64,000 nucleotides of DNA, taken from Borrelia recurrentis A1 (lineage in GTDB: Bacteria > Spirochaetota > Spirochaetia > Borreliales > Borreliaceae). Every line of letters begins with the position of its first letter. The stretch's first letter is position 1. The position numbers were made by a program, and so were the translations under genes. The DNA lies in contig NC_011246.1 of the NCBI RefSeq assembly GCF_000019705.1, positions 59,938 to 123,937 on the forward strand. Reading direction: 5' to 3'. The notes under the pieces were generated by a model, which searched no databases, was not told the origin of the DNA, and saw only the letters and a program-made list of their open reading frames with translations. Shown here piece by piece: positions 1 through 64,000 of the stretch.

Positions 1-272
1 TCAATAGCAAACAAAATAGTAGGAAGTGGATATTTATACAAAAATGAATACTCTTTATTATCATTAATAATGTCATAAAATTCATCAAAAAAAGATGCAG
101 ATATCATTAAAGAGCTTATTTTTTTCAAAGTAGATAAATTATTTAATTCTCGTCTTAAAGTTTCTTGACTTGAATCAAAACCTAAAATAGAATCCCAATC
201 ATACATAGGAATATCTCTTATAACATATTCATAAGCTTTATGCTTAGTTAAAATTTTAAGTTTATATCTCAT
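1..272 (-). CDS. DUF1473-family phage protein (partial)
   Basis: This reading frame opens with ATG at 272 and runs off the left edge after 90 codons without a stop. The protein begins MRYKLKILTKHKAYEY and contains IPMYDWDSIL and a later NKEYSFLYKYPLP segment, which resemble the small DUF1473 protein found after DUF1463 in cp32 prophages. Its role in the phage is unknown; its position between the tail tube-like gene and the tape-measure region suggests a tail assembly or chaperone role. The start lies 3 bases after the DUF1463 stop, so the two are probably translationally coupled. Confidence 0.7.
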   Translation of the reverse strand, partial: MRYKLKILTKHKAYEYVIRDIPMYDWDSILGFDSSQETLRRELNNLSTLKKISSLMISASFFDEFYDIINDNKEYSFLYKYPLPTILFAI

Positions 273-275
273 TCA

Positions 276-695
276 TCAACTCCTCTCAACTTCACAATTA
301 ATTGCATGAATTACAAAATTTACAGTATCACTGCCACTTGCATAAGTTCTACTTGGAATTTCAGAAAAAAATGCACTATTAGAAATAATCTTAAGTCCCA
401 TCTGGTCATTAAAAACCAATGATTTTAATTTGTCTCTCTTATAGCTAGAACCATAAAATTGCTCATTACTAAGTTTAGTTAACACCTTATAATCAAATGA
501 TCCTTTGGTAATCTCTAAATTAAATATGTGAATAATAGTTCTAGGATCTCTAAAACTTGGAATTGGAACATTTCGCTCCTCAGTACTGGCAGTTGCCATA
601 ACATTTGGAGAAGTTGAATATTGCAATTTGCCCCTATCAATAAGCACACCTGAGAAACTAAAGAACACTAAATCTAATGAATAATAATCCTTCAT
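276..695 (-). CDS. DUF1463-family phage tail protein
   Basis: A 139-residue protein starting MKDYYSLDLVFFSFSG, with GVLIDRGKLQYST and FRDPRTIIHIFNLEITKGS segments that match my memory of the cp32 DUF1463 family. Its place directly after the DUF787 gene is where contractile-tail phages carry the tube protein after the sheath, so tail tube is a reasonable inference. The ATG at 695 is chosen over the in-frame TTG at 698: it overlaps the upstream TGA (TGATG) and is preceded by GGGAGG. No signal peptide or membrane segment is seen, and the gene appears intact. Confidence 0.7.
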   Translation of the reverse strand: MKDYYSLDLVFFSFSGVLIDRGKLQYSTSPNVMATASTEERNVPIPSFRDPRTIIHIFNLEITKGSFDYKVLTKLSNEQFYGSSYKRDKLKSLVFNDQMGLKIISNSAFFSEIPSRTYASGSDTVNFVIHAINCEVERS

Positions 696-1771
696 CAATC
701 AACCTCCCGTCTTAAATAATCATTAATATCATCACTACTTATGTTTAACACAACACTCTTAAAACTATCATTATATTTAACACGAATAGACAAATCTAAA
801 CCCAAAATATTATCTCTCTTAAGTCCAAACTTAATATCACCAAAAGACACAATAAGTCCCCTCTCTTTAAATTCTTTAAATAAACACTCAAGTCCTGCTG
901 TATAAGCATTTGGTTTCCCATCAGCAAATTTTAATTCACTAAGCTTACTATTTTGCCTATGATTTCGATTCCAAATACGAATAAGTTCATGTGTTGATTC
1001 ATTCTTTAAAAGACAATAAGTGAATGCCTCATCAATTGGCATTGATGAACAATCTACCGCTTCCTTAAATGCCAAAACACCATCTCTACCGGTTTCATTT
1101 AAAAGCGAATAAAAATTAATATTATTACGTCTTAAATTATTAATCAAAGTTGCATCATAAATTGGACTTGCTCGTAATGTAATTCCATAAGGATTTACAG
1201 AATGAAACATGCTAGCTTCATATAAATATTTAGCTACAAATTTAAGATGTAAATTATCAGCACCATTATCATAAACCAAAATAACACCATCCCTCTGACT
1301 TACTGCTAACGCTTCCAAAAATTCAGGCAGTCTATTAAGATTTGTTGAGAATACTACAAATTTAACAAGACCTTTAATCATATTCCATTCTGCTCCAAAA
1401 TTTTCTTCTAGATTAGCAACAAATATAACAACTACATGTATATTTTTCTTTAAAAACTTAACAACATCTTCTATATTTTCGTAGATATAAAAATCAAAAG
1501 ACCTAAGCCCCTCCTCATTAAAAAAATCATTGCTACTCTTTATTAAAAACTCAATCTGATCGGCAGCTAATTTAACCTTTCCTACATCTGTTTTAACATC
1601 ATCTCTTACACTCATAGAAGTTAAAAAATCTCTAAAACTTCCACTAGTCAAGACGAAATGCCCTTTTTCTAAAACATCACTCTTATAAATAAGCAAAGGA
1701 TTATAATAACCAATATTATTCAACTTCACTTTATCTTCAATTAAATTGACATTAATTGTATCTTGTGGCAT
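695..1771 (-). CDS. DUF787-family phage protein, putative tail sheath
   Basis: A 358-residue intact protein. Its N-terminus (DTINVNLIEDKVKLNN, then YYNPLLIYKSD) is characteristic of the Borrelia cp32 DUF787 family. Length and position, just before the tube-like DUF1463 gene, suggest the tail sheath of a contractile tail, but no sheath motif could be confirmed by eye. The ATG at 1771 is preceded by GGAGATAAT at good spacing. The gene overlaps the next by one base, typical of the compact late operon. Confidence 0.7.
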   Translation of the reverse strand: MPQDTINVNLIEDKVKLNNIGYYNPLLIYKSDVLEKGHFVLTSGSFRDFLTSMSVRDDVKTDVGKVKLAADQIEFLIKSSNDFFNEEGLRSFDFYIYENIEDVVKFLKKNIHVVVIFVANLEENFGAEWNMIKGLVKFVVFSTNLNRLPEFLEALAVSQRDGVILVYDNGADNLHLKFVAKYLYEASMFHSVNPYGITLRASPIYDATLINNLRRNNINFYSLLNETGRDGVLAFKEAVDCSSMPIDEAFTYCLLKNESTHELIRIWNRNHRQNSKLSELKFADGKPNAYTAGLECLFKEFKERGLIVSFGDIKFGLKRDNILGLDLSIRVKYNDSFKSVVLNISSDDINDYLRREVD

Positions 1772-1816
1772 ATTATCTCCTATTTTTAAATTTAACTTTT
1801 AAGTTTAATTTATTTT

Positions 1817-2365
1817 TTAATCTATTTTATTTTCAACAATTTGTATATTTGCCCTGTAATTCTGACTAAGTCCCAAAACACCTTTTAATCCATTACAAGA
1901 AGTCTTAACAAACCCTCCATTTCTTAAATCACTTGTGGATTTTAAATAATAATTCAAAGATAAATCATATTCCTTTTCTAAAGGATTTTGTTTTAAAAAC
2001 TTAAATTTAAATGCATTCTCATGCAAAAATTCTAAAAAATATTCATAAATAGTATGCAATCCAACATATATCTTAAGTTCCCCAACCTCTCCCACAAATC
2101 CCAAAAAGAAAAGTATAAATTTAAATCCAAACTCATTAACATTCTCATAAAAACTCCCACTTCTAAAATTCCTAACATCCAAAGAATCAAAACCTTCAGG
2201 CCTTATTACTAAAAGATAAGAACCATTAATTTCTAGATCATTTAAATATAAAGGATTATAAGAATTGATAATCTTCACTTTTAAAGAATGTTTCTTTAAA
2301 TAATCTTTAAACTCAAACAATATTTTTACTAAAAAAGTTTGAGATTCATATAAACTCAGTAACAC
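1817..2365 (-). CDS. Phage protein, DUF764-like
   Basis: A 182-residue protein without membrane segments. It starts with GTG at 2365, preceded by GGAGAATATTT, which decides the start. The order DUF1506, this gene, DUF787 and the segments YLKKHSLKVKIINSYN and NGSYLLVIRPEG resemble the family I recall as DUF764. A tail terminator or completion protein would fit this position, but that is inference. No frame damage is seen. Confidence 0.6.
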   Translation of the reverse strand: MLLSLYESQTFLVKILFEFKDYLKKHSLKVKIINSYNPLYLNDLEINGSYLLVIRPEGFDSLDVRNFRSGSFYENVNEFGFKFILFFLGFVGEVGELKIYVGLHTIYEYFLEFLHENAFKFKFLKQNPLEKEYDLSLNYYLKSTSDLRNGGFVKTSCNGLKGVLGLSQNYRANIQIVENKID

Positions 2366-2397
2366 AAATATTCTCCAAATAAACGTAAAAATTTAAG

Positions 2398-2772
2398 TTA
2401 AAGTTTTCTAAGCATCAAAACAATATATCTAAATCTTTGATTTAAAGAAAAATTTAAATGCCTACTTACACTTAAAATTTCCATAATATCATTACCCACT
2501 AATAATTGCTCTCCTGAATTAAAATCAAGAATATCTAAAGTATAAGTCTTTGCATGAATTTCTTTAACAAATATATTAGAATCAAAAAGCTCAATATTAC
2601 TCTCACCACTTGGTAAAAACACTCCATCAAATTTAATAGGAGTTGTCTTATCAATCTTAATTTCATAAGAAAAATTGGTCCTGTTTTTAATTAAATTTTT
2701 CTTAAATAAAAACATTGGTTGTGTATACCTTTTCATATTTCGAACTATGGCTAAATTAATAGCATCCATCAT
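2398..2772 (-). CDS. DUF1506-family phage protein
   Basis: A 124-residue protein with a basic N-terminal half and the segment PIKFDGVFLPSGE, matching the small cp32 DUF1506 family. The start ATG overlaps the stop of the DUF3890 gene (ATGATGG), so translational coupling is likely; a second ATG follows at once (2769). In phage operons this slot, after a neck adaptor and before tail genes, usually holds a head-closure or neck protein. That role is inferred from position only. Confidence 0.6.
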   Translation of the reverse strand: MMDAINLAIVRNMKRYTQPMFLFKKNLIKNRTNFSYEIKIDKTTPIKFDGVFLPSGESNIELFDSNIFVKEIHAKTYTLDILDFNSGEQLLVGNDIMEILSVSRHLNFSLNQRFRYIVLMLRKL

Positions 2773-3161
2773 ACAACCCCTATTAAAACTTTCCTATTAG
2801 TCTTAATATCCTCTACAAGATTATTAAAAGCAGAACAAAAATCATTAACCAAAACTTCACCATGCAATGCATCATCAAAATACTCAACTGATACTTCACC
2901 TAATCTTTCTGATTTAATTTTACCCAAATCAAAATACAAAAGTTTTCCTCGCTTTTTAAGTTCACATCCAATAAAATAATAAATAAGCAAAAACACATTA
3001 CTTGAATTTAAATCTTTAAGTCCTAAACCTCTGCTAAGTAAAACATCCTCAAGTAACCCTATATACAAATTAAATTCTTCAAAATTAAAATCTAAACTCT
3101 TAATCATAAGTAAATTCAATATTTTAGAATAAATTTTATCTAAATCCTCATTACTATCCAT
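2769..3161 (-). CDS. DUF3890-family phage protein, possible head-tail adaptor
   Basis: About 130 residues, mostly helical, starting MDSNEDLDKIYSKILNLL. It contains the pattern LIYYFIGCELKKRGK that I recall from cp32 DUF3890 proteins. A helical protein of this size directly after the capsid gene is typical of gp6-like connectors. The ATG at 3161 is preferred; an in-frame TTG at 3173 lies inside the end of the capsid gene and would add four residues. The gene is intact and overlaps the next by four bases. Confidence 0.6.
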   Translation of the reverse strand: MDSNEDLDKIYSKILNLLMIKSLDFNFEEFNLYIGLLEDVLLSRGLGLKDLNSSNVFLLIYYFIGCELKKRGKLLYFDLGKIKSERLGEVSVEYFDDALHGEVLVNDFCSAFNNLVEDIKTNRKVLIGVV

Positions 3162-3163
3162 TA

Positions 3164-4087
3164 TTATGTCCAACTTATCTTAAATCTAAGTATTGATTTT
3201 TCACTTGCAAGAATGCTTCCAATAGAAAAATCCAAAAAACTAGTTCTAAAATTACTACTTGACATTTGTGTATATGCATTTAAAATTGGAGGATGTCCAT
3301 CTTTTAGCAATAAAAGCTTAGAACTTTTTGGATAAATTAACATCTCATCATCCAATAAATTGGTAGTCTCAAACTCAATATCAGCATCATTATTTATTGC
3401 TCTTAGAGAATCAAACAACACATCTTTATATGAATAATTATTATTACTCAATCTCTCAAGCAATATCGCTTTAATTTTAGGAGTTGTAAGTACTCTAAAA
3501 GGCACTCCTCGCTCATCTTCTACATTAATATTACCAATCTCATCATTACAAGCCTTTATTAAATCAGAAGCTTTAGTAATTTTAATATTTTTATCTATTT
3601 GTCCTGGAATATTAAGTAATCCATACATAGTTTCTCTATTAGAATCATCAACCAAAAGTGTTCTCTCTTTAGAACCAGAAAAACACAAACCACCCCTTAA
3701 ATAATGTGAACTTAAAAGTTTATGTATTTGTGATAAGGAATACCTAAGTCCTTCTCTCATATTAATATTATTAACTGCTTGAATATCCAATCTGCCATCA
3801 GGTGCATAATATGTAAATGCATATTGAAAAGGTAAATAATTAACAAGAACAACTTGTCTTTTAAACTTAATAGTAGCAACCGTACTAAAATCATTTACTT
3901 TCAGTGTTGGTAAATCCACGATACTAGAATTCCATTTAATAACTCGCTCACTTGTAAGTGATGCATCATTAGTTTCTATTTGTTCATTATCAAAAAAATG
4001 ATAATATTCAGGGATTGGCCTATCAACAAAAAGAGAATCTCTAAGAGTATTTACAAATTCTTCATTATTAAATAAACTTTCACTCAA
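3164..4087 (-). CDS. Phage major capsid-like protein
   Basis: A 307-residue protein in the major capsid position (after DUF228, before the adaptor). Mid-protein segments VKFKR-type and QYAFTYYAPDGRLDIQAVNN, and the C-terminal VLTTPKIKAILLERLS followed by DGHPPILNAYTQMSSSNFR, look like a phage coat protein of the DUF2184/encapsulin-like type. The start is TTG at 4087, ten bases after AAGGAG; no ATG is available nearby. The gene is intact, unlike the three upstream of it. Confidence 0.6.
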   Translation of the reverse strand: MSESLFNNEEFVNTLRDSLFVDRPIPEYYHFFDNEQIETNDASLTSERVIKWNSSIVDLPTLKVNDFSTVATIKFKRQVVLVNYLPFQYAFTYYAPDGRLDIQAVNNINMREGLRYSLSQIHKLLSSHYLRGGLCFSGSKERTLLVDDSNRETMYGLLNIPGQIDKNIKITKASDLIKACNDEIGNINVEDERGVPFRVLTTPKIKAILLERLSNNNYSYKDVLFDSLRAINNDADIEFETTNLLDDEMLIYPKSSKLLLLKDGHPPILNAYTQMSSSNFRTSFLDFSIGSILASEKSILRFKISWT

Positions 4088-4183
4088 TGTTTAATATCTC
4101 CTTAATTTTAACTAATTTTTTCAAATTTATTTTTAAAATTGAATTATTAATTCAATTACTATTTAAATTACCATATCATTTAC

Positions 4184-4777
4184 TTATAAAGGCTTACTGA
4201 TAAGCATTACCTTTGCACCATAAAATCCTGACTTATCTTTAAACTCTAAAGCATCACTTAAAGCCAAAGCTTGCATATAAGTACCATTGGCCTTCACCTT
4301 TGAAAGTACTCCCATATCATCAAAAACCAATTTATCACCAGACTTAACATTCATATCTCACAACAAAATACATTCAAAACTATTTGCAATTGAGATGACT
4401 GTTGCTGTTCGTGTCAAATCATCATAATCTATGCAAATTCCATAAAGATCACTCCCACCACCACGTGTCACGCAAGTTGACATACCATTTTGCACAACAA
4501 GTTTAACTCCACGTTTATAGCAAAACCCAATATCTTGATAATTTTCAAATTTATCTGCCAAAGAATACTGCAAGCCCCCTCTATGAGCAAAATAAATATC
4601 TAGAGATCCAAACTGAACCTCTCTATCAAAAACTGCTGGATATGTGGTATGATCTTTTAGTCGCATCAAAACTTCTGATTGCTTGCCCAATTTTAAATAT
4701 GCAAGTTCACTCTCAAGTCTATCCTTTTCCCTAGTAAGTCTCTCGACACTGGCCTCTAATGCACTCTTATCTGCCAT
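4184..4777 (-). pseudogene. DUF228 phage protein gene with one internal stop
   Basis: ATG at 4777 follows AGGAGAGTATTT. The first 139 codons encode a coiled-coil N-terminus (SALEASVERLTREKDRLE) and the DUF228 core: GYPYKRGVK-like CYKRGVKLVVQ, GGGSDLYGICID, then RTATVISIANSFE. A TGA at 4358-4360 then interrupts the frame. In the same frame after it, about 57 further codons (VKSGDKLVFDDMG, LALSDALEF, ending LISKPL at 4184) give the missing DUF228 C-terminus. This is one nonsense change in an otherwise whole gene. DUF228 proteins may be capsid decoration or scaffold components; their role is not settled. Confidence 0.75.
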
Positions 4778-4850
4778 AAATACTCTCCTATTTTAAATTT
4801 ATATTAAACTTAAATTAACTTAACTTAAAGATTTAAACATTATAAAAATC

Positions 4851-5373
4851 TTACCTAATTTGCATCCACTCATTAAGCATTGCCTGTTTTAAATCTTTAT
4901 AATCTTTTATTTTATGACTTGCATTTCTTAAATTTAACACCTCCTGAACATTGCCTTTAGTAAAAGTCATAAGACCATATGAATTATTACTATTTTTAAA
5001 TGAATCAATACTCACACTTGCAAGTCTTAGCAATATATCTTTAATCTGACTATTTAAATTTAAAATATCAAGACTACCTGCAACTGCCAATATTTGCTTC
5101 TCATCAACATATTTTTTAATGAGTTCACACACTTGAATATCTAAAACTTCACCAAGTGCATGACCTGAATTAATAAGTTCTTTTGTATTATAACTTAAAC
5201 TCAAGTTATCATCAGCAAGCCTAGTAATCCAAACAGCTCTAGTTAACAATTCATTATTATTAATATCATTACTGATATTATGCTCAAATTTAATTTAAAT
5301 CTTGATTTACATCAACAGTTTTATCACCATCTTCAATGTCATTCTTTAGATTAACACCAGAAGCCTTTATCAT
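4851..5373 (-). pseudogene. DUF1357-like phage gene broken by a frameshift
   Basis: The gene opens with ATG at 5373, overlapping the TGA of the portal frame (ATGA), and encodes MIKASGVNLKNDIEDGDKTV before stopping near 5290. The remaining 132-plus codons (NNNELLTRAVWITRLADDN to LNEWMQIR) lie in another frame that has no good start. A single-base change between about 5290 and 5312 would join both into one protein of about 170 residues. Position between portal and DUF228 suggests the cp32 DUF1357 gene, a likely head maturation or scaffold factor. Family assignment is tentative. Confidence 0.55.
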
Positions 5374-6580
5374 TCACTAAACCACCTAAAATTAAAATGT
5401 AATTTACTATTTAATATTTCTATCTCATCATCACTTAAAGAATTTGATCTTACAATATCTAAATACTTAGAATAAACATCAAGAAACATCTTATCTTCCT
5501 CCAATCTTTCTTTATCACTAAGTACAATTAGATCATTAAAATACATATTAAGCCTGTAATACTTATTAAGCTTAATATTAACTGAGAGTGCTGCTGCTTC
5601 CTGAACGGTATGTAAAAAGTCAATATAGTTAGTCCTATCTCCCTTACCATCACTCCCCAAACCCTTTACCTACTCATAAAATTTCTCGTCAATGGTTCTT
5701 TACTATCAGCACCTATTTTTGCTTTTACAAGTTCAAATGCATCCTTTAAAAAAGAGAGATCATATTTTATAACCTGCAAACTTGCTCCCTCATCAGCACT
5801 ATAAAATACTCCATCATTACTCAATCCACTCTTTAATCTCTCAATCATACGGCTAAGCTCATAATCGACTGTTTCCAAATTTTTTTGATTATCATCATTT
5901 TTAAAAAATGTAGAAAATAAACCTCTGCCCTTACTACTAAAATGACTTATTTGATTCTTAGCATCCTGTAAAGCATCCATAAGACCAACCAATTGTTCGT
6001 CCTTGTAAAATAAAAAATTATATTGCCCAATACGTTTTTCTATTTTTGTATATATCTGCTCTAACAAACAAATATCTAAAAGTAAACTTTGAGTGTAAAC
6101 TAGTGTATGTTCATTCAATACATAATCAAAATTCTCATAAATTACAACTCTACTTTTATGCACAATAATAAAAGTACCATCATCTTGAAAATACTTTAAA
6201 TAATCACTATTGTGATCATCTTTTATTCGATTATAATCTAAATACTTAAATCCAAATGGCAATTCATCATTAACACTTTTACTTAAATCTTCATACAAAT
6301 CTTTAGGTCTAATTAAAATATATCCAGCACCATTAAATCTATAACTTATAATTGCTTCAAGAAGTGCATTTGAAAGTTCTAAATTTAAAAATTTTAAACT
6401 ACTATAATCAAAAGAATCTTTCAAATATTCTAATTTAATTCCACACTTCAATGCATCTTCTGCTGAATTTTCTATATAATTCCTAAAAAATAACGAATAT
6501 TTATAAAGCTTTAATGGATCTATTGAATATCTTTTAAATAACGCATGTTCAAAATCATTCATGGGTTTTTTAAATATCAT
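5370..6580 (-). pseudogene. Phage portal protein (DUF1073-type), frameshifted
   Basis: ATG at 6580 opens a 304-residue frame resembling the Borrelia PBSX/DUF1073 portal: GAGYILIRP, DYNRIKDDHNSDYLKYFQ, VDYELSRMIERLKSGLSNDGVFYSADEGASLQVI, then KEPLTRNF. It stops at 5666. The expected continuation (GLGSDGKGDRTNYIDFLHTVQEAAA to HFNFRWFSE) is in another frame ending at 5370. The break falls in a short G/A-rich run at about 5655-5668, so one inserted or lost base explains it. Joined, the two give about 400 residues, normal for the family. A portal forms the DNA channel of the phage head; as read, it would be truncated. Confidence 0.75.
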
Positions 6581-6744
6581 AAATTAATTATATCATTGAT
6601 ATTTAACTTTGTAAATTAAATATCAAAAATATCAATCAAATTTACAAATAATTATACATATACATCTATTTTTTGAGTCTTAATTTATTTAAGACTTTAA
6701 ATAAAATTTATCAACAATAAACATTATCAAAAATATAAATAAAT

Positions 6745-6774
6745 TTACCTTAAGACCCAAAAGTCTTAAGGTAA
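6745..6774 (-). terminator. Rho-independent terminator after the 6836-8116 gene
   Basis: A perfect 12-bp inverted repeat (TTACCTTAAGAC with its complement, 6-base loop) lies about 60 bases past the stop of the minus-strand lipoprotein gene and is followed on that strand by a T-rich run. A weaker hairpin sits at about 6676-6696. Confidence 0.7.
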
Positions 6775-6835
6775 GTAACTAAATTTATAAATATTTATAA
6801 ATCTAAACAATAACCAAAATAACTGCTCTTATTTA

Positions 6836-8116
6836 TTATTGTCCAAGAATACCTTGTTTTAGTTGAGCCAAATCAGAACTATTAGAAGCGTGAAATTTAG
6901 CTTCCATCATCCATATTAAGTCTTGAGTATCTGCAGATTTATCAGAAGAATCAGCATAGTACCACAAAGTATCTGCCACATTTTCAAAGAATACTCTTAT
7001 AGAACTAGAATAATCCTTATAACAAAGAGCTAAATCAATCAAAGCTGCAACATGATAATAATTTTTAATATCACTAGAAGACTTAATTCCAGCTTTCTCT
7101 AAAATATCACTTTTATCTCTGACACCATTCTCAATTAAAGATTTAACTTCTGCTGAATTTGCAGCATTTTCCTTCATAAAGTCATAAAATTTTTTCACAG
7201 AGCGTCCAAGTTCCAATCTTCTTATATCACCAGCAACAGTATCTTCTTTGGACATACCCATTAATTTTTCATATTTTGTTTTAATTTTCTCTTTATAATC
7301 GTGACGATTTTTAAGTCTACTAGAATAGGAATTTTTATCTATAAGAGAAATAACATCTTTAAGATGTTTTTCTAAAAAATTAAACATCTTTTTCTCATCA
7401 TCAGAAATATACACTTTTGTAGCTCTTTCTCCTGGACGAACCTTGTAAGTTTGACAGTAAACTTTAGAACGTGATTCATTACTCATTTTGTGTCCAGAAT
7501 AATTTGTAGGCTTTTTATATGTATTTTGCTTAGTAGAAACAGAAACAGGTTTTCTGGTTTTTACAACAGGAGAAGCAACTACTTGTTTAATTTCACCATT
7601 AACATCTCCTTCTAATTTAGCAACCAAAGATTTAAAATCTGAACCCTTAGCAACAACATCTGATACTTTAGCAACTAAATCTCCTTGCACCTCACCTGGC
7701 TTACCAAAAACTTCTGCCTTAACATCAGCAACCAATTTCTTAGCACCATCAAGAGCAACAACCATTGCCTCCCCAACAGCAGAAACATCAATCTTACCAT
7801 CTCTATCAACATTAACAGAAATTGAGCCTTTACCTTCAGCACCAATAACAACATCTTTATCTTTATAAACAAAAGTACCATCTTCATTTAGAACAACAAC
7901 ATTACCATGTTCATCAAAATAATTACCCTGATCATCAACATAATAATATTCATATTCAACATGTTCCTCGACAAGATCACCCAAGAAACGTTCTGCACCT
8001 TCAATAATAGTTTGCAACCTATCTTTCCCTTCATCATCTTTACCAAGCAATCCAGTCAAATCACAACCAAATGATAAGATGATTAAGAGAGTAATAAAAA
8101 TTTTATAAATCTTCAT
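6836..8116 (-). CDS. Surface lipoprotein with acidic stalk and helical C-terminal domain
   Basis: A 426-residue lipoprotein. The signal peptide ends in the lipobox LSFGC (Cys 18). Residues 50-90 are acidic and Tyr-rich with repeated Asp-Gly turns (VDDQGNYFDEHGN, NEDGTFVYKD). Residues 90-180 are Ala/Val/Gly-rich with recurring Val-Ala-Lys-Val, and 185-215 form a Lys/Thr/Ser linker. A helical C-terminal domain follows (SDDEKKMFNFLEKHL onward). The start is set by AAGGAGG eight bases upstream. The architecture suggests an outer-surface protein whose helical domain is held away from the membrane. No family was recognised. It is transcribed away from the BTA121 cluster, with about 250 bases of shared upstream DNA. 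Confidence 0.7.
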   Translation of the reverse strand: MKIYKIFITLLIILSFGCDLTGLLGKDDEGKDRLQTIIEGAERFLGDLVEEHVEYEYYYVDDQGNYFDEHGNVVVLNEDGTFVYKDKDVVIGAEGKGSISVNVDRDGKIDVSAVGEAMVVALDGAKKLVADVKAEVFGKPGEVQGDLVAKVSDVVAKGSDFKSLVAKLEGDVNGEIKQVVASPVVKTRKPVSVSTKQNTYKKPTNYSGHKMSNESRSKVYCQTYKVRPGERATKVYISDDEKKMFNFLEKHLKDVISLIDKNSYSSRLKNRHDYKEKIKTKYEKLMGMSKEDTVAGDIRRLELGRSVKKFYDFMKENAANSAEVKSLIENGVRDKSDILEKAGIKSSSDIKNYYHVAALIDLALCYKDYSSSIRVFFENVADTLWYYADSSDKSADTQDLIWMMEAKFHASNSSDLAQLKQGILGQ

Positions 8117-8346
8117 TATTTTCCTCCTTACATAAGTTAAATAAATTTTTAAATACTAAGTTTAACAAATATACACCAATAAATTAAAATTTAAAGAACA
8201 AATATGTAAAAATGATTGTCAGCAATCCACTATAACAATTATTTTGAAACTGTTTACATAAAAGCAAACATGCTCTACATTTCAATTAATGCCAATCGCA
8301 AATACAGATAAAAATATAAATATATTTATCCCAATATAATTAAAAC

Positions 8347-8359
8347 AATATTGTTATAT
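8347..8359 (+). promoter_or_regulatory. Shared upstream motif AATATTGTTATAT, copy 1
   Basis: The same 13-mer occurs 65-81 bases before the start codon of three plus-strand BTA121 loci (8347, 12276, 17826), with a close variant at 46171 before the gene starting at 46289. Constant position suggests a promoter element or binding site; the -35/-10 boxes could not be fixed by eye. Confidence 0.4.
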
Positions 8360-8411
8360 TAATTTAATTATGTTAGTTTTTAAAATACGTTTAAATAAAT
8401 GGAGAATGTTT

Positions 8412-9449
8412 ATGCAAAAATTATCACAAATATTTATTATTTTATGTTTATTAACAAACTGCGATCTTAAAACAAAACAAAGGGTTGATGATAGGGGGGT
8501 TGATGAGCAAAATCCTAAATCAACACAACAACAAACAGAGCCAACAGATCCAGAAATAACATTTAATCAAGAAGCTCAAAAAATAATACAAAAACTAAAT
8601 CCTGAAGAGAATGAAGCATTAATGTTTGTAATCAATGCTTTATACAATAAAAAAACAGATAAAGACAACAAAGCTTATACAATTAAACAAATTAATGACT
8701 TTATAATACATTTGGATGCAGAACAAATTAGAGAGATGATTGCAAATACTATAAAAGTATTAAAAGAAACAAATATAAAAGTATTAAAAGATAAAAAAGA
8801 GACAAATGAAGGATTTGAAAGCATTAGGCATTACCCCCACGGCAAAGAGCTAAATAAACGACTAAAGAAAATAATAAATAAATATATGGAAGATATTCAA
8901 CAAGCTGCTAATCAAGTTTCTTTTGATATTGCAAAAATTAATATCCAAAACACACTTATAGATAATGATGAAATAAAAAAAATATATGATGAGGAAAACC
9001 GAGCCATAGAGGTTCAAAAAATGCACGACAGAGCAAAAAAAGAAGACAAAGATTCATGGTATCCATATTATGCCTTCCTACATTTTGTAATAATACCTGA
9101 AAAAAGTTGCACACATGACCAATTCAACCAGTTTATATTAAATAGGGGACCAAATAAAATAAAAACCATATTTAAAAAATTGACACCAGCTCTAAAAGCT
9201 GAAAAAAGTGCAAAGAAAACGATTTTCCAAATTGCTGATAAGTGTCAACAAGATAAACTATATTCGACACTATGCTCATATGCTATAAATTCACGCAAAG
9301 CAATGATACAAGCTATTGCTAATGGTAATCTTGACTTTGATCAAATTGAGGCAAATTTGATGCAACTTCCTTCTTACTTAGATCAAATTAAAGCACTTCA
9401 AAAACAAGCAAAAGATATTTTAAAAGATCAAAAAGAAGAAACTAAATGA
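8412..9449 (+). CDS. BTA121-domain surface lipoprotein
   Basis: About 345 residues from ATG 8412, chosen because paralogues all begin MQK- after a GGAG box; in-frame ATGs at 8370 and 8406 exist. The signal peptide ends in LLTNC (lipobox). One clear BTA121-type unit follows: LNPEENEALMFVINAL, then YTIKQINDFIIHLDAEQIREMI, then a Lys-rich helix ending QAANQVSFDIAKINIQN. A second, weaker unit begins with HDQFNQFILNRGPNKIK. BTA121 lipoproteins are relapsing-fever Borrelia surface proteins of unknown function. The protein is very rich in Lys, Asn and Ile, as expected for a gene on the A-rich strand. It is intact and the first of six tandem paralogous loci. Confidence 0.8.
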   Translation: MQKLSQIFIILCLLTNCDLKTKQRVDDRGVDEQNPKSTQQQTEPTDPEITFNQEAQKIIQKLNPEENEALMFVINALYNKKTDKDNKAYTIKQINDFIIHLDAEQIREMIANTIKVLKETNIKVLKDKKETNEGFESIRHYPHGKELNKRLKKIINKYMEDIQQAANQVSFDIAKINIQNTLIDNDEIKKIYDEENRAIEVQKMHDRAKKEDKDSWYPYYAFLHFVIIPEKSCTHDQFNQFILNRGPNKIKTIFKKLTPALKAEKSAKKTIFQIADKCQQDKLYSTLCSYAINSRKAMIQAIANGNLDFDQIEANLMQLPSYLDQIKALQKQAKDILKDQKEETK

Positions 9450-9771
9450 ATAAAACCAATAAAAATCATGCTTAGCAAGCTTTAGCAAAGCTATACATAT
9501 AATACAAAATTAAAAGAAACAATCTCCATCAATATACGATGGAGATTAATATTAATTCATATTTAATTAAATCTAAAAACAAACTCTAAATAAACTAATT
9601 AAGTCTAAAAAAAGAAAATCATACTGCTTAAACAACTATTTAATTTATAATCTTCTTGACTACCCAACTTAAAAATTAAACTAAAAAACAATACATAAAT
9701 TATATTTTACATTTATGTACATCTTGAATATTTCTATACATGATAAAATAAATTAAAAGCGAGGATGCATA
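9450..9771 (+). other. Intergenic, 322 bases, with terminator
   Basis: It holds the hairpin at 9521-9547 and then A/T-rich DNA leading to the next paralogue. No reading frame of interest was seen. Confidence 0.6.
9521..9547 (+). terminator. Terminator hairpin after the 8412 gene
   Basis: Perfect 10-bp stem AATCTCCATC with its complement and a 7-base loop. Nine bases of the same stem recur at 19056-19088 after the last gene of this cluster, so the 3' flanks are also duplicated. Confidence 0.65.
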
Positions 9772-10963
9772 ATGCAAAAATGGTTAATATTATTTATTAT
9801 TTCATATTTATTAATAAGTTGTAATAATCCCCAAAAGAATACAAAAATTGCCACATCCAACAATGATTATCATTTAAAACAAACAGCAATATCAACGACA
9901 AAACCAAAAACAACAAACAAAGACCAAATAGCAAACAACATTTATGATCAAAATAGTCAATTCAATAAATTGATATTAAATACAACTCAAAAAAAAACTA
10001 AATATACATTTAAAAATATTGTAAAAAAATTTGACAACCAAAATATTGCAAACAAAAATATTCATAAGACCACTGCAAAACAAATTGCAGACTCTCAATC
10101 TTTAACACCAGATTTTATATCAAATTCAACAGCACAACTAAATCCTGAAGAAAATGAAGCATTAAATTTTTTAACAGAAACTTTAAAAGACAATAATATA
10201 GCTAAAAATAGCAAAACTTATATGGATAAAGAAATTAATGATTTTATAATATATTTAAAACCACAACAAATTAAAAAAATGATTGCAAATATTCAACAAG
10301 CATTAAAAGAGATAGAAAATATAGAAAGCAATATAAAAAAGGTCTATGATTATAAAAAAAACCGAACTAAATAATCGATTAAAAGACGAAATAAATAATT
10401 ATAAAATAGCCCTTAAACTAGCTGCCAATCAAGAATCTTTCGATACTATAAAGACCAATATTCAAAATACATCTATTAATCTAACCGAAATTACAAATAT
10501 ACAAAATGAAGCAAAACGAGCTATTGACGTTCAAGAGATATCTTTAAATCTAACTGATGATGAACTTTGTGCATTATTTTTCTTCGTAGAACCTTTACAA
10601 GAAATAAATTACAAAACATCTAATAAACATTATACATATGACCAATTTAATCAATTTATATTATATTTAGGAATAGATAAAGTTAAAGATATGCTTAAAA
10701 ATATTGTAAAAGAATTTCATAAAGAAAAAGCTGTAACATACTACATTAAGAAAATCATCAAGAATAGAAACCCCAAAAATAATTTGAATAATTACTTAGA
10801 ATTCATCAAACAAGATTACAAAAGATTGCTTCTAGAAGCTTTTGACAATAGTACAATTTCTCCTGATGTTATTAGACAAAACATTAAAAAAATCTCTTTT
10901 GATAAGTTTGACAAAATCAGACAGAAAGCAATAGGTATTATCAAAAACCAACTATATAAATAA
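9772..10963 (+). pseudogene. BTA121-domain lipoprotein, frameshifted at an A8 run
   Basis: ATG 9772 after GCGAGGATG opens a lipoprotein (lipobox LLISC) with a Thr/Asn/Lys-rich linker. The first half of a BTA121 unit follows (LNPEENEALNFLTETL to KKMIANIQQAL), and the frame stops at 10374. The unit resumes in another frame (KTELNNRLKDEINNYKIALKLAANQESFD) and continues through a second unit to 10963. The switch coincides with eight A residues at 10354-10361, so one base there separates a 200-residue fragment from a full protein of about 395 residues. Slippage during transcription could still give some full-length product. Otherwise it is a pseudogene or a phase-off allele. Confidence 0.75.
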
Positions 10964-11138
10964 TAAAATATAAATTTATTATTCTTAAATTAAAAGTAAT
11001 TACCATTATAGACTTAAAAAATTGATTATATTATTTTAAAAATATCAATTTTTTGATATTTTTTTTATTTAAAAAATATTGATATATATTTAAAGTAGCA
11101 AACACAAAAATAATTTTAAAACTGGAAGATATTTATTT

Positions 11139-12160
11139 ATGCAAAAATTATTACTCTTAACAATTATTTCATACTTACTAATGAGCTGTAATCCACAGGC
11201 AGGACAAAATACCAATAATAAAAAGACCAATAATAAAGATTCCAGATTAGCCCCAGCAAAGGATCAAACAAAAGTAAATGAAGAAGTTGCAAAAATAACA
11301 AAACAATTGCCTCTTGAAACACAGGAAGCACTAATCTTTTTAACAAACATTTTAAATAATAACACTATAGAACCAAACATCAGCATCTACACAGATGAGA
11401 AAATGAACAATTTCATCATACATTTAGGACCACAAAAAATTAAAGATATGGTTATAAATATTGTACTAGCATTAAAAATCATAAAAAATATAGAAGCCAA
11501 AATTCAAGAAATAAATGTAAATAATCTAAACAAAAATGTATTAATTGATGAGCTAAAAAATGAAATAAATAAGTACAAAATAGCTCTTAAAAGAGTTGCC
11601 AATCAAGAATTTTTTGATATTGCAAAAATCAACATTCAAAACACACCTATTACTGAAATTATAGATATGCAAAAAAAGTAAAACGAGCTATAGATGCTCA
11701 AGAAAAAATAATAAAAAAGCTTGCAGAGTATAAACATAGACCATTAAATTACTTAATAAAAGCTATAATAAATGAAAACACTAATAAATATGATAACTAT
11801 AATAAATTTAATAAATTCTTATTATATATAGGCGTAAAGAAAGTATCAGACATGCTTATAAACATTAAAAAACATATTATCTGTGCAGAAAGTGCAGCAA
11901 GAAAATCTGGTATCATCAAAGATGAAACACACAAAACTAACTTAAATAATCAACTATCAAAAATTCACACAAATTTCAAAAAATCACTAAGAGAAGCTTT
12001 TGAGCATGATGATTTTGATATTATTGAGCAAAGCATTAATAATGTTTCTTATCTAGATGAATTTGAGCAAATAGAAACTGAGGCAAAAAGAATTTTCAAC
12101 AGCCTATTAACATCTACCCCCATGAAAATCGATTATGACTCCGTTAAGATTGATTTTTAA
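11139..12160 (+). pseudogene. BTA121-domain lipoprotein, frameshifted at an A7 run
   Basis: ATG 11139 after GGAAGATATT begins a lipoprotein (lipobox LLMSC). One BTA121 unit follows (LPLETQEALIFLTNIL, YTDEKMNNFIIHLGPQKIKDM, RVANQEFFDIAKINIQNTPITEI), then a stop at 11681. The next residues expected by comparison with paralogues (VKRAIDAQEK, then a second unit to IDYDSVKIDF) are in another frame. The break is at seven A residues, 11671-11677. Joined length would be about 340 residues. Only the last 102 codons of the second half have an ATG. It is decayed or a slippage-controlled allele. Confidence 0.75.
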
Positions 12161-12189
12161 TATATTATTTATTTAAGTGTAAAATTTTT

Positions 12190-12232
12190 AAACTTTAATT
12201 TTAACTATGATTGTAGATTAAAATTAAAGTTT
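12190..12232 (+). terminator. Terminator after the 11139-12160 locus
   Basis: Perfect 15-bp A/T-rich inverted repeat (AAACTTTAATTTTAA with its complement, 13-base loop) followed by a run of T residues, 30 bases past the stop codon. Confidence 0.7.
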
Positions 12233-12275
12233 TTTTTATTTAACCAAAATAAATTTTTTAAAATTTTAAATTAAA

Positions 12276-12288
12276 AATATTGTTATAT
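12276..12288 (+). promoter_or_regulatory. Shared upstream motif AATATTGTTATAT, copy 2
   Basis: Identical to the motif at 8347 and 17826; here 70 bases before the ATG at 12346. Confidence 0.4.
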
Positions 12289-12345
12289 ATTGTTGGATAC
12301 TGCGCACAAAATAAAATGCGTTTAAAAACAGGAGGATATTTATTT

Positions 12346-14148
12346 ATGCAAAAACTACTACTGATACTAATTATTTCTCATTTAATCACAAGCTGCAATC
12401 AACAAACTAAAACTCCCACTCTTGCTCAAGACAAAGATGACCAGGATTTAATACAAACAACACGCACAAAAAGAAAGTTAAAAACAATACTAAATACAGA
12501 AGCTCAAAAAATAACAAAACATCTAACTATTGAAGAAAATGAAACATTGGATTTTATGATAGATATTTTACAAGATGACACCATAGCCAAAAACATTGAA
12601 ATTCATACAGATCAAAAAATTAATGACATGATAATATATTTAGGAACACAAAAAATTAAAGATATGGTAGGAAATATTAACCAAGTATTAAAAGCCATCA
12701 AAAACGCAAAAATCAAAATTCAAGAAATTAATGACAATAATCCCCATAAAACTGAATTAAATAATCGATTGGAAAAAGAAATAAATAAACATAAAGTAAT
12801 CATTAAAAATGCTGTTAATTACAAATCTTTTGATATTACAAAAGACGACACTCAAAACGCAACTATTGACATTATTGAAATAATAGACATACAAAATGAA
12901 GCAACACAAGCCATAGATGCTCAAACAAAAGAAAATGCCCTAAAAGACGATCATAAAAATGCATTACGTTATTTGCGAAGTGCCTTAACAGAAAACAATG
13001 CTTATACACACAAACAATTTAATTACTTAATATCAAATCTCGTTCTAGATGAAATTAAAGACATGCTTACAAATATTGCAATGGAACTTGAACATAAAAT
13101 AAATGCAATAAATTATATTACTCAAATTAATGATACTACACAAAAAACTAACTTAAATAATGAAATAGAAAACGCTGACAAAAATTTCAAAGACTTACTT
13201 AAAATAGCCTTTAATTATTGCATACCTTCTCCTCATGTTACTAAACAAAACATTAAAAAAATTCCTCCTAATAACTTTATAGCAATCAAAAACAAAGCAA
13301 AACAGGCCATAGATAATCAAGGCTCTCTATCTGCAATAACAAAATTACTAGACACTCAACAAAAGAAAGCACTAGAATTTATAATAGACATCTTACAAAA
13401 CGAAAAAATATACCCATATCAAAAAACTTATACAAGTGAAGAAACTGATAACTTGATAATATATTTAGGAGAGCAACAAATTAAAGAAATGGTCGTAAAT
13501 ACTGTAAAAGCATTAGAAGAAATAGAAAAGGCAGAGCTCAATATTCAAAAAATCAATGATAATAATCCACAAAAAATTCAATTAAACAAACAATTAAATG
13601 AAGAAATAAAAAATTATCAACAAGATATTAAAGAAGCTGCCAATTATATGTCTTATGATCTTGCAAAAATTAATATTCAAAACATACCTATTACTTATAT
13701 TATAGAAATAAGACGGGCTGCAGAAATTCAAAATACAATAGTAGATCATATAACTCCTTATGATGAGTATGCTCAAAATACATTTAATTACCTAAAAAAC
13801 GCCGTAGCAGAACAAAATAATTCTAGACATGACGAATTTAATCAATTTATATTGCAAATAGGTCCAGAAAAAACCAAAGAACTAATTATACCCTTTGCAA
13901 AAAAAATGAAAGCAATAGGATATACAAAAATATATATTAACCATATAAGAGATCGAAATACAAAAGACAGGTTAAAAAGCGAATTAGAAAACGCCCATCA
14001 AATCCTAAAAAAGTCAATTAAAAATATCTTTCAAGATAATAAGCCTTATTTTAATAATATTAATCAAAAACTCCAAGCAATTTCTTTTGATATATTTAAA
14101 AAAATCGATGAACAAGCACTCCAAATTTATAGAAGTCAAACAGGATAA
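12346..14148 (+). CDS. BTA121-domain surface lipoprotein, four units
   Basis: A 600-residue lipoprotein from ATG 12346 (GGAGG nine bases upstream; an upstream in-frame ATG at 12280 has no ribosome site). The signal peptide ends in LITSC. Four BTA121 units can be traced, at roughly residues 45-180, 205-320, 330-465 and 480-600. Each begins with an EENETLDFMIDIL-like helix, followed by a YTxxxxNxxIxxLGxxxIKDM helix and a Lys/Asn-rich helix ending near FDI. Units 1 and 3 are long and units 2 and 4 short, an alternating pattern seen across the family. The frame is intact. Function is unknown; surface exposure is inferred from lipidation and family. Confidence 0.8.
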   Translation: MQKLLLILIISHLITSCNQQTKTPTLAQDKDDQDLIQTTRTKRKLKTILNTEAQKITKHLTIEENETLDFMIDILQDDTIAKNIEIHTDQKINDMIIYLGTQKIKDMVGNINQVLKAIKNAKIKIQEINDNNPHKTELNNRLEKEINKHKVIIKNAVNYKSFDITKDDTQNATIDIIEIIDIQNEATQAIDAQTKENALKDDHKNALRYLRSALTENNAYTHKQFNYLISNLVLDEIKDMLTNIAMELEHKINAINYITQINDTTQKTNLNNEIENADKNFKDLLKIAFNYCIPSPHVTKQNIKKIPPNNFIAIKNKAKQAIDNQGSLSAITKLLDTQQKKALEFIIDILQNEKIYPYQKTYTSEETDNLIIYLGEQQIKEMVVNTVKALEEIEKAELNIQKINDNNPQKIQLNKQLNEEIKNYQQDIKEAANYMSYDLAKINIQNIPITYIIEIRRAAEIQNTIVDHITPYDEYAQNTFNYLKNAVAEQNNSRHDEFNQFILQIGPEKTKELIIPFAKKMKAIGYTKIYINHIRDRNTKDRLKSELENAHQILKKSIKNIFQDNKPYFNNINQKLQAISFDIFKKIDEQALQIYRSQTG

Positions 14149-14226
14149 CAAATACTATATGATCAATATGCTTAAAATTGCCAAAAACAAATATATAAGC
14201 ATATCCAATTGACACAATGTAAAATT

Positions 14227-14261
14227 AAAATCCCTACCTGATTATACAAAATAGGGATTTT
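14227..14261 (+). terminator. Terminator after the 12346 gene
   Basis: 10-bp inverted repeat AAAATCCCTA with its complement, 15-base loop, then T-rich DNA. Confidence 0.65.
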
Positions 14262-14351
14262 AATTATCTTATCTAATTAAATTTACATTCAATCAAATTT
14301 TAAATAAACTTTAGTATAGTATATAATAAATTTAAAGATGAGAGAATATTT

Positions 14352-16211
14352 ATGCAAAAATGGTTAAAGTCAATAATTATTTTATGTTCACTTCTAAGCT
14401 GTAATACACAAGGAAATAAGCCAGATAATAAAACTAACTTCAATTTAATAATGCCAAATACAAAAGCTAAAGCAACAACAAAAAAACTCAATCTTGATGT
14501 AAATGAAGCATTAATTTTTTTAATAAATATTTTAACAAACAATACTATAGCCAACAATATCAAAATTTATACAGATGAAAAAATTAATGCGTTTATAATG
14601 TATTTTACCCCGCAACAAATTGATGAAATGGTTACAAATATTATAAAAGTAATAGAAATTAAAAAAAATATAAAAGACAATATCAAAATACTAAATGATG
14701 ATGATAATCATATGCCAACACATCTCAAAATGTCATTAATAAATCAATTAAATGAAAAATTAGAAAAAGAAATAAATAATTACAAAATAGCTATTAAAAT
14801 AGCTGCTAACCACGAGTCCTTTGATGTTGCAAAAATCAATATTCAAAACATACCTATCACCAACATTACAAAAATTAAAGATGAAGCAAAACGCGCTGTT
14901 GATGTTCAAAATACAATTATAATAAAGGCAAATGCAAAAGCTATAGAAGCAAAGCTAAATCCTAGCGAAAAAGATGCATTAAAGTTTATAACAGAAACTC
15001 TACAAGATACAACTATAAACAAAAATAACACAATCTATACAGATACTCAAATTAATAAATTTATAAACTATTTAAGAGAGCAACAAATTAAAGAAATGGT
15101 CGAAAATACTCTAAAAGCATTAGAAGAAATAGAAAATGCAAAAGCCAACATCAAAATACTACATGACTATAAACAACAGAAAGCTGAATTAAGTAAGCAA
15201 TTAACAGAAGAAATAAATAATTACAAAATAGCTATTAAAATAGCTGCTGATCATGAGTCTTTTGATATTACAAAAATCAACATTCAAAACATACCTATCA
15301 CCAACATTACAAAAATTAAAGATGAAGCAAAACGCGCTGTTGATGTTCAAAATACAATTATAATAAAGGCAAATGCAAAAGCTATAGAAGCAAAGCTAAA
15401 TCCTAGCGAAAAAGATGCATTAAAGTTTATAATAGAAACTCTACAAGATACAACTATAAACAAAAATAACACAATCTATACAGATACTCAAATTAATAAA
15501 TTTATAAACTATTTAAGAGAGCAACAAATTAAAGAAATGGTCGAAAATACTCTAAAAGCATTAGAAGAAATAGAAAATGCAAAAGCCAACATCAAAATAC
15601 TACATGACTATAAACAACAGAAAGCTGAATTAAGTAAGCAATTAACAGAAGAAATAAATAATTACAAAATAGCTATTAAAATAGCTGCTGATCATGAGTC
15701 TTTTGATATTACAAAAATCAACATTCAAAACATACCTATCACCAACATTACAAAAATTAAAGATGAAGCAAAACGCGCTGTTGATGTTCAAAATACAATA
15801 ACAGCACATCTTCCTAACAATAATGAAAAGTATGCATATGCATTAATTTATTTAACTAAAACTTTGCCAGAAGGAAACTCTTACACATATGATAAATTTA
15901 ACATATTTATATTAAACATAGGTTTAGATAAAACTAAAGACATGCTTACACATCTTGCAAAAGAATTTCCTAAGGTATCAACTACAGAAAACGCTGTTAT
16001 GAGTTATATTAAAGATATTTCACAGAAGTCTAAATTAAATGCTGATCTACAAGAAGCCCACAAAGATTTACAAAAATCAATTAGAACAGCTTTTAGCAAT
16101 GGTACACTGCCTTTGGACGCTATTAAACAAAACTTTAAAAAAATCAATTTTCACAAATTTGAAGAAATAAAAGCTCAAGCAGACCTAATACTTAAAAATC
16201 AATTTCCATAA
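14352..16211 (+). CDS. BTA121-domain surface lipoprotein with internal 441-bp duplication
   Basis: A 619-residue lipoprotein (start after GATGAGAGAATATTT; lipobox LLSC at residues 15-18) with four BTA121 units. Units 2 and 3 (roughly residues 195-340 and 342-487) are nearly identical at DNA level because a 441-bp segment is repeated in tandem and in frame. One of the few differences turns Thr into Ile in KFITETLQD. Repeated segments include LNPSEKDALKF, LREQQIKEMVENTLKAL and KIAADHESFDITKINIQ. The last unit diverges. The N-terminal unit shares long near-identical stretches with the next gene. Intact; recent expansion is clear. Confidence 0.85.
   Translation: MQKWLKSIIILCSLLSCNTQGNKPDNKTNFNLIMPNTKAKATTKKLNLDVNEALIFLINILTNNTIANNIKIYTDEKINAFIMYFTPQQIDEMVTNIIKVIEIKKNIKDNIKILNDDDNHMPTHLKMSLINQLNEKLEKEINNYKIAIKIAANHESFDVAKINIQNIPITNITKIKDEAKRAVDVQNTIIIKANAKAIEAKLNPSEKDALKFITETLQDTTINKNNTIYTDTQINKFINYLREQQIKEMVENTLKALEEIENAKANIKILHDYKQQKAELSKQLTEEINNYKIAIKIAADHESFDITKINIQNIPITNITKIKDEAKRAVDVQNTIIIKANAKAIEAKLNPSEKDALKFIIETLQDTTINKNNTIYTDTQINKFINYLREQQIKEMVENTLKALEEIENAKANIKILHDYKQQKAELSKQLTEEINNYKIAIKIAADHESFDITKINIQNIPITNITKIKDEAKRAVDVQNTITAHLPNNNEKYAYALIYLTKTLPEGNSYTYDKFNIFILNIGLDKTKDMLTHLAKEFPKVSTTENAVMSYIKDISQKSKLNADLQEAHKDLQKSIRTAFSNGTLPLDAIKQNFKKINFHKFEEIKAQADLILKNQFP
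14840..15800 (+). repeat. In-frame tandem duplication, 441-bp period
   Basis: Two almost perfect copies (about 14840-15280 and 15281-15721) plus the start of a third (15722 to about 15800). The string ATAAAGGCAAATGCAAAAG recurs exactly 441 bases apart. The period is 147 codons, so each copy adds one whole protein unit. Confidence 0.9.
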
Positions 16212-16355
16212 CAAATACTAAAAATCAATATTATTTGTGTCAATAAAATAAACAATTGTCCTATATCTCAAATCTATAAATTTGGAATGTTTGCTCATCT
16301 GTGATAACATGATAAATGTGTTACACGCAAATAAGATTGAGAAGAAAAAGTATTT

Positions 16356-17789
16356 ATGCAAAAATGGTTAAAGTCAATAATTATTTTATGTTCACTTATA
16401 AGCTGTAATACACAAGGAAATAAACCAACTAATATAACTAACTTCAATTCAATGAAGTTAAACATAAAAGACAAAATAAAAACAGAAAATTTCCATATTG
16501 ATGCAAGTGAAGCATTAATTTTTTTAATCAACATTTTAACAGAAAATACTGTAGCCAACAATATTAAAATTTATACAGATGAAAAAATTAATGCGTTTAT
16601 AATGTATTTTACCCCGCAACAAATTGATGAAATGGTTACAAATATTATAAAAGTAATAGAAATTAAAAAAAATATAAAAGACAATATCAAAATACTAAAT
16701 AATGATGATAATCATATGCCAACACATCTCAAAATGTCATTAATAAATCAATTAAATGAAAAATTAGAAAAAGAAATAAACAATTACAAACTAGCTATTA
16801 AAATAGCTGCTAACCACGAGTCCTTTGATGTTGCAAAAATTAATATTCAAAACATATCTATCACTAAAATTATAGAAATCCAAGATGAATCAAAACGCGC
16901 TGTTGATTTAAAAAATGAAATTACAATGATTACGAATGCACAAATTATAGAAAACAATCTAGATCCTAGCGAAAGAAATGCATTACAGTTTATAAAAAAA
17001 ACTCTACAAGATACAACTATAAACACAAATAACACAATCTATACAAATAATAAAATTTATAAGTTTATAAACTATTTAAGAGAGCAACAAATTAAAGAAA
17101 TGGTCGCAAATACTCTAAAAGCATTAGAAGAGATAGAAAATGCAAAAGCCAATATCAAAATGATTGTCTATATGAGCCAGCAAAATCACTCATATGAATT
17201 ATTTCACAAATTAGAAAAAGAAATAAATAATTACAAAATAGCTATTAAAATAGCTGCTGATCATAAGTCTTTTGATGTTACAAAAATCAACATTCAAAAC
17301 ATACCTATCACCAACATTACAAAAATTAAAGATGAAGCAAAACGCGCTGTTGATGTTCAAAATACAATAATAGCACATCTTCCTGGTCCTGATTTACAAT
17401 ATGAGGATACAATATTTTACTTAAAGGAAATTTTTCCAGAAGGAAACTCTTATACATATGATACATTTAACAAATTTATACTAAATATACATTTAGATAA
17501 AGCTAAATACCTACTTACACATTTCACAAAAGAATTTACTATGATAAACAATACAGTAAAGATAGTTAATCGTATTAAAAATACTTCACACAAATCTAAA
17601 TTAAATTTTGTTATACAACAAGCCCTCAAAGATTTACAACAATCAATGAGAACAGCTTTTGGTAATGGTACACCTCCTTTAGATACTATTAAACAAAACT
17701 TTCAAAATGTTAATTTTCACAAATTTGAAGAAATAAAAACTAAAGTACTCCAAATTTACAGAGAGGAAAATTCACAGATTAAAAAATAG
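16356..17789 (+). CDS. BTA121-domain surface lipoprotein, three units
   Basis: A 477-residue lipoprotein with the same first 24 residues as the 14352 gene except for small changes (lipobox LISC). Three BTA121 units are seen. The stretch of about 16563-16850 is almost base-for-base the same as 14556-14865, while flanking parts differ, which looks like a gene-conversion tract. The third unit is shorter and ends FHKFEEIKTKVLQIYREE. Start chosen from the shared MQKWLKSI signal and the GAGAAGAAAAAGTATTT leader. Intact. Confidence 0.8.
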   Translation: MQKWLKSIIILCSLISCNTQGNKPTNITNFNSMKLNIKDKIKTENFHIDASEALIFLINILTENTVANNIKIYTDEKINAFIMYFTPQQIDEMVTNIIKVIEIKKNIKDNIKILNNDDNHMPTHLKMSLINQLNEKLEKEINNYKLAIKIAANHESFDVAKINIQNISITKIIEIQDESKRAVDLKNEITMITNAQIIENNLDPSERNALQFIKKTLQDTTINTNNTIYTNNKIYKFINYLREQQIKEMVANTLKALEEIENAKANIKMIVYMSQQNHSYELFHKLEKEINNYKIAIKIAADHKSFDVTKINIQNIPITNITKIKDEAKRAVDVQNTIIAHLPGPDLQYEDTIFYLKEIFPEGNSYTYDTFNKFILNIHLDKAKYLLTHFTKEFTMINNTVKIVNRIKNTSHKSKLNFVIQQALKDLQQSMRTAFGNGTPPLDTIKQNFQNVNFHKFEEIKTKVLQIYREENSQIKK

Positions 17790-17825
17790 ACAACTTCTTA
17801 GGCAAAAGTAAATTTAAATAATAAT

Positions 17826-17838
17826 AATATTGTTATAT
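17826..17838 (+). promoter_or_regulatory. Shared upstream motif AATATTGTTATAT, copy 3
   Basis: Identical to copies at 8347 and 12276; 81 bases before the ATG at 17907. Confidence 0.4.
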
Positions 17839-17906
17839 ATTCGTAATTGTGATATATCATAAAACATATTAAAAAAAATTAACGATATTTATAATGGAGA
17901 ATATTT

Positions 17907-18948
17907 ATGCAAAAAACATTAAAAATATTTATGGCTTTATGCTTTTTAATAAGCTATAAAACGCAAACAAGTCCAAAAATTACTAGTACCGAGATTAAGA
18001 AACATTTAATGTCAACTCTAACAGAATTCGAAGAAACTCCACAAGAGAGAAGAACGATTATAAAACCTAGTGCTATTATAAACACTAATACCAGAGGACC
18101 TCAAGACATTGAGGAGGCATTAAATTTTATAAAAGAAGCTTTAAATCAAGCTACAAGTCAAAATCGCAAAATTGATGCAGATGCAAAAATTAATGGATTG
18201 ACCAAAGACTTAAACCAACAACAAATTAGCACAATGCTTAAAAATATAATAACAATATTAAAAATCAAAAAAAACATAGACAATCTACTTACTCAAAATA
18301 ACAAGATAAAAGAGAATTGTTATCAAATAAAGTCTTGGACAGAGGAAATAACAAAAAATCTCGAAACACAATTAACAGTCACAATAAATAATTACCATAA
18401 AGAAATTGCAAAAGCTATTGTTGAAAATTCATCTAATAATGCCATAAGACATGATATTAAAAAAAATATCAAATAATAGTATCAAAGAAATACAAGACCA
18501 ATTATATCTTCTTACAACTATTGTAAAAGACATAATACAACATCTAACTCTCCAGGAAAAAAAGGCACTCTCATTATTGCAAACCCTTTTAAAAGCGATG
18601 GCTTATTATACACATGAGGATTTTATGAAATTTATAATAAATATAAAGCTACAGGGAACTAGAGATATGATAAAAAATCTTGCACAAGCAATGCAACTTA
18701 AAGCAGAGATAGATATACTCATAACACAAATCCAAGATAAGAAAAAAGTAGAACAAATACAAGCTCAAGTACAAACTGCTTATATTAAAAATTATTTAGC
18801 TACATTTGACAAACCTATTATTACTCTGCATGATTTTGATGAGACACAAAAATACATTACAAACACCAACCCTAATAACGAATTGCAAAAAATTAAAGCT
18901 CAAGCAAAAAAGATTAAAGATGAACAATCCGCAACACAAAATCCATAG
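17907..18948 (+). pseudogene. BTA121-type gene: lipobox Cys lost and A8 frameshift
   Basis: ATG 17907 (GGAGAATATTT) opens MQKTLKIFMALCFLISYKTQ. At the position where paralogues have the lipobox Cys (LISCNTQ) this gene has Tyr, a TGT-to-TAT change, so the product should not be lipidated. The first BTA121 unit (GPQDIEEALNFIKEAL, DAKINGLTKDLNQQQISTM) runs to a stop at 18476. The rest (SNNSIKEIQDQLYLL to KIKDEQSATQNP) is in another frame up to 18948, with the shift at eight A residues, 18459-18466. Two independent defects make a true pseudogene likely. Confidence 0.75.
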
Positions 18949-19055
18949 GATAAAAAAGATGATACAACTAATCCATAAATTTAAATATAAAACAAAACTA
19001 CTAACAATTTGCTCTTAGCAACTTTTATAAGCTTCAATAAATAATACAAAAATAA

Positions 19056-19088
19056 AATCTCCATTTAGTTTTATATAAGATGGAGATT
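19056..19088 (+). terminator. Terminator closing the left BTA121 cluster
   Basis: 9-bp stem AATCTCCAT with its complement, near-identical to the hairpin at 9521-9547. Confidence 0.6.
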
Positions 19089-19123
19089 CTCATTTAATTT
19101 TAAATAAAATAGAATAAATAAAA

Positions 19124-19167
19124 TAAGAACCTACCTAATATGCAAACCTCAGGCAAGTCCTTATTTA
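19124..19167 (-). terminator. Terminator of the 741-residue lipoprotein gene
   Basis: Imperfect hairpin pairing AATAAGGAC..GCCT with AGGTAGGTTCTTATT, about 45 bases past the minus-strand stop and followed by T-rich sequence on that strand. It faces the terminator at 19056, so the two convergent transcripts are separated. Confidence 0.5.
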
Positions 19168-19212
19168 TATTACAGGGTAAATTTTTATTATATGCTTATC
19201 AATTTTTAAATA

Positions 19213-21438
19213 TTAATTCACAATTTGTGTCCTAGACTCAATTACAGACTTTAATTCTCTAACATTTTTTCCTTTAGGAGAACTATCAGAAAATGCATCT
19301 TTTAAATCTTCAAACATCTGTAATTCAGATTTATAATTATCCCCAACACTATCATAAAGAGTATCGGTTAGTGCCTGAAACAACAAACTCACAATAGTTC
19401 CTCTATATTTATCAGATCTAAGAGTATTGCTTATTAAAACGTCAATCTCATCGTTATTTAACTGATCTTTAATATTAATATCAAAAATAATATTTCTAGC
19501 TTTCATATCCCAAATAATATTTTCAACCCAATTTCGAAGCTCAAAAGAATAAGAAATTTTCTCTCTAATAAACTGATATATTCCCTCAATAGCTCGTACC
19601 AATTCTTTTCGCTTTACAAAATCAGAATCATTTTTCTTTAACCAATCAAATAACTTTTTATGACCAGCTTCTAATTTACTCTCATCCTCTGCTCTTCCAT
19701 TAACTTTAATAGCACTCTTTAAATATCCTTCCAAACGAGCAAATGCCTGTGACTCACTAGAAGTTAAACCTAAATACATGCCGTTTCCTGAATTTGAAAA
19801 ATAAGAAGTAGGATCAATGCCAACAAGTATACTAGAACCCATATTTTGCAGAGTATCTATAACAAAAGTTCCAGCATCGTGAATAACACCAATAGCAGCT
19901 TCTGCACCTTGTACAGCAGCTGTCACTAAAGTATCTGCTTTATTAATAACAGCTTCAACTCCATCGCCAATTCCATGAACAATTCCATCAACAACATTAT
20001 CAACAATTTTATTTCCTGATACTGAAACAGATTTACCCAAAGATTTATCTGCAGACTTAAAGTTACTATTGGATTCGACATTACTTCGTGCTTTTCCACT
20101 TCGTGTTTTTACATTTTGTGTTTTTACATTTTGTGTTTTTACATTTTGTGTTTGAGAAGTTGATGCTTTAGAAGTTGATGATTTAGAAGTTGATGATTTA
20201 GAAGTTGAAACTTGTCCTCCTTTAACTTCTATATCTTGTACCTTAGAAGCTGATGTTTCCTTCAATGACACAACAGGCTTATTTTCCTTAGCAACAGGAA
20301 TATTAGAAGTAGGATTAGAAGTAGGAACATTAATCTTTCTCTCCTCTTCAACCACATTACTATCAAGCATATTAGACTGAGAAACCAAATTAAAATGTAA
20401 ACTCTCACCAGATACAATACCTTCTGTCACTCTATTATCTATTAAAGAAGAACCCAAGTTAACACCTTTTACATCTCTATGCTCATCCTTATCAATAGAT
20501 TCAGTAGATATAGAATTATCTTTAAGACCTAAATTAGATGTAACTTCAGGCATACTTACAGATAATACTTTTCTAGACCCATCTTCTACACCACTTAAAC
20601 TTAATTTCTCTAAAGAATCAGTTACCAAATCAGTAGTTACCAAATCAGCAGTTAAATCATTCTGACTTTGAGTCTGAGGTTGAATTTGTTCTTGCACCTG
20701 ATTTTGCTGCTGTTCACTAGAAACAACATCTAAACCTTGCACATCAACACTTCCCTCAGCAGCACTTCCCAACAAAGTACCAGAACCAACATCACCACCA
20801 GATCCACCATTAGAACTGCCACTACCCGAACTATCAACAGAACTATCATTACTATTATTAGGTTGTAATTCTTCTTTACTATCTTCTACTTGCTTACCAT
20901 CTTTTACTTGTTCAGCACCATCTAAATTTTGACCTTCACTACTTAAACCTTCACTATTTAATACTTGTTTACCTTCTTCTCTAGCTTCTACACCTTGACT
21001 ATCATCTTGTATTTTCTCAACATTCACTTTTTGCTGTTCATCAACTGATGCTACTTGCTCCTTATCACCCTTTTGATCATCTTTTTTTTGTTCATCTTTT
21101 TGTTGACCATCAGCTACTGCATCTTGCTTACCAGCCTCTCTTCCTGCTGCATCTCCATCTACCTTTTCCTTCTTATCATCCCCTTTACTTTTTCCAACAA
21201 CTCCATTAAGAGAATCTTGCACCTTACCCATATCACCTTTATTTGCCCTCTTATTATCAAATTTCATACCAACAATATCACTACTCATTTTGCCAACATC
21301 AGAAGAAAAGAAATCCTTAACATCTTGAGCACGCCCAGTATTATCATTCCATAATGATTTTTGATCTCCAATATCATAAAACTTACAACAAAGTATAGAG
21401 ATACTTAAAAATAAAACAATAATACCAAAATACCTCAT
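19213..21438 (-). CDS. Large repeat-rich surface lipoprotein
   Basis: A 741-residue lipoprotein. ATG at 21438 is chosen because AAGGAGG lies just upstream and the signal MRYFGIIVLFLSISILC follows at once; an upstream frame extension has no such site. Residues 60-250 are Asp/Glu/Gln/Lys-rich low complexity. Residues about 430-480 carry tandem TSKSS and TQNVK repeats (15-bp DNA repeats at 20104-20150). Then comes a Gly/Ala/Val-rich amphipathic stretch (DGIVHGIGDGVEAVINKAD to NMGSSILVGI, about residues 500-570), and last a helical C-terminal domain (SSESQAFARLEGYLKSAIKV onward). No named family was recognised. The layout resembles the 6836-8116 protein: disordered stalk plus helical head. Confidence 0.65.
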   Translation of the reverse strand: MRYFGIIVLFLSISILCCKFYDIGDQKSLWNDNTGRAQDVKDFFSSDVGKMSSDIVGMKFDNKRANKGDMGKVQDSLNGVVGKSKGDDKKEKVDGDAAGREAGKQDAVADGQQKDEQKKDDQKGDKEQVASVDEQQKVNVEKIQDDSQGVEAREEGKQVLNSEGLSSEGQNLDGAEQVKDGKQVEDSKEELQPNNSNDSSVDSSGSGSSNGGSGGDVGSGTLLGSAAEGSVDVQGLDVVSSEQQQNQVQEQIQPQTQSQNDLTADLVTTDLVTDSLEKLSLSGVEDGSRKVLSVSMPEVTSNLGLKDNSISTESIDKDEHRDVKGVNLGSSLIDNRVTEGIVSGESLHFNLVSQSNMLDSNVVEEERKINVPTSNPTSNIPVAKENKPVVSLKETSASKVQDIEVKGGQVSTSKSSTSKSSTSKASTSQTQNVKTQNVKTQNVKTRSGKARSNVESNSNFKSADKSLGKSVSVSGNKIVDNVVDGIVHGIGDGVEAVINKADTLVTAAVQGAEAAIGVIHDAGTFVIDTLQNMGSSILVGIDPTSYFSNSGNGMYLGLTSSESQAFARLEGYLKSAIKVNGRAEDESKLEAGHKKLFDWLKKNDSDFVKRKELVRAIEGIYQFIREKISYSFELRNWVENIIWDMKARNIIFDINIKDQLNNDEIDVLISNTLRSDKYRGTIVSLLFQALTDTLYDSVGDNYKSELQMFEDLKDAFSDSSPKGKNVRELKSVIESRTQIVN
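20104..20150 (-). repeat. 15-bp tandem repeat, three copies
   Basis: Unit TGTTTTTACATTTTG on the plus strand, encoding TQNVK on the minus strand; an adjacent 15-bp GAAGTTGATGATTTA-like repeat encodes TSKSS. Copy number can change without breaking frame. Confidence 0.8.
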
Positions 21439-21558
21439 ATCTAACCTCCTTAAAAGATTTATAGACATTGAAATAAAAATATACAGCAATAAATGAAATT
21501 TACAAAGCAATTCTCTCCAAAATCATTAGATACCTTAAAACAAGGAAAATAAATAATA

Positions 21559-21603
21559 AAAGGGTTATCTTTAAAATTTCTATAATCTTAAAGATAACCC
21601 TTT
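21559..21603 (-). terminator. Strong terminator after the 21700 gene
   Basis: Perfect 16-bp inverted repeat AAAGGGTTATCTTTAA with its complement and a 13-base loop, between two minus-strand lipoprotein genes. Confidence 0.75.
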
Positions 21604-21699
21604 AAATGACAAATATCAATTTTTGAAATCATAAATTAACACTATATAATCAACCTAAGTATCAAAAGCAGTATTTAAAATATAACCACATCAATAATC

Positions 21700-22656
21700 T
21701 CATTTTTTAAAAGAATCTTTTAATGCACTCTCTAAAATACTTCCTTCAAAAAAAGTTTTTAAATGTTCATAAATCTTATCATAATTATTACCAAATGCAG
21801 TTAATGCAAATAAAAATTCTCTTGCAAAAAATCTAATGCAAGCCCAACTCCAATCACTAGAATTTTCTTCAGAATAATCATCTAAAAAGATTTTAATATT
21901 ATCGCCTTTCATATCTACAACATAAGTATCACAAAGATGTACTGTACCTTTATTTTGATCTACAAAAAAAGGCTCTCTTAAATGCCAACCTGCCATTTTT
22001 TTTCTAATCTCTTGTCTCTTTTTATTATAAAATTTTTGCATCAATGTTATCAGCTCTTTCCACTTAACAGAATCATCTCTCATCCAACCCAAAAATTTAT
22101 CAACTCTACTACTAAATTTAACAATATTATCAGATATATTCCCAAAACTCTCATCAGTATCATTTGCATCATCACCTAAGTCCTTATTGTTCTGCGTTTT
22201 CTTAACAAGTTTAGGCTTAATAATATTAGAATTTTGTATTACATCAGAATTACTCTTCTCACTAGTAACTTCATCAATATCTATTCCATAATCTTTAAAA
22301 TTAAAAACACCATTTTCATCTTGCATACCTACAACACCAGAACCAACAACTTCTCCAACAACTTCTCTATTTGTATTAACATCAATATCTGAAATTACTT
22401 CTGCAACATCATCACTACCCAAATAATAAATTGCCCCTTTAATTTTAAAGCCAAAATTCACAACAGACGACATTACCATCCTATCTGCACCAGTAGTTGT
22501 TGCACTTTTAAAAACAGAATCAATTAAATTACAGATTTTATTATTAGGGGAAAAATCACCCAATACCATAGCACCACAAAACTGATAACTAAATGGCAAA
22601 ACATTCAAAAATATAAAAAAAATATTTAAAACACCGATTTTATTAATAAATCCCAT
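21700..22656 (-). CDS. Exported protein, putative lipoprotein
   Basis: 318 residues from ATG 22656 (TGGAGGTAAGA directly upstream; the in-frame ATG at 22686 precedes the ribosome site). The hydrophobic N-terminus GVLNIFFIFLNVLPFSYQFC could be a signal peptide with Cys as lipid site, but a true lipobox is weak. The middle is acidic (about residues 90-180); the C-terminal 130 residues are Trp/Phe-rich and helical (VDKFLGWMRDDSVKWKELI, WSWACIRFFAREFLFALTAFG). Family not recognised. It sits in a minus-strand run with the 741-residue lipoprotein but has its own leader and terminator. Confidence 0.55.
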   Translation of the reverse strand: MGFINKIGVLNIFFIFLNVLPFSYQFCGAMVLGDFSPNNKICNLIDSVFKSATTTGADRMVMSSVVNFGFKIKGAIYYLGSDDVAEVISDIDVNTNREVVGEVVGSGVVGMQDENGVFNFKDYGIDIDEVTSEKSNSDVIQNSNIIKPKLVKKTQNNKDLGDDANDTDESFGNISDNIVKFSSRVDKFLGWMRDDSVKWKELITLMQKFYNKKRQEIRKKMAGWHLREPFFVDQNKGTVHLCDTYVVDMKGDNIKIFLDDYSEENSSDWSWACIRFFAREFLFALTAFGNNYDKIYEHLKTFFEGSILESALKDSFKK

Positions 22657-22879
22657 TCTTACCTCCAAATAAATTTGTAATTTCACATTTTTCTATAATC
22701 CAAAGTTAAAAATTAGCTTGTAAATAAAAAAAGTGTATAACAATAAAATCAAAATAAAATAAAAAACTTATAAAAACTAAAGTAAATAATATATCAACGG
22801 CTATTTTGTGATTTGACCAAAATTAAAAGTTAAACATATTTTAAATATAAATTATAAAATAACATAAATTAAAATAAAT

Positions 22880-23512
22880 CTAAAACTCATCTATACCTAT
22901 ATCTTCAACTTTATCTTCATCTTTATTGAATACACTAAAATCATCAGAAGATAAAAAGTTAGTAACTGAAATGTTATATTTTGCATCATCAGCAGATATC
23001 AAAGTAATTGTTAATGTTTTTTGCTTAAGTAACAATTTAAATAAAGCCTCATTAATTGAAATAGAAAAATAATTAATTACATTAACAGGATATTCTCCCA
23101 CAATTTTACTATCTAAGTCATTACTTTTATTAAACTTAAAATACGGAACATCAGACGATTTAAAATCTACATCTAATTTGTTGTCATACATAAAAACCCT
23201 ATCACCATCAAGCCAACTAAAAAAAACATCTTTAAAATCCATCAAATATCCATTATCAGCTACAGCAAAATGAAACTCAAAATATGGATAGGGAGCTAGT
23301 ATTTTTTCTCTCTCTTCGTTTTGCAAAGACTTAAATTCATCAGAATCTTCATTAATATAATAAGCAGCAAACGAAAACTTCTGTACTCTATTTAAATTAA
23401 GATTTTCATAATAAGTAATCTTTCTCACCATATCCCTATCAGAACCACTATGATAATAACGTCCGCTCTTTTTTTTCAAAACTTCATTTAACATTTTACT
23501 TCTAATAAACAT
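22880..23512 (-). CDS. Unknown 210-residue protein downstream of a T18 tract
   Basis: No signal peptide is seen; the fold looks beta-rich with alternating aromatic residues (YPYFEFHFAVADNGYLMDFKD, DVPYFKFNKSND). The start is uncertain: ATG 23512 lies two bases after an 18-base T run, and a second ATG at 23494 overlaps the stop of the short upstream frame. There is no good ribosome site before either, so translation may depend on ribosomes ending on the upstream membrane-segment frame (23604-23488). It may be the body of a lipoprotein or membrane-anchored protein whose front has been split off. Family not recognised. Confidence 0.45.
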   Translation of the reverse strand: MFIRSKMLNEVLKKKSGRYYHSGSDRDMVRKITYYENLNLNRVQKFSFAAYYINEDSDEFKSLQNEEREKILAPYPYFEFHFAVADNGYLMDFKDVFFSWLDGDRVFMYDNKLDVDFKSSDVPYFKFNKSNDLDSKIVGEYPVNVINYFSISINEALFKLLLKQKTLTITLISADDAKYNISVTNFLSSDDFSVFNKDEDKVEDIGIDEF

Positions 23513-23604
23513 TCAAAAAAAAAAAAAAAAAACAAAAATGCTATAAAAAAACATATAACTATAACAACATATACTTTAAATATAATTACCTTAACCTTAC
23601 TCAT
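23488..23604 (-). CDS. Short membrane-segment leader containing a T18 homopolymer
   Basis: ATG 23604, preceded by GAGGAAATATA, encodes 38 residues: MSKVKVIIFKVYVVIVICFF, then six Phe codons from the 18-T run (23515-23532), then ECLLEVKC and a stop at 23488 that overlaps the start region of the 210-residue gene. The hydrophobic stretch could be a membrane anchor or signal. Changing the run to 17 or 19 T residues moves the stop to different points around the downstream ATG. This looks like a control of coupling, not a simple fusion: a TGA always sits just before ATG 23512 in its frame. It is short, so the coding claim is moderate. Confidence 0.45.
   Translation of the reverse strand: MSKVKVIIFKVYVVIVICFFIAFLFFFFFFECLLEVKC
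23515..23532 (-). repeat. Homopolymer of 18 T (A on plus strand)
   Basis: The longest single-base run I noticed in the window, placed between a ribosome site/leader and a gene body. Such runs are hypermutable by strand slippage. Confidence 0.9.
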
Positions 23605-23650
23605 TATATTTCCTCACTAAATATTTACCTAAAAATATAAAACAAAATTT

Positions 23651-24211
23651 CTAATTGACTAAAAACTTATCAAAAAGATCAAAAAATTGCTTAGAACTAT
23701 CAACACTAAAATTAAAACTAAAGTCAACCTTATTCTTTCCATGACTACCACGTTCAACACACTCAACATTAAATTTAAGACCTTAAGTTCTTGACATGTC
23801 ACCAAGTTGTAAATGCTCTCCCAATGCAGGATCAAAATAAATATAAAATCCTGTAAGCTCTATTGAATCATCAAAAGGCAACAAATACTCTTTACCGGTT
23901 AATTCTAATGGAGCATCATAAAATCTCCACAAATTTTTGCTAGCAACTTCAATGCCATTAAAAGAAACCCTTAAAAGATTAAGAGCTTTTTTAGTCTTAA
24001 TGTCAAAATTAAAAAGAATATAATTACCCTTATATTTATCACTCACATAAGGATATACAACATGAACACCACCTAAATCATTCCCTAAAACCATCTCTAC
24101 CTTAACAGTGCTATCATCAACATTATGATGAATAGTAATTTTCTCTGAAGCGGATAAACGTGAACAACTAAAAACAAATGTTGTTAACATCAAAATAATA
24201 TTTAATATCAT
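23651..24211 (-). pseudogene. Small lipoprotein gene with one internal stop
   Basis: ATG 24211 after AATGGAGGGCAG begins a lipoprotein (signal ending TFVFSC). The 142-residue beta-rich body runs to a TAA at 23783-23785. In the same frame the sequence continues for 43 codons (GLKFNVECVERGSHGKNKVDF to FDLFDKFLVN) to a TAG at 23651, with typical composition. The gene therefore reads as a 186-residue lipoprotein cut by one ochre codon. The shorter product could still be functional. No family recognised. The gene is upstream of, and probably co-transcribed with, the T18-leader gene. Confidence 0.6.
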
Positions 24212-24375
24212 AAATTATCTGCCCTCCATTATAAAATAGCGATTAAACTTTTACAATATTTTTAAATCCAAAAAAATAAATAGATAATATATAAAATAGA
24301 TAGGATTATTATACGTATTAACTTATTATACTATGACTAATAGTACGTCATAATTAACATTATAACAATCAAGAT

Positions 24376-24402
24376 GATAAAATTTTAAACTTATGCGATA
24401 AT
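24376..24402 (+). promoter_or_regulatory. 27-bp element shared by two lipoprotein genes, copy 1
   Basis: An identical 27-mer (beginning GATAAAATTTTAAAC and ending TTATGCGATAAT) occurs at 25419-25445, in each case upstream of one of the two paralogous lipoprotein genes. TTATGCGATAAT contains a plausible extended -10 box. Confidence 0.55.
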
Positions 24403-24446
24403 AAACACTTATGAAAAACAAATCAATTTAATAAAGGAAATACTTT

Positions 24447-25259
24447 ATGCATACAAAAACATTATTACCAATAATTACCACTATGTTCTTCATTCAATGC
24501 AATAACGCAACAGATGAACAAATACAATATAAAATAAAAATACCAAAAGAGTCTAATACTATACATGATAAATTTTTAAGCAACATTAACAATCTCACTT
24601 CAAACACAAGCAATAAACAAATAAACTCTAAATCAATATTAACACAACTTATTCAAAAACCATATGAAACATTGGAAAGAAATAAATTAATTACAATTCC
24701 TCTTCTCTTCTTAAGTACAAAACTCACAGTAACATGGATTAAAAACAAAGCCATAAGTATTAAAGGAGAAGATGGGAAACCTTTAAATGAACTTATCAAT
24801 AAAATAAGATATTCCTATTCAATATCACCTATTAAAGAAAATGAAAAATTAAGTAGTAATATTATGCCTATTGTTCTATTTGAAACAACACAAAATGGTC
24901 AGGATCTAGAAGTTACAAGTTTTACTTTAACAGATGAACCAAATTTAGACTTTAATACAAGACAATATTCATCACTAACTTCTCTTTTCTACACCCCACC
25001 AAAAACTGAAACATCACAAGAGAGTGGATATGTTAATGCACATCCATTCTGGATAGCAAATAAAAATAACGAAGTAATAAAAGCACTAACAAAAAATCAA
25101 TCAATCAAAGCTAAAATAAAAGTTCAAAATAAAAATAGTAAAGTCACTACAAAATACAATATAATGCTAGAAAGCCATTATCTGTCTCAATTAATAAAAG
25201 ATACACTTCAAAAATATCCAGAAATAAATACTATTGCTCCGAAATTTAAACTTTTATAA
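24447..25259 (+). CDS. Lipoprotein, paralogue A of a tandem pair
   Basis: 270 residues, ribosome site AAAGGAAATACTTT, signal peptide ending in FFIQC (lipid Cys 17). After an Asn/Lys/Thr-rich linker comes a beta-rich domain sharing most residues with the next gene: KNKAISIKGEDGKPLNEL, IRYSYSISPIKE, IMPIVLFETTQNGQDLEVTSF, LFYTPPKTE, FWIANKNNEVIKAL. Function unknown. It is flanked by a divergent lipoprotein gene and its own promoter-like 27-mer. No frame damage. Confidence 0.7.
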   Translation: MHTKTLLPIITTMFFIQCNNATDEQIQYKIKIPKESNTIHDKFLSNINNLTSNTSNKQINSKSILTQLIQKPYETLERNKLITIPLLFLSTKLTVTWIKNKAISIKGEDGKPLNELINKIRYSYSISPIKENEKLSSNIMPIVLFETTQNGQDLEVTSFTLTDEPNLDFNTRQYSSLTSLFYTPPKTETSQESGYVNAHPFWIANKNNEVIKALTKNQSIKAKIKVQNKNSKVTTKYNIMLESHYLSQLIKDTLQKYPEINTIAPKFKLL

Positions 25260-25418
25260 AGTTTTAAAAAATTTTTAAAAAACAAATATTATATAAAATG
25301 ATTACATAAATAATATTGAACGTATAAATAATAATATTATTTATACCTATTAATTTTTATCTACTATTACATAATTACCAATATCATAATAAATTACAAC
25401 ATTCATAATTACTAAGGT

Positions 25419-25445
25419 GATAAAATTTTAAACTTATGCGATAAT
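25419..25445 (+). promoter_or_regulatory. 27-bp element shared by two lipoprotein genes, copy 2
   Basis: Identical to 24376-24402; lies 77 bases before the ATG at 25523. Surrounding bases also agree (AACTCATGAAAAATCAATT versus the copy 1 flank), so the duplication included the promoter. Confidence 0.55.
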
Positions 25446-25522
25446 GAAAACTCATGAAAAATCAATTCGTTTGATGGATGACATAAAGTAATTTATAAAT
25501 AAAAACTAAGGAGAAAAACCTT

Positions 25523-26323
25523 ATGAACACAAAAATTTTATTATCAATACCTACAGTTGTAATTTGCACTCAATGCAATAATACAACAAATGAAAAATTA
25601 CAATATGAAGAGAATTTATCAAGAGAAATTATTAGTAGACGTAAAGAATACATTGAAAAATTTGAAGACCTTCAAAGTAGAACAACAAATCCCACAGAAG
25701 AATTAAATAAAACTCTCAAAGAACCATATGAAACAATTGAGGGAAATAAATCAATTACAATTCCTATCCTTTTCATGCATAAAACAATAAATATAACATG
25801 GATTAAAAACAAAGCATTAACTATTAACGGACTAGACAGCAAACCCATAAGCGAACTTCAAAATAAAATAAGATATTCCTATTCAATATCACCTATTAAA
25901 GAAGATGGAGCATTAAGTAATAAAATTATGCCTATTGTTCTATTTGAAACAACACAAAATGGGCAAGATTTTGAGGTTACAAGCTTCACTTTAATAGATG
26001 CACCAAATTTAGACTTTAATACAAGAAAATATTCAGCAGTATCTTCTCTTTTCTACACGCCACCAAAAACTGAAAAATCACAAGAGAGTGGATATGTTAA
26101 TGCATATCCATTCTGGATAGCAAATAAAAATAATGAAGTAATAAAAGCACTAACACAAAGTAGATTAATTAGAGCTAAAATAAAAGTTAAAAATCCTAAA
26201 ACTAGATTTGCTGAGGAATACAATATAGAACTAGACACACAGTATTTGATATTACTAATAACAGACGTACTACAAAAGAATCCAGGGTTAAGCAAAGTAG
26301 CGCCTAATTTTAACCTTAAGTGA
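25523..26323 (+). CDS. Lipoprotein, paralogue B of a tandem pair
   Basis: 266 residues, start after AAGGAGAAAAACCTT, lipobox region VICTQC. It shares the beta-rich core of the 24447 gene almost word for word in the centre (IRYSYSISPIKEDG, LFETTQNGQDFEVTSF, GYVNAYPFWIANKNNEVIKAL). The N-terminal linker and the last 50 residues have diverged. The pattern suggests an older tandem duplication with conserved core and variable exposed ends, or later gene conversion of the core. Function unknown. Confidence 0.7.
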   Translation: MNTKILLSIPTVVICTQCNNTTNEKLQYEENLSREIISRRKEYIEKFEDLQSRTTNPTEELNKTLKEPYETIEGNKSITIPILFMHKTINITWIKNKALTINGLDSKPISELQNKIRYSYSISPIKEDGALSNKIMPIVLFETTQNGQDFEVTSFTLIDAPNLDFNTRKYSAVSSLFYTPPKTEKSQESGYVNAYPFWIANKNNEVIKALTQSRLIRAKIKVKNPKTRFAEEYNIELDTQYLILLITDVLQKNPGLSKVAPNFNLK

Positions 26324-26922
26324 ATTAAAAAGTCAATCATTAAATTAATTATTTAAAAACAAGATTCTACACTACAGCTTAAGCAAACAATAGTGTAGGA
26401 TCTTGTATCATAATAACGTTATAGCATTAACTTAATCATAAAACAAAGTTACCATTCGCTTAAATCATTATAATTTAAGAACAAAGCAAAATCTTTTAAA
26501 CCCTTCAAACATCCTTAATTAATTTATAAGTCTACAACAAACACAACAAACAAAAATCTTAAATAAGATATATGCACCTACCTCAACACAAGTCAAGAAG
26601 TTAATTCTCAAAATGTCCAAGATTAATATCATAGTCCCTACTCCCTTAAGTACTTAGGTTTTTTCACATAATGTGAAAAAGAAATAAAAGATTAGATTAT
26701 ACCTGCACATTTCTTAACCCATGCATTATCTTATTTTCTCTAAAGAAGCATATAGCAATATTCAAATAAAACAAGTATTACTGAAAATAAAAACAATAAA
26801 ATTTAAACAAATATACCTAACCAACTACATCAAATATCAATGGCTTGTACTTTTTAGTCAAAAATGATAACATGAATTATAAAATAACATTACCGTCAAA
26901 ATCGGTAAAAGGAGAATGTTTA
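26324..26922 (+). other. Intergenic, 599 bases, with two inverted repeats
   Basis: No gene was seen. A 15-bp hairpin at 26360-26405 (one G-T pair) terminates the lipoprotein pair. A 21-base near-perfect palindrome at 26660-26680 (TTTTTCACAT, A, ATGTGAAAAA) could be an operator or a small terminator. Confidence 0.6.
26660..26680. promoter_or_regulatory. Palindrome TTTTTCACAT-A-ATGTGAAAAA
   Basis: 10-bp perfect arms around one central base, about 240 bases upstream of the 26923 gene. The very short loop argues for a protein binding site or cruciform more than for a transcription terminator. Confidence 0.4.
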
Positions 26923-27375
26923 ATGAAAAAAATTATTTTAAGCGCCTTCGTGGCATTATTCACTTTAATCAGTTGTGGTGACAAAAAAGTAGACCCATCA
27001 AAATACGGCACAGGAACAGGTATTAATTATGTTAAGTTTATACAAGATCCAGACAAAGTAGTAGCTCTTGCTAAAAACTTTAATGATATTAAAGATGCAT
27101 TGCCTAAAGAAACAACAGATAAACCTTACAAAGAAGCAAACTTAACTGCAGCATTTACTGCCATTTCTGCACATGAAGCTAAATTCCTAAAAGCATTAGC
27201 TCTAGAAAAAGCAAGGAAAAGTGCAAAAGAAAATGAAAATGCAAACTCAACAGAAATAGACAAAGAATTTGAAACATACTTGACAGAGAATTTAAAGTTT
27301 GCTAAGGGTGATGCTAATGTAGATGGAAGTTACGCAAGTGTCATGAAAAAATTTACAGATGAATTAGTAAAATAA
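26923..27375 (+). CDS. Small surface lipoprotein
   Basis: 150 residues from ATG 26923 (AAAGGAGAATGTTTA), signal MKKIILSAFVALFTLISC of the type used by Borrelia Vsp/Fhb/Alp outer-surface lipoproteins. The mature part is helical, Lys/Ala/Asn-rich and free of further Cys (DPDKVVALAKNFNDIKDAL, LTAAFTAISAHEAKFLKALALEKA). Size and signal would fit a tick-phase or complement-binding surface lipoprotein, but I cannot assign a specific family. Single gene with a strong downstream terminator. Confidence 0.65.
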   Translation: MKKIILSAFVALFTLISCGDKKVDPSKYGTGTGINYVKFIQDPDKVVALAKNFNDIKDALPKETTDKPYKEANLTAAFTAISAHEAKFLKALALEKARKSAKENENANSTEIDKEFETYLTENLKFAKGDANVDGSYASVMKKFTDELVK

Positions 27376-27464
27376 AATTCTAAGCAAAGTTTTTGCTTTA
27401 CAAATAAATTATTAATTTATTTGTAACAAAATATAATCTATAACACTTCAGATAGATTAATAAC

Positions 27465-27488
27465 AGATGTACTACCAGTAGTACATCT
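27465..27488 (+). terminator. Terminator downstream of the 26923 gene
   Basis: Perfect 11-bp stem AGATGTACTAC with its complement and a 2-base loop, then T-rich DNA. A weaker A/T palindrome precedes it at about 27400-27425. Confidence 0.7.
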
Positions 27489-27657
27489 GATTTATTTTAA
27501 ACTCTATTGACACACTTAAATATATTAATAACATCCATAAAACTTAAACAATTATTAACAATTAAAAATATAATAAAAATATAGAAATCTTAAAAAGACT
27601 GAACTATAATGTTATAGGTTGTGTTCACAATGGTTATTCCATTAAATTACTTTAAAT

Positions 27658-27693
27658 AATAAAAGCTAAAGTCATTGTACTCTAGCTTTTATT
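27658..27693 (-). terminator. Terminator of the terminase gene
   Basis: 11-bp inverted repeat AATAAAAGCTA with its complement, 14-base loop, 60 bases past the minus-strand terminase stop. Confidence 0.65.
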
Positions 27694-27752
27694 TTAATGT
27701 TTTTACATTGCTTCACATAATACTTAATTGTATATAACATATAATACAAATA

Positions 27753-28991
27753 TTAAATATATCTGCTCATACTAAAATGCTTAATTTTATCATGATATTT
27801 AAGACTTAAGAGCAAATAACAAGCACTAAGTGCATCAAGAGCATCATCTCTGCATCTAGAGAGGCCATTATAACTATAAATATCATTTATTACATTTTTA
27901 TCTGTTATTTTTAAAAACTCGATACTACGGGCATTAAATAAGGGTATGAGAGTACATATTCTTACAAATTTATTACTTAAAGGTTTAACGGCTGATATTT
28001 TAAAATAATGATTCATATTTAGTCTTAAAGACGTCATAATTTTTGTTAAAAATTCATACCTATCAGTATTATCCCTATCTTCAATATAAAGGGTATTGAT
28101 ATTAAAATCCTCTGCAAACACACTAATTGCATGAAGAATTGATTCATCACTTATTGGCTTTTTATCTTGATAAATATAAGCATAATATTTATCACCCATC
28201 TTCTCAAACACACAAATAGCAGTATTATCCATACCAACAGAAAATGCAGGATCAATATACATAATTGGACTTTTAAATGTATATTCACAATTTAAAATTA
28301 CTTCATTAAAACATGAATCAATACTGGCAGTCCATTCCCCAAGAAGCACACGAGCCTTATATGCGGACAAATTTTTATAAATTGCCTCTTGTGTTTTAAT
28401 AAAATCTTTTGAATTTAAAGGATTATCATAAATACTAAAATTATATGTCCTATACACATCTCTATTATCAATATAATCAACCTTAAAGTAATGCGCAGGA
28501 TGATCTGGATTTGTATCAAAAATAATTATACCTGGTTTTTGTCTTAGTCTTTTCATAATCTCAAGCAAAGTTTCTTTATGCATTAAAGTTGCTTCATTAA
28601 CATAAACCAAAGCAGAATTACTACCCCTAATTTTTGTAAAAGAATCAATATTTTTACCACCATAAATATTAAGTGTAAGACCTGCAATAGTACATGTAAC
28701 TTGTCTTGAATCTTTTAAAAGATATTCTATATTTAAAAGACTACATATTTTTTCTATCTGTTTTAATGTATTTGCAAGTAAAGTACCAATTGAACTTCCA
28801 AAAATAAAATTATTAGTATCTTTGTGATAATTATCTCTATTAATAATTAAAAGCTTAATAAGCAAATATGATGCCAAGAATGTCTTACCACTAGATATTC
28901 CTCCATTAAAGATTATTTTGGAACAAAAATTATTATCAATATCTCTAAGCACTTCTTTTTGTTTTAAGGTTAAATATTTATTTTCAAACAA
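27753..28991 (-). CDS. Phage terminase large subunit
   Basis: At least 412 residues. An ATPase with Walker A GGISSGKT (residues 30-37 of the TTG-started form), a DTNPDHPAHYFK segment, and a C-terminal RNase H-like nuclease with acidic clusters in YIDPAFSVGMDNTAIC, IEDRDNTDRYEFL and CRDDALDALSACYLL. It packages phage DNA into the procapsid. The start is unsure: TTG 28991 has no ribosome site, and the frame stays open upstream to about 29095 with credible coding (NIDISSFLQNKDNKIDFK), so translation probably begins further upstream at a non-ATG codon. Intact catalytic residues contrast with the broken portal. Confidence 0.85.
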   Translation of the reverse strand: MFENKYLTLKQKEVLRDIDNNFCSKIIFNGGISSGKTFLASYLLIKLLIINRDNYHKDTNNFIFGSSIGTLLANTLKQIEKICSLLNIEYLLKDSRQVTCTIAGLTLNIYGGKNIDSFTKIRGSNSALVYVNEATLMHKETLLEIMKRLRQKPGIIIFDTNPDHPAHYFKVDYIDNRDVYRTYNFSIYDNPLNSKDFIKTQEAIYKNLSAYKARVLLGEWTASIDSCFNEVILNCEYTFKSPIMYIDPAFSVGMDNTAICVFEKMGDKYYAYIYQDKKPISDESILHAISVFAEDFNINTLYIEDRDNTDRYEFLTKIMTSLRLNMNHYFKISAVKPLSNKFVRICTLIPLFNARSIEFLKITDKNVINDIYSYNGLSRCRDDALDALSACYLLLSLKYHDKIKHFSMSRYI

Positions 28992-29108
28992 CTTAAAATC
29001 AATTTTATTATCTTTATTTTGTAAAAAAGAACTAATATCAATATTAAATTTTTTGTTTAAATTTTTTTTGTAATTTAATAAAAACAGGCAAATTATTTAA
29101 TTGTACAA

Positions 29109-29660
29109 CTACTCCAACTTTAATCCCTTGGAATTAAAAATTTTCTTTAATTTAAGTAAACATCCATAATCTTCTTTCATTTCATTTAAGATAATCTTTT
29201 TAGATAGTCGATTTTTTTTATAAATCTTATATCTTAAATCTAACTTCAATTTTTTACATAAGTCTTTATCATTATTATTGATATCTTTAGTTAATTTTAA
29301 AATCTCTTCATTGAGAGTAATAAGCCTTTTTAAATCAGAATTAATAATAATTTGCTTATATTTAAAATGAGAATTTATATAAGAATTTGCAACTTTATAA
29401 AATGATTTATAAAAACTATCACGTTCCTTCTCAAGCATATAAGCTTGACATGTTGCATCACGAGCAAGAGCATCTAAATCAAAATTCACGCAAGCATTAG
29501 TATCAAAATTATTTAAATCACTTGCAACTTCACCCAAAATATTAATCTTAGCTTTTAAAACAGTAGATTCTCTAACCCCTAAAACCTTTGCTATATCAGA
29601 TATACTTAAATTTGATTTAAACAAAATACTATATTTTAATTCTTTATTTTTAAATACCAT
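29109..29660 (-). CDS. Putative phage terminase small subunit (HTH protein)
   Basis: A 183-residue protein with an N-terminal helix-turn-helix (LSISDIAKVLGVRESTVLKAK, about residues 18-38) and a long Lys-rich coiled-coil C-terminus. It lies directly before the large terminase on the same strand, the place of the DNA-recognising small subunit. In Borrelia this slot is held by proteins such as DUF603; I cannot confirm that family here. ATG 29660 lacks a clear ribosome site. Confidence 0.6.
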   Translation of the reverse strand: MVFKNKELKYSILFKSNLSISDIAKVLGVRESTVLKAKINILGEVASDLNNFDTNACVNFDLDALARDATCQAYMLEKERDSFYKSFYKVANSYINSHFKYKQIIINSDLKRLITLNEEILKLTKDINNNDKDLCKKLKLDLRYKIYKKNRLSKKIILNEMKEDYGCLLKLKKIFNSKGLKLE

Positions 29661-29981
29661 TTAAATAAATTGTAAACAAATTTTTATAAAAAAAACAAGA
29701 GTAATTTAATTCTAATACATCAAAACACTAACTTTATCAAAAAAAATAAAATCACAAAATAGATATTGGATTAGTCCAATATCTTAAGAAAAGGAGAAAA
29801 GCATAGTTAAAAATCATTCTAATGCCAAGCTTCATCATTAACAAACAACTCAACTTTAAATACAGTCTAACATAAAAAACAATTTAAATAAACAAAATTT
29901 AATATTTTTTGATATATTAATATAATAATGTATTAAATTATAAAGTCAAAAAAACATACAAAAACATTAATCACAATCCTT

Positions 29982-30010
29982 TCACGTCAAGAATTTTTGT
30001 CTTGACGTGA
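29982..30010. repeat. Inverted repeat, 10-bp arms
   Basis: TCACGTCAAG with perfect complement, 9-base loop containing TTTTT. Could terminate PF49 transcripts or form the stem of a small RNA. Confidence 0.7.
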
Positions 30011-30047
30011 GAGAACTCACAAAAATATTCATAACAACTCTTAAATA

Positions 30048-30100
30048 TTAAAGGGTTTATTGGAAACTCTGGCCTCAAAGTACCCCAATAAACCCTTTAA
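30048..30100. repeat. Inverted repeat, perfect 16-bp arms
   Basis: TTAAAGGGTTTATTGG pairs with 30085-30100 across a 21-base, relatively G/C-rich loop (GGCCTCAAAGTACC). A long stem with a G/C-rich loop in an A/T desert looks like a structured RNA or protein site, more than a simple terminator. Confidence 0.75.
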
Positions 30101-30199
30101 GGTAACAGGTCCTTATATTAAGAGTGACACATTGCATGTCAATCTATACTAACTATAATATATAACAATTTAAAACATTTTGCAAACATTTTCTTAAAA

Positions 30200-30231
30200 T
30201 TTTTTCAATTTTTTTAAAAAAATTGAAAAAA
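30200..30231. repeat. 32-bp perfect A/T palindrome
   Basis: Arms TTTTTTCAATTTTTTT and complement with no spacer. Likely cruciform-prone or easily melted DNA near the partition genes. Confidence 0.75.
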
Positions 30232-30477
30232 AAACAAAAAAACTCTTTATTTTCATCAAAAAAAAAGCAAAACAATCTAATTTATTGATAAATAATACAA
30301 AAAATCTAATTTATTACAAAAAATATAAATTCCATCTTAATAATTTTTATAATTTATTAGATTTATTTCTAAAATCTCTGCTCTATCCATATAATAAATA
30401 TGTAATAAATTTATTTATATAAAATTCAAAGACTTTTAAAAATAAATCTAAATATAATCCCATCAAAATACAATCAA

Positions 30478-31023
30478 TTAATTTTTCACTCTTTTTGAAG
30501 ATTCAAACTGAGTCACTATTTTTGCTAAAAATTCTTTTTCATCTGAGAAAACTCTCTCTAAAAGAAAACTCGTAAGTTTGGCATTTTTTTTATAAAATGC
30601 ATAAGCATCAGGACATTTAAGCTGAAATCTTAAAGGTCGCAATGGATTCTGCTTAGATCGTTTTATATTAACGCCCTCTTTATTTCTTAGCAAAAACATA
30701 GTCCCATTAATACCATTGTTAATAACATACTTCTCTTCAACAATTCCTTCTTCAATAGCAGTGGCTATTTTTAAATATTTATATGTCTGAGTTCTAGCAA
30801 GTCTATAATCTTTTGCAAAATCATCAAAACTAGCATAATTATCAAGTTTATAATATTCATTATCTTTAATTTCTTTTAATACTTTCATCGCTTCAATTTT
30901 ACAAAAAATTTCTTTTTGAAAGTTAATTTTCAATCTCTCTTTAAGCTTATTATAGTGAATAGATACTTGTTCTTCTGACGAAATATTTTGAGTTAAATTC
31001 CTCTTATTAACCTCTATTCCCAT
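30478..31023 (-). CDS. Plasmid partition protein, Borrelia PF49 family
   Basis: 181 residues from ATG 31023, eight bases after AGGAGG (an in-frame TTG at 31029 is less likely). It carries the PF49 pattern: KEIKDNEYYKLDNYASFDDFAKDYRLARTQTYKYLKIATAIEEG, then NPLRPLRFQLKCPDAYAFYKKN. PF49 proteins accompany ParA on almost all Borrelia plasmids and probably act as the DNA-binding partner in partition; the YRLARTQTYKYLKIA stretch looks like a helix-turn-helix. Last gene of the four-gene cassette, 57 bases after ParA. Confidence 0.85.
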   Translation of the reverse strand: MGIEVNKRNLTQNISSEEQVSIHYNKLKERLKINFQKEIFCKIEAMKVLKEIKDNEYYKLDNYASFDDFAKDYRLARTQTYKYLKIATAIEEGIVEEKYVINNGINGTMFLLRNKEGVNIKRSKQNPLRPLRFQLKCPDAYAFYKKNAKLTSFLLERVFSDEKEFLAKIVTQFESSKRVKN

Positions 31024-31079
31024 TTCCAACCCTCCTTTGCTTTTACGTACACTAAGTGTACGTAAGTTATAATGTAAGC

Positions 31080-31835
31080 TTAAACAACAAAATTCTTAAT
31101 CTTGTCCATCAAAACTGAGAGTGTGTTTTGATACTCTCTTATATAATCTTTATTTAAATCAAAAACATCATTCCTAGCTATTTTTCTATTTAAATCTTCC
31201 CTCTCTGATATTGTACCCAAAAAATTGTCATTTTCCTTTAAAATATTTAATAACTCTTTATGCGTATTATTTCTTTTGAATTTAGTATTAATCAAATAAA
31301 TAGGAGCTTTGATGGATAACTTGTCTATAAAAAAATTAAACAAATCCAAACTTTCAACTGCCCACTTTTCTGCTGTAATTGGCACTATAATGTAACTGCT
31401 ACATACTAAAGCATTAGTTAGCGTAAAATCTAAACTAGGATTAGTATCAAGTATTATATAATCGTATTCAAATTCTAATAATTTTAATTGTTCTTTTAAT
31501 CTAAATTCTTTATACGGAATAGATTCAGAATTAAATTTATGCAAAGTTAAATAACTTGGTATCAAATCCAAGTTGCTATTAACATTTACAACAGCATTAT
31601 CAATATGCAAATTAGATATTAAAACCTCATATATATTTCGATTAAATAAATCTACTCCTCTTTCCTTTATTATCTTAAAATAATAACTAGTGGTCGATGC
31701 TTGGGTATCTATATCAATAATTAATACCTTAAAAGATTGAGATAGGAGAGTAGCAAATATTAAACTAGTTGTGCTCTTGCCTACTCCACCCTTAATTGAT
31801 GCCACTGTAATTACTTTTGTCTCTTTTCTATCCAT
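31080..31835 (-). CDS. parA: ParA-type partition ATPase, Borrelia PF32 family
   Basis: 251 residues. A deviant Walker A motif KGGVGKST (residues 15-22), the switch segment IIDIDTQAS, and YIILDTNPSLDFTLTNAL identify a ParA/MinD-type ATPase that positions plasmid copies at division. PF32 type sets plasmid compatibility in Borrelia; the type could not be decided by eye. The gene overlaps the end of PF50 by 25 bases, so the two are translationally linked. Confidence 0.92.
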   Translation of the reverse strand: MDRKETKVITVASIKGGVGKSTTSLIFATLLSQSFKVLIIDIDTQASTTSYYFKIIKERGVDLFNRNIYEVLISNLHIDNAVVNVNSNLDLIPSYLTLHKFNSESIPYKEFRLKEQLKLLEFEYDYIILDTNPSLDFTLTNALVCSSYIIVPITAEKWAVESLDLFNFFIDKLSIKAPIYLINTKFKRNNTHKELLNILKENDNFLGTISEREDLNRKIARNDVFDLNKDYIREYQNTLSVLMDKIKNFVV

Positions 31836-32374
31836 CTCGGAACAATACCCCCTTCCGGTAATTTTTTTCCATAAAACGCATAAAGTTTCCTCTCTAATTC
31901 TAGGAGTATACTCAGTAAAGTCTGATAATAGGAACTTCCAATCTTACCCTTTTTTAATAAATTATGTAGCCCACTTAGATAACAAAAAACACCACCTTTC
32001 TTAAATCTGAATTCAATATATTCACACTTTCTTAAAGTATAAGTTTCTCTTTTATTGAAGTTTTTTACCAAAAATGCTTTGTCTAATTTTTTAATCCCAT
32101 AGTAAATACCCAAAAAATTATCATCATCTCGTATGGAAAATAAATGAAACATACTGATATCTTCTATGTTAAAAATTCCCCTAAGGGATATAAAAAATTT
32201 AGTAGGTTCGTTCTTGCTTATTCCAAACGCATAAAAATCATTAAATATTTTAGTATGATATATCTTACGATTATTAATCTCTTCTACTTTAGAAAAGATA
32301 TTTTTACCCTTTTTTTGATTCTTGGGATCTATTTCCTTTTTCTTCTGCTTCAATAACTCTAGTAAAGCCACCAT
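31811..32374 (-). CDS. Plasmid maintenance protein, Borrelia PF50 family (DUF226)
   Basis: 187 residues, with the PF50/DUF226 pattern: KIYHTKIFNDFYAFGI, FFISLRGIF, LFSIRDDDNFLGIYYG, RKCEYIEFRFKKGGVFCYLSGL, and a C-terminal LLSILLELERKLYAFYGKKLPEGGIV. PF50 lies between PF57 and ParA on Borrelia plasmids and is involved in replication; its biochemical activity is unknown. Start ATG 32374 follows GAAAGG. The downstream end overlaps ParA. Confidence 0.85.
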   Translation of the reverse strand: MVALLELLKQKKKEIDPKNQKKGKNIFSKVEEINNRKIYHTKIFNDFYAFGISKNEPTKFFISLRGIFNIEDISMFHLFSIRDDDNFLGIYYGIKKLDKAFLVKNFNKRETYTLRKCEYIEFRFKKGGVFCYLSGLHNLLKKGKIGSSYYQTLLSILLELERKLYAFYGKKLPEGGIVPRWIEKRQK

Positions 32375-32401
32375 CCTTTCTTTTCCTTGGTATAATAAAT
32401 T

Positions 32402-33511
32402 TTACTTTATTGTATCAAGCAGTTCGTAATAATACGTATTATCAACTACTTTACTATATTTCAATTCGTCTTGAGCATTAATAAATTTCTTTAAAGTTGG
32501 TACCAATATGCCAATATCAAATTTATGCCTCAACTGTTCTAATAATATACTAAAAATATTGTTTTTTATATCATCTCTTTCTTTTGTTTTTGATTTGCAT
32601 TTTTCAGTATTCTTTTTTATTTTTTGAATTAACAAATCTAGATCCCTATATTTGTCTTGTTCTATAATAAAATGGGGCTTATTTTTGTATCTTTCATATA
32701 TTTTGTTTATTTCTTGATTTAGGACATCTTCTTTATAATTTTGACTTTCCAGCTCCTTTCGTTTTAAGTCCAATATTTCTTTAAGTTCCTTTTGCTTAAT
32801 CTCCTGTCTTTTAATTTTGCTTTCAATATTTTTCAAATATCCCATCCCTTCTAAAAAGCCCTTAACGCAGTTGGGAGTACCCTCTATTAACTTTCCTTTG
32901 AGTAAATTTATTTCGTCTAAAGATAGTGCTTCTATGGCTCTTTCATACTTTTTGATTTCCTTTATAAGTTCTATCTTTAAATCTTTTTCTATTTTTGAAT
33001 TTAATAAAACAAGAGGAAGATCAATTTTAAAGTGGCATTTGCTTATATACTTTTTTAGTATTCTCTCTTCTATCTTTTTATTATTATTTATATTATTAAT
33101 ACACTCCCATTTTGGACTCCCATTTTCTTGAATATAAGTTTCTATCCTCTTTGTGAATTTGTCTATCTTTTCTTTTTTTATGTTTCGGAAATATTGATTT
33201 ATCTTGGTATGACATGTTTTTTTTGGATATTTTAGCTTATAATAAATTTCGCTGCCGCATTGCTTACCTAGATGTTTGCAATAGTTGAGTGTGATTTTGT
33301 ATTTTTTCTCAAGTTCATATAGATAATTTTGTAGTGTTTTTATCTTGACTTTTTGTTGTTTGTTTCTAGTTAAGTTTCCATTAAAAAAATATAAAATGTT
33401 TGTTTGTGTATATTGCTTTAATTTTAAATTCATAAAATTAAGTGTTGATATAAGTACAATCAAGTTGTATTGGTATCTGTTGGTTTTGCCTTTTATTTTT
33501 TTGATTTCCAT
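32402..33511 (-). CDS. Plasmid replication protein, Borrelia PF57/62 family
   Basis: 369 residues, strongly basic, with the family signature near the N-terminus (NRYQYNLIVLISTLNFMN, QTNILYFFNGNLTRN, TLQNYLYELEKKYKI) and a long coiled coil in the second half. PF57/62 proteins are the replication initiators of Borrelia plasmids. The gene heads the PF57-PF50-PF32-PF49 cassette and starts at ATG 33511 after AGGAGTAAAC. Base composition of the strands changes within this gene, consistent with an origin in or beside it. Confidence 0.85.
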   Translation of the reverse strand: MEIKKIKGKTNRYQYNLIVLISTLNFMNLKLKQYTQTNILYFFNGNLTRNKQQKVKIKTLQNYLYELEKKYKITLNYCKHLGKQCGSEIYYKLKYPKKTCHTKINQYFRNIKKEKIDKFTKRIETYIQENGSPKWECINNINNNKKIEERILKKYISKCHFKIDLPLVLLNSKIEKDLKIELIKEIKKYERAIEALSLDEINLLKGKLIEGTPNCVKGFLEGMGYLKNIESKIKRQEIKQKELKEILDLKRKELESQNYKEDVLNQEINKIYERYKNKPHFIIEQDKYRDLDLLIQKIKKNTEKCKSKTKERDDIKNNIFSILLEQLRHKFDIGILVPTLKKFINAQDELKYSKVVDNTYYYELLDTIK

Positions 33512-33992
33512 TGTTTACTCCTAATATAAGTATTTATAAGTCTTAAGTTAATTAATAATACAATTTATCTTAAAAGTAAATACTTGTTTTAGCAAATATG
33601 AAAATAAATTAATATTTATTTTTTTATAAGATTAAATATTGTTTATATTTTTTTAATTGTGCTTTATTCCTTTAAAAAATGCTTTACAAACTTGTGTTTT
33701 TGCTATATTATAGAATTAAACACTTGTATTAAGAGCAAATAAGTACTAATAATTTTTTATTTAAAATTAATGAGAAATGGACGAGCCTTGTTAAGGCAAG
33801 TCATGTAAAAAAATTTCATGGATGAAATCATCAATTTTGTGTTTTATTAAATTTTGAATTAACCTTTATCCTTCAGTATTTAAATTAATTATATTATTTG
33901 CAATAAAGCTTAGAAATATAATTAATATAATTTAAAGTCCCAATGTGGGATTTTAAAAAAAGAGTAAGAAGGATATTAGTGTATTTTTAAAT
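33512..33992. other. Intergenic, 481 bases, upstream of PF57
   Basis: No gene seen. It holds short structured segments at about 33780-33830 (GCCTTGTTAAGGC and ATTTCATGGATGAAAT mini-hairpins), which might be a small RNA, and a terminator at 33934-33954. The PF57 promoter and perhaps the replication origin should lie here. Confidence 0.5.
33934..33954 (-). terminator. Terminator of the lysis/baseplate operon
   Basis: Hairpin of 9 pairs with one G-T pair (AAAGTCCCA with TGGGATTTT, 3-base loop), about 40 bases past the last minus-strand gene of the operon; T-rich after it on both strands. Confidence 0.55.
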
Positions 33993-34358
33993 TTACTTTT
34001 TTAACTTGCTACATTTTTTATATACATCAATAGCTATGGGTTTTGTTGTGTTGATATAATGCTTTAAATGTTTGATATTTTCTTTTATTGTTTGCAATGT
34101 ATGTTCTTCTTTTAAATTTTTCGGATCAAATAGTGTAAATGGTGGGAAATTATAATTTGGAAATTTTTGTTTAGCTCTAATTAAAAAAGTTTCAAAATAT
34201 AATACATAACTTGTTAGTTGTGTTTCATATATGCTTAAGTTTTTAAGTGTAGGTTCAATAGGTGGCTCAGGTTCATTTGTAAGCGATGCTATTGATTTGC
34301 AACTAAATGTAATAAATTGTAATAAAATGATTAGGTTTACTATTGATTTCTTATTCAT
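33993..34358 (-). CDS. Small lipoprotein in the phage lysis cassette
   Basis: 121 residues with a signal ending ITFSC (lipid Cys about residue 20), a Pro/Glu segment (TNEPEPPIEPT) and a helical body. It directly follows blyB, overlapping it by four bases (ATGA), with AAAGGAGGG as ribosome site. cp32 prophages carry a small lipoprotein gene in this position. A spanin- or lysis-accessory-like role is conceivable for an anchored helical protein after a holin, but that is inference. Confidence 0.65.
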   Translation of the reverse strand: MNKKSIVNLIILLQFITFSCKSIASLTNEPEPPIEPTLKNLSIYETQLTSYVLYFETFLIRAKQKFPNYNFPPFTLFDPKNLKEEHTLQTIKENIKHLKHYINTTKPIAIDVYKKCSKLKK

Positions 34359-34738
34359 TTTTGCCCTCCTTTTTTATTTTTACTGTTTATTTTGTCCAAT
34401 TCTTCTTGTAGCAATTTTGTTTTAATTTCAATAAGATTATTGCGTTCAAATCGCAAGTCTTCAATTAAAGTTGTATCAGCATCGGTGTTAATTGCATCTA
34501 TGAGTTTTGCTATTTTGCTTAATATAGTTTCAAGCTCTAGTACAATTTGTTTACTTTCTTTCATTTCCATTTTTTGTAGCGATCTCGTGTAAATATTATT
34601 CATATATTTGTAAATATCGATTACTTTTTTGATACCAGTTTGAAAAAGTTCGTCATCTTGTGTATCACTGTATACAAAAAATTCTATTAGGTTTTTTAAG
34701 ACAATTAGTCCAAGTTCGGTATTAGTTTTATTTAACAT
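34355..34738 (-). CDS. blyB: BlyB, holin accessory protein
   Basis: 127 residues, soluble and helical, matching the cp32 BlyB pattern: TNTELGLIVLKNLIEFFVY, then KKVIDIYKYMNNIYTRSLQKME, SKIAKLIDAI, and the Lys-rich end EIKTKLLQEELDKI. BlyB stabilises or assists the holin-like BlyA in Borrelia phage. ATG 34738 follows AAGGAATATTT. Intact. Confidence 0.8.
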   Translation of the reverse strand: MLNKTNTELGLIVLKNLIEFFVYSDTQDDELFQTGIKKVIDIYKYMNNIYTRSLQKMEMKESKQIVLELETILSKIAKLIDAINTDADTTLIEDLRFERNNLIEIKTKLLQEELDKINSKNKKGGQK

Positions 34739-34774
34739 AAATATTCCTTAAATCTTCTTATTTAAATAAATTTT

Positions 34775-34960
34775 TTACTTTTTATTTTTACTTTGTTTAT
34801 CAATTAAATACTTGAGTAAATGCTTAATAATTTTAACTATTTCAGCTAATACAGGTTTTAAGAATAAAGCCAAAGGGATTAGTATAAATAACGTAATGAT
34901 TCCAATAATTATGAGTTTTGTCTCGGCAATATTTGATAAAAAGTCAAATACTGTATTCAT
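34775..34960 (-). CDS. blyA: BlyA, holin
   Basis: 61 residues from ATG 34960; an ATG at 34972 lies inside the ribosome site (TGGAGGAAAAT) and is rejected. One hydrophobic membrane segment (about residues 17-36: IIIGIITLFILIPLALFL) and a basic C-terminus (KKHLLKYLIDKQSKNKK-like) are the hallmarks of the cp32 holin BlyA. It would permeabilise the inner membrane for phage release. Upstream of blyB in the usual order. Confidence 0.8.
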   Translation of the reverse strand: MNTVFDFLSNIAETKLIIIGIITLFILIPLALFLKPVLAEIVKIIKHLLKYLIDKQSKNKK

Positions 34961-35076
34961 ATTTTCCTCCATTTTAAATTTAAGTTAGATGTATTTTTTT
35001 TAGAAAGAGTAAACCATCAATTTTGTTATGTTTATATGTTAACATATTTTTAACAAAAATTAAATATATGCAAAAA

Positions 35077-36189
35077 TTATGATTTAAGAAGATGAGGAAC
35101 ATCTTGATTTTCATCGTTGTTATATATATAGCTCTTTAGTTTGTACCATCCGTCAAGAAGAGTGATAGTTGTGTTATGTTGTTTCCCGGTGTAGGAATAT
35201 ATAATATTGTATTGTGATGCATTACTATTCTCTGAAAATCTCAAGTAAATTATTTTAGTCATGGTATTATTTGGATATTTATCCCTTGTAAGGGCAAGCA
35301 TTATTTGAAGATATATATTTTGTTCTTTATAATTTCTTGGAAACCTTAACTCTACTTTTTCGCCTGTTATCTCTATTTTTAATAATTTGTCATAAAATTC
35401 TTTTAAAGTATAATAAGCATCGTGTGTAGGTTGTATGTTCCAATATTGAAAATCATTAGGAATTCCTTTTAAATAACGATATTCTATTCCTAATCTATAT
35501 AGTTGTTTGTTTGTAGGATGAAAAGCAAGAAATTCTAATTCCATGTTAGGATATTTGTATTCTGGCATTTCTGGTATTATAGATTTTAATTTTGACTCTA
35601 GTTCGTGATTTTTGAGATAAGAAGTATTGATATTGTTAGTAATGCTTGTAATTTGTTTTATTTGTTCAAGAATTTTGTCTGTCTGGTTTTTTAGGTTGTT
35701 TAAATTAGTGATTTCTGCAAAAATTTGTTTTAATTTGTCTATAAATGTTTGAAATCCAATTAATTCAAAATCCTGTCTTTGTGGATTGTAGATTGATATT
35801 TTGCTTGAATTTATGTTATCTCCAGCTTGATTTATATTTTGAATCAATATTTCCTTGATTTTTTTTAAAACATCATCAAGTGTAATTTTGTTTGTTTCGT
35901 TCTTAAGGCCTATTAGTTTAGATATTGTTTTTATATACATTTCGTCTACATGAGATTCGTATTCAAGTAATTCTTTAGATATTATTTCTCTAATTACTTG
36001 TTTAAAATATTCAATACCTCTATAAAAGGTATCTTCTTGAATTTGTATAAGTAAATTTTTATATATAATTGCATAAGTCTCTTCAACAATATCGTCAATG
36101 GGAATTAAATCATTTTCATTGACTCTGATTTTTCTGTTAAAATCTTTTATTTGTATGCTTTCTTCTGTATTGTCTTGTTCATTTTCCAT
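35077..36189 (-). CDS. DUF685-family phage tail protein
   Basis: 370 residues, beginning MENEQDNTEESIQIKDF with NENDLIPIDDIVEETYAIIYKNLL, the DUF685 pattern of cp32. The middle is coiled coil (residues about 150-200); the C-terminal half is beta-rich with Tyr and Trp (YWNIQPTHDAYYTLKEFY, LDGWYKLKSYIYN). Its place after baseplate genes and before the holin is where tail-fibre or receptor-binding genes sit, so a tail-fibre role is plausible. ATG 36189 follows AAGGAGGG. Intact. Confidence 0.7.
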   Translation of the reverse strand: MENEQDNTEESIQIKDFNRKIRVNENDLIPIDDIVEETYAIIYKNLLIQIQEDTFYRGIEYFKQVIREIISKELLEYESHVDEMYIKTISKLIGLKNETNKITLDDVLKKIKEILIQNINQAGDNINSSKISIYNPQRQDFELIGFQTFIDKLKQIFAEITNLNNLKNQTDKILEQIKQITSITNNINTSYLKNHELESKLKSIIPEMPEYKYPNMELEFLAFHPTNKQLYRLGIEYRYLKGIPNDFQYWNIQPTHDAYYTLKEFYDKLLKIEITGEKVELRFPRNYKEQNIYLQIMLALTRDKYPNNTMTKIIYLRFSENSNASQYNIIYSYTGKQHNTTITLLDGWYKLKSYIYNNDENQDVPHLLKS

Positions 36190-36226
36190 ATACCCTCCTT
36201 GTTATTTTGTTTTTTATGACATGAAT

Positions 36227-36809
36227 TTATTTTATTTCTTTGTTATTAATATCAAAAATTTTAATGGTTCTCCCTGCAGGAATTAGAGATTTTATAAATC
36301 CATAAGTTGAATTTTGAAAATCCTTTGGAATATAGTTGGATACAAGTTTTTTAAGTTTGCCTTTATGTTTAATCATAATAGTTTTTAATTTTCCTTTAAT
36401 TTTACCGGCTATTTTAAATTTAATTGGTGATCTTATATGTTCAAGTAATTTTATGATAATCTCGCCAGGTATATTTGGATTAACATTAATTTCGATTCTT
36501 GCATGTAAAAATGCTTTAAATATTAAATGAAAACTTTCATCTGTGCCTATTGATTTTATTGCAAATGTTAATGCTTTGATATAATTGATTAGATCTTTTT
36601 TAAGTCCTTTTTTTTAAATGAGATGCATTAAATAGTGATAGCATTAGTAATGCAATGTATCTTGAATTGATACTTTCATCTACATTAATAGAAGCAAAAT
36701 TCTCAAGTAATTGATTAAGCTCTTTTAATAATTATTTTTTAAAATCAAGTTCGCTTTGTATAATTTTTGCAATCTGTGTATTTTGTAAAAAGTGTGGAAT
36801 TGTTTTCAT
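36227..36809 (-). pseudogene. DUF735-like phage gene, broken by a stop and a frameshift
   Basis: ATG 36809, four bases after the DUF276 stop, encodes KTIPHFLQNTQIAKIIQSEL, then a TAA. The same frame continues (LLKELNQLLENFASINVDES to LMLSLFNASHLKK). At the A8 run near 36609-36616 the frame changes, and the remainder (DLINYIKALTFAIKSIGTDE, FHLIFKAFLHARIEINVNPN, GRTIKIFDINNKEIK) reads to a TAA at 36227. Together this is one gene of about 190 residues in the DUF735 slot between DUF276 and DUF685. Two separate lesions show real decay. Confidence 0.7.
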
Positions 36810-36812
36810 TTC

Positions 36813-37673
36813 TTATTCTCTTTCTATTATGAGCCTTGAATTTTCATCAAAAGAAATAAGTTCGTTTGCTTTAATTTCAATGTCATTGTTGAATTGAAAT
36901 TCACTTTCTTTGATTTCTGTTATTTTGGTATTTAAATTTTCTTTTGTATGAATACCAATTTTCATTTTTCTAATTCCTTGTAGTAAACTTACAGGACCTA
37001 ACAAGTCTTGATAGCAAAAAGAGATACCCATATCTTTGTATTTGTTTTGAAATATTTTTTTATAAATTTCTCTTATGTTTTCATCTATTTCTTTGTGGAT
37101 AGATTCTGTTTCGGTTTTATATAATACTTTTAAATATGCATATTTAATTATTCCCAAGCTAAACTTATATGTTTTTTGTTGTCCGTTTTTATTGAAAAAT
37201 TCAAGTTTTATTTTTCCTCTAAATGCTGTTCCACATGGAGCAGTATTATATATTGCTTTCCAAATTTGTATTTTTATATCTTGTGTAATGGCTGATAGTG
37301 TTCTATATTCTTTCGTAAATATTATGTAAATTTGTATTGTTCCTGCAGAACTTATAATATTTGCGTATTCTATTTGTGGAATTGCTAGTAATGTTTGTTT
37401 GACTGCCTTGTAAGTTGAGCTTTTGTATATACTTAGGGAATGTTGTAGTTTTTTGAAATATTTTCCTCCTTCTTTGAGTGTTTCAAATAATTCATTTAAT
37501 GCTTGAATTATTTCCATGTCAATGGCAGAACTTGGGTAATTGATTATGTCAAAAATGGAATTGTCTTTGATAAGAATATTATATTCTCTCTTTAGTATTT
37601 CTTTTTTTATATTTTGTATTTCTTCTATTGATTTTGTAATGATTCCAGTTTCTTTGTCAAATACTATTCTCAT
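36813..37673 (-). CDS. DUF276-family baseplate protein (J-like)
   Basis: 286 residues: MRIVFDKETGIITKSIEEI, INELNLFF-like IIQALNELFETLKEGGKYFKKL, SSTYKAVKQTLLAIPQIEYANI, TAPCGTAFRGKI, and KDMGISFCYQDLLGPV fit the cp32 DUF276 family. This corresponds by position and pattern to the baseplate J-like wedge component of contractile tails. ATG 37673 starts just after the gp25-like stop. The gene is intact and more A-rich in codons than block A genes, in line with its position on the other side of the composition switch. Confidence 0.75.
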   Translation of the reverse strand: MRIVFDKETGIITKSIEEIQNIKKEILKREYNILIKDNSIFDIINYPSSAIDMEIIQALNELFETLKEGGKYFKKLQHSLSIYKSSTYKAVKQTLLAIPQIEYANIISSAGTIQIYIIFTKEYRTLSAITQDIKIQIWKAIYNTAPCGTAFRGKIKLEFFNKNGQQKTYKFSLGIIKYAYLKVLYKTETESIHKEIDENIREIYKKIFQNKYKDMGISFCYQDLLGPVSLLQGIRKMKIGIHTKENLNTKITEIKESEFQFNNDIEIKANELISFDENSRLIIERE

Positions 37674-37676
37674 AAG

Positions 37677-37991
37677 TTATATTCCATATTTACAGTATCT
37701 CCAGCTAAAAAAAATTGTAATATTATTCTTTTTTTTTATCTTGATATTTAATATGTCTATGTCTAGGGTTTTTAGTGCATTTGCAAAAAAGATTTTAATT
37801 TCTTCTTCTTTTTGGTTCTTTAAAAGTTTTATGAAGAAATTAAAATCAAGACCATAATTTTTGTCATAAAGACTGCCAATAGGTGTTTTTAGATATAAAA
37901 GCAGTCTTTGTTTTCGCTCATCAAGGCCATCTACTATTTTTAAATCGTTATTAAAAATTATTTTAAATTCATTATCTATTTTAATATCCAT
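37677..37991 (-). CDS. gp25-like baseplate protein
   Basis: 104 residues with the pattern DGLDERKQRLLLYLKTPIGSLYDKNYGLDFNFFIK, typical of T4 gp25/phage P2 W-like baseplate or sheath-initiator proteins. First gene of this operon portion. ATG 37991 follows AAGGTAATT. The tape-measure, DUF792, DUF693 and DUF777 genes that normally precede it in cp32 are not to its right, so the prophage is broken here. Confidence 0.7.
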   Translation of the reverse strand: MDIKIDNEFKIIFNNDLKIVDGLDERKQRLLLYLKTPIGSLYDKNYGLDFNFFIKLLKNQKEEEIKIFFANALKTLDIDILNIKIKKKNNITIFFSWRYCKYGI

Positions 37992-37996
37992 TTTTA

Positions 37997-38023
37997 ATTA
38001 CCTTAGGTTACTGCCTAGGTAAT
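37997..38023 (-). promoter_or_regulatory. Inverted repeat before the baseplate operon, possible operator
   Basis: Arms of 10-11 bases with one extra T, separated by 6 bases, ending six bases from the gp25-like ATG and overlapping its ribosome site. It could be an operator or a translation-control hairpin for the late genes. Confidence 0.4.
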
Positions 38024-38134
38024 AATTATAACATTTTTAGCAAAAATAATATATTTTTTATTTAAAAAAAATCAATTTATTTAAACATTTTATTTAAACA
38101 AATTTAAATATTAATTTAGATTTGGTATAAAAAA

Positions 38135-38159
38135 GAGACTCTTTACTTTAAAGAGTCTC
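38135..38159. terminator. Terminator-like hairpin
   Basis: Perfect 11-bp stem GAGACTCTTTA with its complement and a 3-base loop. It sits between the decayed fragment and the baseplate operon and should stop minus-strand readthrough into the operon. Confidence 0.6.
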
Positions 38160-38189
38160 CAAGGTGAGAAGAATATAAAAATGAGATTC

Positions 38190-38402
38190 GTTGATATTTT
38201 AAATAAAATTTAATTTTCTTGCTTTAATTTCTTCATTTAGAGCACACAATCTTTAAATAAGAAATAATTCTTTTTCTTGTGATGTAAATTGATATCTGTA
38301 GTTGTTGACATTTTTTAGTTGAAATTTTCTGTAGTACTTTTCTTTTGTAAGTGCATCACAGAAAAATTTTAAGAGAATAAACGAAGATAATATTATTTCA
38401 TA
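38190..38402 (-). pseudogene. Decayed gene fragment, phage-like
   Basis: The minus strand reads FCDALTKEKYYRKFQLKNV, NNYRYQFTSQEKELFLI, stop, RLCALNEEIKARKLNFI, stop in one frame. Composition is coding-like, but there is no start and stops are in frame. It lies where cp32 would have a gene such as DUF777 or DUF693; the family could not be decided. Confidence 0.4.
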
Positions 38403-38902
38403 CACTTTATAACACTTTAACCTTATATAATTGTTTTTATTATATGTCTTGTATTATACATTTTTAATTAATGATCTTCAATAAGAAGAATATAAAAATT
38501 GATGGTTTTTTTATATTTTTTATTATTTGGTTTAACTTATAAAGTATAAATTATTTTGATTGAAAACTTATTAATTTTTATATAAAACCAAATTAATGAT
38601 TTTAATCTAATTGTTAATAATTGATAGTGAGATTTGCTTGTCATAAATTTTAAAAATCATTGGAGCATATCATTGGCACTTTAATTTTCATAATTGCAAT
38701 TTTGAGTATTTATAGTTAAATAGAATTATAATTTCTTTTAGCAATATGTATAAAAATACATATTGCTAATATAATCACTAGCAAATAGCTAGTGATATTG
38801 TTAATATATAAGTTCTAAAAAGAAGTTGCAAAAACTTTAAAAAGGTTGCTAATGATTATAATTTTTAATTTTATTATTGCTTTCACATATTGATTATAAA
38901 GC

Positions 38903-39022
38903 TTACCATTCCTCTTCTCTATTATACTCATCTTGGTAATATTCATTGTTGCTGGAATCTTCTTCATCTAAAGATGAACATGAAAGCATAGTGAGTAACA
39001 ACATAAATAAATATTTTTTCAT
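38903..39022 (-). CDS. Very small lipoprotein, 39 residues
   Basis: ATG 39022, preceded by GAGGATAAAAG, encodes a 14-residue signal MKKYLFMLLLTMLS, lipid Cys 15, and an acidic 24-residue tail rich in Asp, Glu, Asn and Tyr, ending EEEW. The clean ribosome site, perfect lipobox LSC and charge pattern make it a real gene, although very short. No neighbours on the same strand within 800 bases. Function unknown; such mini-lipoproteins may be secreted decoys or membrane stress factors, but nothing here proves that. Confidence 0.6.
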   Translation of the reverse strand: MKKYLFMLLLTMLSCSSLDEEDSSNNEYYQDEYNREEEW

Positions 39023-39333
39023 CTTTTATCCTCTATTTTGAATTTATACCAAATATCAAGATATATTTAGTACAATTTAAATGCTATCAAAATGTATTAT
39101 GAAAGTCTAGAGTTTAAAGTTTTTTGTTTAAATATTTATGCCCAATATTTATATGATGAGATAATAAGTAGTATTAAAAAGCATTTTTGTTTTATTATTT
39201 ATTTTTTTGTGATGTTTAGATTTTGTTTTGTTGACATTGTGGTTTTAAAATAGAAATTATAAATTAACATTGTAAATAATAAAATTAGTGATATGTTTGT
39301 AGTATTCTTGTTGGGAAAAATGCGAGGTGAAGA
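39023..39333. other. Divergent promoter region, 311 bases
   Basis: It lies between the mini-lipoprotein (minus) and the 39334 gene (plus), is A/T-rich, and should hold both promoters. No other feature seen. Confidence 0.5.
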
Positions 39334-40117
39334 ATGCAGAGAAATAATATATTATTAGCTGTTATTTTAATGCTATTTATAGGTTGTGATTTAGATTCTG
39401 GTATTGGTTTGTTAAGAGGTGTTCTTGATAAATTGGATGGAAAGTCTATAAGTAGTGATGGAATGATTGATTTTAAGAATGATGATATTAATGTAATTAA
39501 TGGAAAAGATAAAGGAAATTTAGTAAAAAGAGAAGAGCTTGTACCTAATGTTGAAGGGCTTGTACCTAATGTTGCTGAGGAAAAATATTTGGAGCCAGGT
39601 GATATTGATATTAATGATATTGATAATATTGATGTTGATAAAATTAATGATTATACCTACCCTTGGGATAGTAGTCCTAAATCTTTTCGCATTTTGTTTA
39701 AAAAATTAGACAAAGCACAGCAAAGAGTTCAGTATGCATATGATATTTGGGATAAAGCTTGTTCTGCAAGGAATGTTGCTTATGAATTTTATAGTAAGGC
39801 TCTTGTTGCATTGGGTGAATTTGTTAATGCTAAAGATGAAAATGGTAAAAATGGCATTAGTGATACCGATAATAAACATTTTGAACTTACAAAGGAAGTT
39901 GATAGGAAATGGGATGATTATCAAAAAGCTGTTGCAGAGGAAGAGAGGACTCGTGAGGATTGTAAAGAAAGCCGATGATTATTGTTTGAAATTGGAAGCA
40001 ACTATAGAGGTTTTAATGTCGCTTTTTATGCCTGAAAAACAGAAATCTCAAGATTCTTCTTCAGAACTTCAAAGTGAGCAAAGTGAAGAGTTGAGCGAAG
40101 AACAGCCTGAAAGTTAA
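39334..40117 (+). pseudogene. Lipoprotein, frameshifted near its C-terminus
   Basis: ATG 39334 after GAGGTGAAG, signal ending LFIGC. An Asp/Asn/Ile-rich linker holds a repeated LVPNV motif, then a helical domain (FKKLDKAQQRVQYAYDIW, VDRKWDDYQKAVAEEERTRED). The frame stops at 39978. The other frame continues naturally (ADDYCLKLEATIEVLMSLFM, then a Ser/Glu/Gln-rich tail with three SEE/SEQ repeats) to 40117. A single-base change in TGTAAAGAAAGCC (about 39960-39973) separates them. Joined length is about 260 residues. No family recognised. Confidence 0.6.
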
Positions 40118-40606
40118 CATTTGTTTAGATGTGATGGTTGATTTTTTGGAATGGTAACCTGTATAGATTATCTATTAGATTATTTATTACTATTCATTGT
40201 AAATTTTATAAGTGAATTACCAGGAAATAAGTATTTCCTGGTAATTTGTTAAAAGTAATTTTTCTAAAGATAAAATCAAAATTTAAAGTTCAGTTTATAT
40301 TTGCATTAATTTAATATAAAAATTTTAATTTATTAAAATTTAATAATATTAATTAAAAGATAATTGTAATCTTTAAAGATAGATATACAATGATAAAAAT
40401 CAATTTTAAGGGAGTTAAACTTGTGAAATACAAGTAATTCTATGATTATAAAATCAATATTAATTAGTGTTGATATATTGAGTACTTTCGAGTAAATAAT
40501 TTGTGGGTTAAATTGTTTTTATATAGAATGTTAATTATACTCTCTATTGTGTGGTAATATTGGCATGTGGTAGTGGATTAATTTTAATCTAGAAGGAGAT
40601 ATATTT
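40118..40606 (+). other. Intergenic, 489 bases
   Basis: Holds a terminator at 40215-40246 (perfect 14-bp stem AATTACCAGGAAAT with complement, 4-base loop). The rest is the upstream region of the next gene; no gene seen. Confidence 0.65.
40215..40246 (+). terminator. Terminator after the 39334-40117 gene
   Basis: 14-bp perfect hairpin with a 4-base loop, 100 bases past the stop, followed by a T-containing tail. Confidence 0.7.
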
Positions 40607-41710
40607 ATGGAAAAGGATTTTTATAATTCAGTTTTGTTTTTATTGTTACTTACAGATATGAGTTGTGGTTTAAGTACTTCTACAAGTAGTTCTAAATTCC
40701 CCGATGAAAAATTGCCTTTAAAAAAGTTTACTAGTGAGAATGTAGATGCTGCGAAACCAGGTTTTAATAGTCAAGATTTAGAATCAAAATTTGATTTGAA
40801 AGAAAGAAGAGTGGAAGCAGGGGGAAGGCAAGGAGGGATACGAGAAGAGAAACCAGAAGAGATTGAGTCAATTAAAAATTTTTATTCAGCTCTTATGTAT
40901 AATGATAAGGTAGTATTTCATTCTGTGCAAAAAATGGCCAGTGGTTTTGAGGGTTATAGTGATAGTGAGGAATATAAAGATGATCAACCTAGATTTTATC
41001 GTGTATGGGGTAATTTGGGTATTAATAAACTTTCACATATTATGTCAGAATATTCTCGTCTTAATAAGAAAAGAAGTGACATTCAATGGATGATGATGAA
41101 TTTTGATATTAGAAAGATAAAAGAACATTTTAATAATAAGTTAAATGATTGCGATCGTAATTATGCATTAGAATTTAGAGGTGCTTTTCAAAAAGATGAT
41201 TTTAATACAATCTATGATGGTATTGTTTCTGTGATGAAGGCTTATGAGGAGAATTTAGATGTTTTTGAGAGTGATTATGAACGTCTTAGAATTTTTAAAC
41301 GTATACATTCTGGTTTTTCTGTAAAATTACGTTCATCTTTTGATTATATAAGCAATGAGTTAACTGACTTTAATGTTGAAGATGAGTCACAATCTAAGAT
41401 GTATTTTTATTATGACTTTTGTGTTTTGTTTGGAGATGAGACTGGTAATAATCGCTATTTGCAATTTGTTGAAAAATTTGAGCCGATTTTTGAATTAATG
41501 TCGTCACTTCGAGAAGAAATTAAGTTTGAGATTGAAGATGATGCTGTAGTAAGTCAATTTACTGAAGTTTTTAATGAGCTTGAAGATAGGTTTAAATTAT
41601 ATTTAAAAGAAGTGTTTCCTAGGATTGTTTCTGATGATATGTCTTTTGAAGGTTTGGATAGTTATGAAACCGATTTTGAAAATTTGAAAGCAAGGGTAAT
41701 GGACTATTGA
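40607..41710 (+). CDS. BTA121-like surface lipoprotein, divergent
   Basis: 367 residues, start after AGAAGGAGATATATTT. Putative lipobox TDMSC, weaker than the paralogues. A Lys/Glu/Gly-rich linker is followed by two degenerate BTA121-like units: FYRVWGNLGINKLSHIMSEYSRL, with a helical Asn-rich stretch ending YALEFRGAFQKDDFNTIYD, and later FCVLFGDETGN with LKLYLKEVF-like FKLYLKEVFPRI. Rich in Asp, Phe, Val and Ser, the composition of the right arm. Intact. First of the right-arm array. Confidence 0.6.
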   Translation: MEKDFYNSVLFLLLLTDMSCGLSTSTSSSKFPDEKLPLKKFTSENVDAAKPGFNSQDLESKFDLKERRVEAGGRQGGIREEKPEEIESIKNFYSALMYNDKVVFHSVQKMASGFEGYSDSEEYKDDQPRFYRVWGNLGINKLSHIMSEYSRLNKKRSDIQWMMMNFDIRKIKEHFNNKLNDCDRNYALEFRGAFQKDDFNTIYDGIVSVMKAYEENLDVFESDYERLRIFKRIHSGFSVKLRSSFDYISNELTDFNVEDESQSKMYFYYDFCVLFGDETGNNRYLQFVEKFEPIFELMSSLREEIKFEIEDDAVVSQFTEVFNELEDRFKLYLKEVFPRIVSDDMSFEGLDSYETDFENLKARVMDY

Positions 41711-41717
41711 GTTGTAA

Positions 41718-41739
41718 CATTAATATTTAGATATTAATG
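41718..41739 (+). terminator. Terminator after the 40607 gene
   Basis: 9-bp stem CATTAATAT with complement and 4-base loop, starting 8 bases past the stop. Because this terminator serves the gene, the larger hairpin at 41840 is more likely part of the inserted element. Confidence 0.45.
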
Positions 41740-41922
41740 GATTTTGGATATTAAATTATCATGCAATAAAAGATAGTTTAAAATATTCAATAAGAAAATT
41801 TGAGGATTGTTTGATTTTGTCAAAAAATTAAAAAGAATACTCCACCTATAATTTCTATGAAATTTAGGTGGAGATGAATTTGTAACGTAAGTTAAAATAT
41901 AATATAATAATTTTAAAAAATA

Positions 41923-43056
41923 ATGAGTGTTAATAAAGCTTATAAGTACAGAATATATCCCAACGCCAATCAAAAGAAATATTTTTCAAAAGTATTTGCA
42001 TGTGTAAGATTTTTGTATAACAAAATGTTAAGTGATAAGAAAGATTATTATGAAAAAAATAAACAAAGTCTTATTACTTATCCAAGCAAATATAAAGAAG
42101 AATTTCCATTCTTAAAGGAAGTTGATAGTTTGGCTCTTTGTAGCGCATGGATTGACTTAAATTCTGCGTATAGTAATTTTTTTAGGGAAATTAAAAAAGG
42201 AAATAGAACTCAAGGATTTCCTAAATATAAAAGTAAGAAAAATAGGCAAACTTTTAGAACTAATAATCAAAAAAACTCAATAAGAATAGAAAATGATTAT
42301 ATAAAGCTACCTAAAATAGGATTTGTAAAATTAGCTCTACATAGGAAAATTAAAAGCAATGAACTTATTAAAAATGTAGTAGTAGAAAAAGATACTGATG
42401 ATAAATATTATATTTCAGTAGCAGTTGAGTGCTTAGATGTTAAAAATAACGATAAAACTAAATGCAATAAAAAAGAGATAGTTGGTATTGATATGAGCAT
42501 GAGGCATTTTTTAGTAAGTAGTGAAGGTGAGAAAATCAATCATCCCAAATATTTACTAAAAAATGAACGCAAACTTAAGAAATGCCAAATAAAACTATCA
42601 AAAAAACAAAAGGGCTCTAGGAATAGAGCTAAATCTAGATTAAGAGTTGCCAAGTTGCATAGGAAAATTTAAAATCAAAGAAAAGATTTTTTACATAAAT
42701 TATCTTATTATTTTGTAGCTAATTATAAAAATATAGCAATAGAAAACTTATCAATTAAAGGCATGCAAAAAGGAATGTTTGGCAAAAGTGTTAATGATTT
42801 AGGATGGCATGAGTTTGTAAAACAATTATCATATAAATCAGAGTGGTGCGGAGTCTATTTGCATAAAGTTGATAGATATTTTCCATCAAGCAAGCTATGC
42901 AACAATTGTAGTATTAAAAATACAACTCTAAAATTAAGTGATATTAGGTGGACTTGTAGCGGTTGTAATATTTTGCACGATAGAGATATAAATGCAGCTC
43001 TAAATCTTAAAGCTTATTATTATAAGGAAATAAAAACTAAGGCAGGAACTGCCTGA
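41923..43056 (+). pseudogene. tnpB: RNA-guided endonuclease TnpB, one internal stop
   Basis: The N-terminal half (AYKYRIYPNANQKKYFSKVF, FPKYKSKKNRQTFRT, KLPKIGFVKLALHRKI) runs 249 codons to a TAA at 42670-42672, and the same frame continues 128 codons to 43056. All RuvC catalytic positions are visible: Asp in VGIDMSMRHF, Glu in IAIENLSIKGM, Asp in HDRDINAALNL. A zinc finger CNNC...CSGC lies between the last two. Full length would be about 377 residues, normal for TnpB. A single nonsense codon splits the nuclease in front of the second catalytic residue, so the product is inactive unless the stop is read through. Confidence 0.88.
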
Positions 43057-43171
43057 AGTAAAGCTTGTGGACCATGCTCTAGTGGATGACCGTTCTTATA
43101 GAACCTAAAAAGCTATCATGGGATGAAACAAGAAGCTATTTCTATAATCTTTGATTTAGAAATAGCAGTTC
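43057..43171 (+). ncRNA. Candidate right-end guide RNA (omega/reRNA) of the TnpB element
   Basis: TnpB systems make a guide RNA from the tnpB 3' end and right element end. Here two hairpins follow the stop: GTTCT-TAT-AGAAC at 43092-43104 and a 10-bp stem GCTATTTCTA with complement at 43135-43166. The RNA would run out of the element into the next BTA121 gene's leader. Inferred from family knowledge and visible stems only. Confidence 0.45.
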
Positions 43172-43186
43172 ACAGAGGAATATTTA

Positions 43187-44245
43187 GTGGTTAAAGGAAG
43201 AGGTTTTATTTTATTATTATTTTTAATATTAATAATAGGTTGTAATTTTAAATCTATCAAAAATAGTGAAATGTATAAACAAGGTTTGTCCAAGAAGATT
43301 TCTTTTGAAGATAGAATAGGTTTTGTAAATTTTATTTTTGATGATTTAAATGAATTTAAAATATCTAGTGAAAATCAGGAATTTGTTATGTGTTTGGAGA
43401 GAGTTGTAGGAGATCCTGATATAATGGTTTCTAAGACAGATAGAACATATACAAAAGATGAATTTTATCATTTATTAAAAAATATGAATAGAGATGATAT
43501 TGACAAAATTATGGAATTTAATGTGATTTATAAGGATTTAAAGAAAGTTGAAAAAATGATTTTTGATCTTAAATGGTATAAGTTAAGATATAATTTGAAT
43601 TTTAATTTTCAAAATTATAAAAATATTTATTTTTTATCTTTAAAGAGAATCTTTGGTATGTTTAGTGCTGGTAAAAATATAATTCATCCTAATGATATGC
43701 TTGAGCATCATTCTTTGATTTTGAATAAATTTGTTAAAGATGTAGAGAATATTAAAGTTTTTGATTCTTGTTTTATAGAGTTGTGTGATAATGAGAAAAG
43801 AGTTATTTATTATATGTGTAATCTTATGAGCAATATGAGTCTTGCTTTTGATAAGCCTGTTTTACATTGTGGTTATGAGTTTTATTCAATGTTAGGAAAC
43901 TTTGGTAGTAATGGGATTAAAAATATAATAAAAATCCATTTAGATATTATTGGCAAGATATTTGAAATTGAAAAATTATATTCTGATTATCTTTATGATA
44001 ACATTATGGATCAAAAGGAGACATTTGCTTTTCGAAATGCAAAATATTCTTTGCGTAGAACATTTAATACCATGAAAACTACATATGATTTATCTTTAAA
44101 GATTATTTTTAATAATAAAGACATTAATGCCATATATAATAGTCTTGTAAATTTTAATATTGTTGCTTTCAGTCATTTAGATCAACTTAAAGCTGATATT
44201 TTTGTTTTTATTGATAATTTTAAATTACAATTTGATATAAAATAG
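43187..44245 (+). CDS. BTA121-domain surface lipoprotein
   Basis: 352 residues, GTG start after GAGGAATATTTA, signal ending LIIGC. Two BTA121 units: residues about 45-165 (SSENQEFVMCLERVVGDPDI, YTKDEFYHLLKNMNRDDIDKIM) and 190-345 (CDNEKRVIYYMCNLM, YEFYSMLGNFGSNGIKNII). The ribosome site lies immediately to the right of the TnpB element, so its natural promoter has probably been displaced and expression may depend on the element. Frame intact. Confidence 0.75.
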   Translation: MVKGRGFILLLFLILIIGCNFKSIKNSEMYKQGLSKKISFEDRIGFVNFIFDDLNEFKISSENQEFVMCLERVVGDPDIMVSKTDRTYTKDEFYHLLKNMNRDDIDKIMEFNVIYKDLKKVEKMIFDLKWYKLRYNLNFNFQNYKNIYFLSLKRIFGMFSAGKNIIHPNDMLEHHSLILNKFVKDVENIKVFDSCFIELCDNEKRVIYYMCNLMSNMSLAFDKPVLHCGYEFYSMLGNFGSNGIKNIIKIHLDIIGKIFEIEKLYSDYLYDNIMDQKETFAFRNAKYSLRRTFNTMKTTYDLSLKIIFNNKDINAIYNSLVNFNIVAFSHLDQLKADIFVFIDNFKLQFDIK

Positions 44246-44397
44246 ATCAAAATTAATTTGAGGATTCAATTTTGGGCTGCAGATTTTTATCTAAGCTCTT
44301 TATTTATTTTGAAGTATTGGTTATAAATGTATTAATATTAATTGATATTAATAGCTTATTTAAGTTAATATTATGTTATTTGAAAAGGAGATATTTA

Positions 44398-45636
44398 GTG
44401 TTTAGAGTAAGAAAAGGTTTCTTGTTGTTTTTTTTATTTATCGTTGTTATAAGTTGTGATTTAGAATCCACAGAAAGTATTGATAAATCAAAACATTTTG
44501 GCAAAATGAAAAGTGTTAAAAGAGTGGAAACTATTGATAAAGTAAAACATTTTGCTAGAGTGGGACGTTTTGATAATGTAGAACATTTTGATAAAGTAAA
44601 ACAAGATATTGAGTCAAGTGTGTCTTCTGTAAAACTTTCTGCTAATGGCAAAGTTGATGGTTTAGATTGAAATTTGCCACTTGTCAAGCTTTTAAGTGAA
44701 TTTGGAATGTCTTCAGGTGATAAAGAGTTTATAAAGTTTATTTTGCATCTAGAGAGTATTATGACTTCTTCTAATATAGAGATTTCTGAATATAATGAGA
44801 CATATACAAAAGATGAATTTTATAATCTCTTAAAAAATTTGGGTGCTGATAATATTCGCAAATTGTCAGTATTTATTGAAGTTTGGAAAGCTTACAACGA
44901 AATGATATCTTATTTTAGAGTTGTTAATCCAAAGATTAAGTTTGATGATGTACTGTTTGAATTAAAATCCAATTTTTGTGTTGCAGTTTTTAGTTATTTT
45001 CAATTTTTAAAGAGAAGTTTCAATGAATTTGTTGTTGTTAAAGATAAAGATAAGGTTTTTAGTCCTAATTTAATTGTAGCGTATATTTATGAACTGAGTA
45101 GTGTTTCAGTAGAGATTTTGTATATTAGAGCTTTTGATCGTTGTTATGACAAACTGTGCGAAGATGATAGAGATGCAATTCTTTGTGTTAGAGATTTACT
45201 GGTACAAGATATGCTAATGGATCCTCCTAGTGTTTTTAATGTTAAAGATTATAAGATATATGATGATTATGAATTTTATCGTATATTAGGTAAGCTTGGT
45301 GCTGATAGGATGGTGAAAGTGGCAGGGATTTTTGCAGATTTAAATAAAAAAATGGACTTGCTATTTGATTCAATTAATGCTTTTGATGGTTATATAGCCG
45401 CAGAGAAAGATGATAAGAGGAAAGAGAATTTTCGAAATGCTAAAAGTGAGTTTTTGTATTCATTTCATCGTGATGTAAAATTAGTATATTTTTTTAATAT
45501 TAAAAGTGTGTTTAATTCTGATGATATTGATGATATATATTCTAGTATTATGAAACTTTCTACCTCTTTTAGTATTTATATGGAAGGATTTGAAGATAGG
45601 ATATGGTATTTTCTTAGAGATATGGGTATTGTATAG
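44398..45636 (+). pseudogene. BTA121-domain lipoprotein gene, one internal stop
   Basis: GTG 44398 (AAAAGGAGATATTTA) opens a lipoprotein with lipobox VVISC and a linker of Lys-His-Phe repeats (DKSKHFGKM, DKVKHFARV, DNVEHFDKV). A TGA at 44668-44670 ends it after 90 codons. The same frame continues without other damage for 322 codons with two BTA121 units (SSGDKEFIKFILHLESIM, YTKDEFYNLLKNLGADNIRKL; later CEDDRDAILCVRDLL, YEFYRILGKLGADRMVKV). Full length would be about 412 residues. A TTG just after the stop gives a possible restart, but the product would lack a signal. Confidence 0.75.
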
Positions 45637-45732
45637 AGAATATTTATATTTGACTTAATTTAATTTGGATTTAAGTTGTTATTCAAGATAGAGATTAAGT
45701 ATTTAATTTTTATTATGAGAGGAGATATTTAA

Positions 45733-45830
45733 TGGTTAGAGTTGGTAAATGTATTTTTTATTTGTAGTTGTTATAGGTTGTAATATTAAAATCTACAAAA
45801 GATAGTGGTTTGGTACTAAATCGGAATTTG
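45733..45830 (+). pseudogene. 5' remnant of a BTA121 lipoprotein gene
   Basis: The sequence matches the first 30 codons of right-arm paralogues (MVRG/MVKG start, hydrophobic core, GCN-IK) but has a stop after 11 codons and a frameshift; nothing of the body remains. Confidence 0.6.
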
Positions 45831-45881
45831 ATTAGTTAGGTAAAATAGATTTTAGTTGATTTTAGTTAATAAAAATGATAA

Positions 45882-45914
45882 TTAAGCCTTAGATTATTAT
45901 GATTTAAGGCTTAA
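45882..45914 (+). terminator. Terminator downstream of the remnant
   Basis: Perfect 10-bp stem with 13-base loop and following T run. Confidence 0.65.
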
Positions 45915-46288
45915 TTTTTATTTATCGATAAATTATTTGTAATAAATAATTGTAAATTATATTGTTTGATTAGAATAGTTGTTGCTAATTATGTATAAAT
46001 TTTAATGAATTAGCGTTATATTCAGTATAATACAATATAATAATAATTCACCAGTGCTTTTTATTATACTTTATTTTCTTTATATTTCATTAGTTATTTA
46101 CCTTAAAATGTAATAAATAATTTCAATCTAAAATAGATATTAAGTTGTATTAAATTTAAAATTATATAATAATATTGTTATTATATAATTTTAATTATCA
46201 TATAATATTTAAAATGATATAATAATTTATCATAAATTAAATAGTAATTGTACTAAATTTAAATAAATATATTTGAGGAGATATTTTG

Positions 46289-48217
46289 ATGGTTAAAGGA
46301 AAGAAATTTAATTTATTATTGATATTGTTTGTTAATGCCATGATTATATTGATATTAATAATAGGTTGTAATTTAAAATCTCCACGACATGATGTTGTGC
46401 TTTACAAAAAATCACTTGAAGAAGTATTTGTGGACAAAGAGTTTGAAGAAGTAGACATTCCTTTGCAAACAGGTGTTGATTTTGCTTTGTATGATAAGCA
46501 ACTCAATGAGCTCTTAAATACGTTTGAAATGGATGAATCGGAAAAGGAATTTGTTTTTTTGATAAAAGGAGCTGTAACTAATTCTGATATGACTTCTGAC
46601 ACTAACAAGACATGGAGTCAAGATGATTTTCGTGATATTTTGAAAAATTTGGGAGTAGTAAATGTTCGAAAATTAATAGGACCCAAGTCAAATTTTAGTG
46701 CTTTCTCTAGAGTTAGAGCAGCTATTAAGTCTGTAAAGAGTGTTTATGCTTTAGAAAAATTACGATCTCAGTTGGATAATTATAAGCGTCTCTATTTTAT
46801 TGATTTGAGAAAAGCTTTTAATGCATTTGTTGATGATAATGAAATATACAATGGTAGTATAGTTGGTGATCATACTTTTAATTTTGATACCCTTTATAAG
46901 GAAGCCAGATATATTTTAATTTTTGAATCTTGTTATGAGAAATTGCCTAGTGAGAGGCAAAAAATGATTGATGATATGCGTAAAATACTAACTGATGCTG
47001 ATATTGGTCGTACTGAGGGTTATAGGACATATGATAATTATGAATTTGATGTTTTATTTGGAAAATTGGGTAACACTACAATTAAAGATATTGTAGAAAT
47101 ATTTTTGAAAAATTTACAAATAATTGAAACTGCTCAAATTAACATTGACCTTATTCATATGTCAGATAGAAGAGGCATTTTACAACAAAAGTTGAATGCT
47201 TATAAATCTAATTATTATTTAACTATTAAAAAGGTATTTAATTCGGATATTGTTGATGATATTTATTCTAAATTTAAATCTATGTCTATTACTGAGCTTG
47301 ATTCTAATTCTAATGTTGCAGTATATGATTTGTTTAATTCAGTTAGTAACTATGCTTTTTATATTAATGCCTACAGGTTTGTGTATAACATGTGTAAACC
47401 TCAGTATCGTAATGCCATTGATTATCTGAAAGGTATATTAACTCAGTCAAATGGTATTGATTCTTATAAAAGATATGAAGTTTATGAGTTTGAAGCTTTA
47501 TTTGGTAATGCAAACTTTGATTTTCAATCTTTTTTAGATGCTCATATAGATACTTTGAAAGAGAGAGATGAAACTGGGGAGTTGATTGAGGGTATTAGAG
47601 ATATATATCTAAAAAAGAGGCAGTACAGAAAGATTTTGATGTTCTTGTGAGAAATTATCCAAAATACTTGCGAGGGTTATTTCATAACTTTGATCCCATC
47701 TTTGTTCTTGTTAATAATATAAATCATGACTATGCAGAACGTTTTGTCAATTTGAAATCTAATATTACGCATTTGGAATTTGTAAAAAAAATGCAAGAAA
47801 AATTATCAGTAAAGGAACATGAGATGTTTATGGAAATTTCAGCTATAATTACTAATCTTCATATTGGTGTTACTGAAGGTTATAAAACATATAAAGATTA
47901 TGAGGTTTATAGTTTATTTGGTGATGATCGTTTTGAGATTGTTAAATCTATAAATATGCATTTGCAGTTTAGTGATTTACAAAAAGAAGTTGAAATAGAA
48001 ATTAATAAAATTGATAATGAAGATCAAAAGCAGTATTTTAAAGGGCAGTTTGATAAGCTTGTATTAGAGTATAAAGTTCATTTAAAGGGGTTGTTTCATA
48101 TGATTAATGCTGATAATATACATACCCCCTGTACTTAAAATTGATAATTCATTTGTAAGTAGACTTAATAATATGCTAGATAGAATTAAAAGGATGTTTC
48201 CCTCCAAATTAATATAA
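46289..48217 (+). pseudogene. BTA121-domain lipoprotein, four units, two frameshifts
   Basis: ATG 46289 after GAGGAGATATTT, lipobox LIIGC. Frame 1 gives 453 residues with three units (MDESEKEFVFLIKGAV; LPSERQKMIDDMRKIL with YEFDVLFGKLG; CKPQYRNAIDYLKGIL), then stops at 47650. The frame shifts at six A residues (47611-47616) to KEAVQKDFDVLVRNYPKYLRGL and a fourth unit (LSVKEHEMFMEISAII, YEVYSLFGDD). It shifts again near ACCCCCTG (48122-48129) to end PPVLKIDNSF to FPSKLI at 48217. Full length would be about 640 residues. The first 453 residues could still be made as a lipoprotein. Confidence 0.75.
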
Positions 48218-48241
48218 ATTTATTCATTTTTAGATGGTATT

Positions 48242-48270
48242 AAGCCTTGGATTAGTATAATCCAAGGCTT
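48242..48270 (+). terminator. Strong terminator after the 46289-48217 gene
   Basis: Perfect 13-bp stem AAGCCTTGGATTA with complement, 3-base loop and seven following T residues. Confidence 0.85.
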
Positions 48271-48431
48271 TTTTTAGTTAATTTCTTAAAAAATTTAATT
48301 ATTAGAGCTTATAAATTTTGTTTTGGCTATAAAAGATTTATATTGGTTAATTAATATTATTTATTATTTGATATTTTTTTATTAATTTAATTTTTATTGC
48401 TTTAATTTTTAAGAAAAAGGAGATTTGAATA

Positions 48432-49229
48432 ATGAATGAGAAAAAAAGTTGTGATGTATTGTTTTTATTATTATTATTATTTGGGGGTTGTGGAGTAGAT
48501 ACTCAAAAAAAGCAAGGTTTGGCAACTGATAGTGGGGTATATATTCCTAGTAAAGTTGTTGCAAAACAACCGGATACTAATTTTACATCCTTAACTAGAT
48601 TTGAGCAATCAGTAGCTTCCCCGACAACAGAAAATAGGGAGCACAAACCTGTGAATTATGAAGGAAGAGAAGAAGATTTGAAACCCGATGATTCTGAGGC
48701 TTCTGGAATAACATGTGACGATAGTTCAATTTCTACATTAAAAGATAAAGTTGTAGAAGTTGAAGAATCTCCAGAAAAAGAGGAAGCAAGGTTTTTTTCT
48801 TTGATCAATAGATTTGGTTTGTCTGATGATGAGAAAATGTTTATTGGAATTATAAAAAAATTTGTAACCGATGTTAATGTTGGATTAAATATGGGTTATA
48901 AAACATATAGTAATAGTGAATTTTATAATTTGTTGGAAAAGCTGGGTGCAACTTTTGTGAAAAGGATTGTTAAATCCTTAAAACCAACTTTTATTGTATT
49001 AAATAATGCTCAGATTGCTTTTGATAAGCTTAAAGAGAGGAATAAAAATCATTTTCAAATGACTTTTAATATGGCATATAATGGATTTGCAAGGGATTTG
49101 AAGAGTATGTTTAATAAGCCTTGTTTTGCAGATATATATAATAGTTCTTTGCAGTATAATAATCCTTATAGTGTTCAATTTATTTCTCTTAAAAGGCATT
49201 TTGATTATATGAATGGTGATGAGAAATGA
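48432..49229 (+). CDS. BTA121-domain lipoprotein, single unit
   Basis: 265 residues, start after AAAAGGAGATTTGAAT, lipobox LFGGC. A long Pro/Glu/Ser/Thr-rich linker (residues 22-125) is followed by one BTA121 unit (SDDEKMFIGIIKKFVTDVNV, YKTYSNSEFYNLLEKLGATFVKRI, then a helix ending near FARDLKSMFNKPCFADIYNS). The protein ends soon after, so it is a short family member or has lost later units. Intact frame. Confidence 0.75.
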   Translation: MNEKKSCDVLFLLLLLFGGCGVDTQKKQGLATDSGVYIPSKVVAKQPDTNFTSLTRFEQSVASPTTENREHKPVNYEGREEDLKPDDSEASGITCDDSSISTLKDKVVEVEESPEKEEARFFSLINRFGLSDDEKMFIGIIKKFVTDVNVGLNMGYKTYSNSEFYNLLEKLGATFVKRIVKSLKPTFIVLNNAQIAFDKLKERNKNHFQMTFNMAYNGFARDLKSMFNKPCFADIYNSSLQYNNPYSVQFISLKRHFDYMNGDEK

Positions 49230-49333
49230 TAAGATGATATTTATAATTATGATGCATAGCATAAATTAAAATATTTAAGATACATTATTATATTATGATA
49301 TAATAAAGTTTGAATTTAACTTGGAGATGTTTA

Positions 49334-51043
49334 ATGGTTAGGGGAAAAGATTTTTTTTTATTGTTATTACTAGTGTTAATGGTAATAGATTGTAATTTAA
49401 AATCTCCAAAAGTTTTGAATTCTGAAATACCATCAAATATGGGCTTTGTGTCTAGAAAATCATTGGAACAAAATAGTTTATTTAATACGTTTGAAGACTT
49501 TTTGGAAAATAGTGTTGAGATTAGAGATATTGATGTTAATAAGTTACTTAATAAATTTAAAATTTCAGATGAAGGCAAAGAATTAGTTTCGTATATAAAA
49601 AAAATATTGTGTGATCCTGATGTTGTAGATAATAAAAGTGATTATAAGATATATACAAAATCTGAATTTTGTAATTTGTTAAATAATTTGGGGTCTGATG
49701 GGGTTTATGAATTAAGGAAGCATTTATGGTGGTCTTATAGTTTGTTAAAAAAAGCAGAGGCAGCTGTTAAAGGTATTAATAACAATGTAAAAAGAGCAGA
49801 ATTATAATTGAAATTAGATCTTAACAAAAATGCTTATCATTTAGATTTAGGAAAAATATTTAGTGAATCAAATATTGGCGATATATATGACAACATTGTC
49901 AATTATGAAAATCGTTTTGTTAAGAGTTTTGTTGATATTCAACAAAGTGCATTGGGGATGATTGATTCCGAAAATCCTGATGTAAATCCTGATGTAAATC
50001 CTGATGTAAATCCTGATGTAAATCCTGATGTAAATCCTGATGTAAATCCTGATGTAAATCCTGATGTAAATCCTGATGTAAAATCTTTTGTAAAACTTGC
50101 AGAGGGGCTTTCTGTTGATGAACAGAAGGCAATTAAGTATATCAAACAAATAATAGTTGATTCTAATACTAGTGCATGTCAATTTTGTATTGAATATAGT
50201 GATGATGGTTTTGATGCTTTGCTAGGCAATTGGACTTTCAGTCAAATTCAGAGACTTGCAAGAATGTGTTTAAAATATCTTGAAATGAGAGATGATATTG
50301 AATATAAAATTAATAATCTTGATAAGATAGAAGAAATAGAAGCTACTAAAGAGGTGCAAGATAGAATAAAATCGGTTTTAACTTTATTAAAGGATTCTTT
50401 TATTTTTTCTTGGTCTATTTTTAAGGATAAGTATCCACAATATTTACAAAGTTTATTTAGTAAGTCTACTGCTGCTGAAGTTTATGAGAGTATTCCATCT
50501 CTCGATTTTCTTTTTGATCCTAAGTTTACAAAAGATTTTTTAATTTTTAATTATGTAATGAATTATTATTATAATGCTATGCAGGACTTTCCAGTTATAT
50601 ATAATAAGTTGTCTGATTCAGAAAAAAAAGAAGTTGAGGATATGAGATTAAAAGTAGTTGATTCTTCTGTTAATAATTTATCATCTGAAAATACTGTTGT
50701 TGATTATGAATTTTATTCTTTATTAGGTGATGGTAGATTTTTTCTTCCAGCACTTTATGCTCATATTAAAGTTATGAAGATTATTAGAGAGAAAGATGAT
50801 TTTGTAGATATGATTAACATTGAGCTTAAAGATTTTGATATGTTATCAATAATAAGTGATGATTTTGATAAGTTTGTACTTAATTATCCTGCATATTTGA
50901 AACAATTGTTTTTGCGATTAAAAAAAGATAGTAAAAATTTTTTTGACTTTACTGATAGTAATTTGTATCAACATGATTATAAGAATGAATTTGAGAAAAT
51001 TATGAATAAAATTGGGGAAATTTATAATATTAAAAAGGCTTAG
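49334..51043 (+). pseudogene. BTA121-domain lipoprotein gene, one internal stop and NPDV repeats
   Basis: ATG 49334 (TTGGAGATGTTTA), signal ending MVIDC. Unit 1 (SDEGKELVSYIKKILCDPDVV) leads to a TAA at 49805-49807 in KRAEL-stop-LKLDLNKNAYHLDLGKIF; the frame is otherwise continuous to 51043. After it come nine tandem NPDV repeats (49973-50080), unit 2 (SVDEQKAIKYIKQIIVDS, FDALLGNW) and unit 3 (SDSEKKEVEDMRLKVVDS, YEFYSLLGDGRF). Full length would be 569 residues. The stop could derive from CAA by one change. The 411-codon downstream frame starts with TTG but has no signal peptide. Confidence 0.75.
49973..50080 (+). repeat. 12-bp tandem repeat, nine copies, encoding NPDV
   Basis: Unit AATCCTGATGTA repeated nine times without error. 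It lies in a linker between two BTA121 units, so copy-number change would alter linker length by four residues per unit and keep frame. Confidence 0.95.
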
Positions 51044-51125
51044 GAATTGAAAAAATCTGGATCATGATTTGTAGTGAACAATAAAAATTAGTTAATATTT
51101 GATATAAATGTAAAAGGAGATATTT

Positions 51126-52778
51126 ATGTTTGGGGAAAAAATTTGTGTTTTATTAGTATCATTGGTATTAATAATAAGTTGTAATTTAAAATCTTCGGAT
51201 CTTGCTAAAGATGGTAAGGGATTGGAAAATTCTTTTGGTAAATCTGTTGTTGTTGGTCCTTTATATGAAGTTAATAGGTTTGTAGATGAGCCTTTTAGTC
51301 CAAGAGTGGAATATGATACACCAGCTGTAAGAAAGGGTGTTGAAGAAATGGGTATGGGTATAGATATTGGTGATATGGATGTTGAGCTTGATAATTTGCT
51401 TACTAGACTTAATATACAAAAAGAAGATAGAGATGTATTTGTTTATCTAAAAAAAGTATTATGTGATCCTACTATTACGGATGATCAAGGTGTTTATAAG
51501 ACATATACAGTTTCTGAGTTTCATGATTTGTTGGATAGTTGGGGAGCAGGGCAAGTTTCAGTTATTAGGTCAAAGTTAATTAGAGTTTTTACTTCATTAA
51601 AAGCATTACGGGTATTGATTGGTGATTGTAGGAACAATATTCTTAAGCAAGGTTTATTGAATAGATTGATGTTTGTAAAGAAAGAGTATGAACGTTATCT
51701 TAAGAAAGTATTTGATAGTTCTGATTTTTCGATTATTAAAGTTTCTCTTGAGTATCACAATCCTTATTATGGAAAATTCGGACTTATTGAAATTGATGCA
51801 TCAAATTTTAAAGATTTAACAGATGTGAGAGATCGTTATTCGGCATTTGTTGATGATGACCAAAAAAGAATTCAAGAGATAAGAAACATATTAACTTCTG
51901 CTAATATTGCTAGAGGTCAAAATTTGAAGACATATAGTGATGATGAGTTTGATATTTTATTTAGTAGTTGGAGTAATTATCAACTTAAAAGAGTTGTTAG
52001 AATGCATTTGGGATATATGAGAAGGGCAAGAGATGTTAAAGTTCAAATTGGTTATTTTGATGATATGAAAAATATAGATATCAGAACAGAGTTAAAATAT
52101 AGACTAGTTACGAGTTTGACAACATGGAAGCTAAAATTAGAAGATACATTGTCTCAAAAAGACAGCGGTTATCCAGAGTATTTAAAACAAATATTTAACA
52201 AGTCTACTGCTGTTGAAATTTATGACAATATTCCATTTTCTTCAAAGTATGATATTAATGATTATAACTTTTATTTTCCTTTTAATGATGCATATTTTTT
52301 GGATATTGATAGATATTATTCTATTCGTAACGAATTTATTTCCAAGTATAATAAATTATCTTATGCAGAAAAAGTAGCAGTTGAATTTATAAGAAACATA
52401 GTATTTAATGCTAATATTGCTGCCGATAAGGGTTATAAAACATATACAGATGATTATAAATTTTATCTTATCTTTGCAAGCAGTGATTATTATTTTTCAG
52501 AACTAGTACAGCGTCAATTGAACTTTGCTACTTGTCAATCTTATATTGAAGAGTATATTAATGAGATTAAGGAAAACCCTGTTAGAAAGAACAAACTTTT
52601 ACAAAAGAGAGATGAGCTAGTAAAAAAATATCATGTTAGTTTGAAAAAATTCTTTCATGGTGTTAATGAGGCTACTTTTGAATTTGATGATTCTTCACGG
52701 AAAAATTATAGTGAAGTATGGGACATTCAACTTGATTTTGAAAGCTTTTTTGATAATATTGCTGTTGAAGGTTTGTAA
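51126..52778 (+). CDS. BTA121-domain surface lipoprotein, three units
   Basis: 550 residues, start after AAAAGGAGATATTT, lipobox LIISC. A linker of about 90 residues is followed by units at about residues 95-225 (KEDRDVFVYLKKVLCDPTI, YTVSEFHDLLDSWGAGQVSVI), 230-385 (DDDQKRIQEIRNILTSANI, SDDEFDILFSSW) and 410-550 (SYAEKVAVEFIRNIVFNANI). Each unit ends in a helix with Lys-Lys-Tyr-x5-Lys-Lys-Phe/Val-Phe. The best preserved multi-unit right-arm member; intact. Confidence 0.8.
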   Translation: MFGEKICVLLVSLVLIISCNLKSSDLAKDGKGLENSFGKSVVVGPLYEVNRFVDEPFSPRVEYDTPAVRKGVEEMGMGIDIGDMDVELDNLLTRLNIQKEDRDVFVYLKKVLCDPTITDDQGVYKTYTVSEFHDLLDSWGAGQVSVIRSKLIRVFTSLKALRVLIGDCRNNILKQGLLNRLMFVKKEYERYLKKVFDSSDFSIIKVSLEYHNPYYGKFGLIEIDASNFKDLTDVRDRYSAFVDDDQKRIQEIRNILTSANIARGQNLKTYSDDEFDILFSSWSNYQLKRVVRMHLGYMRRARDVKVQIGYFDDMKNIDIRTELKYRLVTSLTTWKLKLEDTLSQKDSGYPEYLKQIFNKSTAVEIYDNIPFSSKYDINDYNFYFPFNDAYFLDIDRYYSIRNEFISKYNKLSYAEKVAVEFIRNIVFNANIAADKGYKTYTDDYKFYLIFASSDYYFSELVQRQLNFATCQSYIEEYINEIKENPVRKNKLLQKRDELVKKYHVSLKKFFHGVNEATFEFDDSSRKNYSEVWDIQLDFESFFDNIAVEGL

Positions 52779-53100
52779 TTGAGAGATATTTTATAGTTTC
52801 CATTTAATAAATCAGAATGATTAAATAAAGCTTTCAAGGTGTTCTTGAGGCTTTATTTTTTATTATACATTATTTGTAATTTGTATAAAAATATATTTAC
52901 TTTATAAGTAAATAGTTTAATTATTATTAAACTCTTTTTTAATTAATTGATATTAATAATGGTTATTAATATAATTTCTGTTATAATATGGTTTGTACTA
53001 TATTTATAATATTGTTAATTTAACAAGAATTTAGGTATAGGTAACAACTATTAAGTAAAAAATATAAAAAATATATTTAAATTGTAAGAGGAGATATTTA
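52779..53100 (+). other. Intergenic, 322 bases
   Basis: Contains the terminator at 52823-52858 (imperfect stem AAATAAAGCTTTCAAG with CTTGAGGCTTTATTT) and then the A/T-rich upstream region of the next gene. No gene seen. Confidence 0.6.
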
Positions 53101-53736
53101 GTGATTAGGCAAGTATTTTATGCTTTATTGTTATTATTAGTATTGATAATGAATTGTAACTTAACATCTAAAGATGTTTCTGATTTTGATGGTACTTCAC
53201 TTGTTGTGAATTCTTTGATTGATCAAACATTAGACAAAGGAAGTAGATTATTAGAAAAGTATGAAGAGGGTGGTATTGATTCTATAGACCTTGAACTTTA
53301 TGAGTTACTTGATTTATTTGGGGTGTCAAAAAATGGCAAAATGTTAATTTTTTATATAAAAGAAGCATTGTGTGATTCTGATATTGTAGATGCGCAGGGT
53401 CAGTGTGAGATATATGACTATATTCAGTTTTATGAGTTATTAAATAATTTGGGAGCAGATAAAATCATTGAAATTGTGAACCATTTGCTTGGAACTTTTA
53501 ATGCATTGAGAGAAGCTGAACTTGCTATTAGTAAAGTTAGTGATGGAGATTTAAAGAGAGAAATGCAAATTAGATTTGATCTTAAAAATAAAGCTTATAA
53601 ATTAGATCTAAAAAAAGTATTTAGTGCATCTGTTCTTGATGAGCTATATAATCAAATTATCAGTTATGATAGTTCTTATATTGATGATTTTATTAATATG
53701 AAAATTGATGCATTAAGCAAGTATTCTAGGAACTGA
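53101..53736 (+). CDS. BTA121-domain lipoprotein, truncated to one unit
   Basis: 211 residues, GTG start after AAGAGGAGATATTTA, signal ending LIMNC. One BTA121 unit (SKNGKMLIFYIKEALCDSDIV, YDYIQFYELLNNLGADKIIEI, LDLKKVFSASVLDELYN) and then a stop. Traces of a second unit persist beyond it (53737-53880), so the gene was once longer. The one-unit product looks complete enough to be made. Confidence 0.7.
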   Translation: MIRQVFYALLLLLVLIMNCNLTSKDVSDFDGTSLVVNSLIDQTLDKGSRLLEKYEEGGIDSIDLELYELLDLFGVSKNGKMLIFYIKEALCDSDIVDAQGQCEIYDYIQFYELLNNLGADKIIEIVNHLLGTFNALREAELAISKVSDGDLKREMQIRFDLKNKAYKLDLKKVFSASVLDELYNQIISYDSSYIDDFINMKIDALSKYSRN

Positions 53737-53880
53737 GCATCCAATAAATTATTATTTAACCCTTTCTGATAATGTGTAGAAAGGGTTTGATTATATAAAA
53801 TCCGTAGTAATTGATCCTGAAATTGTTAAGACTTAAGGTTGTAAGACATATAGTGATGATGAATTTGATGTTCTTTTTAT
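53737..53880 (+). pseudogene. Remnant of a second BTA121 unit
   Basis: The sequence reads LTLSDNV, stop, KGFDYIKSVVIDPEIVKT, stop, GCKTYSDDEFDVLF, recognisably a BTA121 unit with several stops. A hairpin at 53758-53787 (AACCCTTTCT with complement) now sits inside it and may terminate the shortened gene. The stretch from 53881 to 54145 holds no further gene. Confidence 0.6.
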
Positions 53881-54145
53881 TATTATATTGATTTTAAGGA
53901 CTTCGTATATAGGATTATGCGAAACTGTTAAAAACATTTATTATAACTTGTTATATATAATAACTATCATTAGATGAATTTGTTTCTTGATAAGTTGTGT
54001 ATTTTATCTGTTTATGTATTTGAATTTTTAATTCAAGTGATATGTCAAATATAAGATAAGTACAATTGACATTTGAGCTTAGTAGTTTAATTTATATTTG
54101 ATATTGAGTGATCTTGATGATATGATTTATAAAAAGGGAGAATTT

Positions 54146-55352
54146 ATGATGAAATTAGGTATGAGGATATGTGCAACATATTGTGTATTGAGTGTATTGT
54201 TTTTTAGTTGCAGGCAATCACGTTTTACAGAAAGTGGTATTCGAACATTATCAAAATTAAAATATAATCAAAAACCAAGAGTTATTATAGGTAAAACATC
54301 AGCAGCTTTATTGGGTGCTACTTTACTATTAGGTGGTTCTTCTGAGGAAGTCTCTAGACCATCGGGTAGTTTAGAAGAAGGTGTTTTAGACACAAGAAAT
54401 AAACCACAAGATTTGTTGGGTGTTATTCAACCAGCAGTTCCTGCAGCAGAAGAAGTTGTTATTCAACCAGCAGTTCCTGAGGTAGCAGAAGGTATTATTC
54501 AACCAGAAGTTCCTGCAGCAGAAGAAGTTGTTCAACCAGAAGAGACACATGTAAAAAAACGTGTAAAAAAATATTATGAACAAGACGGGAAATATGAGAA
54601 TAAATTTGATTTTACTATTGTTGATCGGGAGGAATTTGTATATGAGGAATTAAAAACACGGGAAGATGCTTTGAAAAAATTTAAAGACATAAAATCGCTT
54701 TTTCATGAATTTTATTACAATAAAGATTTTGATTCTAAACCTTATAATTATGGCATGTCTTTTCCCAATTTAGTTTTTTCTGAGATTTTTTCTTATAAAC
54801 CCTAATCTATTTAATCTTCGTCATCCAATTAGATATGTTTATTTGGCTTTGTGGTATAATGGTGATAGGATGTATTGGTTGGCATTGGCGGCACATAAAA
54901 TATATAGTGTTTATAAAGAATCAAAGTATCATAAATATTATGAATATAAAGAAGCTTGTAAAAAATTTGTAGATAGATTATCGGATATGACAACCGGTAG
55001 TTATTATTATTTAAATTTTAATCATGATTTGCCTTATAGCAATGGTAGTAAGATAGATAAAAAAAATTTTGAAACTAAAGCAACACTTGAGGATTTGAGC
55101 GAATTAAATAAGCATTTTGTGCAATATATGAACAAAATGAAGAATGTTGTAAGTGTTGTGACCTCTAATGTGTATGAGGTAATTCAGAGTGTACATGAGG
55201 GAGATGAAATTACAGCAGAAGATTTTTATAAGATTTTTGATAAAATGAATAATGATGCAGATATTCAAAAGGGAATAGATATTGTGATAAAAGATAAAGA
55301 GAAAATGATGGCAATATTTAGGGAAATAGTTAATAGAGTGAGGCTTGATTAG
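54146..55352 (+). pseudogene. Lipoprotein with Gln-Pro-rich repeat stalk, frameshifted
   Basis: ATG 54146 (AAAAAGGGAGAATTT) begins a lipoprotein (lipobox LFFSC). After a Gly/Leu stretch come four imperfect repeats of about 12 residues (IQPAVPAAEEVV, IQPAVPEVAEGI, IQPEVPAAEEVV, QPEE), forming an extended stalk, then a helical/aromatic domain. The frame stops at 54805. The natural continuation (NPNLFNLRHPIRYVYLALWY to IFREIVNRVRLD) is in another frame to 55352, with the shift at six T residues, 54786-54791. Full length would be about 400 residues. Family not recognised; not clearly BTA121. Confidence 0.65.
54428..54545 (+). repeat. Imperfect 12-codon repeats (IQPxVPAAEE)
   Basis: Four in-frame repeats of about 36 bases, with ATTCAACCAGCAGTTCCTG as the best conserved part. 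Confidence 0.75.
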
Positions 55353-55448
55353 TAAATAAAAAATTTTATTGTAAATATATTTTAGGATATTTAAATAATT
55401 AACTTTGATAACAAAATTTAAATTTTAATTATATGATATACTTATTTA

Positions 55449-56063
55449 ATGAAAAGTACATTCTTTCATTTAGTTTTGAATAATTCTGCATTGATACTTG
55501 TAGATATTCAAAATGATTTTTTGCAATCAGGAGCACTTCCTGTTCCTGATGGTAGGGATATTATTCCTTTAGTAAATAAACTTCAAAATTGTTTTAAGCA
55601 TGTTATTGCAACTAAGGATTGGCATCCTGAGAATCATATAAGTTTTTTAAGTGAAACTAATATTAATGGTTGGCCTAAACATTGTGTTCAAAATACATGG
55701 GGAGCAGCATTTCCAAAAGATTTAGACGTTGAAAAAATCAAAGCTATTTTTTTAAAAGGACAGGATCAAAATTATGATAGTTATAGTGGATTTTATGATG
55801 ATTGTAATAAAAAGAATCCTACGGGGCTTTTAAAATATCTTAAGAACAATGAAATTTGTGTGGTGTTTATAGCTGGTTTGGCATTGGATTTTTGTGTAAA
55901 GGAAACTCTTATTGACGCTCATAATTTGGGATTTAAAACTTATTTGATAATTGATGCTACAAAAAGCATTTCTGATTTTCCTGAATTGATAATTATAGAG
56001 CTTAAGAAGCTTGGAATATTGACCTGTTTTTCAAAAGATATTTTGATTAATTGTGATTTATGA
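55449..56063 (+). CDS. pncA: Nicotinamidase PncA
   Basis: 204 residues of the isochorismatase-like fold. Nicotinamidases hydrolyse nicotinamide to nicotinate, feeding NAD synthesis in an organism without de novo synthesis. All key residues are visible: catalytic Asp19 (VDIQNDF), Lys103 (FLKGQ) and Cys149 (LDFCVKE), and metal ligands Asp57, His59 and His63 (KDWHPENH). The GLALDFCV segment also carries the family cis-peptide neighbourhood. In B. burgdorferi pncA is on plasmid lp25 and is needed for mammalian infection. Ribosome site weak; no operon partner. Intact. Confidence 0.93.
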   Translation: MKSTFFHLVLNNSALILVDIQNDFLQSGALPVPDGRDIIPLVNKLQNCFKHVIATKDWHPENHISFLSETNINGWPKHCVQNTWGAAFPKDLDVEKIKAIFLKGQDQNYDSYSGFYDDCNKKNPTGLLKYLKNNEICVVFIAGLALDFCVKETLIDAHNLGFKTYLIIDATKSISDFPELIIIELKKLGILTCFSKDILINCDL

Positions 56064-56270
56064 TGATTTTAAAGAATAGTATTTTTACATTTTATTTTTA
56101 TGTTTAAATTTAGTTTTTTGCAATCTTATAAATTCAATTATGGGTAACAGATTTTTATTTTGAGTTTTATATGTTAAATGCTATATCATTGATACTAATG
56201 ATTATAAAAGTTGATTAGTATTGAGGTTTTAAAAATTAGAATTTTGTAGTATAATAGAAGGCTGTTATTT

Positions 56271-57143
56271 ATGAGTGTAATGATAAATATTATGAGTATT
56301 ATTATTTGCTCGGTCATTACTTTTACTAGTTGTAGTGTAGACGAGAAAAATAATCTAAGTATCCAATTTCCTGAGGATGATTTGGATGAGGTGCTTCATG
56401 ATGATGATTCTGAGCAAAATCAAATTCAGCAAGACGGTGATATTTGGAAACATCTTAATGATTCTCAGGAACAAGTGGAGAAAGGGAGTGTTGCTCAAAG
56501 AAATGATTATGAGATAATTAAAGAAAAGGTTTTAGAGGGATCCGCAAATGGACAACAATTTGTAATAGAAAATGTTTTGGAAGTTGAAAAATTAGATGAT
56601 TATTTATTGAATAATTCATTTTATTCTGTGCAAGGTATTGTAGATCATATAGCTGAGAGAATTGTTGTTGAGAAAATGTCTGAGCATAGTGATATATTGT
56701 CAACAATGTCTCAAAAAGATCTATTAAAAGTTTATAAAATAATATTTAAAACCAATTTAAATGATGGACAAAAAGAAGCATTAGAATTTTTGGAAAAAGC
56801 TTTAGATAGTAAGATTGATAAGTTAGATAAAATTTTTGTTTTAGATGAAGATGAAATTAAAAATATGCTTGATATAATAAGTAATAATTTAAATATTATA
56901 AGGGAATTTGAATCTTCCAATGAGTTTATCTTTGATTCTGATGTTTTAGATGTTGTAGAAGTAGTAGAATTTAAGAGTGATGATGTAAGGGTAGAGTATG
57001 CGGAAGTAAAGAGTGATTTGAAAGGAGAAATTGAGCCTTCACTGGATGATTATTTATTTGTTATAAATGCTTATTTTAATGATTATGATGATATTAAAGT
57101 TATTGTAGATAATGTCAATTCTATTAAAATTTTATCACCTTAG
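56271..57143 (+). CDS. Acidic lipoprotein with partial BTA121-like helix
   Basis: 290 residues; signal ends in FTSC (Cys 21), starting at ATG 56271 or 56280. Very acidic (Asp/Glu in DEVLHDDDSEQN and many later runs). One segment, LNDGQKEALEFLEKALDSKIDK with DEDEIKNMLDIISNNLNII, resembles the first two helices of a BTA121 unit; the remainder does not. It is perhaps a distant relative. Intact, alone, between pncA and a small gene. Confidence 0.6.
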   Translation: MSVMINIMSIIICSVITFTSCSVDEKNNLSIQFPEDDLDEVLHDDDSEQNQIQQDGDIWKHLNDSQEQVEKGSVAQRNDYEIIKEKVLEGSANGQQFVIENVLEVEKLDDYLLNNSFYSVQGIVDHIAERIVVEKMSEHSDILSTMSQKDLLKVYKIIFKTNLNDGQKEALEFLEKALDSKIDKLDKIFVLDEDEIKNMLDIISNNLNIIREFESSNEFIFDSDVLDVVEVVEFKSDDVRVEYAEVKSDLKGEIEPSLDDYLFVINAYFNDYDDIKVIVDNVNSIKILSP

Positions 57144-57312
57144 TTTTGTTTTTATGTTAAAAATATTTGTATATGTGTTTTGAAATTTTTAGTATGAAAG
57201 CAAATTAGTTTTATGATTTATATATTTTGTATTAAGATGTATAATATTTATGTATTATGTATTAGTAAATTAATCATTTGTTTTATTCTTACTTGTTGAA
57301 AGGTTAGATTAT

Positions 57313-57594
57313 ATGAAAGAAGTTAAAGAAATTAAATTTCCTAAGAGAAAAAACTTGAAGGCCGAAGAGATGGATATTGAAGATTTTATTGCTCAAGTTG
57401 ACTATACTACTATGCAGTTAGATAGAGAGTTTCGAGAGTTTCAAAGACAATATGGTTCAGATAAAAGTCTTGATGATTGGATGGTGCATATGGAGCAGGA
57501 AAATCAGATTCAAAATAAAAAAATTCAAGAAACATCTGAGACTTTAAGTTCACGTTTTGCAAAAAAACTTAATGGTGTTATTGGTAAAGATTAG
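57313..57594 (+). CDS. Small soluble protein, 93 residues
   Basis: ATG 57313 after GAAAGG. Charged and helical, with no signal peptide or membrane segment: FPKRKNLKAEEMDIEDFIAQ, LDREFREFQRQYGSDKSLDDWM, KIQETSETLSSRFAKKLNG. Not recognised. Being cytoplasmic, it stands out among lipoprotein genes. It lies upstream of guaAB but 280 bases apart, so a link to them is not shown. Confidence 0.55.
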   Translation: MKEVKEIKFPKRKNLKAEEMDIEDFIAQVDYTTMQLDREFREFQRQYGSDKSLDDWMVHMEQENQIQNKKIQETSETLSSRFAKKLNGVIGKD

Positions 57595-57876
57595 GAATTT
57601 TCTTTATTGTTATTTAATTTATTTAGATTTTAAGCACCATACAGATTTTGTAAAATTTGGTTTGAATTTGTGATATAAAGATTTAATGTTGGAGTGTTAT
57701 AGGTCATGTTAAGATATGATTTACAGCATTTCAGCATTAAAGGTAATTTAGTAAGCCATTGTATACCTTATTTAAATTAAGGGAGTAGGTTTTACGTTTG
57801 ATTATGAAATTTTTGTTAGTTTGTATTATTATTGATGATATGTTTTTAGTTTTTTAATTCAGATGGGAGGTTTGTT

Positions 57877-58080
57877 GTGAGAATTATTATAAAAAATGTT
57901 ATTTTGATTTATTTATTTGTTATATTTAGTTGTAGTCATAATTTATTTATAAAACCAAAATCTGGGCTTGTGAAAGATTATGCTTCAGTAATGGTGGGTG
58001 ATAAAAAGTATTATTATATGGAAGAATTTCCTATTAATTTTGATTTGGTATTTAAGTTTGTGGATAATGAGCATAAATAA
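57877..58080 (+). CDS. Small lipoprotein, 67 residues
   Basis: GTG 57877 after GATGGGAGGTTTGTT. Signal with lipobox VIFSC (Cys 19), then a short basic and aromatic mature part (VGDKKYYYMEEFPINFDLVFKF). It lies 80 bases before guaA on the same strand, so it could be its operon leader gene. Function unknown. Confidence 0.6.
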   Translation: MRIIIKNVILIYLFVIFSCSHNLFIKPKSGLVKDYASVMVGDKKYYYMEEFPINFDLVFKFVDNEHK

Positions 58081-58160
58081 CAATACCTGATTTTTTGTTA
58101 ATGTAATAAAATTATTTTTATGAAAATTGTAGACTAAATGATTATTAAAGGAATTTTATA

Positions 58161-59702
58161 GTGAGTAATAATGCAGTAGTTATCTTGGATTTTGGTTCTC
58201 AGTATAGTCAACTTATTGCAAGAAAAATTAGAGAGATGGGTGTATATACAATAATAGTTACATATTCTCTTTCTGCTAAAGAAATTAAGGATATGAATCC
58301 TGTAGGGTTAATTTTAAGTGGCGGTCCTGCTTCTGTATATTTGGATGAAGCACCTGGTGTTGATATTGAGATTTTTGATTTGGGTATTCCTATTTTGGGG
58401 ATATGTTATGGTATGCAATTGATTATTAAGGTATTTGAAGGTGTGATTTCTAAGTGTGATAAGCAGGAATTTGGACATACTGAATTATTTATTGATGATA
58501 ATAAAGCCGATTTATTTTTAGAGCTTCCAAGTAAATTTGAAGTGATGATGAGCCATGGAGATAATATAGAAAAAATACCAGAGGGTTTTAAGCAAATTGC
58601 TTATACTAAGATTTGTGTTGGAGCTGTATTTAATTTAGAGAAAAGAATTTATGGTGTACAATTTCATCCGGAAGTAAGTTGTTGTGATATTGGTAATCAA
58701 ATATTTATGAATTTTGTTTTTAAAATTTGTAAAGCACAGACAAATTGGGATTTAAGTAATAGTATAGAAGATTTAGTAAAAGGTATAAGACATGAGGTAG
58801 GTGATAGTAAGGTAATTTTGGGACTCTCTGGAGGAATAGATTCTTTGGTGTGTGCTTTGCTGATTAATAAGGCAATAAAAGATAATTTGATATGTGTATT
58901 TGTTGATACTGGCTTTTTAAGGAAAAATGAAGCCAATGGGATATTGGAATTTAATAAGAAGTATAATTTGAATATAAAACATATTGATTCTTCTTTGTTG
59001 TTTTTAACTAATTTAAGGGATGTAGATGATCCTGAAGAGAAGAGAAAAATTATAGGGAAAACATTTGTAGAAATTTTTGAAAAGGTGGCATTAGAAGAGG
59101 ATGATATAAAATATTTAGCTCAAGGAACTATTTATTCAGATGTTATTGAATCTGATGTTAAGAATAATGTTTGCTCTTCAACAAATATTAAATCACATCA
59201 TAATGTAGGAGGACTTCCCGATAAAATTAACCTAAATTTATTAGAACCGTTAAGGAATCTTTTTAAAGATGAGGTAATTCAATTGGGAGTGCAATTGGGT
59301 CTTGAAGAGGAAGTTCTCTATAGACATCCATTTCCAGGGCCAGGATTGGCAATAAGAATAATAGGGGAAATAACAAAAGATAAGATTGATATTTTGCAAG
59401 GAGCTGATCATATTTTTATAGAAGAGCTTTTGATAAATGATTTATATTATAAAGTAAGACAAGCATTTGTGGTGTTATTGCCTGTAAGAACTGTAGGTGT
59501 TATGGGAGATAACAGAACATATGAATATACAGCTGTCATTAGGTGTGTTAATACTTTAGATTTTATGACAGCTAGTTGGGTTGAGTTACCTTATAGTTTT
59601 TTAAGAAAAGTTTCATCAAGAATAATTAATGAAATTAGGGGGATAAATAGAGTGTGTTATGATATTTCTTCTAAGCCTCCAGCGACGATAGAATGGGAAT
59701 AA
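58161..59702 (+). CDS. guaA: GMP synthase (glutamine-hydrolysing)
   Basis: 513 residues, full length. N-terminal class I glutamine amidotransferase: nucleophile Cys in GICYGMQL and His/Glu in QFHPEV. Central ATP pyrophosphatase with the PP-loop LSGGIDSLV. C-terminal dimerisation domain ending in the conserved PATIEWE. Converts XMP to GMP. GTG start after AAAGGAATTTTATA. With guaB it forms the guanine branch of purine salvage; Borrelia cannot make purines de novo, so these plasmid genes support growth in blood. Order guaA then guaB, 32 bases apart. Confidence 0.97.
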   Translation: MSNNAVVILDFGSQYSQLIARKIREMGVYTIIVTYSLSAKEIKDMNPVGLILSGGPASVYLDEAPGVDIEIFDLGIPILGICYGMQLIIKVFEGVISKCDKQEFGHTELFIDDNKADLFLELPSKFEVMMSHGDNIEKIPEGFKQIAYTKICVGAVFNLEKRIYGVQFHPEVSCCDIGNQIFMNFVFKICKAQTNWDLSNSIEDLVKGIRHEVGDSKVILGLSGGIDSLVCALLINKAIKDNLICVFVDTGFLRKNEANGILEFNKKYNLNIKHIDSSLLFLTNLRDVDDPEEKRKIIGKTFVEIFEKVALEEDDIKYLAQGTIYSDVIESDVKNNVCSSTNIKSHHNVGGLPDKINLNLLEPLRNLFKDEVIQLGVQLGLEEEVLYRHPFPGPGLAIRIIGEITKDKIDILQGADHIFIEELLINDLYYKVRQAFVVLLPVRTVGVMGDNRTYEYTAVIRCVNTLDFMTASWVELPYSFLRKVSSRIINEIRGINRVCYDISSKPPATIEWE

Positions 59703-59734
59703 TTATAAATTAGTGAATGAGGGAGAAATAATTG

Positions 59735-61183
59735 ATGGATAAAATAGTAAAAGAAGCTTTGACTTTTGATGATGTTTCTTTAATTCCTAGGAAATCATCT
59801 ATATTACCTAGTGATGTTAATTTGAAGACAAGATTAACAAAAAATATATATTTAAATATACCTTTTTTAAGTTCAGCTATGGATACAGTTACAGAAAGTA
59901 GAATGGCGATAGCGGTGGCAAAGGAAGGTGGGATAGGTGTTATACATAAGAACATTACTATTGAGAAGCAAAGGAAAGAGGTGGAAATAGTAAAATCTTA
60001 TCATCGTAATGGGATTATAAGGAATCTTATTACGATTAATGAGGATACTAGTATTAAAGAGGCTAGAAGGTTGATTGTTAAACATAATATTTCTGCATTG
60101 CCAGTTACAGATCATGCAGGTAAAATATTAGGTTTAGTAACCAGTAGAGACATTAAGTATATTGCAGATGATAATATTCCTGTGATTAATGCAATGACTA
60201 AAAAATTAATTACTGCAAAAGAAGATATTACGTTGTCAGAAGCCAAAGAGATTTTATTTAAGCATAAGATAGAAAAGTTACTTATTGTTGATGAGTCAAA
60301 TAGTTTGCGAGGATTAATAACTTGCAAGGATATAGATCATGTTGAACATCAAGAATATTTTCCAAATGCATGTAAAGATATGAATGATAGATTGAGGGTT
60401 GGGGCAGCTGTTTCTACTGATGTTGATACTTTAGAGCGTGTTGAAGAATTGGTTAAGGCAGATGTTGATGTTGTTGTTGTTGATTCTGCACATGGACATT
60501 CTACTAAGGTAATTGAGATTGTAAGGAAAATTAAAAGTAAATATCCAAATTTGGATGTTATTGCAGGTAATATAGTAACTAAAGAAGCGGCTTTTGATTT
60601 AATTGATGCAGGTGCGGATTGTTTAAAAGTGGGAATAGGTCCTGGAAGTATATGTACAACAAGAATAGTTGCAGGAGTTGGTGTGCCACAGTTGACAGCA
60701 ATTAATGATGTTTTTGAGGCTTGTAAAGATACAAATATTTGCATTATAGCAGATGGTGGTATTAGATTTTCAGGAGATATAGTTAAAGCAATTGCTGCAG
60801 GAGCTGATAGTGTGATGATAGGTAATCTTTTTGCTGGGGCTCATGAATCTCCCTCAGAGGAAGTAATGTATAATGGCAAGAAATTTAAGATTTATGTTGG
60901 TATGGGATCTCTTGCTGCTATGGCTAGGGGTTCTAAATCTAGGTATTTTCAATTTGAAAGTAAAGATTCTTCTGGGAAATTGGTTCCTGAGGGGATTGAG
61001 GGGATGGTTCCTTATGTTGGTAAGGTAAAAGACATTATCTTTCAATTAAAGGGAGGTTTAATGTCTGGGATGGGATATTTGGGAGTTGAGACAATATTAG
61101 AATTAAAGAGAGATTCTAAATTTGTCAAAATAAGTTCCGCATCATTAAGAGAATCTCATACTCATGATGTTTTGGAGAATTAA
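59735..61183 (+). CDS. guaB: IMP dehydrogenase with complete CBS pair
   Basis: 482 residues from ATG 59735 (GGGAGAAATAATTG; a TTG at 59732 precedes it). TIM barrel with catalytic Cys in [18 protein letters not shown], the NAD/IMP site segments VVDSAHGHS and [12 protein letters not shown], and the flap [10 protein letters not shown]. Between strands (about residues 95-205) lie two CBS domains ([49 protein letters not shown]). Makes XMP for GuaA. I recall the B. burgdorferi enzyme (404 residues) as lacking this CBS module, so the full Bateman pair here is a notable difference. Confidence 0.96.
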
Positions 61184-61276
61184 AAATTTATTGTTTGATT
61201 TTGTAGTGAAGTTTTATATTATTTATAATTTTGAATTTTATTAAATAATTGTTTTATAGTTATCCATTTATATTTG

Positions 61277-61290
61277 CCCTAAATTTAGGG
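61277..61290. promoter_or_regulatory. Perfect 14-bp palindrome downstream of guaB
   Basis: CCCTAAATTTAGGG, 94 bases after the guaB stop. It has no loop and is too short for a typical terminator; it may be an operator for the next lipoprotein gene (ATG 61483). The surrounding 299-base gap holds no gene. Confidence 0.35.
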
Positions 61291-61482
61291 TAAAAGTCTT
61301 AGTGTATATATGATGAAATTTAATTTCAAGATAAATATATTTATATAATTGATGTTCTATCTGTATATAATTTCAGTGTTTACTTTTTTTATGAATTTTA
61401 ATCAGTAGTATATTCTTGATTATTGCTAATTTGGAAGTAAAATGTTGTACACAAGCTTTTGATTTTAAAAAGGAGGAGAAAA

Positions 61483-62424
61483 ATGACCAGATATAATGAT
61501 GTATTTATATTATTGATGCTAATATCTATAGTATCATGTAAAAATGCAGTTGACGGAACTAAAACTGTCAAGGATGTAAATGGTAATGCAAGAAATGGTT
61601 CTAGAGCCAAGGGTGATTTTGTTGTAGCTAATGGTTTTGATATAAGGAATGGTCCTACTCTAGAGAATAATTCTGGTATTGATAATGCTAATATTAGAAA
61701 TGATGTTGATCGATTAAGCAAAGATGATATTGTTCAACTTAAAACTTTTATTACAAAGTCTGTTAAATATGCAAGATCGTTATGTCTTCTTATACAAGAG
61801 TATCATACAATTTATAGTTTTCTTAAAAATTATGTGTATTGTGTAAATGGTTCTGGTAATTGTGATAATGCGAAATTAACCAAGGAATCTATAGATGTCA
61901 TAGTAAAAATGAAGGTTGATAATATTGTTGATAAACTTGAGAATATTTTAAATTATTTTAAAATACATAATCCTAAGATGAGTATAGATTCAATTGAACA
62001 ACTTAAGAAAATTTTTAAATATCATGTTAATTTTGTCTTTGATAGTAACGAAATAAAAATGGATCAAGTTGTTGATGTTGTTAAATTGATAATTAATTCT
62101 TATGAAAATGTTATTGATACTGCTGTAAATATGTATGCTGATATGTTTTCTTTTATAGTGTCTCAGTGTTCTTCAAAAAAATTAGCGGAAATTTCTAAAA
62201 ATTTTGTTCGAAGTATCAGATTATGTATGAAAGAAAATGATAGTAATAATATTTTATTGGTTCAAATTATGATTTCTGTTTTTGAATCTATTTTTTTAAA
62301 TCAGGGAGATATTAGAGATGTTAAAGAAAATGCCAGAAAGTTATTTTTTTATAGAAGAGGAAAAGAATTATCAAATTCTATTGATGAACTTTATGTTGTG
62401 TATCATATAGCCAGACTGAATTAG
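61483..62424 (+). CDS. Surface lipoprotein, 313 residues
   Basis: ATG 61483 after AAAGGAGGAGAAAA (in-frame upstream codons precede the ribosome site). Signal ends SIVSC (Cys 18). An Asn/Gly/Asp-rich linker (residues 20-75) precedes a helical domain with four Cys, including a pair in YCVNGSGNCDNAKL. No BTA121 pattern is obvious, and the family was not recognised. Last intact gene of the window. Confidence 0.65.
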   Translation: MTRYNDVFILLMLISIVSCKNAVDGTKTVKDVNGNARNGSRAKGDFVVANGFDIRNGPTLENNSGIDNANIRNDVDRLSKDDIVQLKTFITKSVKYARSLCLLIQEYHTIYSFLKNYVYCVNGSGNCDNAKLTKESIDVIVKMKVDNIVDKLENILNYFKIHNPKMSIDSIEQLKKIFKYHVNFVFDSNEIKMDQVVDVVKLIINSYENVIDTAVNMYADMFSFIVSQCSSKKLAEISKNFVRSIRLCMKENDSNNILLVQIMISVFESIFLNQGDIRDVKENARKLFFYRRGKELSNSIDELYVVYHIARLN

Positions 62425-64000
62425 GTTTTATTTGATTTTTGTTTTTATTAATGGTCTTAATATTCATTAAAATGGTAAAAAAATGCCAATATGTTATTAA
62501 ATTGTCAACAAACTTAACTATATTTATCTCATATTGTACTCATTCTATATCTTTGATTGGTTATAAGAGAAAATAAAGAGTGATGTTTAATAATATTGAT
62601 GGTAATTAATAAAATTACTGTTTTAATTTTGTTAATTATCATTAATATTATATATAAAAAATTAAAAATGCTATCCTATATATATAATAATAGTGCATTT
62701 TAAATTTAATTATTTAATTTAATAGGTTGAAAATGTCAATGTTTTTGAAAATTTATATTTATAAAGGTCAATACTTCATACTAATTTCCATCAAAGAGAT
62801 TTAATAAAATTTAAATACTTATGCTTTTAACATATTAAATCAATGTCAGAGGTGAACTTTAATATCTATATTTAAATTATTACTATTTATATTGACATAT
62901 AAAATCAAATGTACTTGTAATCCTTCATTTAGTGTACTAATGATATTAATTTTACTAAGTTTATAGTATTGATTGATATGGGAATATAAAAAAAGAAAAA
63001 ATATAAAGTTGTGGTGATGCTGGAGGATGGATTTTATCTTCAAATAGGTATTGTAATTAGTATTTTGTCAAATATGTAAAGATTTAATTAAGAAAAACAT
63101 GTTAGTGTATGTTTTTTATAAAAATATGAAAGGTAAGAGACAGCAAAGGTAGTGAATTTTTAAATATAAATGATAGTTTTGATATTAATTTTAAGCAATT
63201 TAGATTAAGATTTGGAATTATTGTTTTGTTAAAAATAGTTTGGATAATAAAAATTTGATAATAAAGTTATGATGTAATTAAATATATGCTCATTATTGAT
63301 AATAATATAGGTTTAGTTACTATGAAATTTTTCTAATAATTATTTTCAGATATGTTTTAGTTGTTTTTCTCTCATATGAATAAAGAGAACCTCAGAATTA
63401 TGTGATGATGCGTATATATAAGAATTTATTATATTTGATTGCTTTTTCCTTTTATTATTTTGATTTCAATAAAGTGAATAATCTGCATCATAGTTATCTA
63501 AAAAAAAGGTTTACCTTTGAACGCTTCATTTTGATCATTTTTGTATGTCATTACTTTAGTTGTTTTATAATACCACTATTGAAAAAATTTTCTATAAACT
63601 TTGATCAACAACAGGAACACTTCTAACAGCAGTACTTTCTTTATCAGAAGATCTTCTCTTTACTTATCAAAATTATCTTTAATATAAGTTTTCTTATTAA
63701 AATACAATATAGTAAATAAAACTTTAGCGATATTAGAGAGAATATTTTTACTTTCAAAAGGAGTATTTCACAAAAATATAAATAGGAAAAAGATGTTAAT
63801 AAAATAAAGAGATCTTTAGAAAATTTTGAAAACAAAGTAAAAAATATTATGAGAAATTTATATAAATATGATGAAAAATCTTTATCAGAGCTAGGAAGAA
63901 ATTTTTTTACTTTGTTTTCAAAAGTATAGTTAGAAAATAAAATAAAAAAATATTAATAATGAATAATGAAATAGGTAAAATATAAATAAAATTAGTGGAC
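62425..64000. other. Gene-poor right end, 1.6 kb
   Basis: No convincing gene. Short fragments with coding flavour occur: 63601-63655 read on the minus strand gives SDKESTAVRSVPVVDQ, and about 63790-63930 on the plus strand reads NKIKRSLENFENKVKNIM with stops. A 21-bp inverted repeat lies at 63824-63844/63903-63923. It looks like decayed accessory DNA; nothing resembling a telomere hairpin was recognised. Confidence 0.5.
63824..63923. repeat. 21-bp perfect inverted repeat, 58-base spacer
   Basis: Left arm 63824-63844 (TTTTGAAAACAAAGTAAAAAA), right arm 63903-63923. The arms flank a coding-like fragment (MRNLYKYDEKSLSELGR). Possible end of a decayed element or an inverted duplication. Confidence 0.7.

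Follow-up and report, generated by a model that had tools for sequence, protein, structure and literature searches.

The Borrelia recurrentis megaplasmid holds genes of a cp32-type prophage, which raises the question of how its terminase and portal genes came to stand far apart with other genes between them. The window, i.e. the whole stretch of 64,000 nucleotides analysed here, is the right half of the megaplasmid contig NC_011246.1 (123,937 bp; positions 59,938 to 123,937). Our answer, which we hold to be very probably correct, is that the megaplasmid contains a relative of the cp32 prophage that was opened between DUF777 and DUF2634 and holds a 21-kb cargo between terminase and portal. This layout probably goes back to the ancestor that lp54 and the megaplasmids have in common.

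Pfam matches and the comparison with cp32-1 place the minus-strand phage genes of the window on a single collinear cp32-type map, as the first-pass annotation had proposed. The first block reads DUF2634, DUF276, DUF685, BlyB, orfD/BBA14, PF57-PF50-PF32-PF49 and terminase, and the second portal, DUF1357, DUF228, DUF3890, DUF1506 (whose Pfam match scores below the cut-off), DUF764, DUF787 and DUF1463. The features are collected in Table 1. The conserved head-module gene occupies the place that corresponds to 28014-28931 in lp54 and 3963-4922 in cp32-1. PHROGs named three of the nine proteins submitted (terminase, one virion protein and one baseplate protein), and the protein at the terS position had no match in Pfam or PHROGs.

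Table 1. Features of the phage blocks and of the cargo between them, in window coordinates
Feature	Position	Strand	Basis
5' part of DUF1473 gene, intact; runs on left of window	1..272	-	tblastn
DUF1463 gene, tail module	276..698	-	PF07316 E 1.7e-64
DUF787 gene, tail module	695..1771	-	PF05619 E 1.3e-113
DUF764 gene	1817..2365	-	PF05561
DUF1506-like gene	2398..2772	-	PF07405 below cut-off; position + tblastn
DUF3890 gene	2769..3173	-	PF13029
Conserved head-module gene	3164..4087	-	tblastn 83% to B. anserina
DUF228 gene, stop-broken	4187..4777	-	Pfam + tblastn + gene-integrity comparison
DUF1357 gene, stop-broken	4836..5270	-	Pfam + tblastn + gene-integrity comparison
Portal gene, broken by frame change	5382..6580	-	PF06381; Pfam-called ORF 5666-6580
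Cargo region, terminase-portal junction	6581..27752	mixed	ORF families + Pfam
F0-family predicted lipoprotein adjoining portal	6836..8116	-	family grouping + lipobox rule
F6-family ORF array, mostly lipobox-like starts	8370..18948	+	family grouping + lipobox rule
Large F0-family (BBA35-like) predicted lipoprotein	19213..21510	-	sole BBA35 match in B. recurrentis genome
BptA-family gene, broken relative to G003	22880..23512	-	PF17044
Two S2/P23 (BB0158-family) genes	24447..26323	+	PF24960
alp-type predicted lipoprotein (F3)	26845..27375	+	B. hermsii homologue annotated arthropod-associated lipoprotein
Terminase large subunit	27753..29078	-	PF03237, PF17289; Pfam-called ORF 27753-28991
Small terminase position (terS)	29109..29660	-	position; 64% identity to B. 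anserina gene
Conserved structured (RNA-like) element, downstream of PF49	30044..30146	-	conservation + structure comparison
PF49 partition gene	30478..31029	-	PF01672
PF32 (ParA)	31080..31835	-	PF13614
PF50 (DUF226)	31811..32374	-	PF02890
PF57 replication/maintenance gene	32402..33511	-	PF02414
BBA14/orfD lipoprotein gene	33993..34358	-	PF02999
Holin genes BlyB, BlyA	34355-34738, 34820-34960	-	PF05289 + tblastn
DUF685 gene	35077..36189	-	PF05085
DUF735 gene, broken by frame change	36230..36809	-	tblastn + gene-integrity comparison
DUF276 baseplate gene	36813..37673	-	PF03434
DUF2634/sheath initiator, 3' end altered; at opened junction	37677..37991	-	PF10934

The baseplate end had been noted to stop at 38 kb without its upstream partners; this is true inside the window, but the partners are present left of base 1, as expected if the circle was opened. 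There tblastn finds that the cp32 order continues with DUF1473, DUF1322, the tape-measure position, DUF792, a BBA52-like gene, DUF693 and DUF777, past which lie thyX and then nrdIEF. (The nrdF gene shows stops in B. recurrentis and in genome G003, which may sit in an over-long N-terminus of the reference used.) In cp32-1, only 30 bp lie between DUF777 and DUF2634, and terminase adjoins portal once the record is closed into a circle; neither adjacency is found here, where the backbone is opened between DUF777 and DUF2634, with thyX on the DUF777 arm. The gene order and the gap first described are confirmed; what was called split is better read as a circle opened once plus one filled junction.

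The distance from terminase to portal is 21,175 bp and holds 18 ORFs of at least 80 aa, 12 of which are called lipoproteins by a crude lipobox rule, so that the insert has the expected size of about 21 kb but does not consist purely of lipoprotein genes. It comprises an F0 gene of 426 aa, the F6 array, an F0 gene of 765 aa, F7, two F2 (BptA-type) genes, two S2/P23 genes and the alp-type gene. Three G003 homologues in the F6 array are split by frame changes in B. recurrentis, and the one F6 protein compared with solved structures resembled none of them.

The same junction is filled in related replicons. Among the matches listed, terminase and portal are 5.2-30.4 kb apart, always on the same strand, in 29 lp54/megaplasmid pairs (5.2-9.1 kb in the 17 lp54-type pairs) versus 0.1-1.4 kb in 40 cp32-type pairs, none of which is filled. 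These pairs were selected by hand from the listed terminase and portal matches, so that the count of 40 is not a complete one. The selection does not include the decayed copies of G030, the G005 megaplasmid (whose two genes are on separate contigs), a second copy of lp54 in G022, cp32 copies in which the pair spans the record start, pairs with fragmentary genes, the draft G010 and some adjacent draft-contig pairs such as G005:C140, while the G020 pair was retained despite one stop each in terminase and portal. Two pairs, G014:C2 and G016:C5, with the genes on opposite strands and 5-6 kb apart, belong to neither class and stand outside the 40. In a junction table, where the record length was added if a pair crosses the record start, terL to portal spans 5.4-31.8 kb in 18 lp54/megaplasmid replicons versus 65-925 bp in nine cp32-type ones; DUF777 and DUF2634 are at most 175 bp apart in 9/9 cp32-type replicons, whereas all 16 lp54/megaplasmids in which both genes were read have one of them at each end of the block. 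The filled junction, many of whose genes encode predicted surface proteins, is a feature of the lp54/F6/RPF4 family and was found in all 29 plasmids of this kind measured. The phage was not captured by this megaplasmid alone: lp54 and the other megaplasmids have the same layout.

A gap of 21 kb could by itself suggest that the terminase block and the portal block came from different phages, inserted independently of each other. This is extremely improbable: quick trees of terL, portal, DUF787, PF32 and DUF276, drawn from both blocks, all separate the cp32-type sequences from lp54 plus megaplasmids, and terminase and portal share a strand in all 29 pairs among the matches listed. On these trees we reject two separate phages, and a single phage explains both blocks. 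In each of the five trees lp54 forms one group and the megaplasmids another (support of the megaplasmid group 92 for PF32, 96-99 for the others), and the window's PF32 and phage genes fall with lp54 and the megaplasmids, not in the cp32 clade. We chose cp32 as the root, and the branching among the megaplasmids varies by gene.

That the trees have no independent root leaves room for the reverse polarity, in which the linear lp54-like layout is ancestral and the circular cp32 plasmids were cut out of it and lost the cargo. We find this very unlikely, because terL adjoins portal in the lp28-2 phage as well and stays unseparated from it in the cp32-10 copy within lp56, and because the baseplate genes are contiguous in cp32. 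Adjacent terL and portal genes are the rule in most tailed phages, and baseplate genes are contiguous in PBSX. It is likely that the phage genome was opened once, in the common ancestor of the Lyme and relapsing-fever bacteria.

Part of the cargo is likely ancestral too, since 22 of the 23 genomes with a match to BBA36, a gene of the lp54 gap, have it in the corresponding gap. It has no match in G000-G005 and G007-G009, nor among the gap ORFs of B. miyamotoi, and it is RT5S (G013), G014, G015 and B. turcica (G016) that provide the strong cargo link to lp54. Of 10 genomes outside the Lyme genus, 8 have their best BBA35 match in the gap, while in G002 and G008 it lies elsewhere; these matches are weak (best E 2e-10), the draft G005 contig has only the portal side of the gap, and F0 genes are absent from the gap of B. 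anserina. It may be argued that the junction is a hot spot filled separately in the Lyme and relapsing-fever lineages. Most cargo families (F2, F6, F10, F11 and F12) are indeed lineage-specific, and other junctions are also filled in cp32 and lp54. Arrays are made up of F6 genes in B. recurrentis, G003 and G008, of F2/BptA-type genes in several soft-tick species of the New World, and of F10 genes in B. turcica, RT5S and G014. However, BBA36 homologues occupy the gap in both genera, the order being F0-F5-portal in lp54 and F0-F0-F5-F2-F2-portal in RT5S, and none of the 40 cp32-type pairs counted among the matches listed has a filled junction, which makes independent filling quite improbable.

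The proposal that the replication cassette is phage-derived is borne out, the megaplasmid replicator being the phage's own: the contig has a single partition cassette, which belongs to the phage block and whose PF57 gene contains the point (33149) where the cumulative GC skew of the entire contig is lowest. The minimum is also in PF57 in eight of nine other megaplasmid stretches of 46-50 kb (in RT5S it is 163 bp outside), while in the first 50 kb of lp54 it lies at 9,382, not in PF57. The structured element downstream of PF49 is present here and in lp54; Rfam gave no match at gathering score over 28900-31100 (three weak ones, best E 0.12). We considered this conserved element between PF49 and terS as a packaging site (pac) but do not call it one, since nothing in cp32-1 matches it and the pac of cp32 is located upstream of erp according to PMC11008901.

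The phage had been viewed as a scaffold for antigen genes, but its genes are more than that in the tick-borne relatives: a check of 483 phage genes from 17 other replicons found 481 of them intact (15 of the replicons have no break in the genes read), and none is broken among those read in 11 other relapsing-fever replicons. In four tick-borne pairs, the pooled dN/dS is 0.15-0.33 for the backbone versus 0.49-0.77 for the cargo (27 backbone genes pooled, 23 for hermsii/nietonii and 21 for G003/G005; cargo pairs under 50 codons dropped and stop codons skipped). These ratios indicate purifying selection on the pooled phage genes in tick-borne species, which suggests that the virion genes likely still do something. 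The B. recurrentis copy itself lacks the full set of intact head, tail and packaging genes that a working phage or gene-transfer agent would have. Of its 29 backbone genes 5 are broken (portal, DUF1357, DUF228, DUF735 and DUF693), not counting the altered ends of DUF2634 (3') and terminase (5', where the opening codons are in another frame than in G003). The portal frame is open for 305 aa, versus 400-423 aa in the stop-free lp54/megaplasmid copies.

These breaks, a dN/dS of 0.50 between B. recurrentis and G003 (on few changes) and high values for single backbone genes in some pair (DUF787 0.80, TMP 0.77-0.83, DUF764 0.75, DUF1506 1.17, BBA52-like 0.80) are what one would expect of a dead relic hitchhiking on a needed plasmid. 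We hold this to be unlikely, given the intact genes and low pooled ratios elsewhere, and given that structural proteins encoded by lp54 were found in phiBB-1 virion preparations (PMC11008901). The breaks, being frame changes and stops in A/T-rich DNA of the one strain compared, could also be sequencing errors of an old assembly. This seems unlikely, since 5 of 29 is a larger share than the 20 pseudogenes listed with 800 chromosomal ORFs of the same assembly in PMC2525819 (Fisher p 0.0012).

The gene order, the breakpoints, the single partition cassette, the gene trees and the homologous cargo in the same gap are direct observations; the passage of a circle into a linear replicon we infer from its product alone. 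A single recombination at the baseplate junction would have joined a circular prophage plasmid to a linear one, after which the phage partition cassette would have become the replicator. The terminase-portal junction, which we take as the border of two phage gene blocks, would have accepted extra genes with neither block being broken, and the cargo would later have grown by duplication, lineage by lineage. Purifying selection retains the virion genes in tick-borne species, where they likely have some function (particles or DNA transfer), and in the louse-borne B. recurrentis they are decaying. In a bolder version, lp54 and the Borrelia megaplasmids would all descend from a single phage, domesticated long ago and serving the family as a gene-transfer agent, whose particles move surface-antigen genes between spirochaetes and which decays in lice. 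To this we give only a small chance; it would mean that virion and packaging genes are selected for in tick-borne species although the replicon (54-194 kb in lp54 and the megaplasmids) has outgrown the 31-kb cp32 genome.

The kinship of lp54 and the megaplasmids and the cp32 origin of lp54 are already published; in the literature searched we did not find the breakpoints that they share, the ancestry of the gap or the contrast in selection. The surface-antigen plasmids that are best known from Lyme and relapsing-fever bacteria now stand on a common prophage map with named cargo junctions, which allows their gene content to be compared for each junction in turn, and a general kinship becomes a testable single event. 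The contrast between tick-borne species, which keep the genes, and the louse-borne one, where they are breaking, also makes the formation of lp54-type particles a directly testable question.

Compared with known systems, the cp32/phiBB-1 prophage has collinear homologues of most backbone genes and the same type of partition cassette, but it is circular, keeps terminase next to portal and DUF777 next to DUF2634, forms a separate clade and has its own ERF, integrase, erp and rev genes. In lp56 of strain B31, cp32-10 is a cp32 circle opened within a linear plasmid, and hence a modern parallel of the inferred event; it differs in being opened in the DUF228 genes, in keeping two partition gene sets and in having an unfilled terminase-portal junction. 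The window belongs to the F6/RPF4 megaplasmids of relapsing-fever and reptile Borrelia, whose order, opening, gap and clade it shares, and it stands apart from the others by its F6-family array (also in G003 and G008) and its five broken genes. From lp54 of Lyme Borreliella it differs in the size of the gap (5.2-9.1 kb in lp54 among the matches listed), and in lp54 ospAB and dbpBA occupy two further junctions that are short in B. recurrentis. The nrdIEF genes have no match in the 50 kb of lp54 read, and the thymidylate synthase that lp54 carries, according to PMC3303823, is outside the part compared here. Like the window's replicon, lp54 has the backbone order, DUF777 and DUF2634 at the two ends, the filled gap between terminase and portal, a BBA52-like gene and the structured element next to PF49, and its partition genes are the nearest to those of the megaplasmids from outside the megaplasmids.

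The window covers positions 59938-123937, the right-hand portion, of a contig of 123,937 bp. The genome has 8 contigs that total 1,242,163 bases, and seven linear plasmids are described for B. recurrentis in PMC2525819. Some sequence may be lacking from the left end of the contig, because PMC13128870 gives about 190 kb for the megaplasmid and reports a region that is absent from A1. The cp32-like order of the minus-strand phage genes and the positions of terminase and portal, proposed in the first-pass annotation, are borne out by Pfam (cp32 is the circular plasmid prophage phiBB-1). Left of the window, where the tape-measure and DUF792/693/777 genes were to be looked for, the cp32 order continues: homology searches with the B. 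anserina backbone proteins (phage genes collinear with cp32) give DUF1473, DUF1322, the tape-measure position, DUF792, a BBA52-like gene, DUF693 and DUF777, after which come thyX and nrdIEF. The baseplate end had also been said to stop without its usual upstream partners; this is so at the 38-kb end, but the partners are not missing, and since they occur at the opposite end of the block, the phage map is best read as a circle opened once. In cp32-1, 30 bp separate DUF777 from DUF2634, and the terminase (end 30750) abuts the portal (start 66) across the record start.

The terminase and portal blocks do not look like two unrelated phages. Trees of 28 rows were calculated for terL, portal, DUF787 and DUF276, and one of 27 rows for PF32. 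In all five, the cp32-type copies fall on one side, and lp54 (the linear plasmid of Lyme Borreliella) and the megaplasmids (its relapsing-fever and reptile Borrelia counterparts, F6/RPF4) on the other, lp54 and the megaplasmids each forming one group. The SH-aLRT of the split is 100 for the first four genes and 95 for PF32, in quick trees without bootstrap where the PF32 rows of cp32 are on long branches and the finer megaplasmid order varies by gene. Trees from both blocks give the same split, which points to one inherited phage. In the PF32 tree of PMC10481545, the branching of the lp54/RPF4/F6 portion follows that of the whole-genome tree.

The backbone order is common to lp54 of B. burgdorferi and to B. 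anserina, two B. miyamotoi, B. hermsii, B. turcica, Borrelia sp. RT5S, B. puertoricensis, B. turicatae, B. nietonii, B. coriaceae, B. parkeri and genomes G003, G008, G014, G026 and G029 of our set of 36 Borreliaceae (the 50-kb stretch examined does not reach the DUF777 end in B. hermsii or B. nietonii). Of the 28 backbone junctions compared, five are enlarged by long additional DNA in lp54 or megaplasmids: terL–portal, BBA14–PF57 (which holds ospAB on lp54 and an IS605-type pair in G003), PF49–terS (which holds dbpBA on lp54, and erp and other genes on cp32), DUF792–DUF693 (the BBA52-like gene) and DUF777–DUF2634, the opened junction. The DUF1506–DUF764 junction has one small gene in both lp54 and cp32. 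Terminase and portal are each matched in 33 of the 36 genomes, the three genomes without a match being single-contig assemblies. Among the matches listed, the two genes are 7,459–30,410 bp apart in 12 megaplasmids, 5,179–9,120 bp in 17 lp54 and 106–1,423 bp in 40 cp32-type pairs, selected by hand to leave out decayed, record-spanning, fragmentary and opposite-strand pairs; the ranges of the 29 lp54/megaplasmid pairs and the 40 cp32-type pairs do not overlap. On one contig, G022:C3, the lp54 terminase, portal, BBA36 and structured element (see below) are present in two inverted copies, as in an lp54 dimer.

Coordinates of features in the window and in related replicons
Feature	Location	Strand	Remark
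Structured element	window 30044-30146	-	directly downstream of PF49
OrfB_IS605 gene	window 41923-42672		Pfam
nrdF region	L008 7135-8163 (C8:47135-48163)		two in-frame stops vs B. anserina reference, in own genome and G003; reference N-terminus may be over-long
ORF pair at BBA14–PF57	G003:C5 131340-133591		2.25 kb, IS200/IS605-like by eye
MupG and PTS cellobiose (celB-type) operon, B. hermsii	L014 8900-12166		portal end of gap; not lipoproteins
Same operon, B. nietonii	L056 7989-11260		portal end of gap; not lipoproteins
Further prophage copy	G014:C2 7740-15169		third arrangement: terminase and portal oppositely oriented, 5-6 kb apart
Further prophage copy	G016:C5 15527-23599		as preceding row
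BBA36 match and decayed portal	G010:C9 11118-14850		2.8 kb between them
Broken DUF276, RT5S	L016 44560-45406		

The cargo of the terL–portal gap was studied by calling ORFs of at least 80 aa in 18 replicons and clustering them by single linkage. The BBA35-like family (F0) is present in 17 of the 18, S2/P23 (F1) and the BptA-type family (F2, 131 ORFs) in 15 each, the alp-type family (F3) in 12; BBA36 (F5) occurs in the three lp54 and also in G014, RT5S and B. turcica; five replicons have F6 (own genome, G003, G008, B. hermsii, B. nietonii) and three have F10. Most of the present cargo bulk is lineage-specific. Whole-genome searches with BBA36 and BBA35 served as a control for families common elsewhere. 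BBA36 is matched in 23/36 genomes, at a single locus each except two in G022, and inside the gap in 22 of the 23 (18 of the Lyme genus, plus RT5S, G014, G015 and B. turcica). In the 23rd, draft G010, a decayed portal follows the match at 2.8 kb on the contig, no lp54-type terminase was found, and the stretch is possibly another decaying copy. BBA35 is matched in 28/36 genomes; outside the Lyme genus all matches are weak, and the best one is in the gap in 8 of 10 genomes (including draft G005, whose contig holds only the portal side), the exceptions being B. coriaceae and G008. Since these matches sit in the gap in both genera, the filled junction is likely older than the genus split.

The proposal that the megaplasmid's replication cassette derives from the phage agrees with the whole contig, whose single partition cassette lies inside the phage block. 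The cumulative GC-skew minimum is at window position 33,149, within PF57 of this cassette, although the flanking phage genes up to 38 kb are all on one strand. It is also in PF57 in 8 of nine other megaplasmid stretches (46–50 kb, partial plasmids), and 163 bp beyond it in the ninth, RT5S. For lp54, of which the first 50 kb were analysed, the minimum falls outside PF57, at position 9,382 upstream of ospA.

The structured element follows PF49 in the replicons fetched and is matched in 32/36 genomes. It forms a 119-column block of mean column conservation 0.95 in 14 megaplasmids, has 89% identity to lp54 over 82 bp, and its strand folds (z -4.7). Over 31 distinct sequences, standard pairs make up 99.3% of pair cells, and there are compensatory changes, with both sides altered, in 6/29 pairs; 0/500 shuffles reach these values. 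The count of further pair types does not exceed that of the shuffles (107/500). It is 'Sequence #5' of PMC2674063, described there from three Lyme lp54-type plasmids and for which further homologues were called for; these are now supplied.

Backbone (partition genes included) and cargo differ in pooled Nei–Gojobori dN/dS: 0.24 against 0.67 for parkeri/turicatae, 0.28 against 0.77 for turicatae/puertoricensis, 0.15 against 0.49 for hermsii/nietonii, 0.33 against 0.65 for the two miyamotoi, and 0.50 against 0.65, on few changes, for own/G003; the backbone value of G003/G005 is 0.16. Single genes reach higher values in one pair or another (DUF787 0.80, tape-measure 0.83, DUF764 0.75, DUF1506 1.17, BBA52-like 0.80). 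In the B. recurrentis copy, 24/29 backbone genes are intact, portal, DUF1357, DUF228, DUF735 and DUF693 being broken, compared to 481/483 in 17 other replicons, the two exceptions being DUF276 in RT5S and in G026:C2 (one lp54), which are distant replicons. The broken fraction, 5/29, exceeds the 20 pseudogenes that PMC2525819 gives alongside 800 chromosomal ORFs (Fisher p 0.0012). The decay reaches beyond the phage genes, since 14/15 G003 cargo ORFs are closely matched in B. recurrentis and 5 of these 14 are broken. Its genome has no obvious helper phage among the matches listed, because these include no full-length cp32-type terminase (the C4, C5 and C7 copies are broken or partial) and the portal search gave no second portal.

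The gene map with its breakpoints, the single partition cassette, the trees, the homologous cargo of the gap and the selection contrast are all observed. Beyond these, we propose that a prophage plasmid of circular form may have recombined once with a linear plasmid, that the phage cassette would then have taken over replication, that the terL–portal boundary would tolerate cargo, and that a putative virion function would be kept in tick-borne species. The shared breakpoint pair, the ancestral cargo gap and the selection contrast were not found in the available parts of the literature searched; older work (Miller et al. 2013, J Bacteriol) may cover part of this. The kinship of the megaplasmid with lp54 is known (PMC4741519, PMC10580987): they have more than 22 kb of orthologous sequence in common, and the megaplasmid terminase gene is the bba31 orthologue, whose expression in B. 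turicatae is 16.9-fold higher in blood than in ticks. Integration of cp32 circles in lp56 and lp54 is reported (PMC5870499, PMC11389397). According to PMC11008901, lp54 is thought to stem from recombination between cp32 and a linear plasmid, phiBB-1 packages lp54, and phiBB-1 preparations contain structural proteins encoded by lp54.
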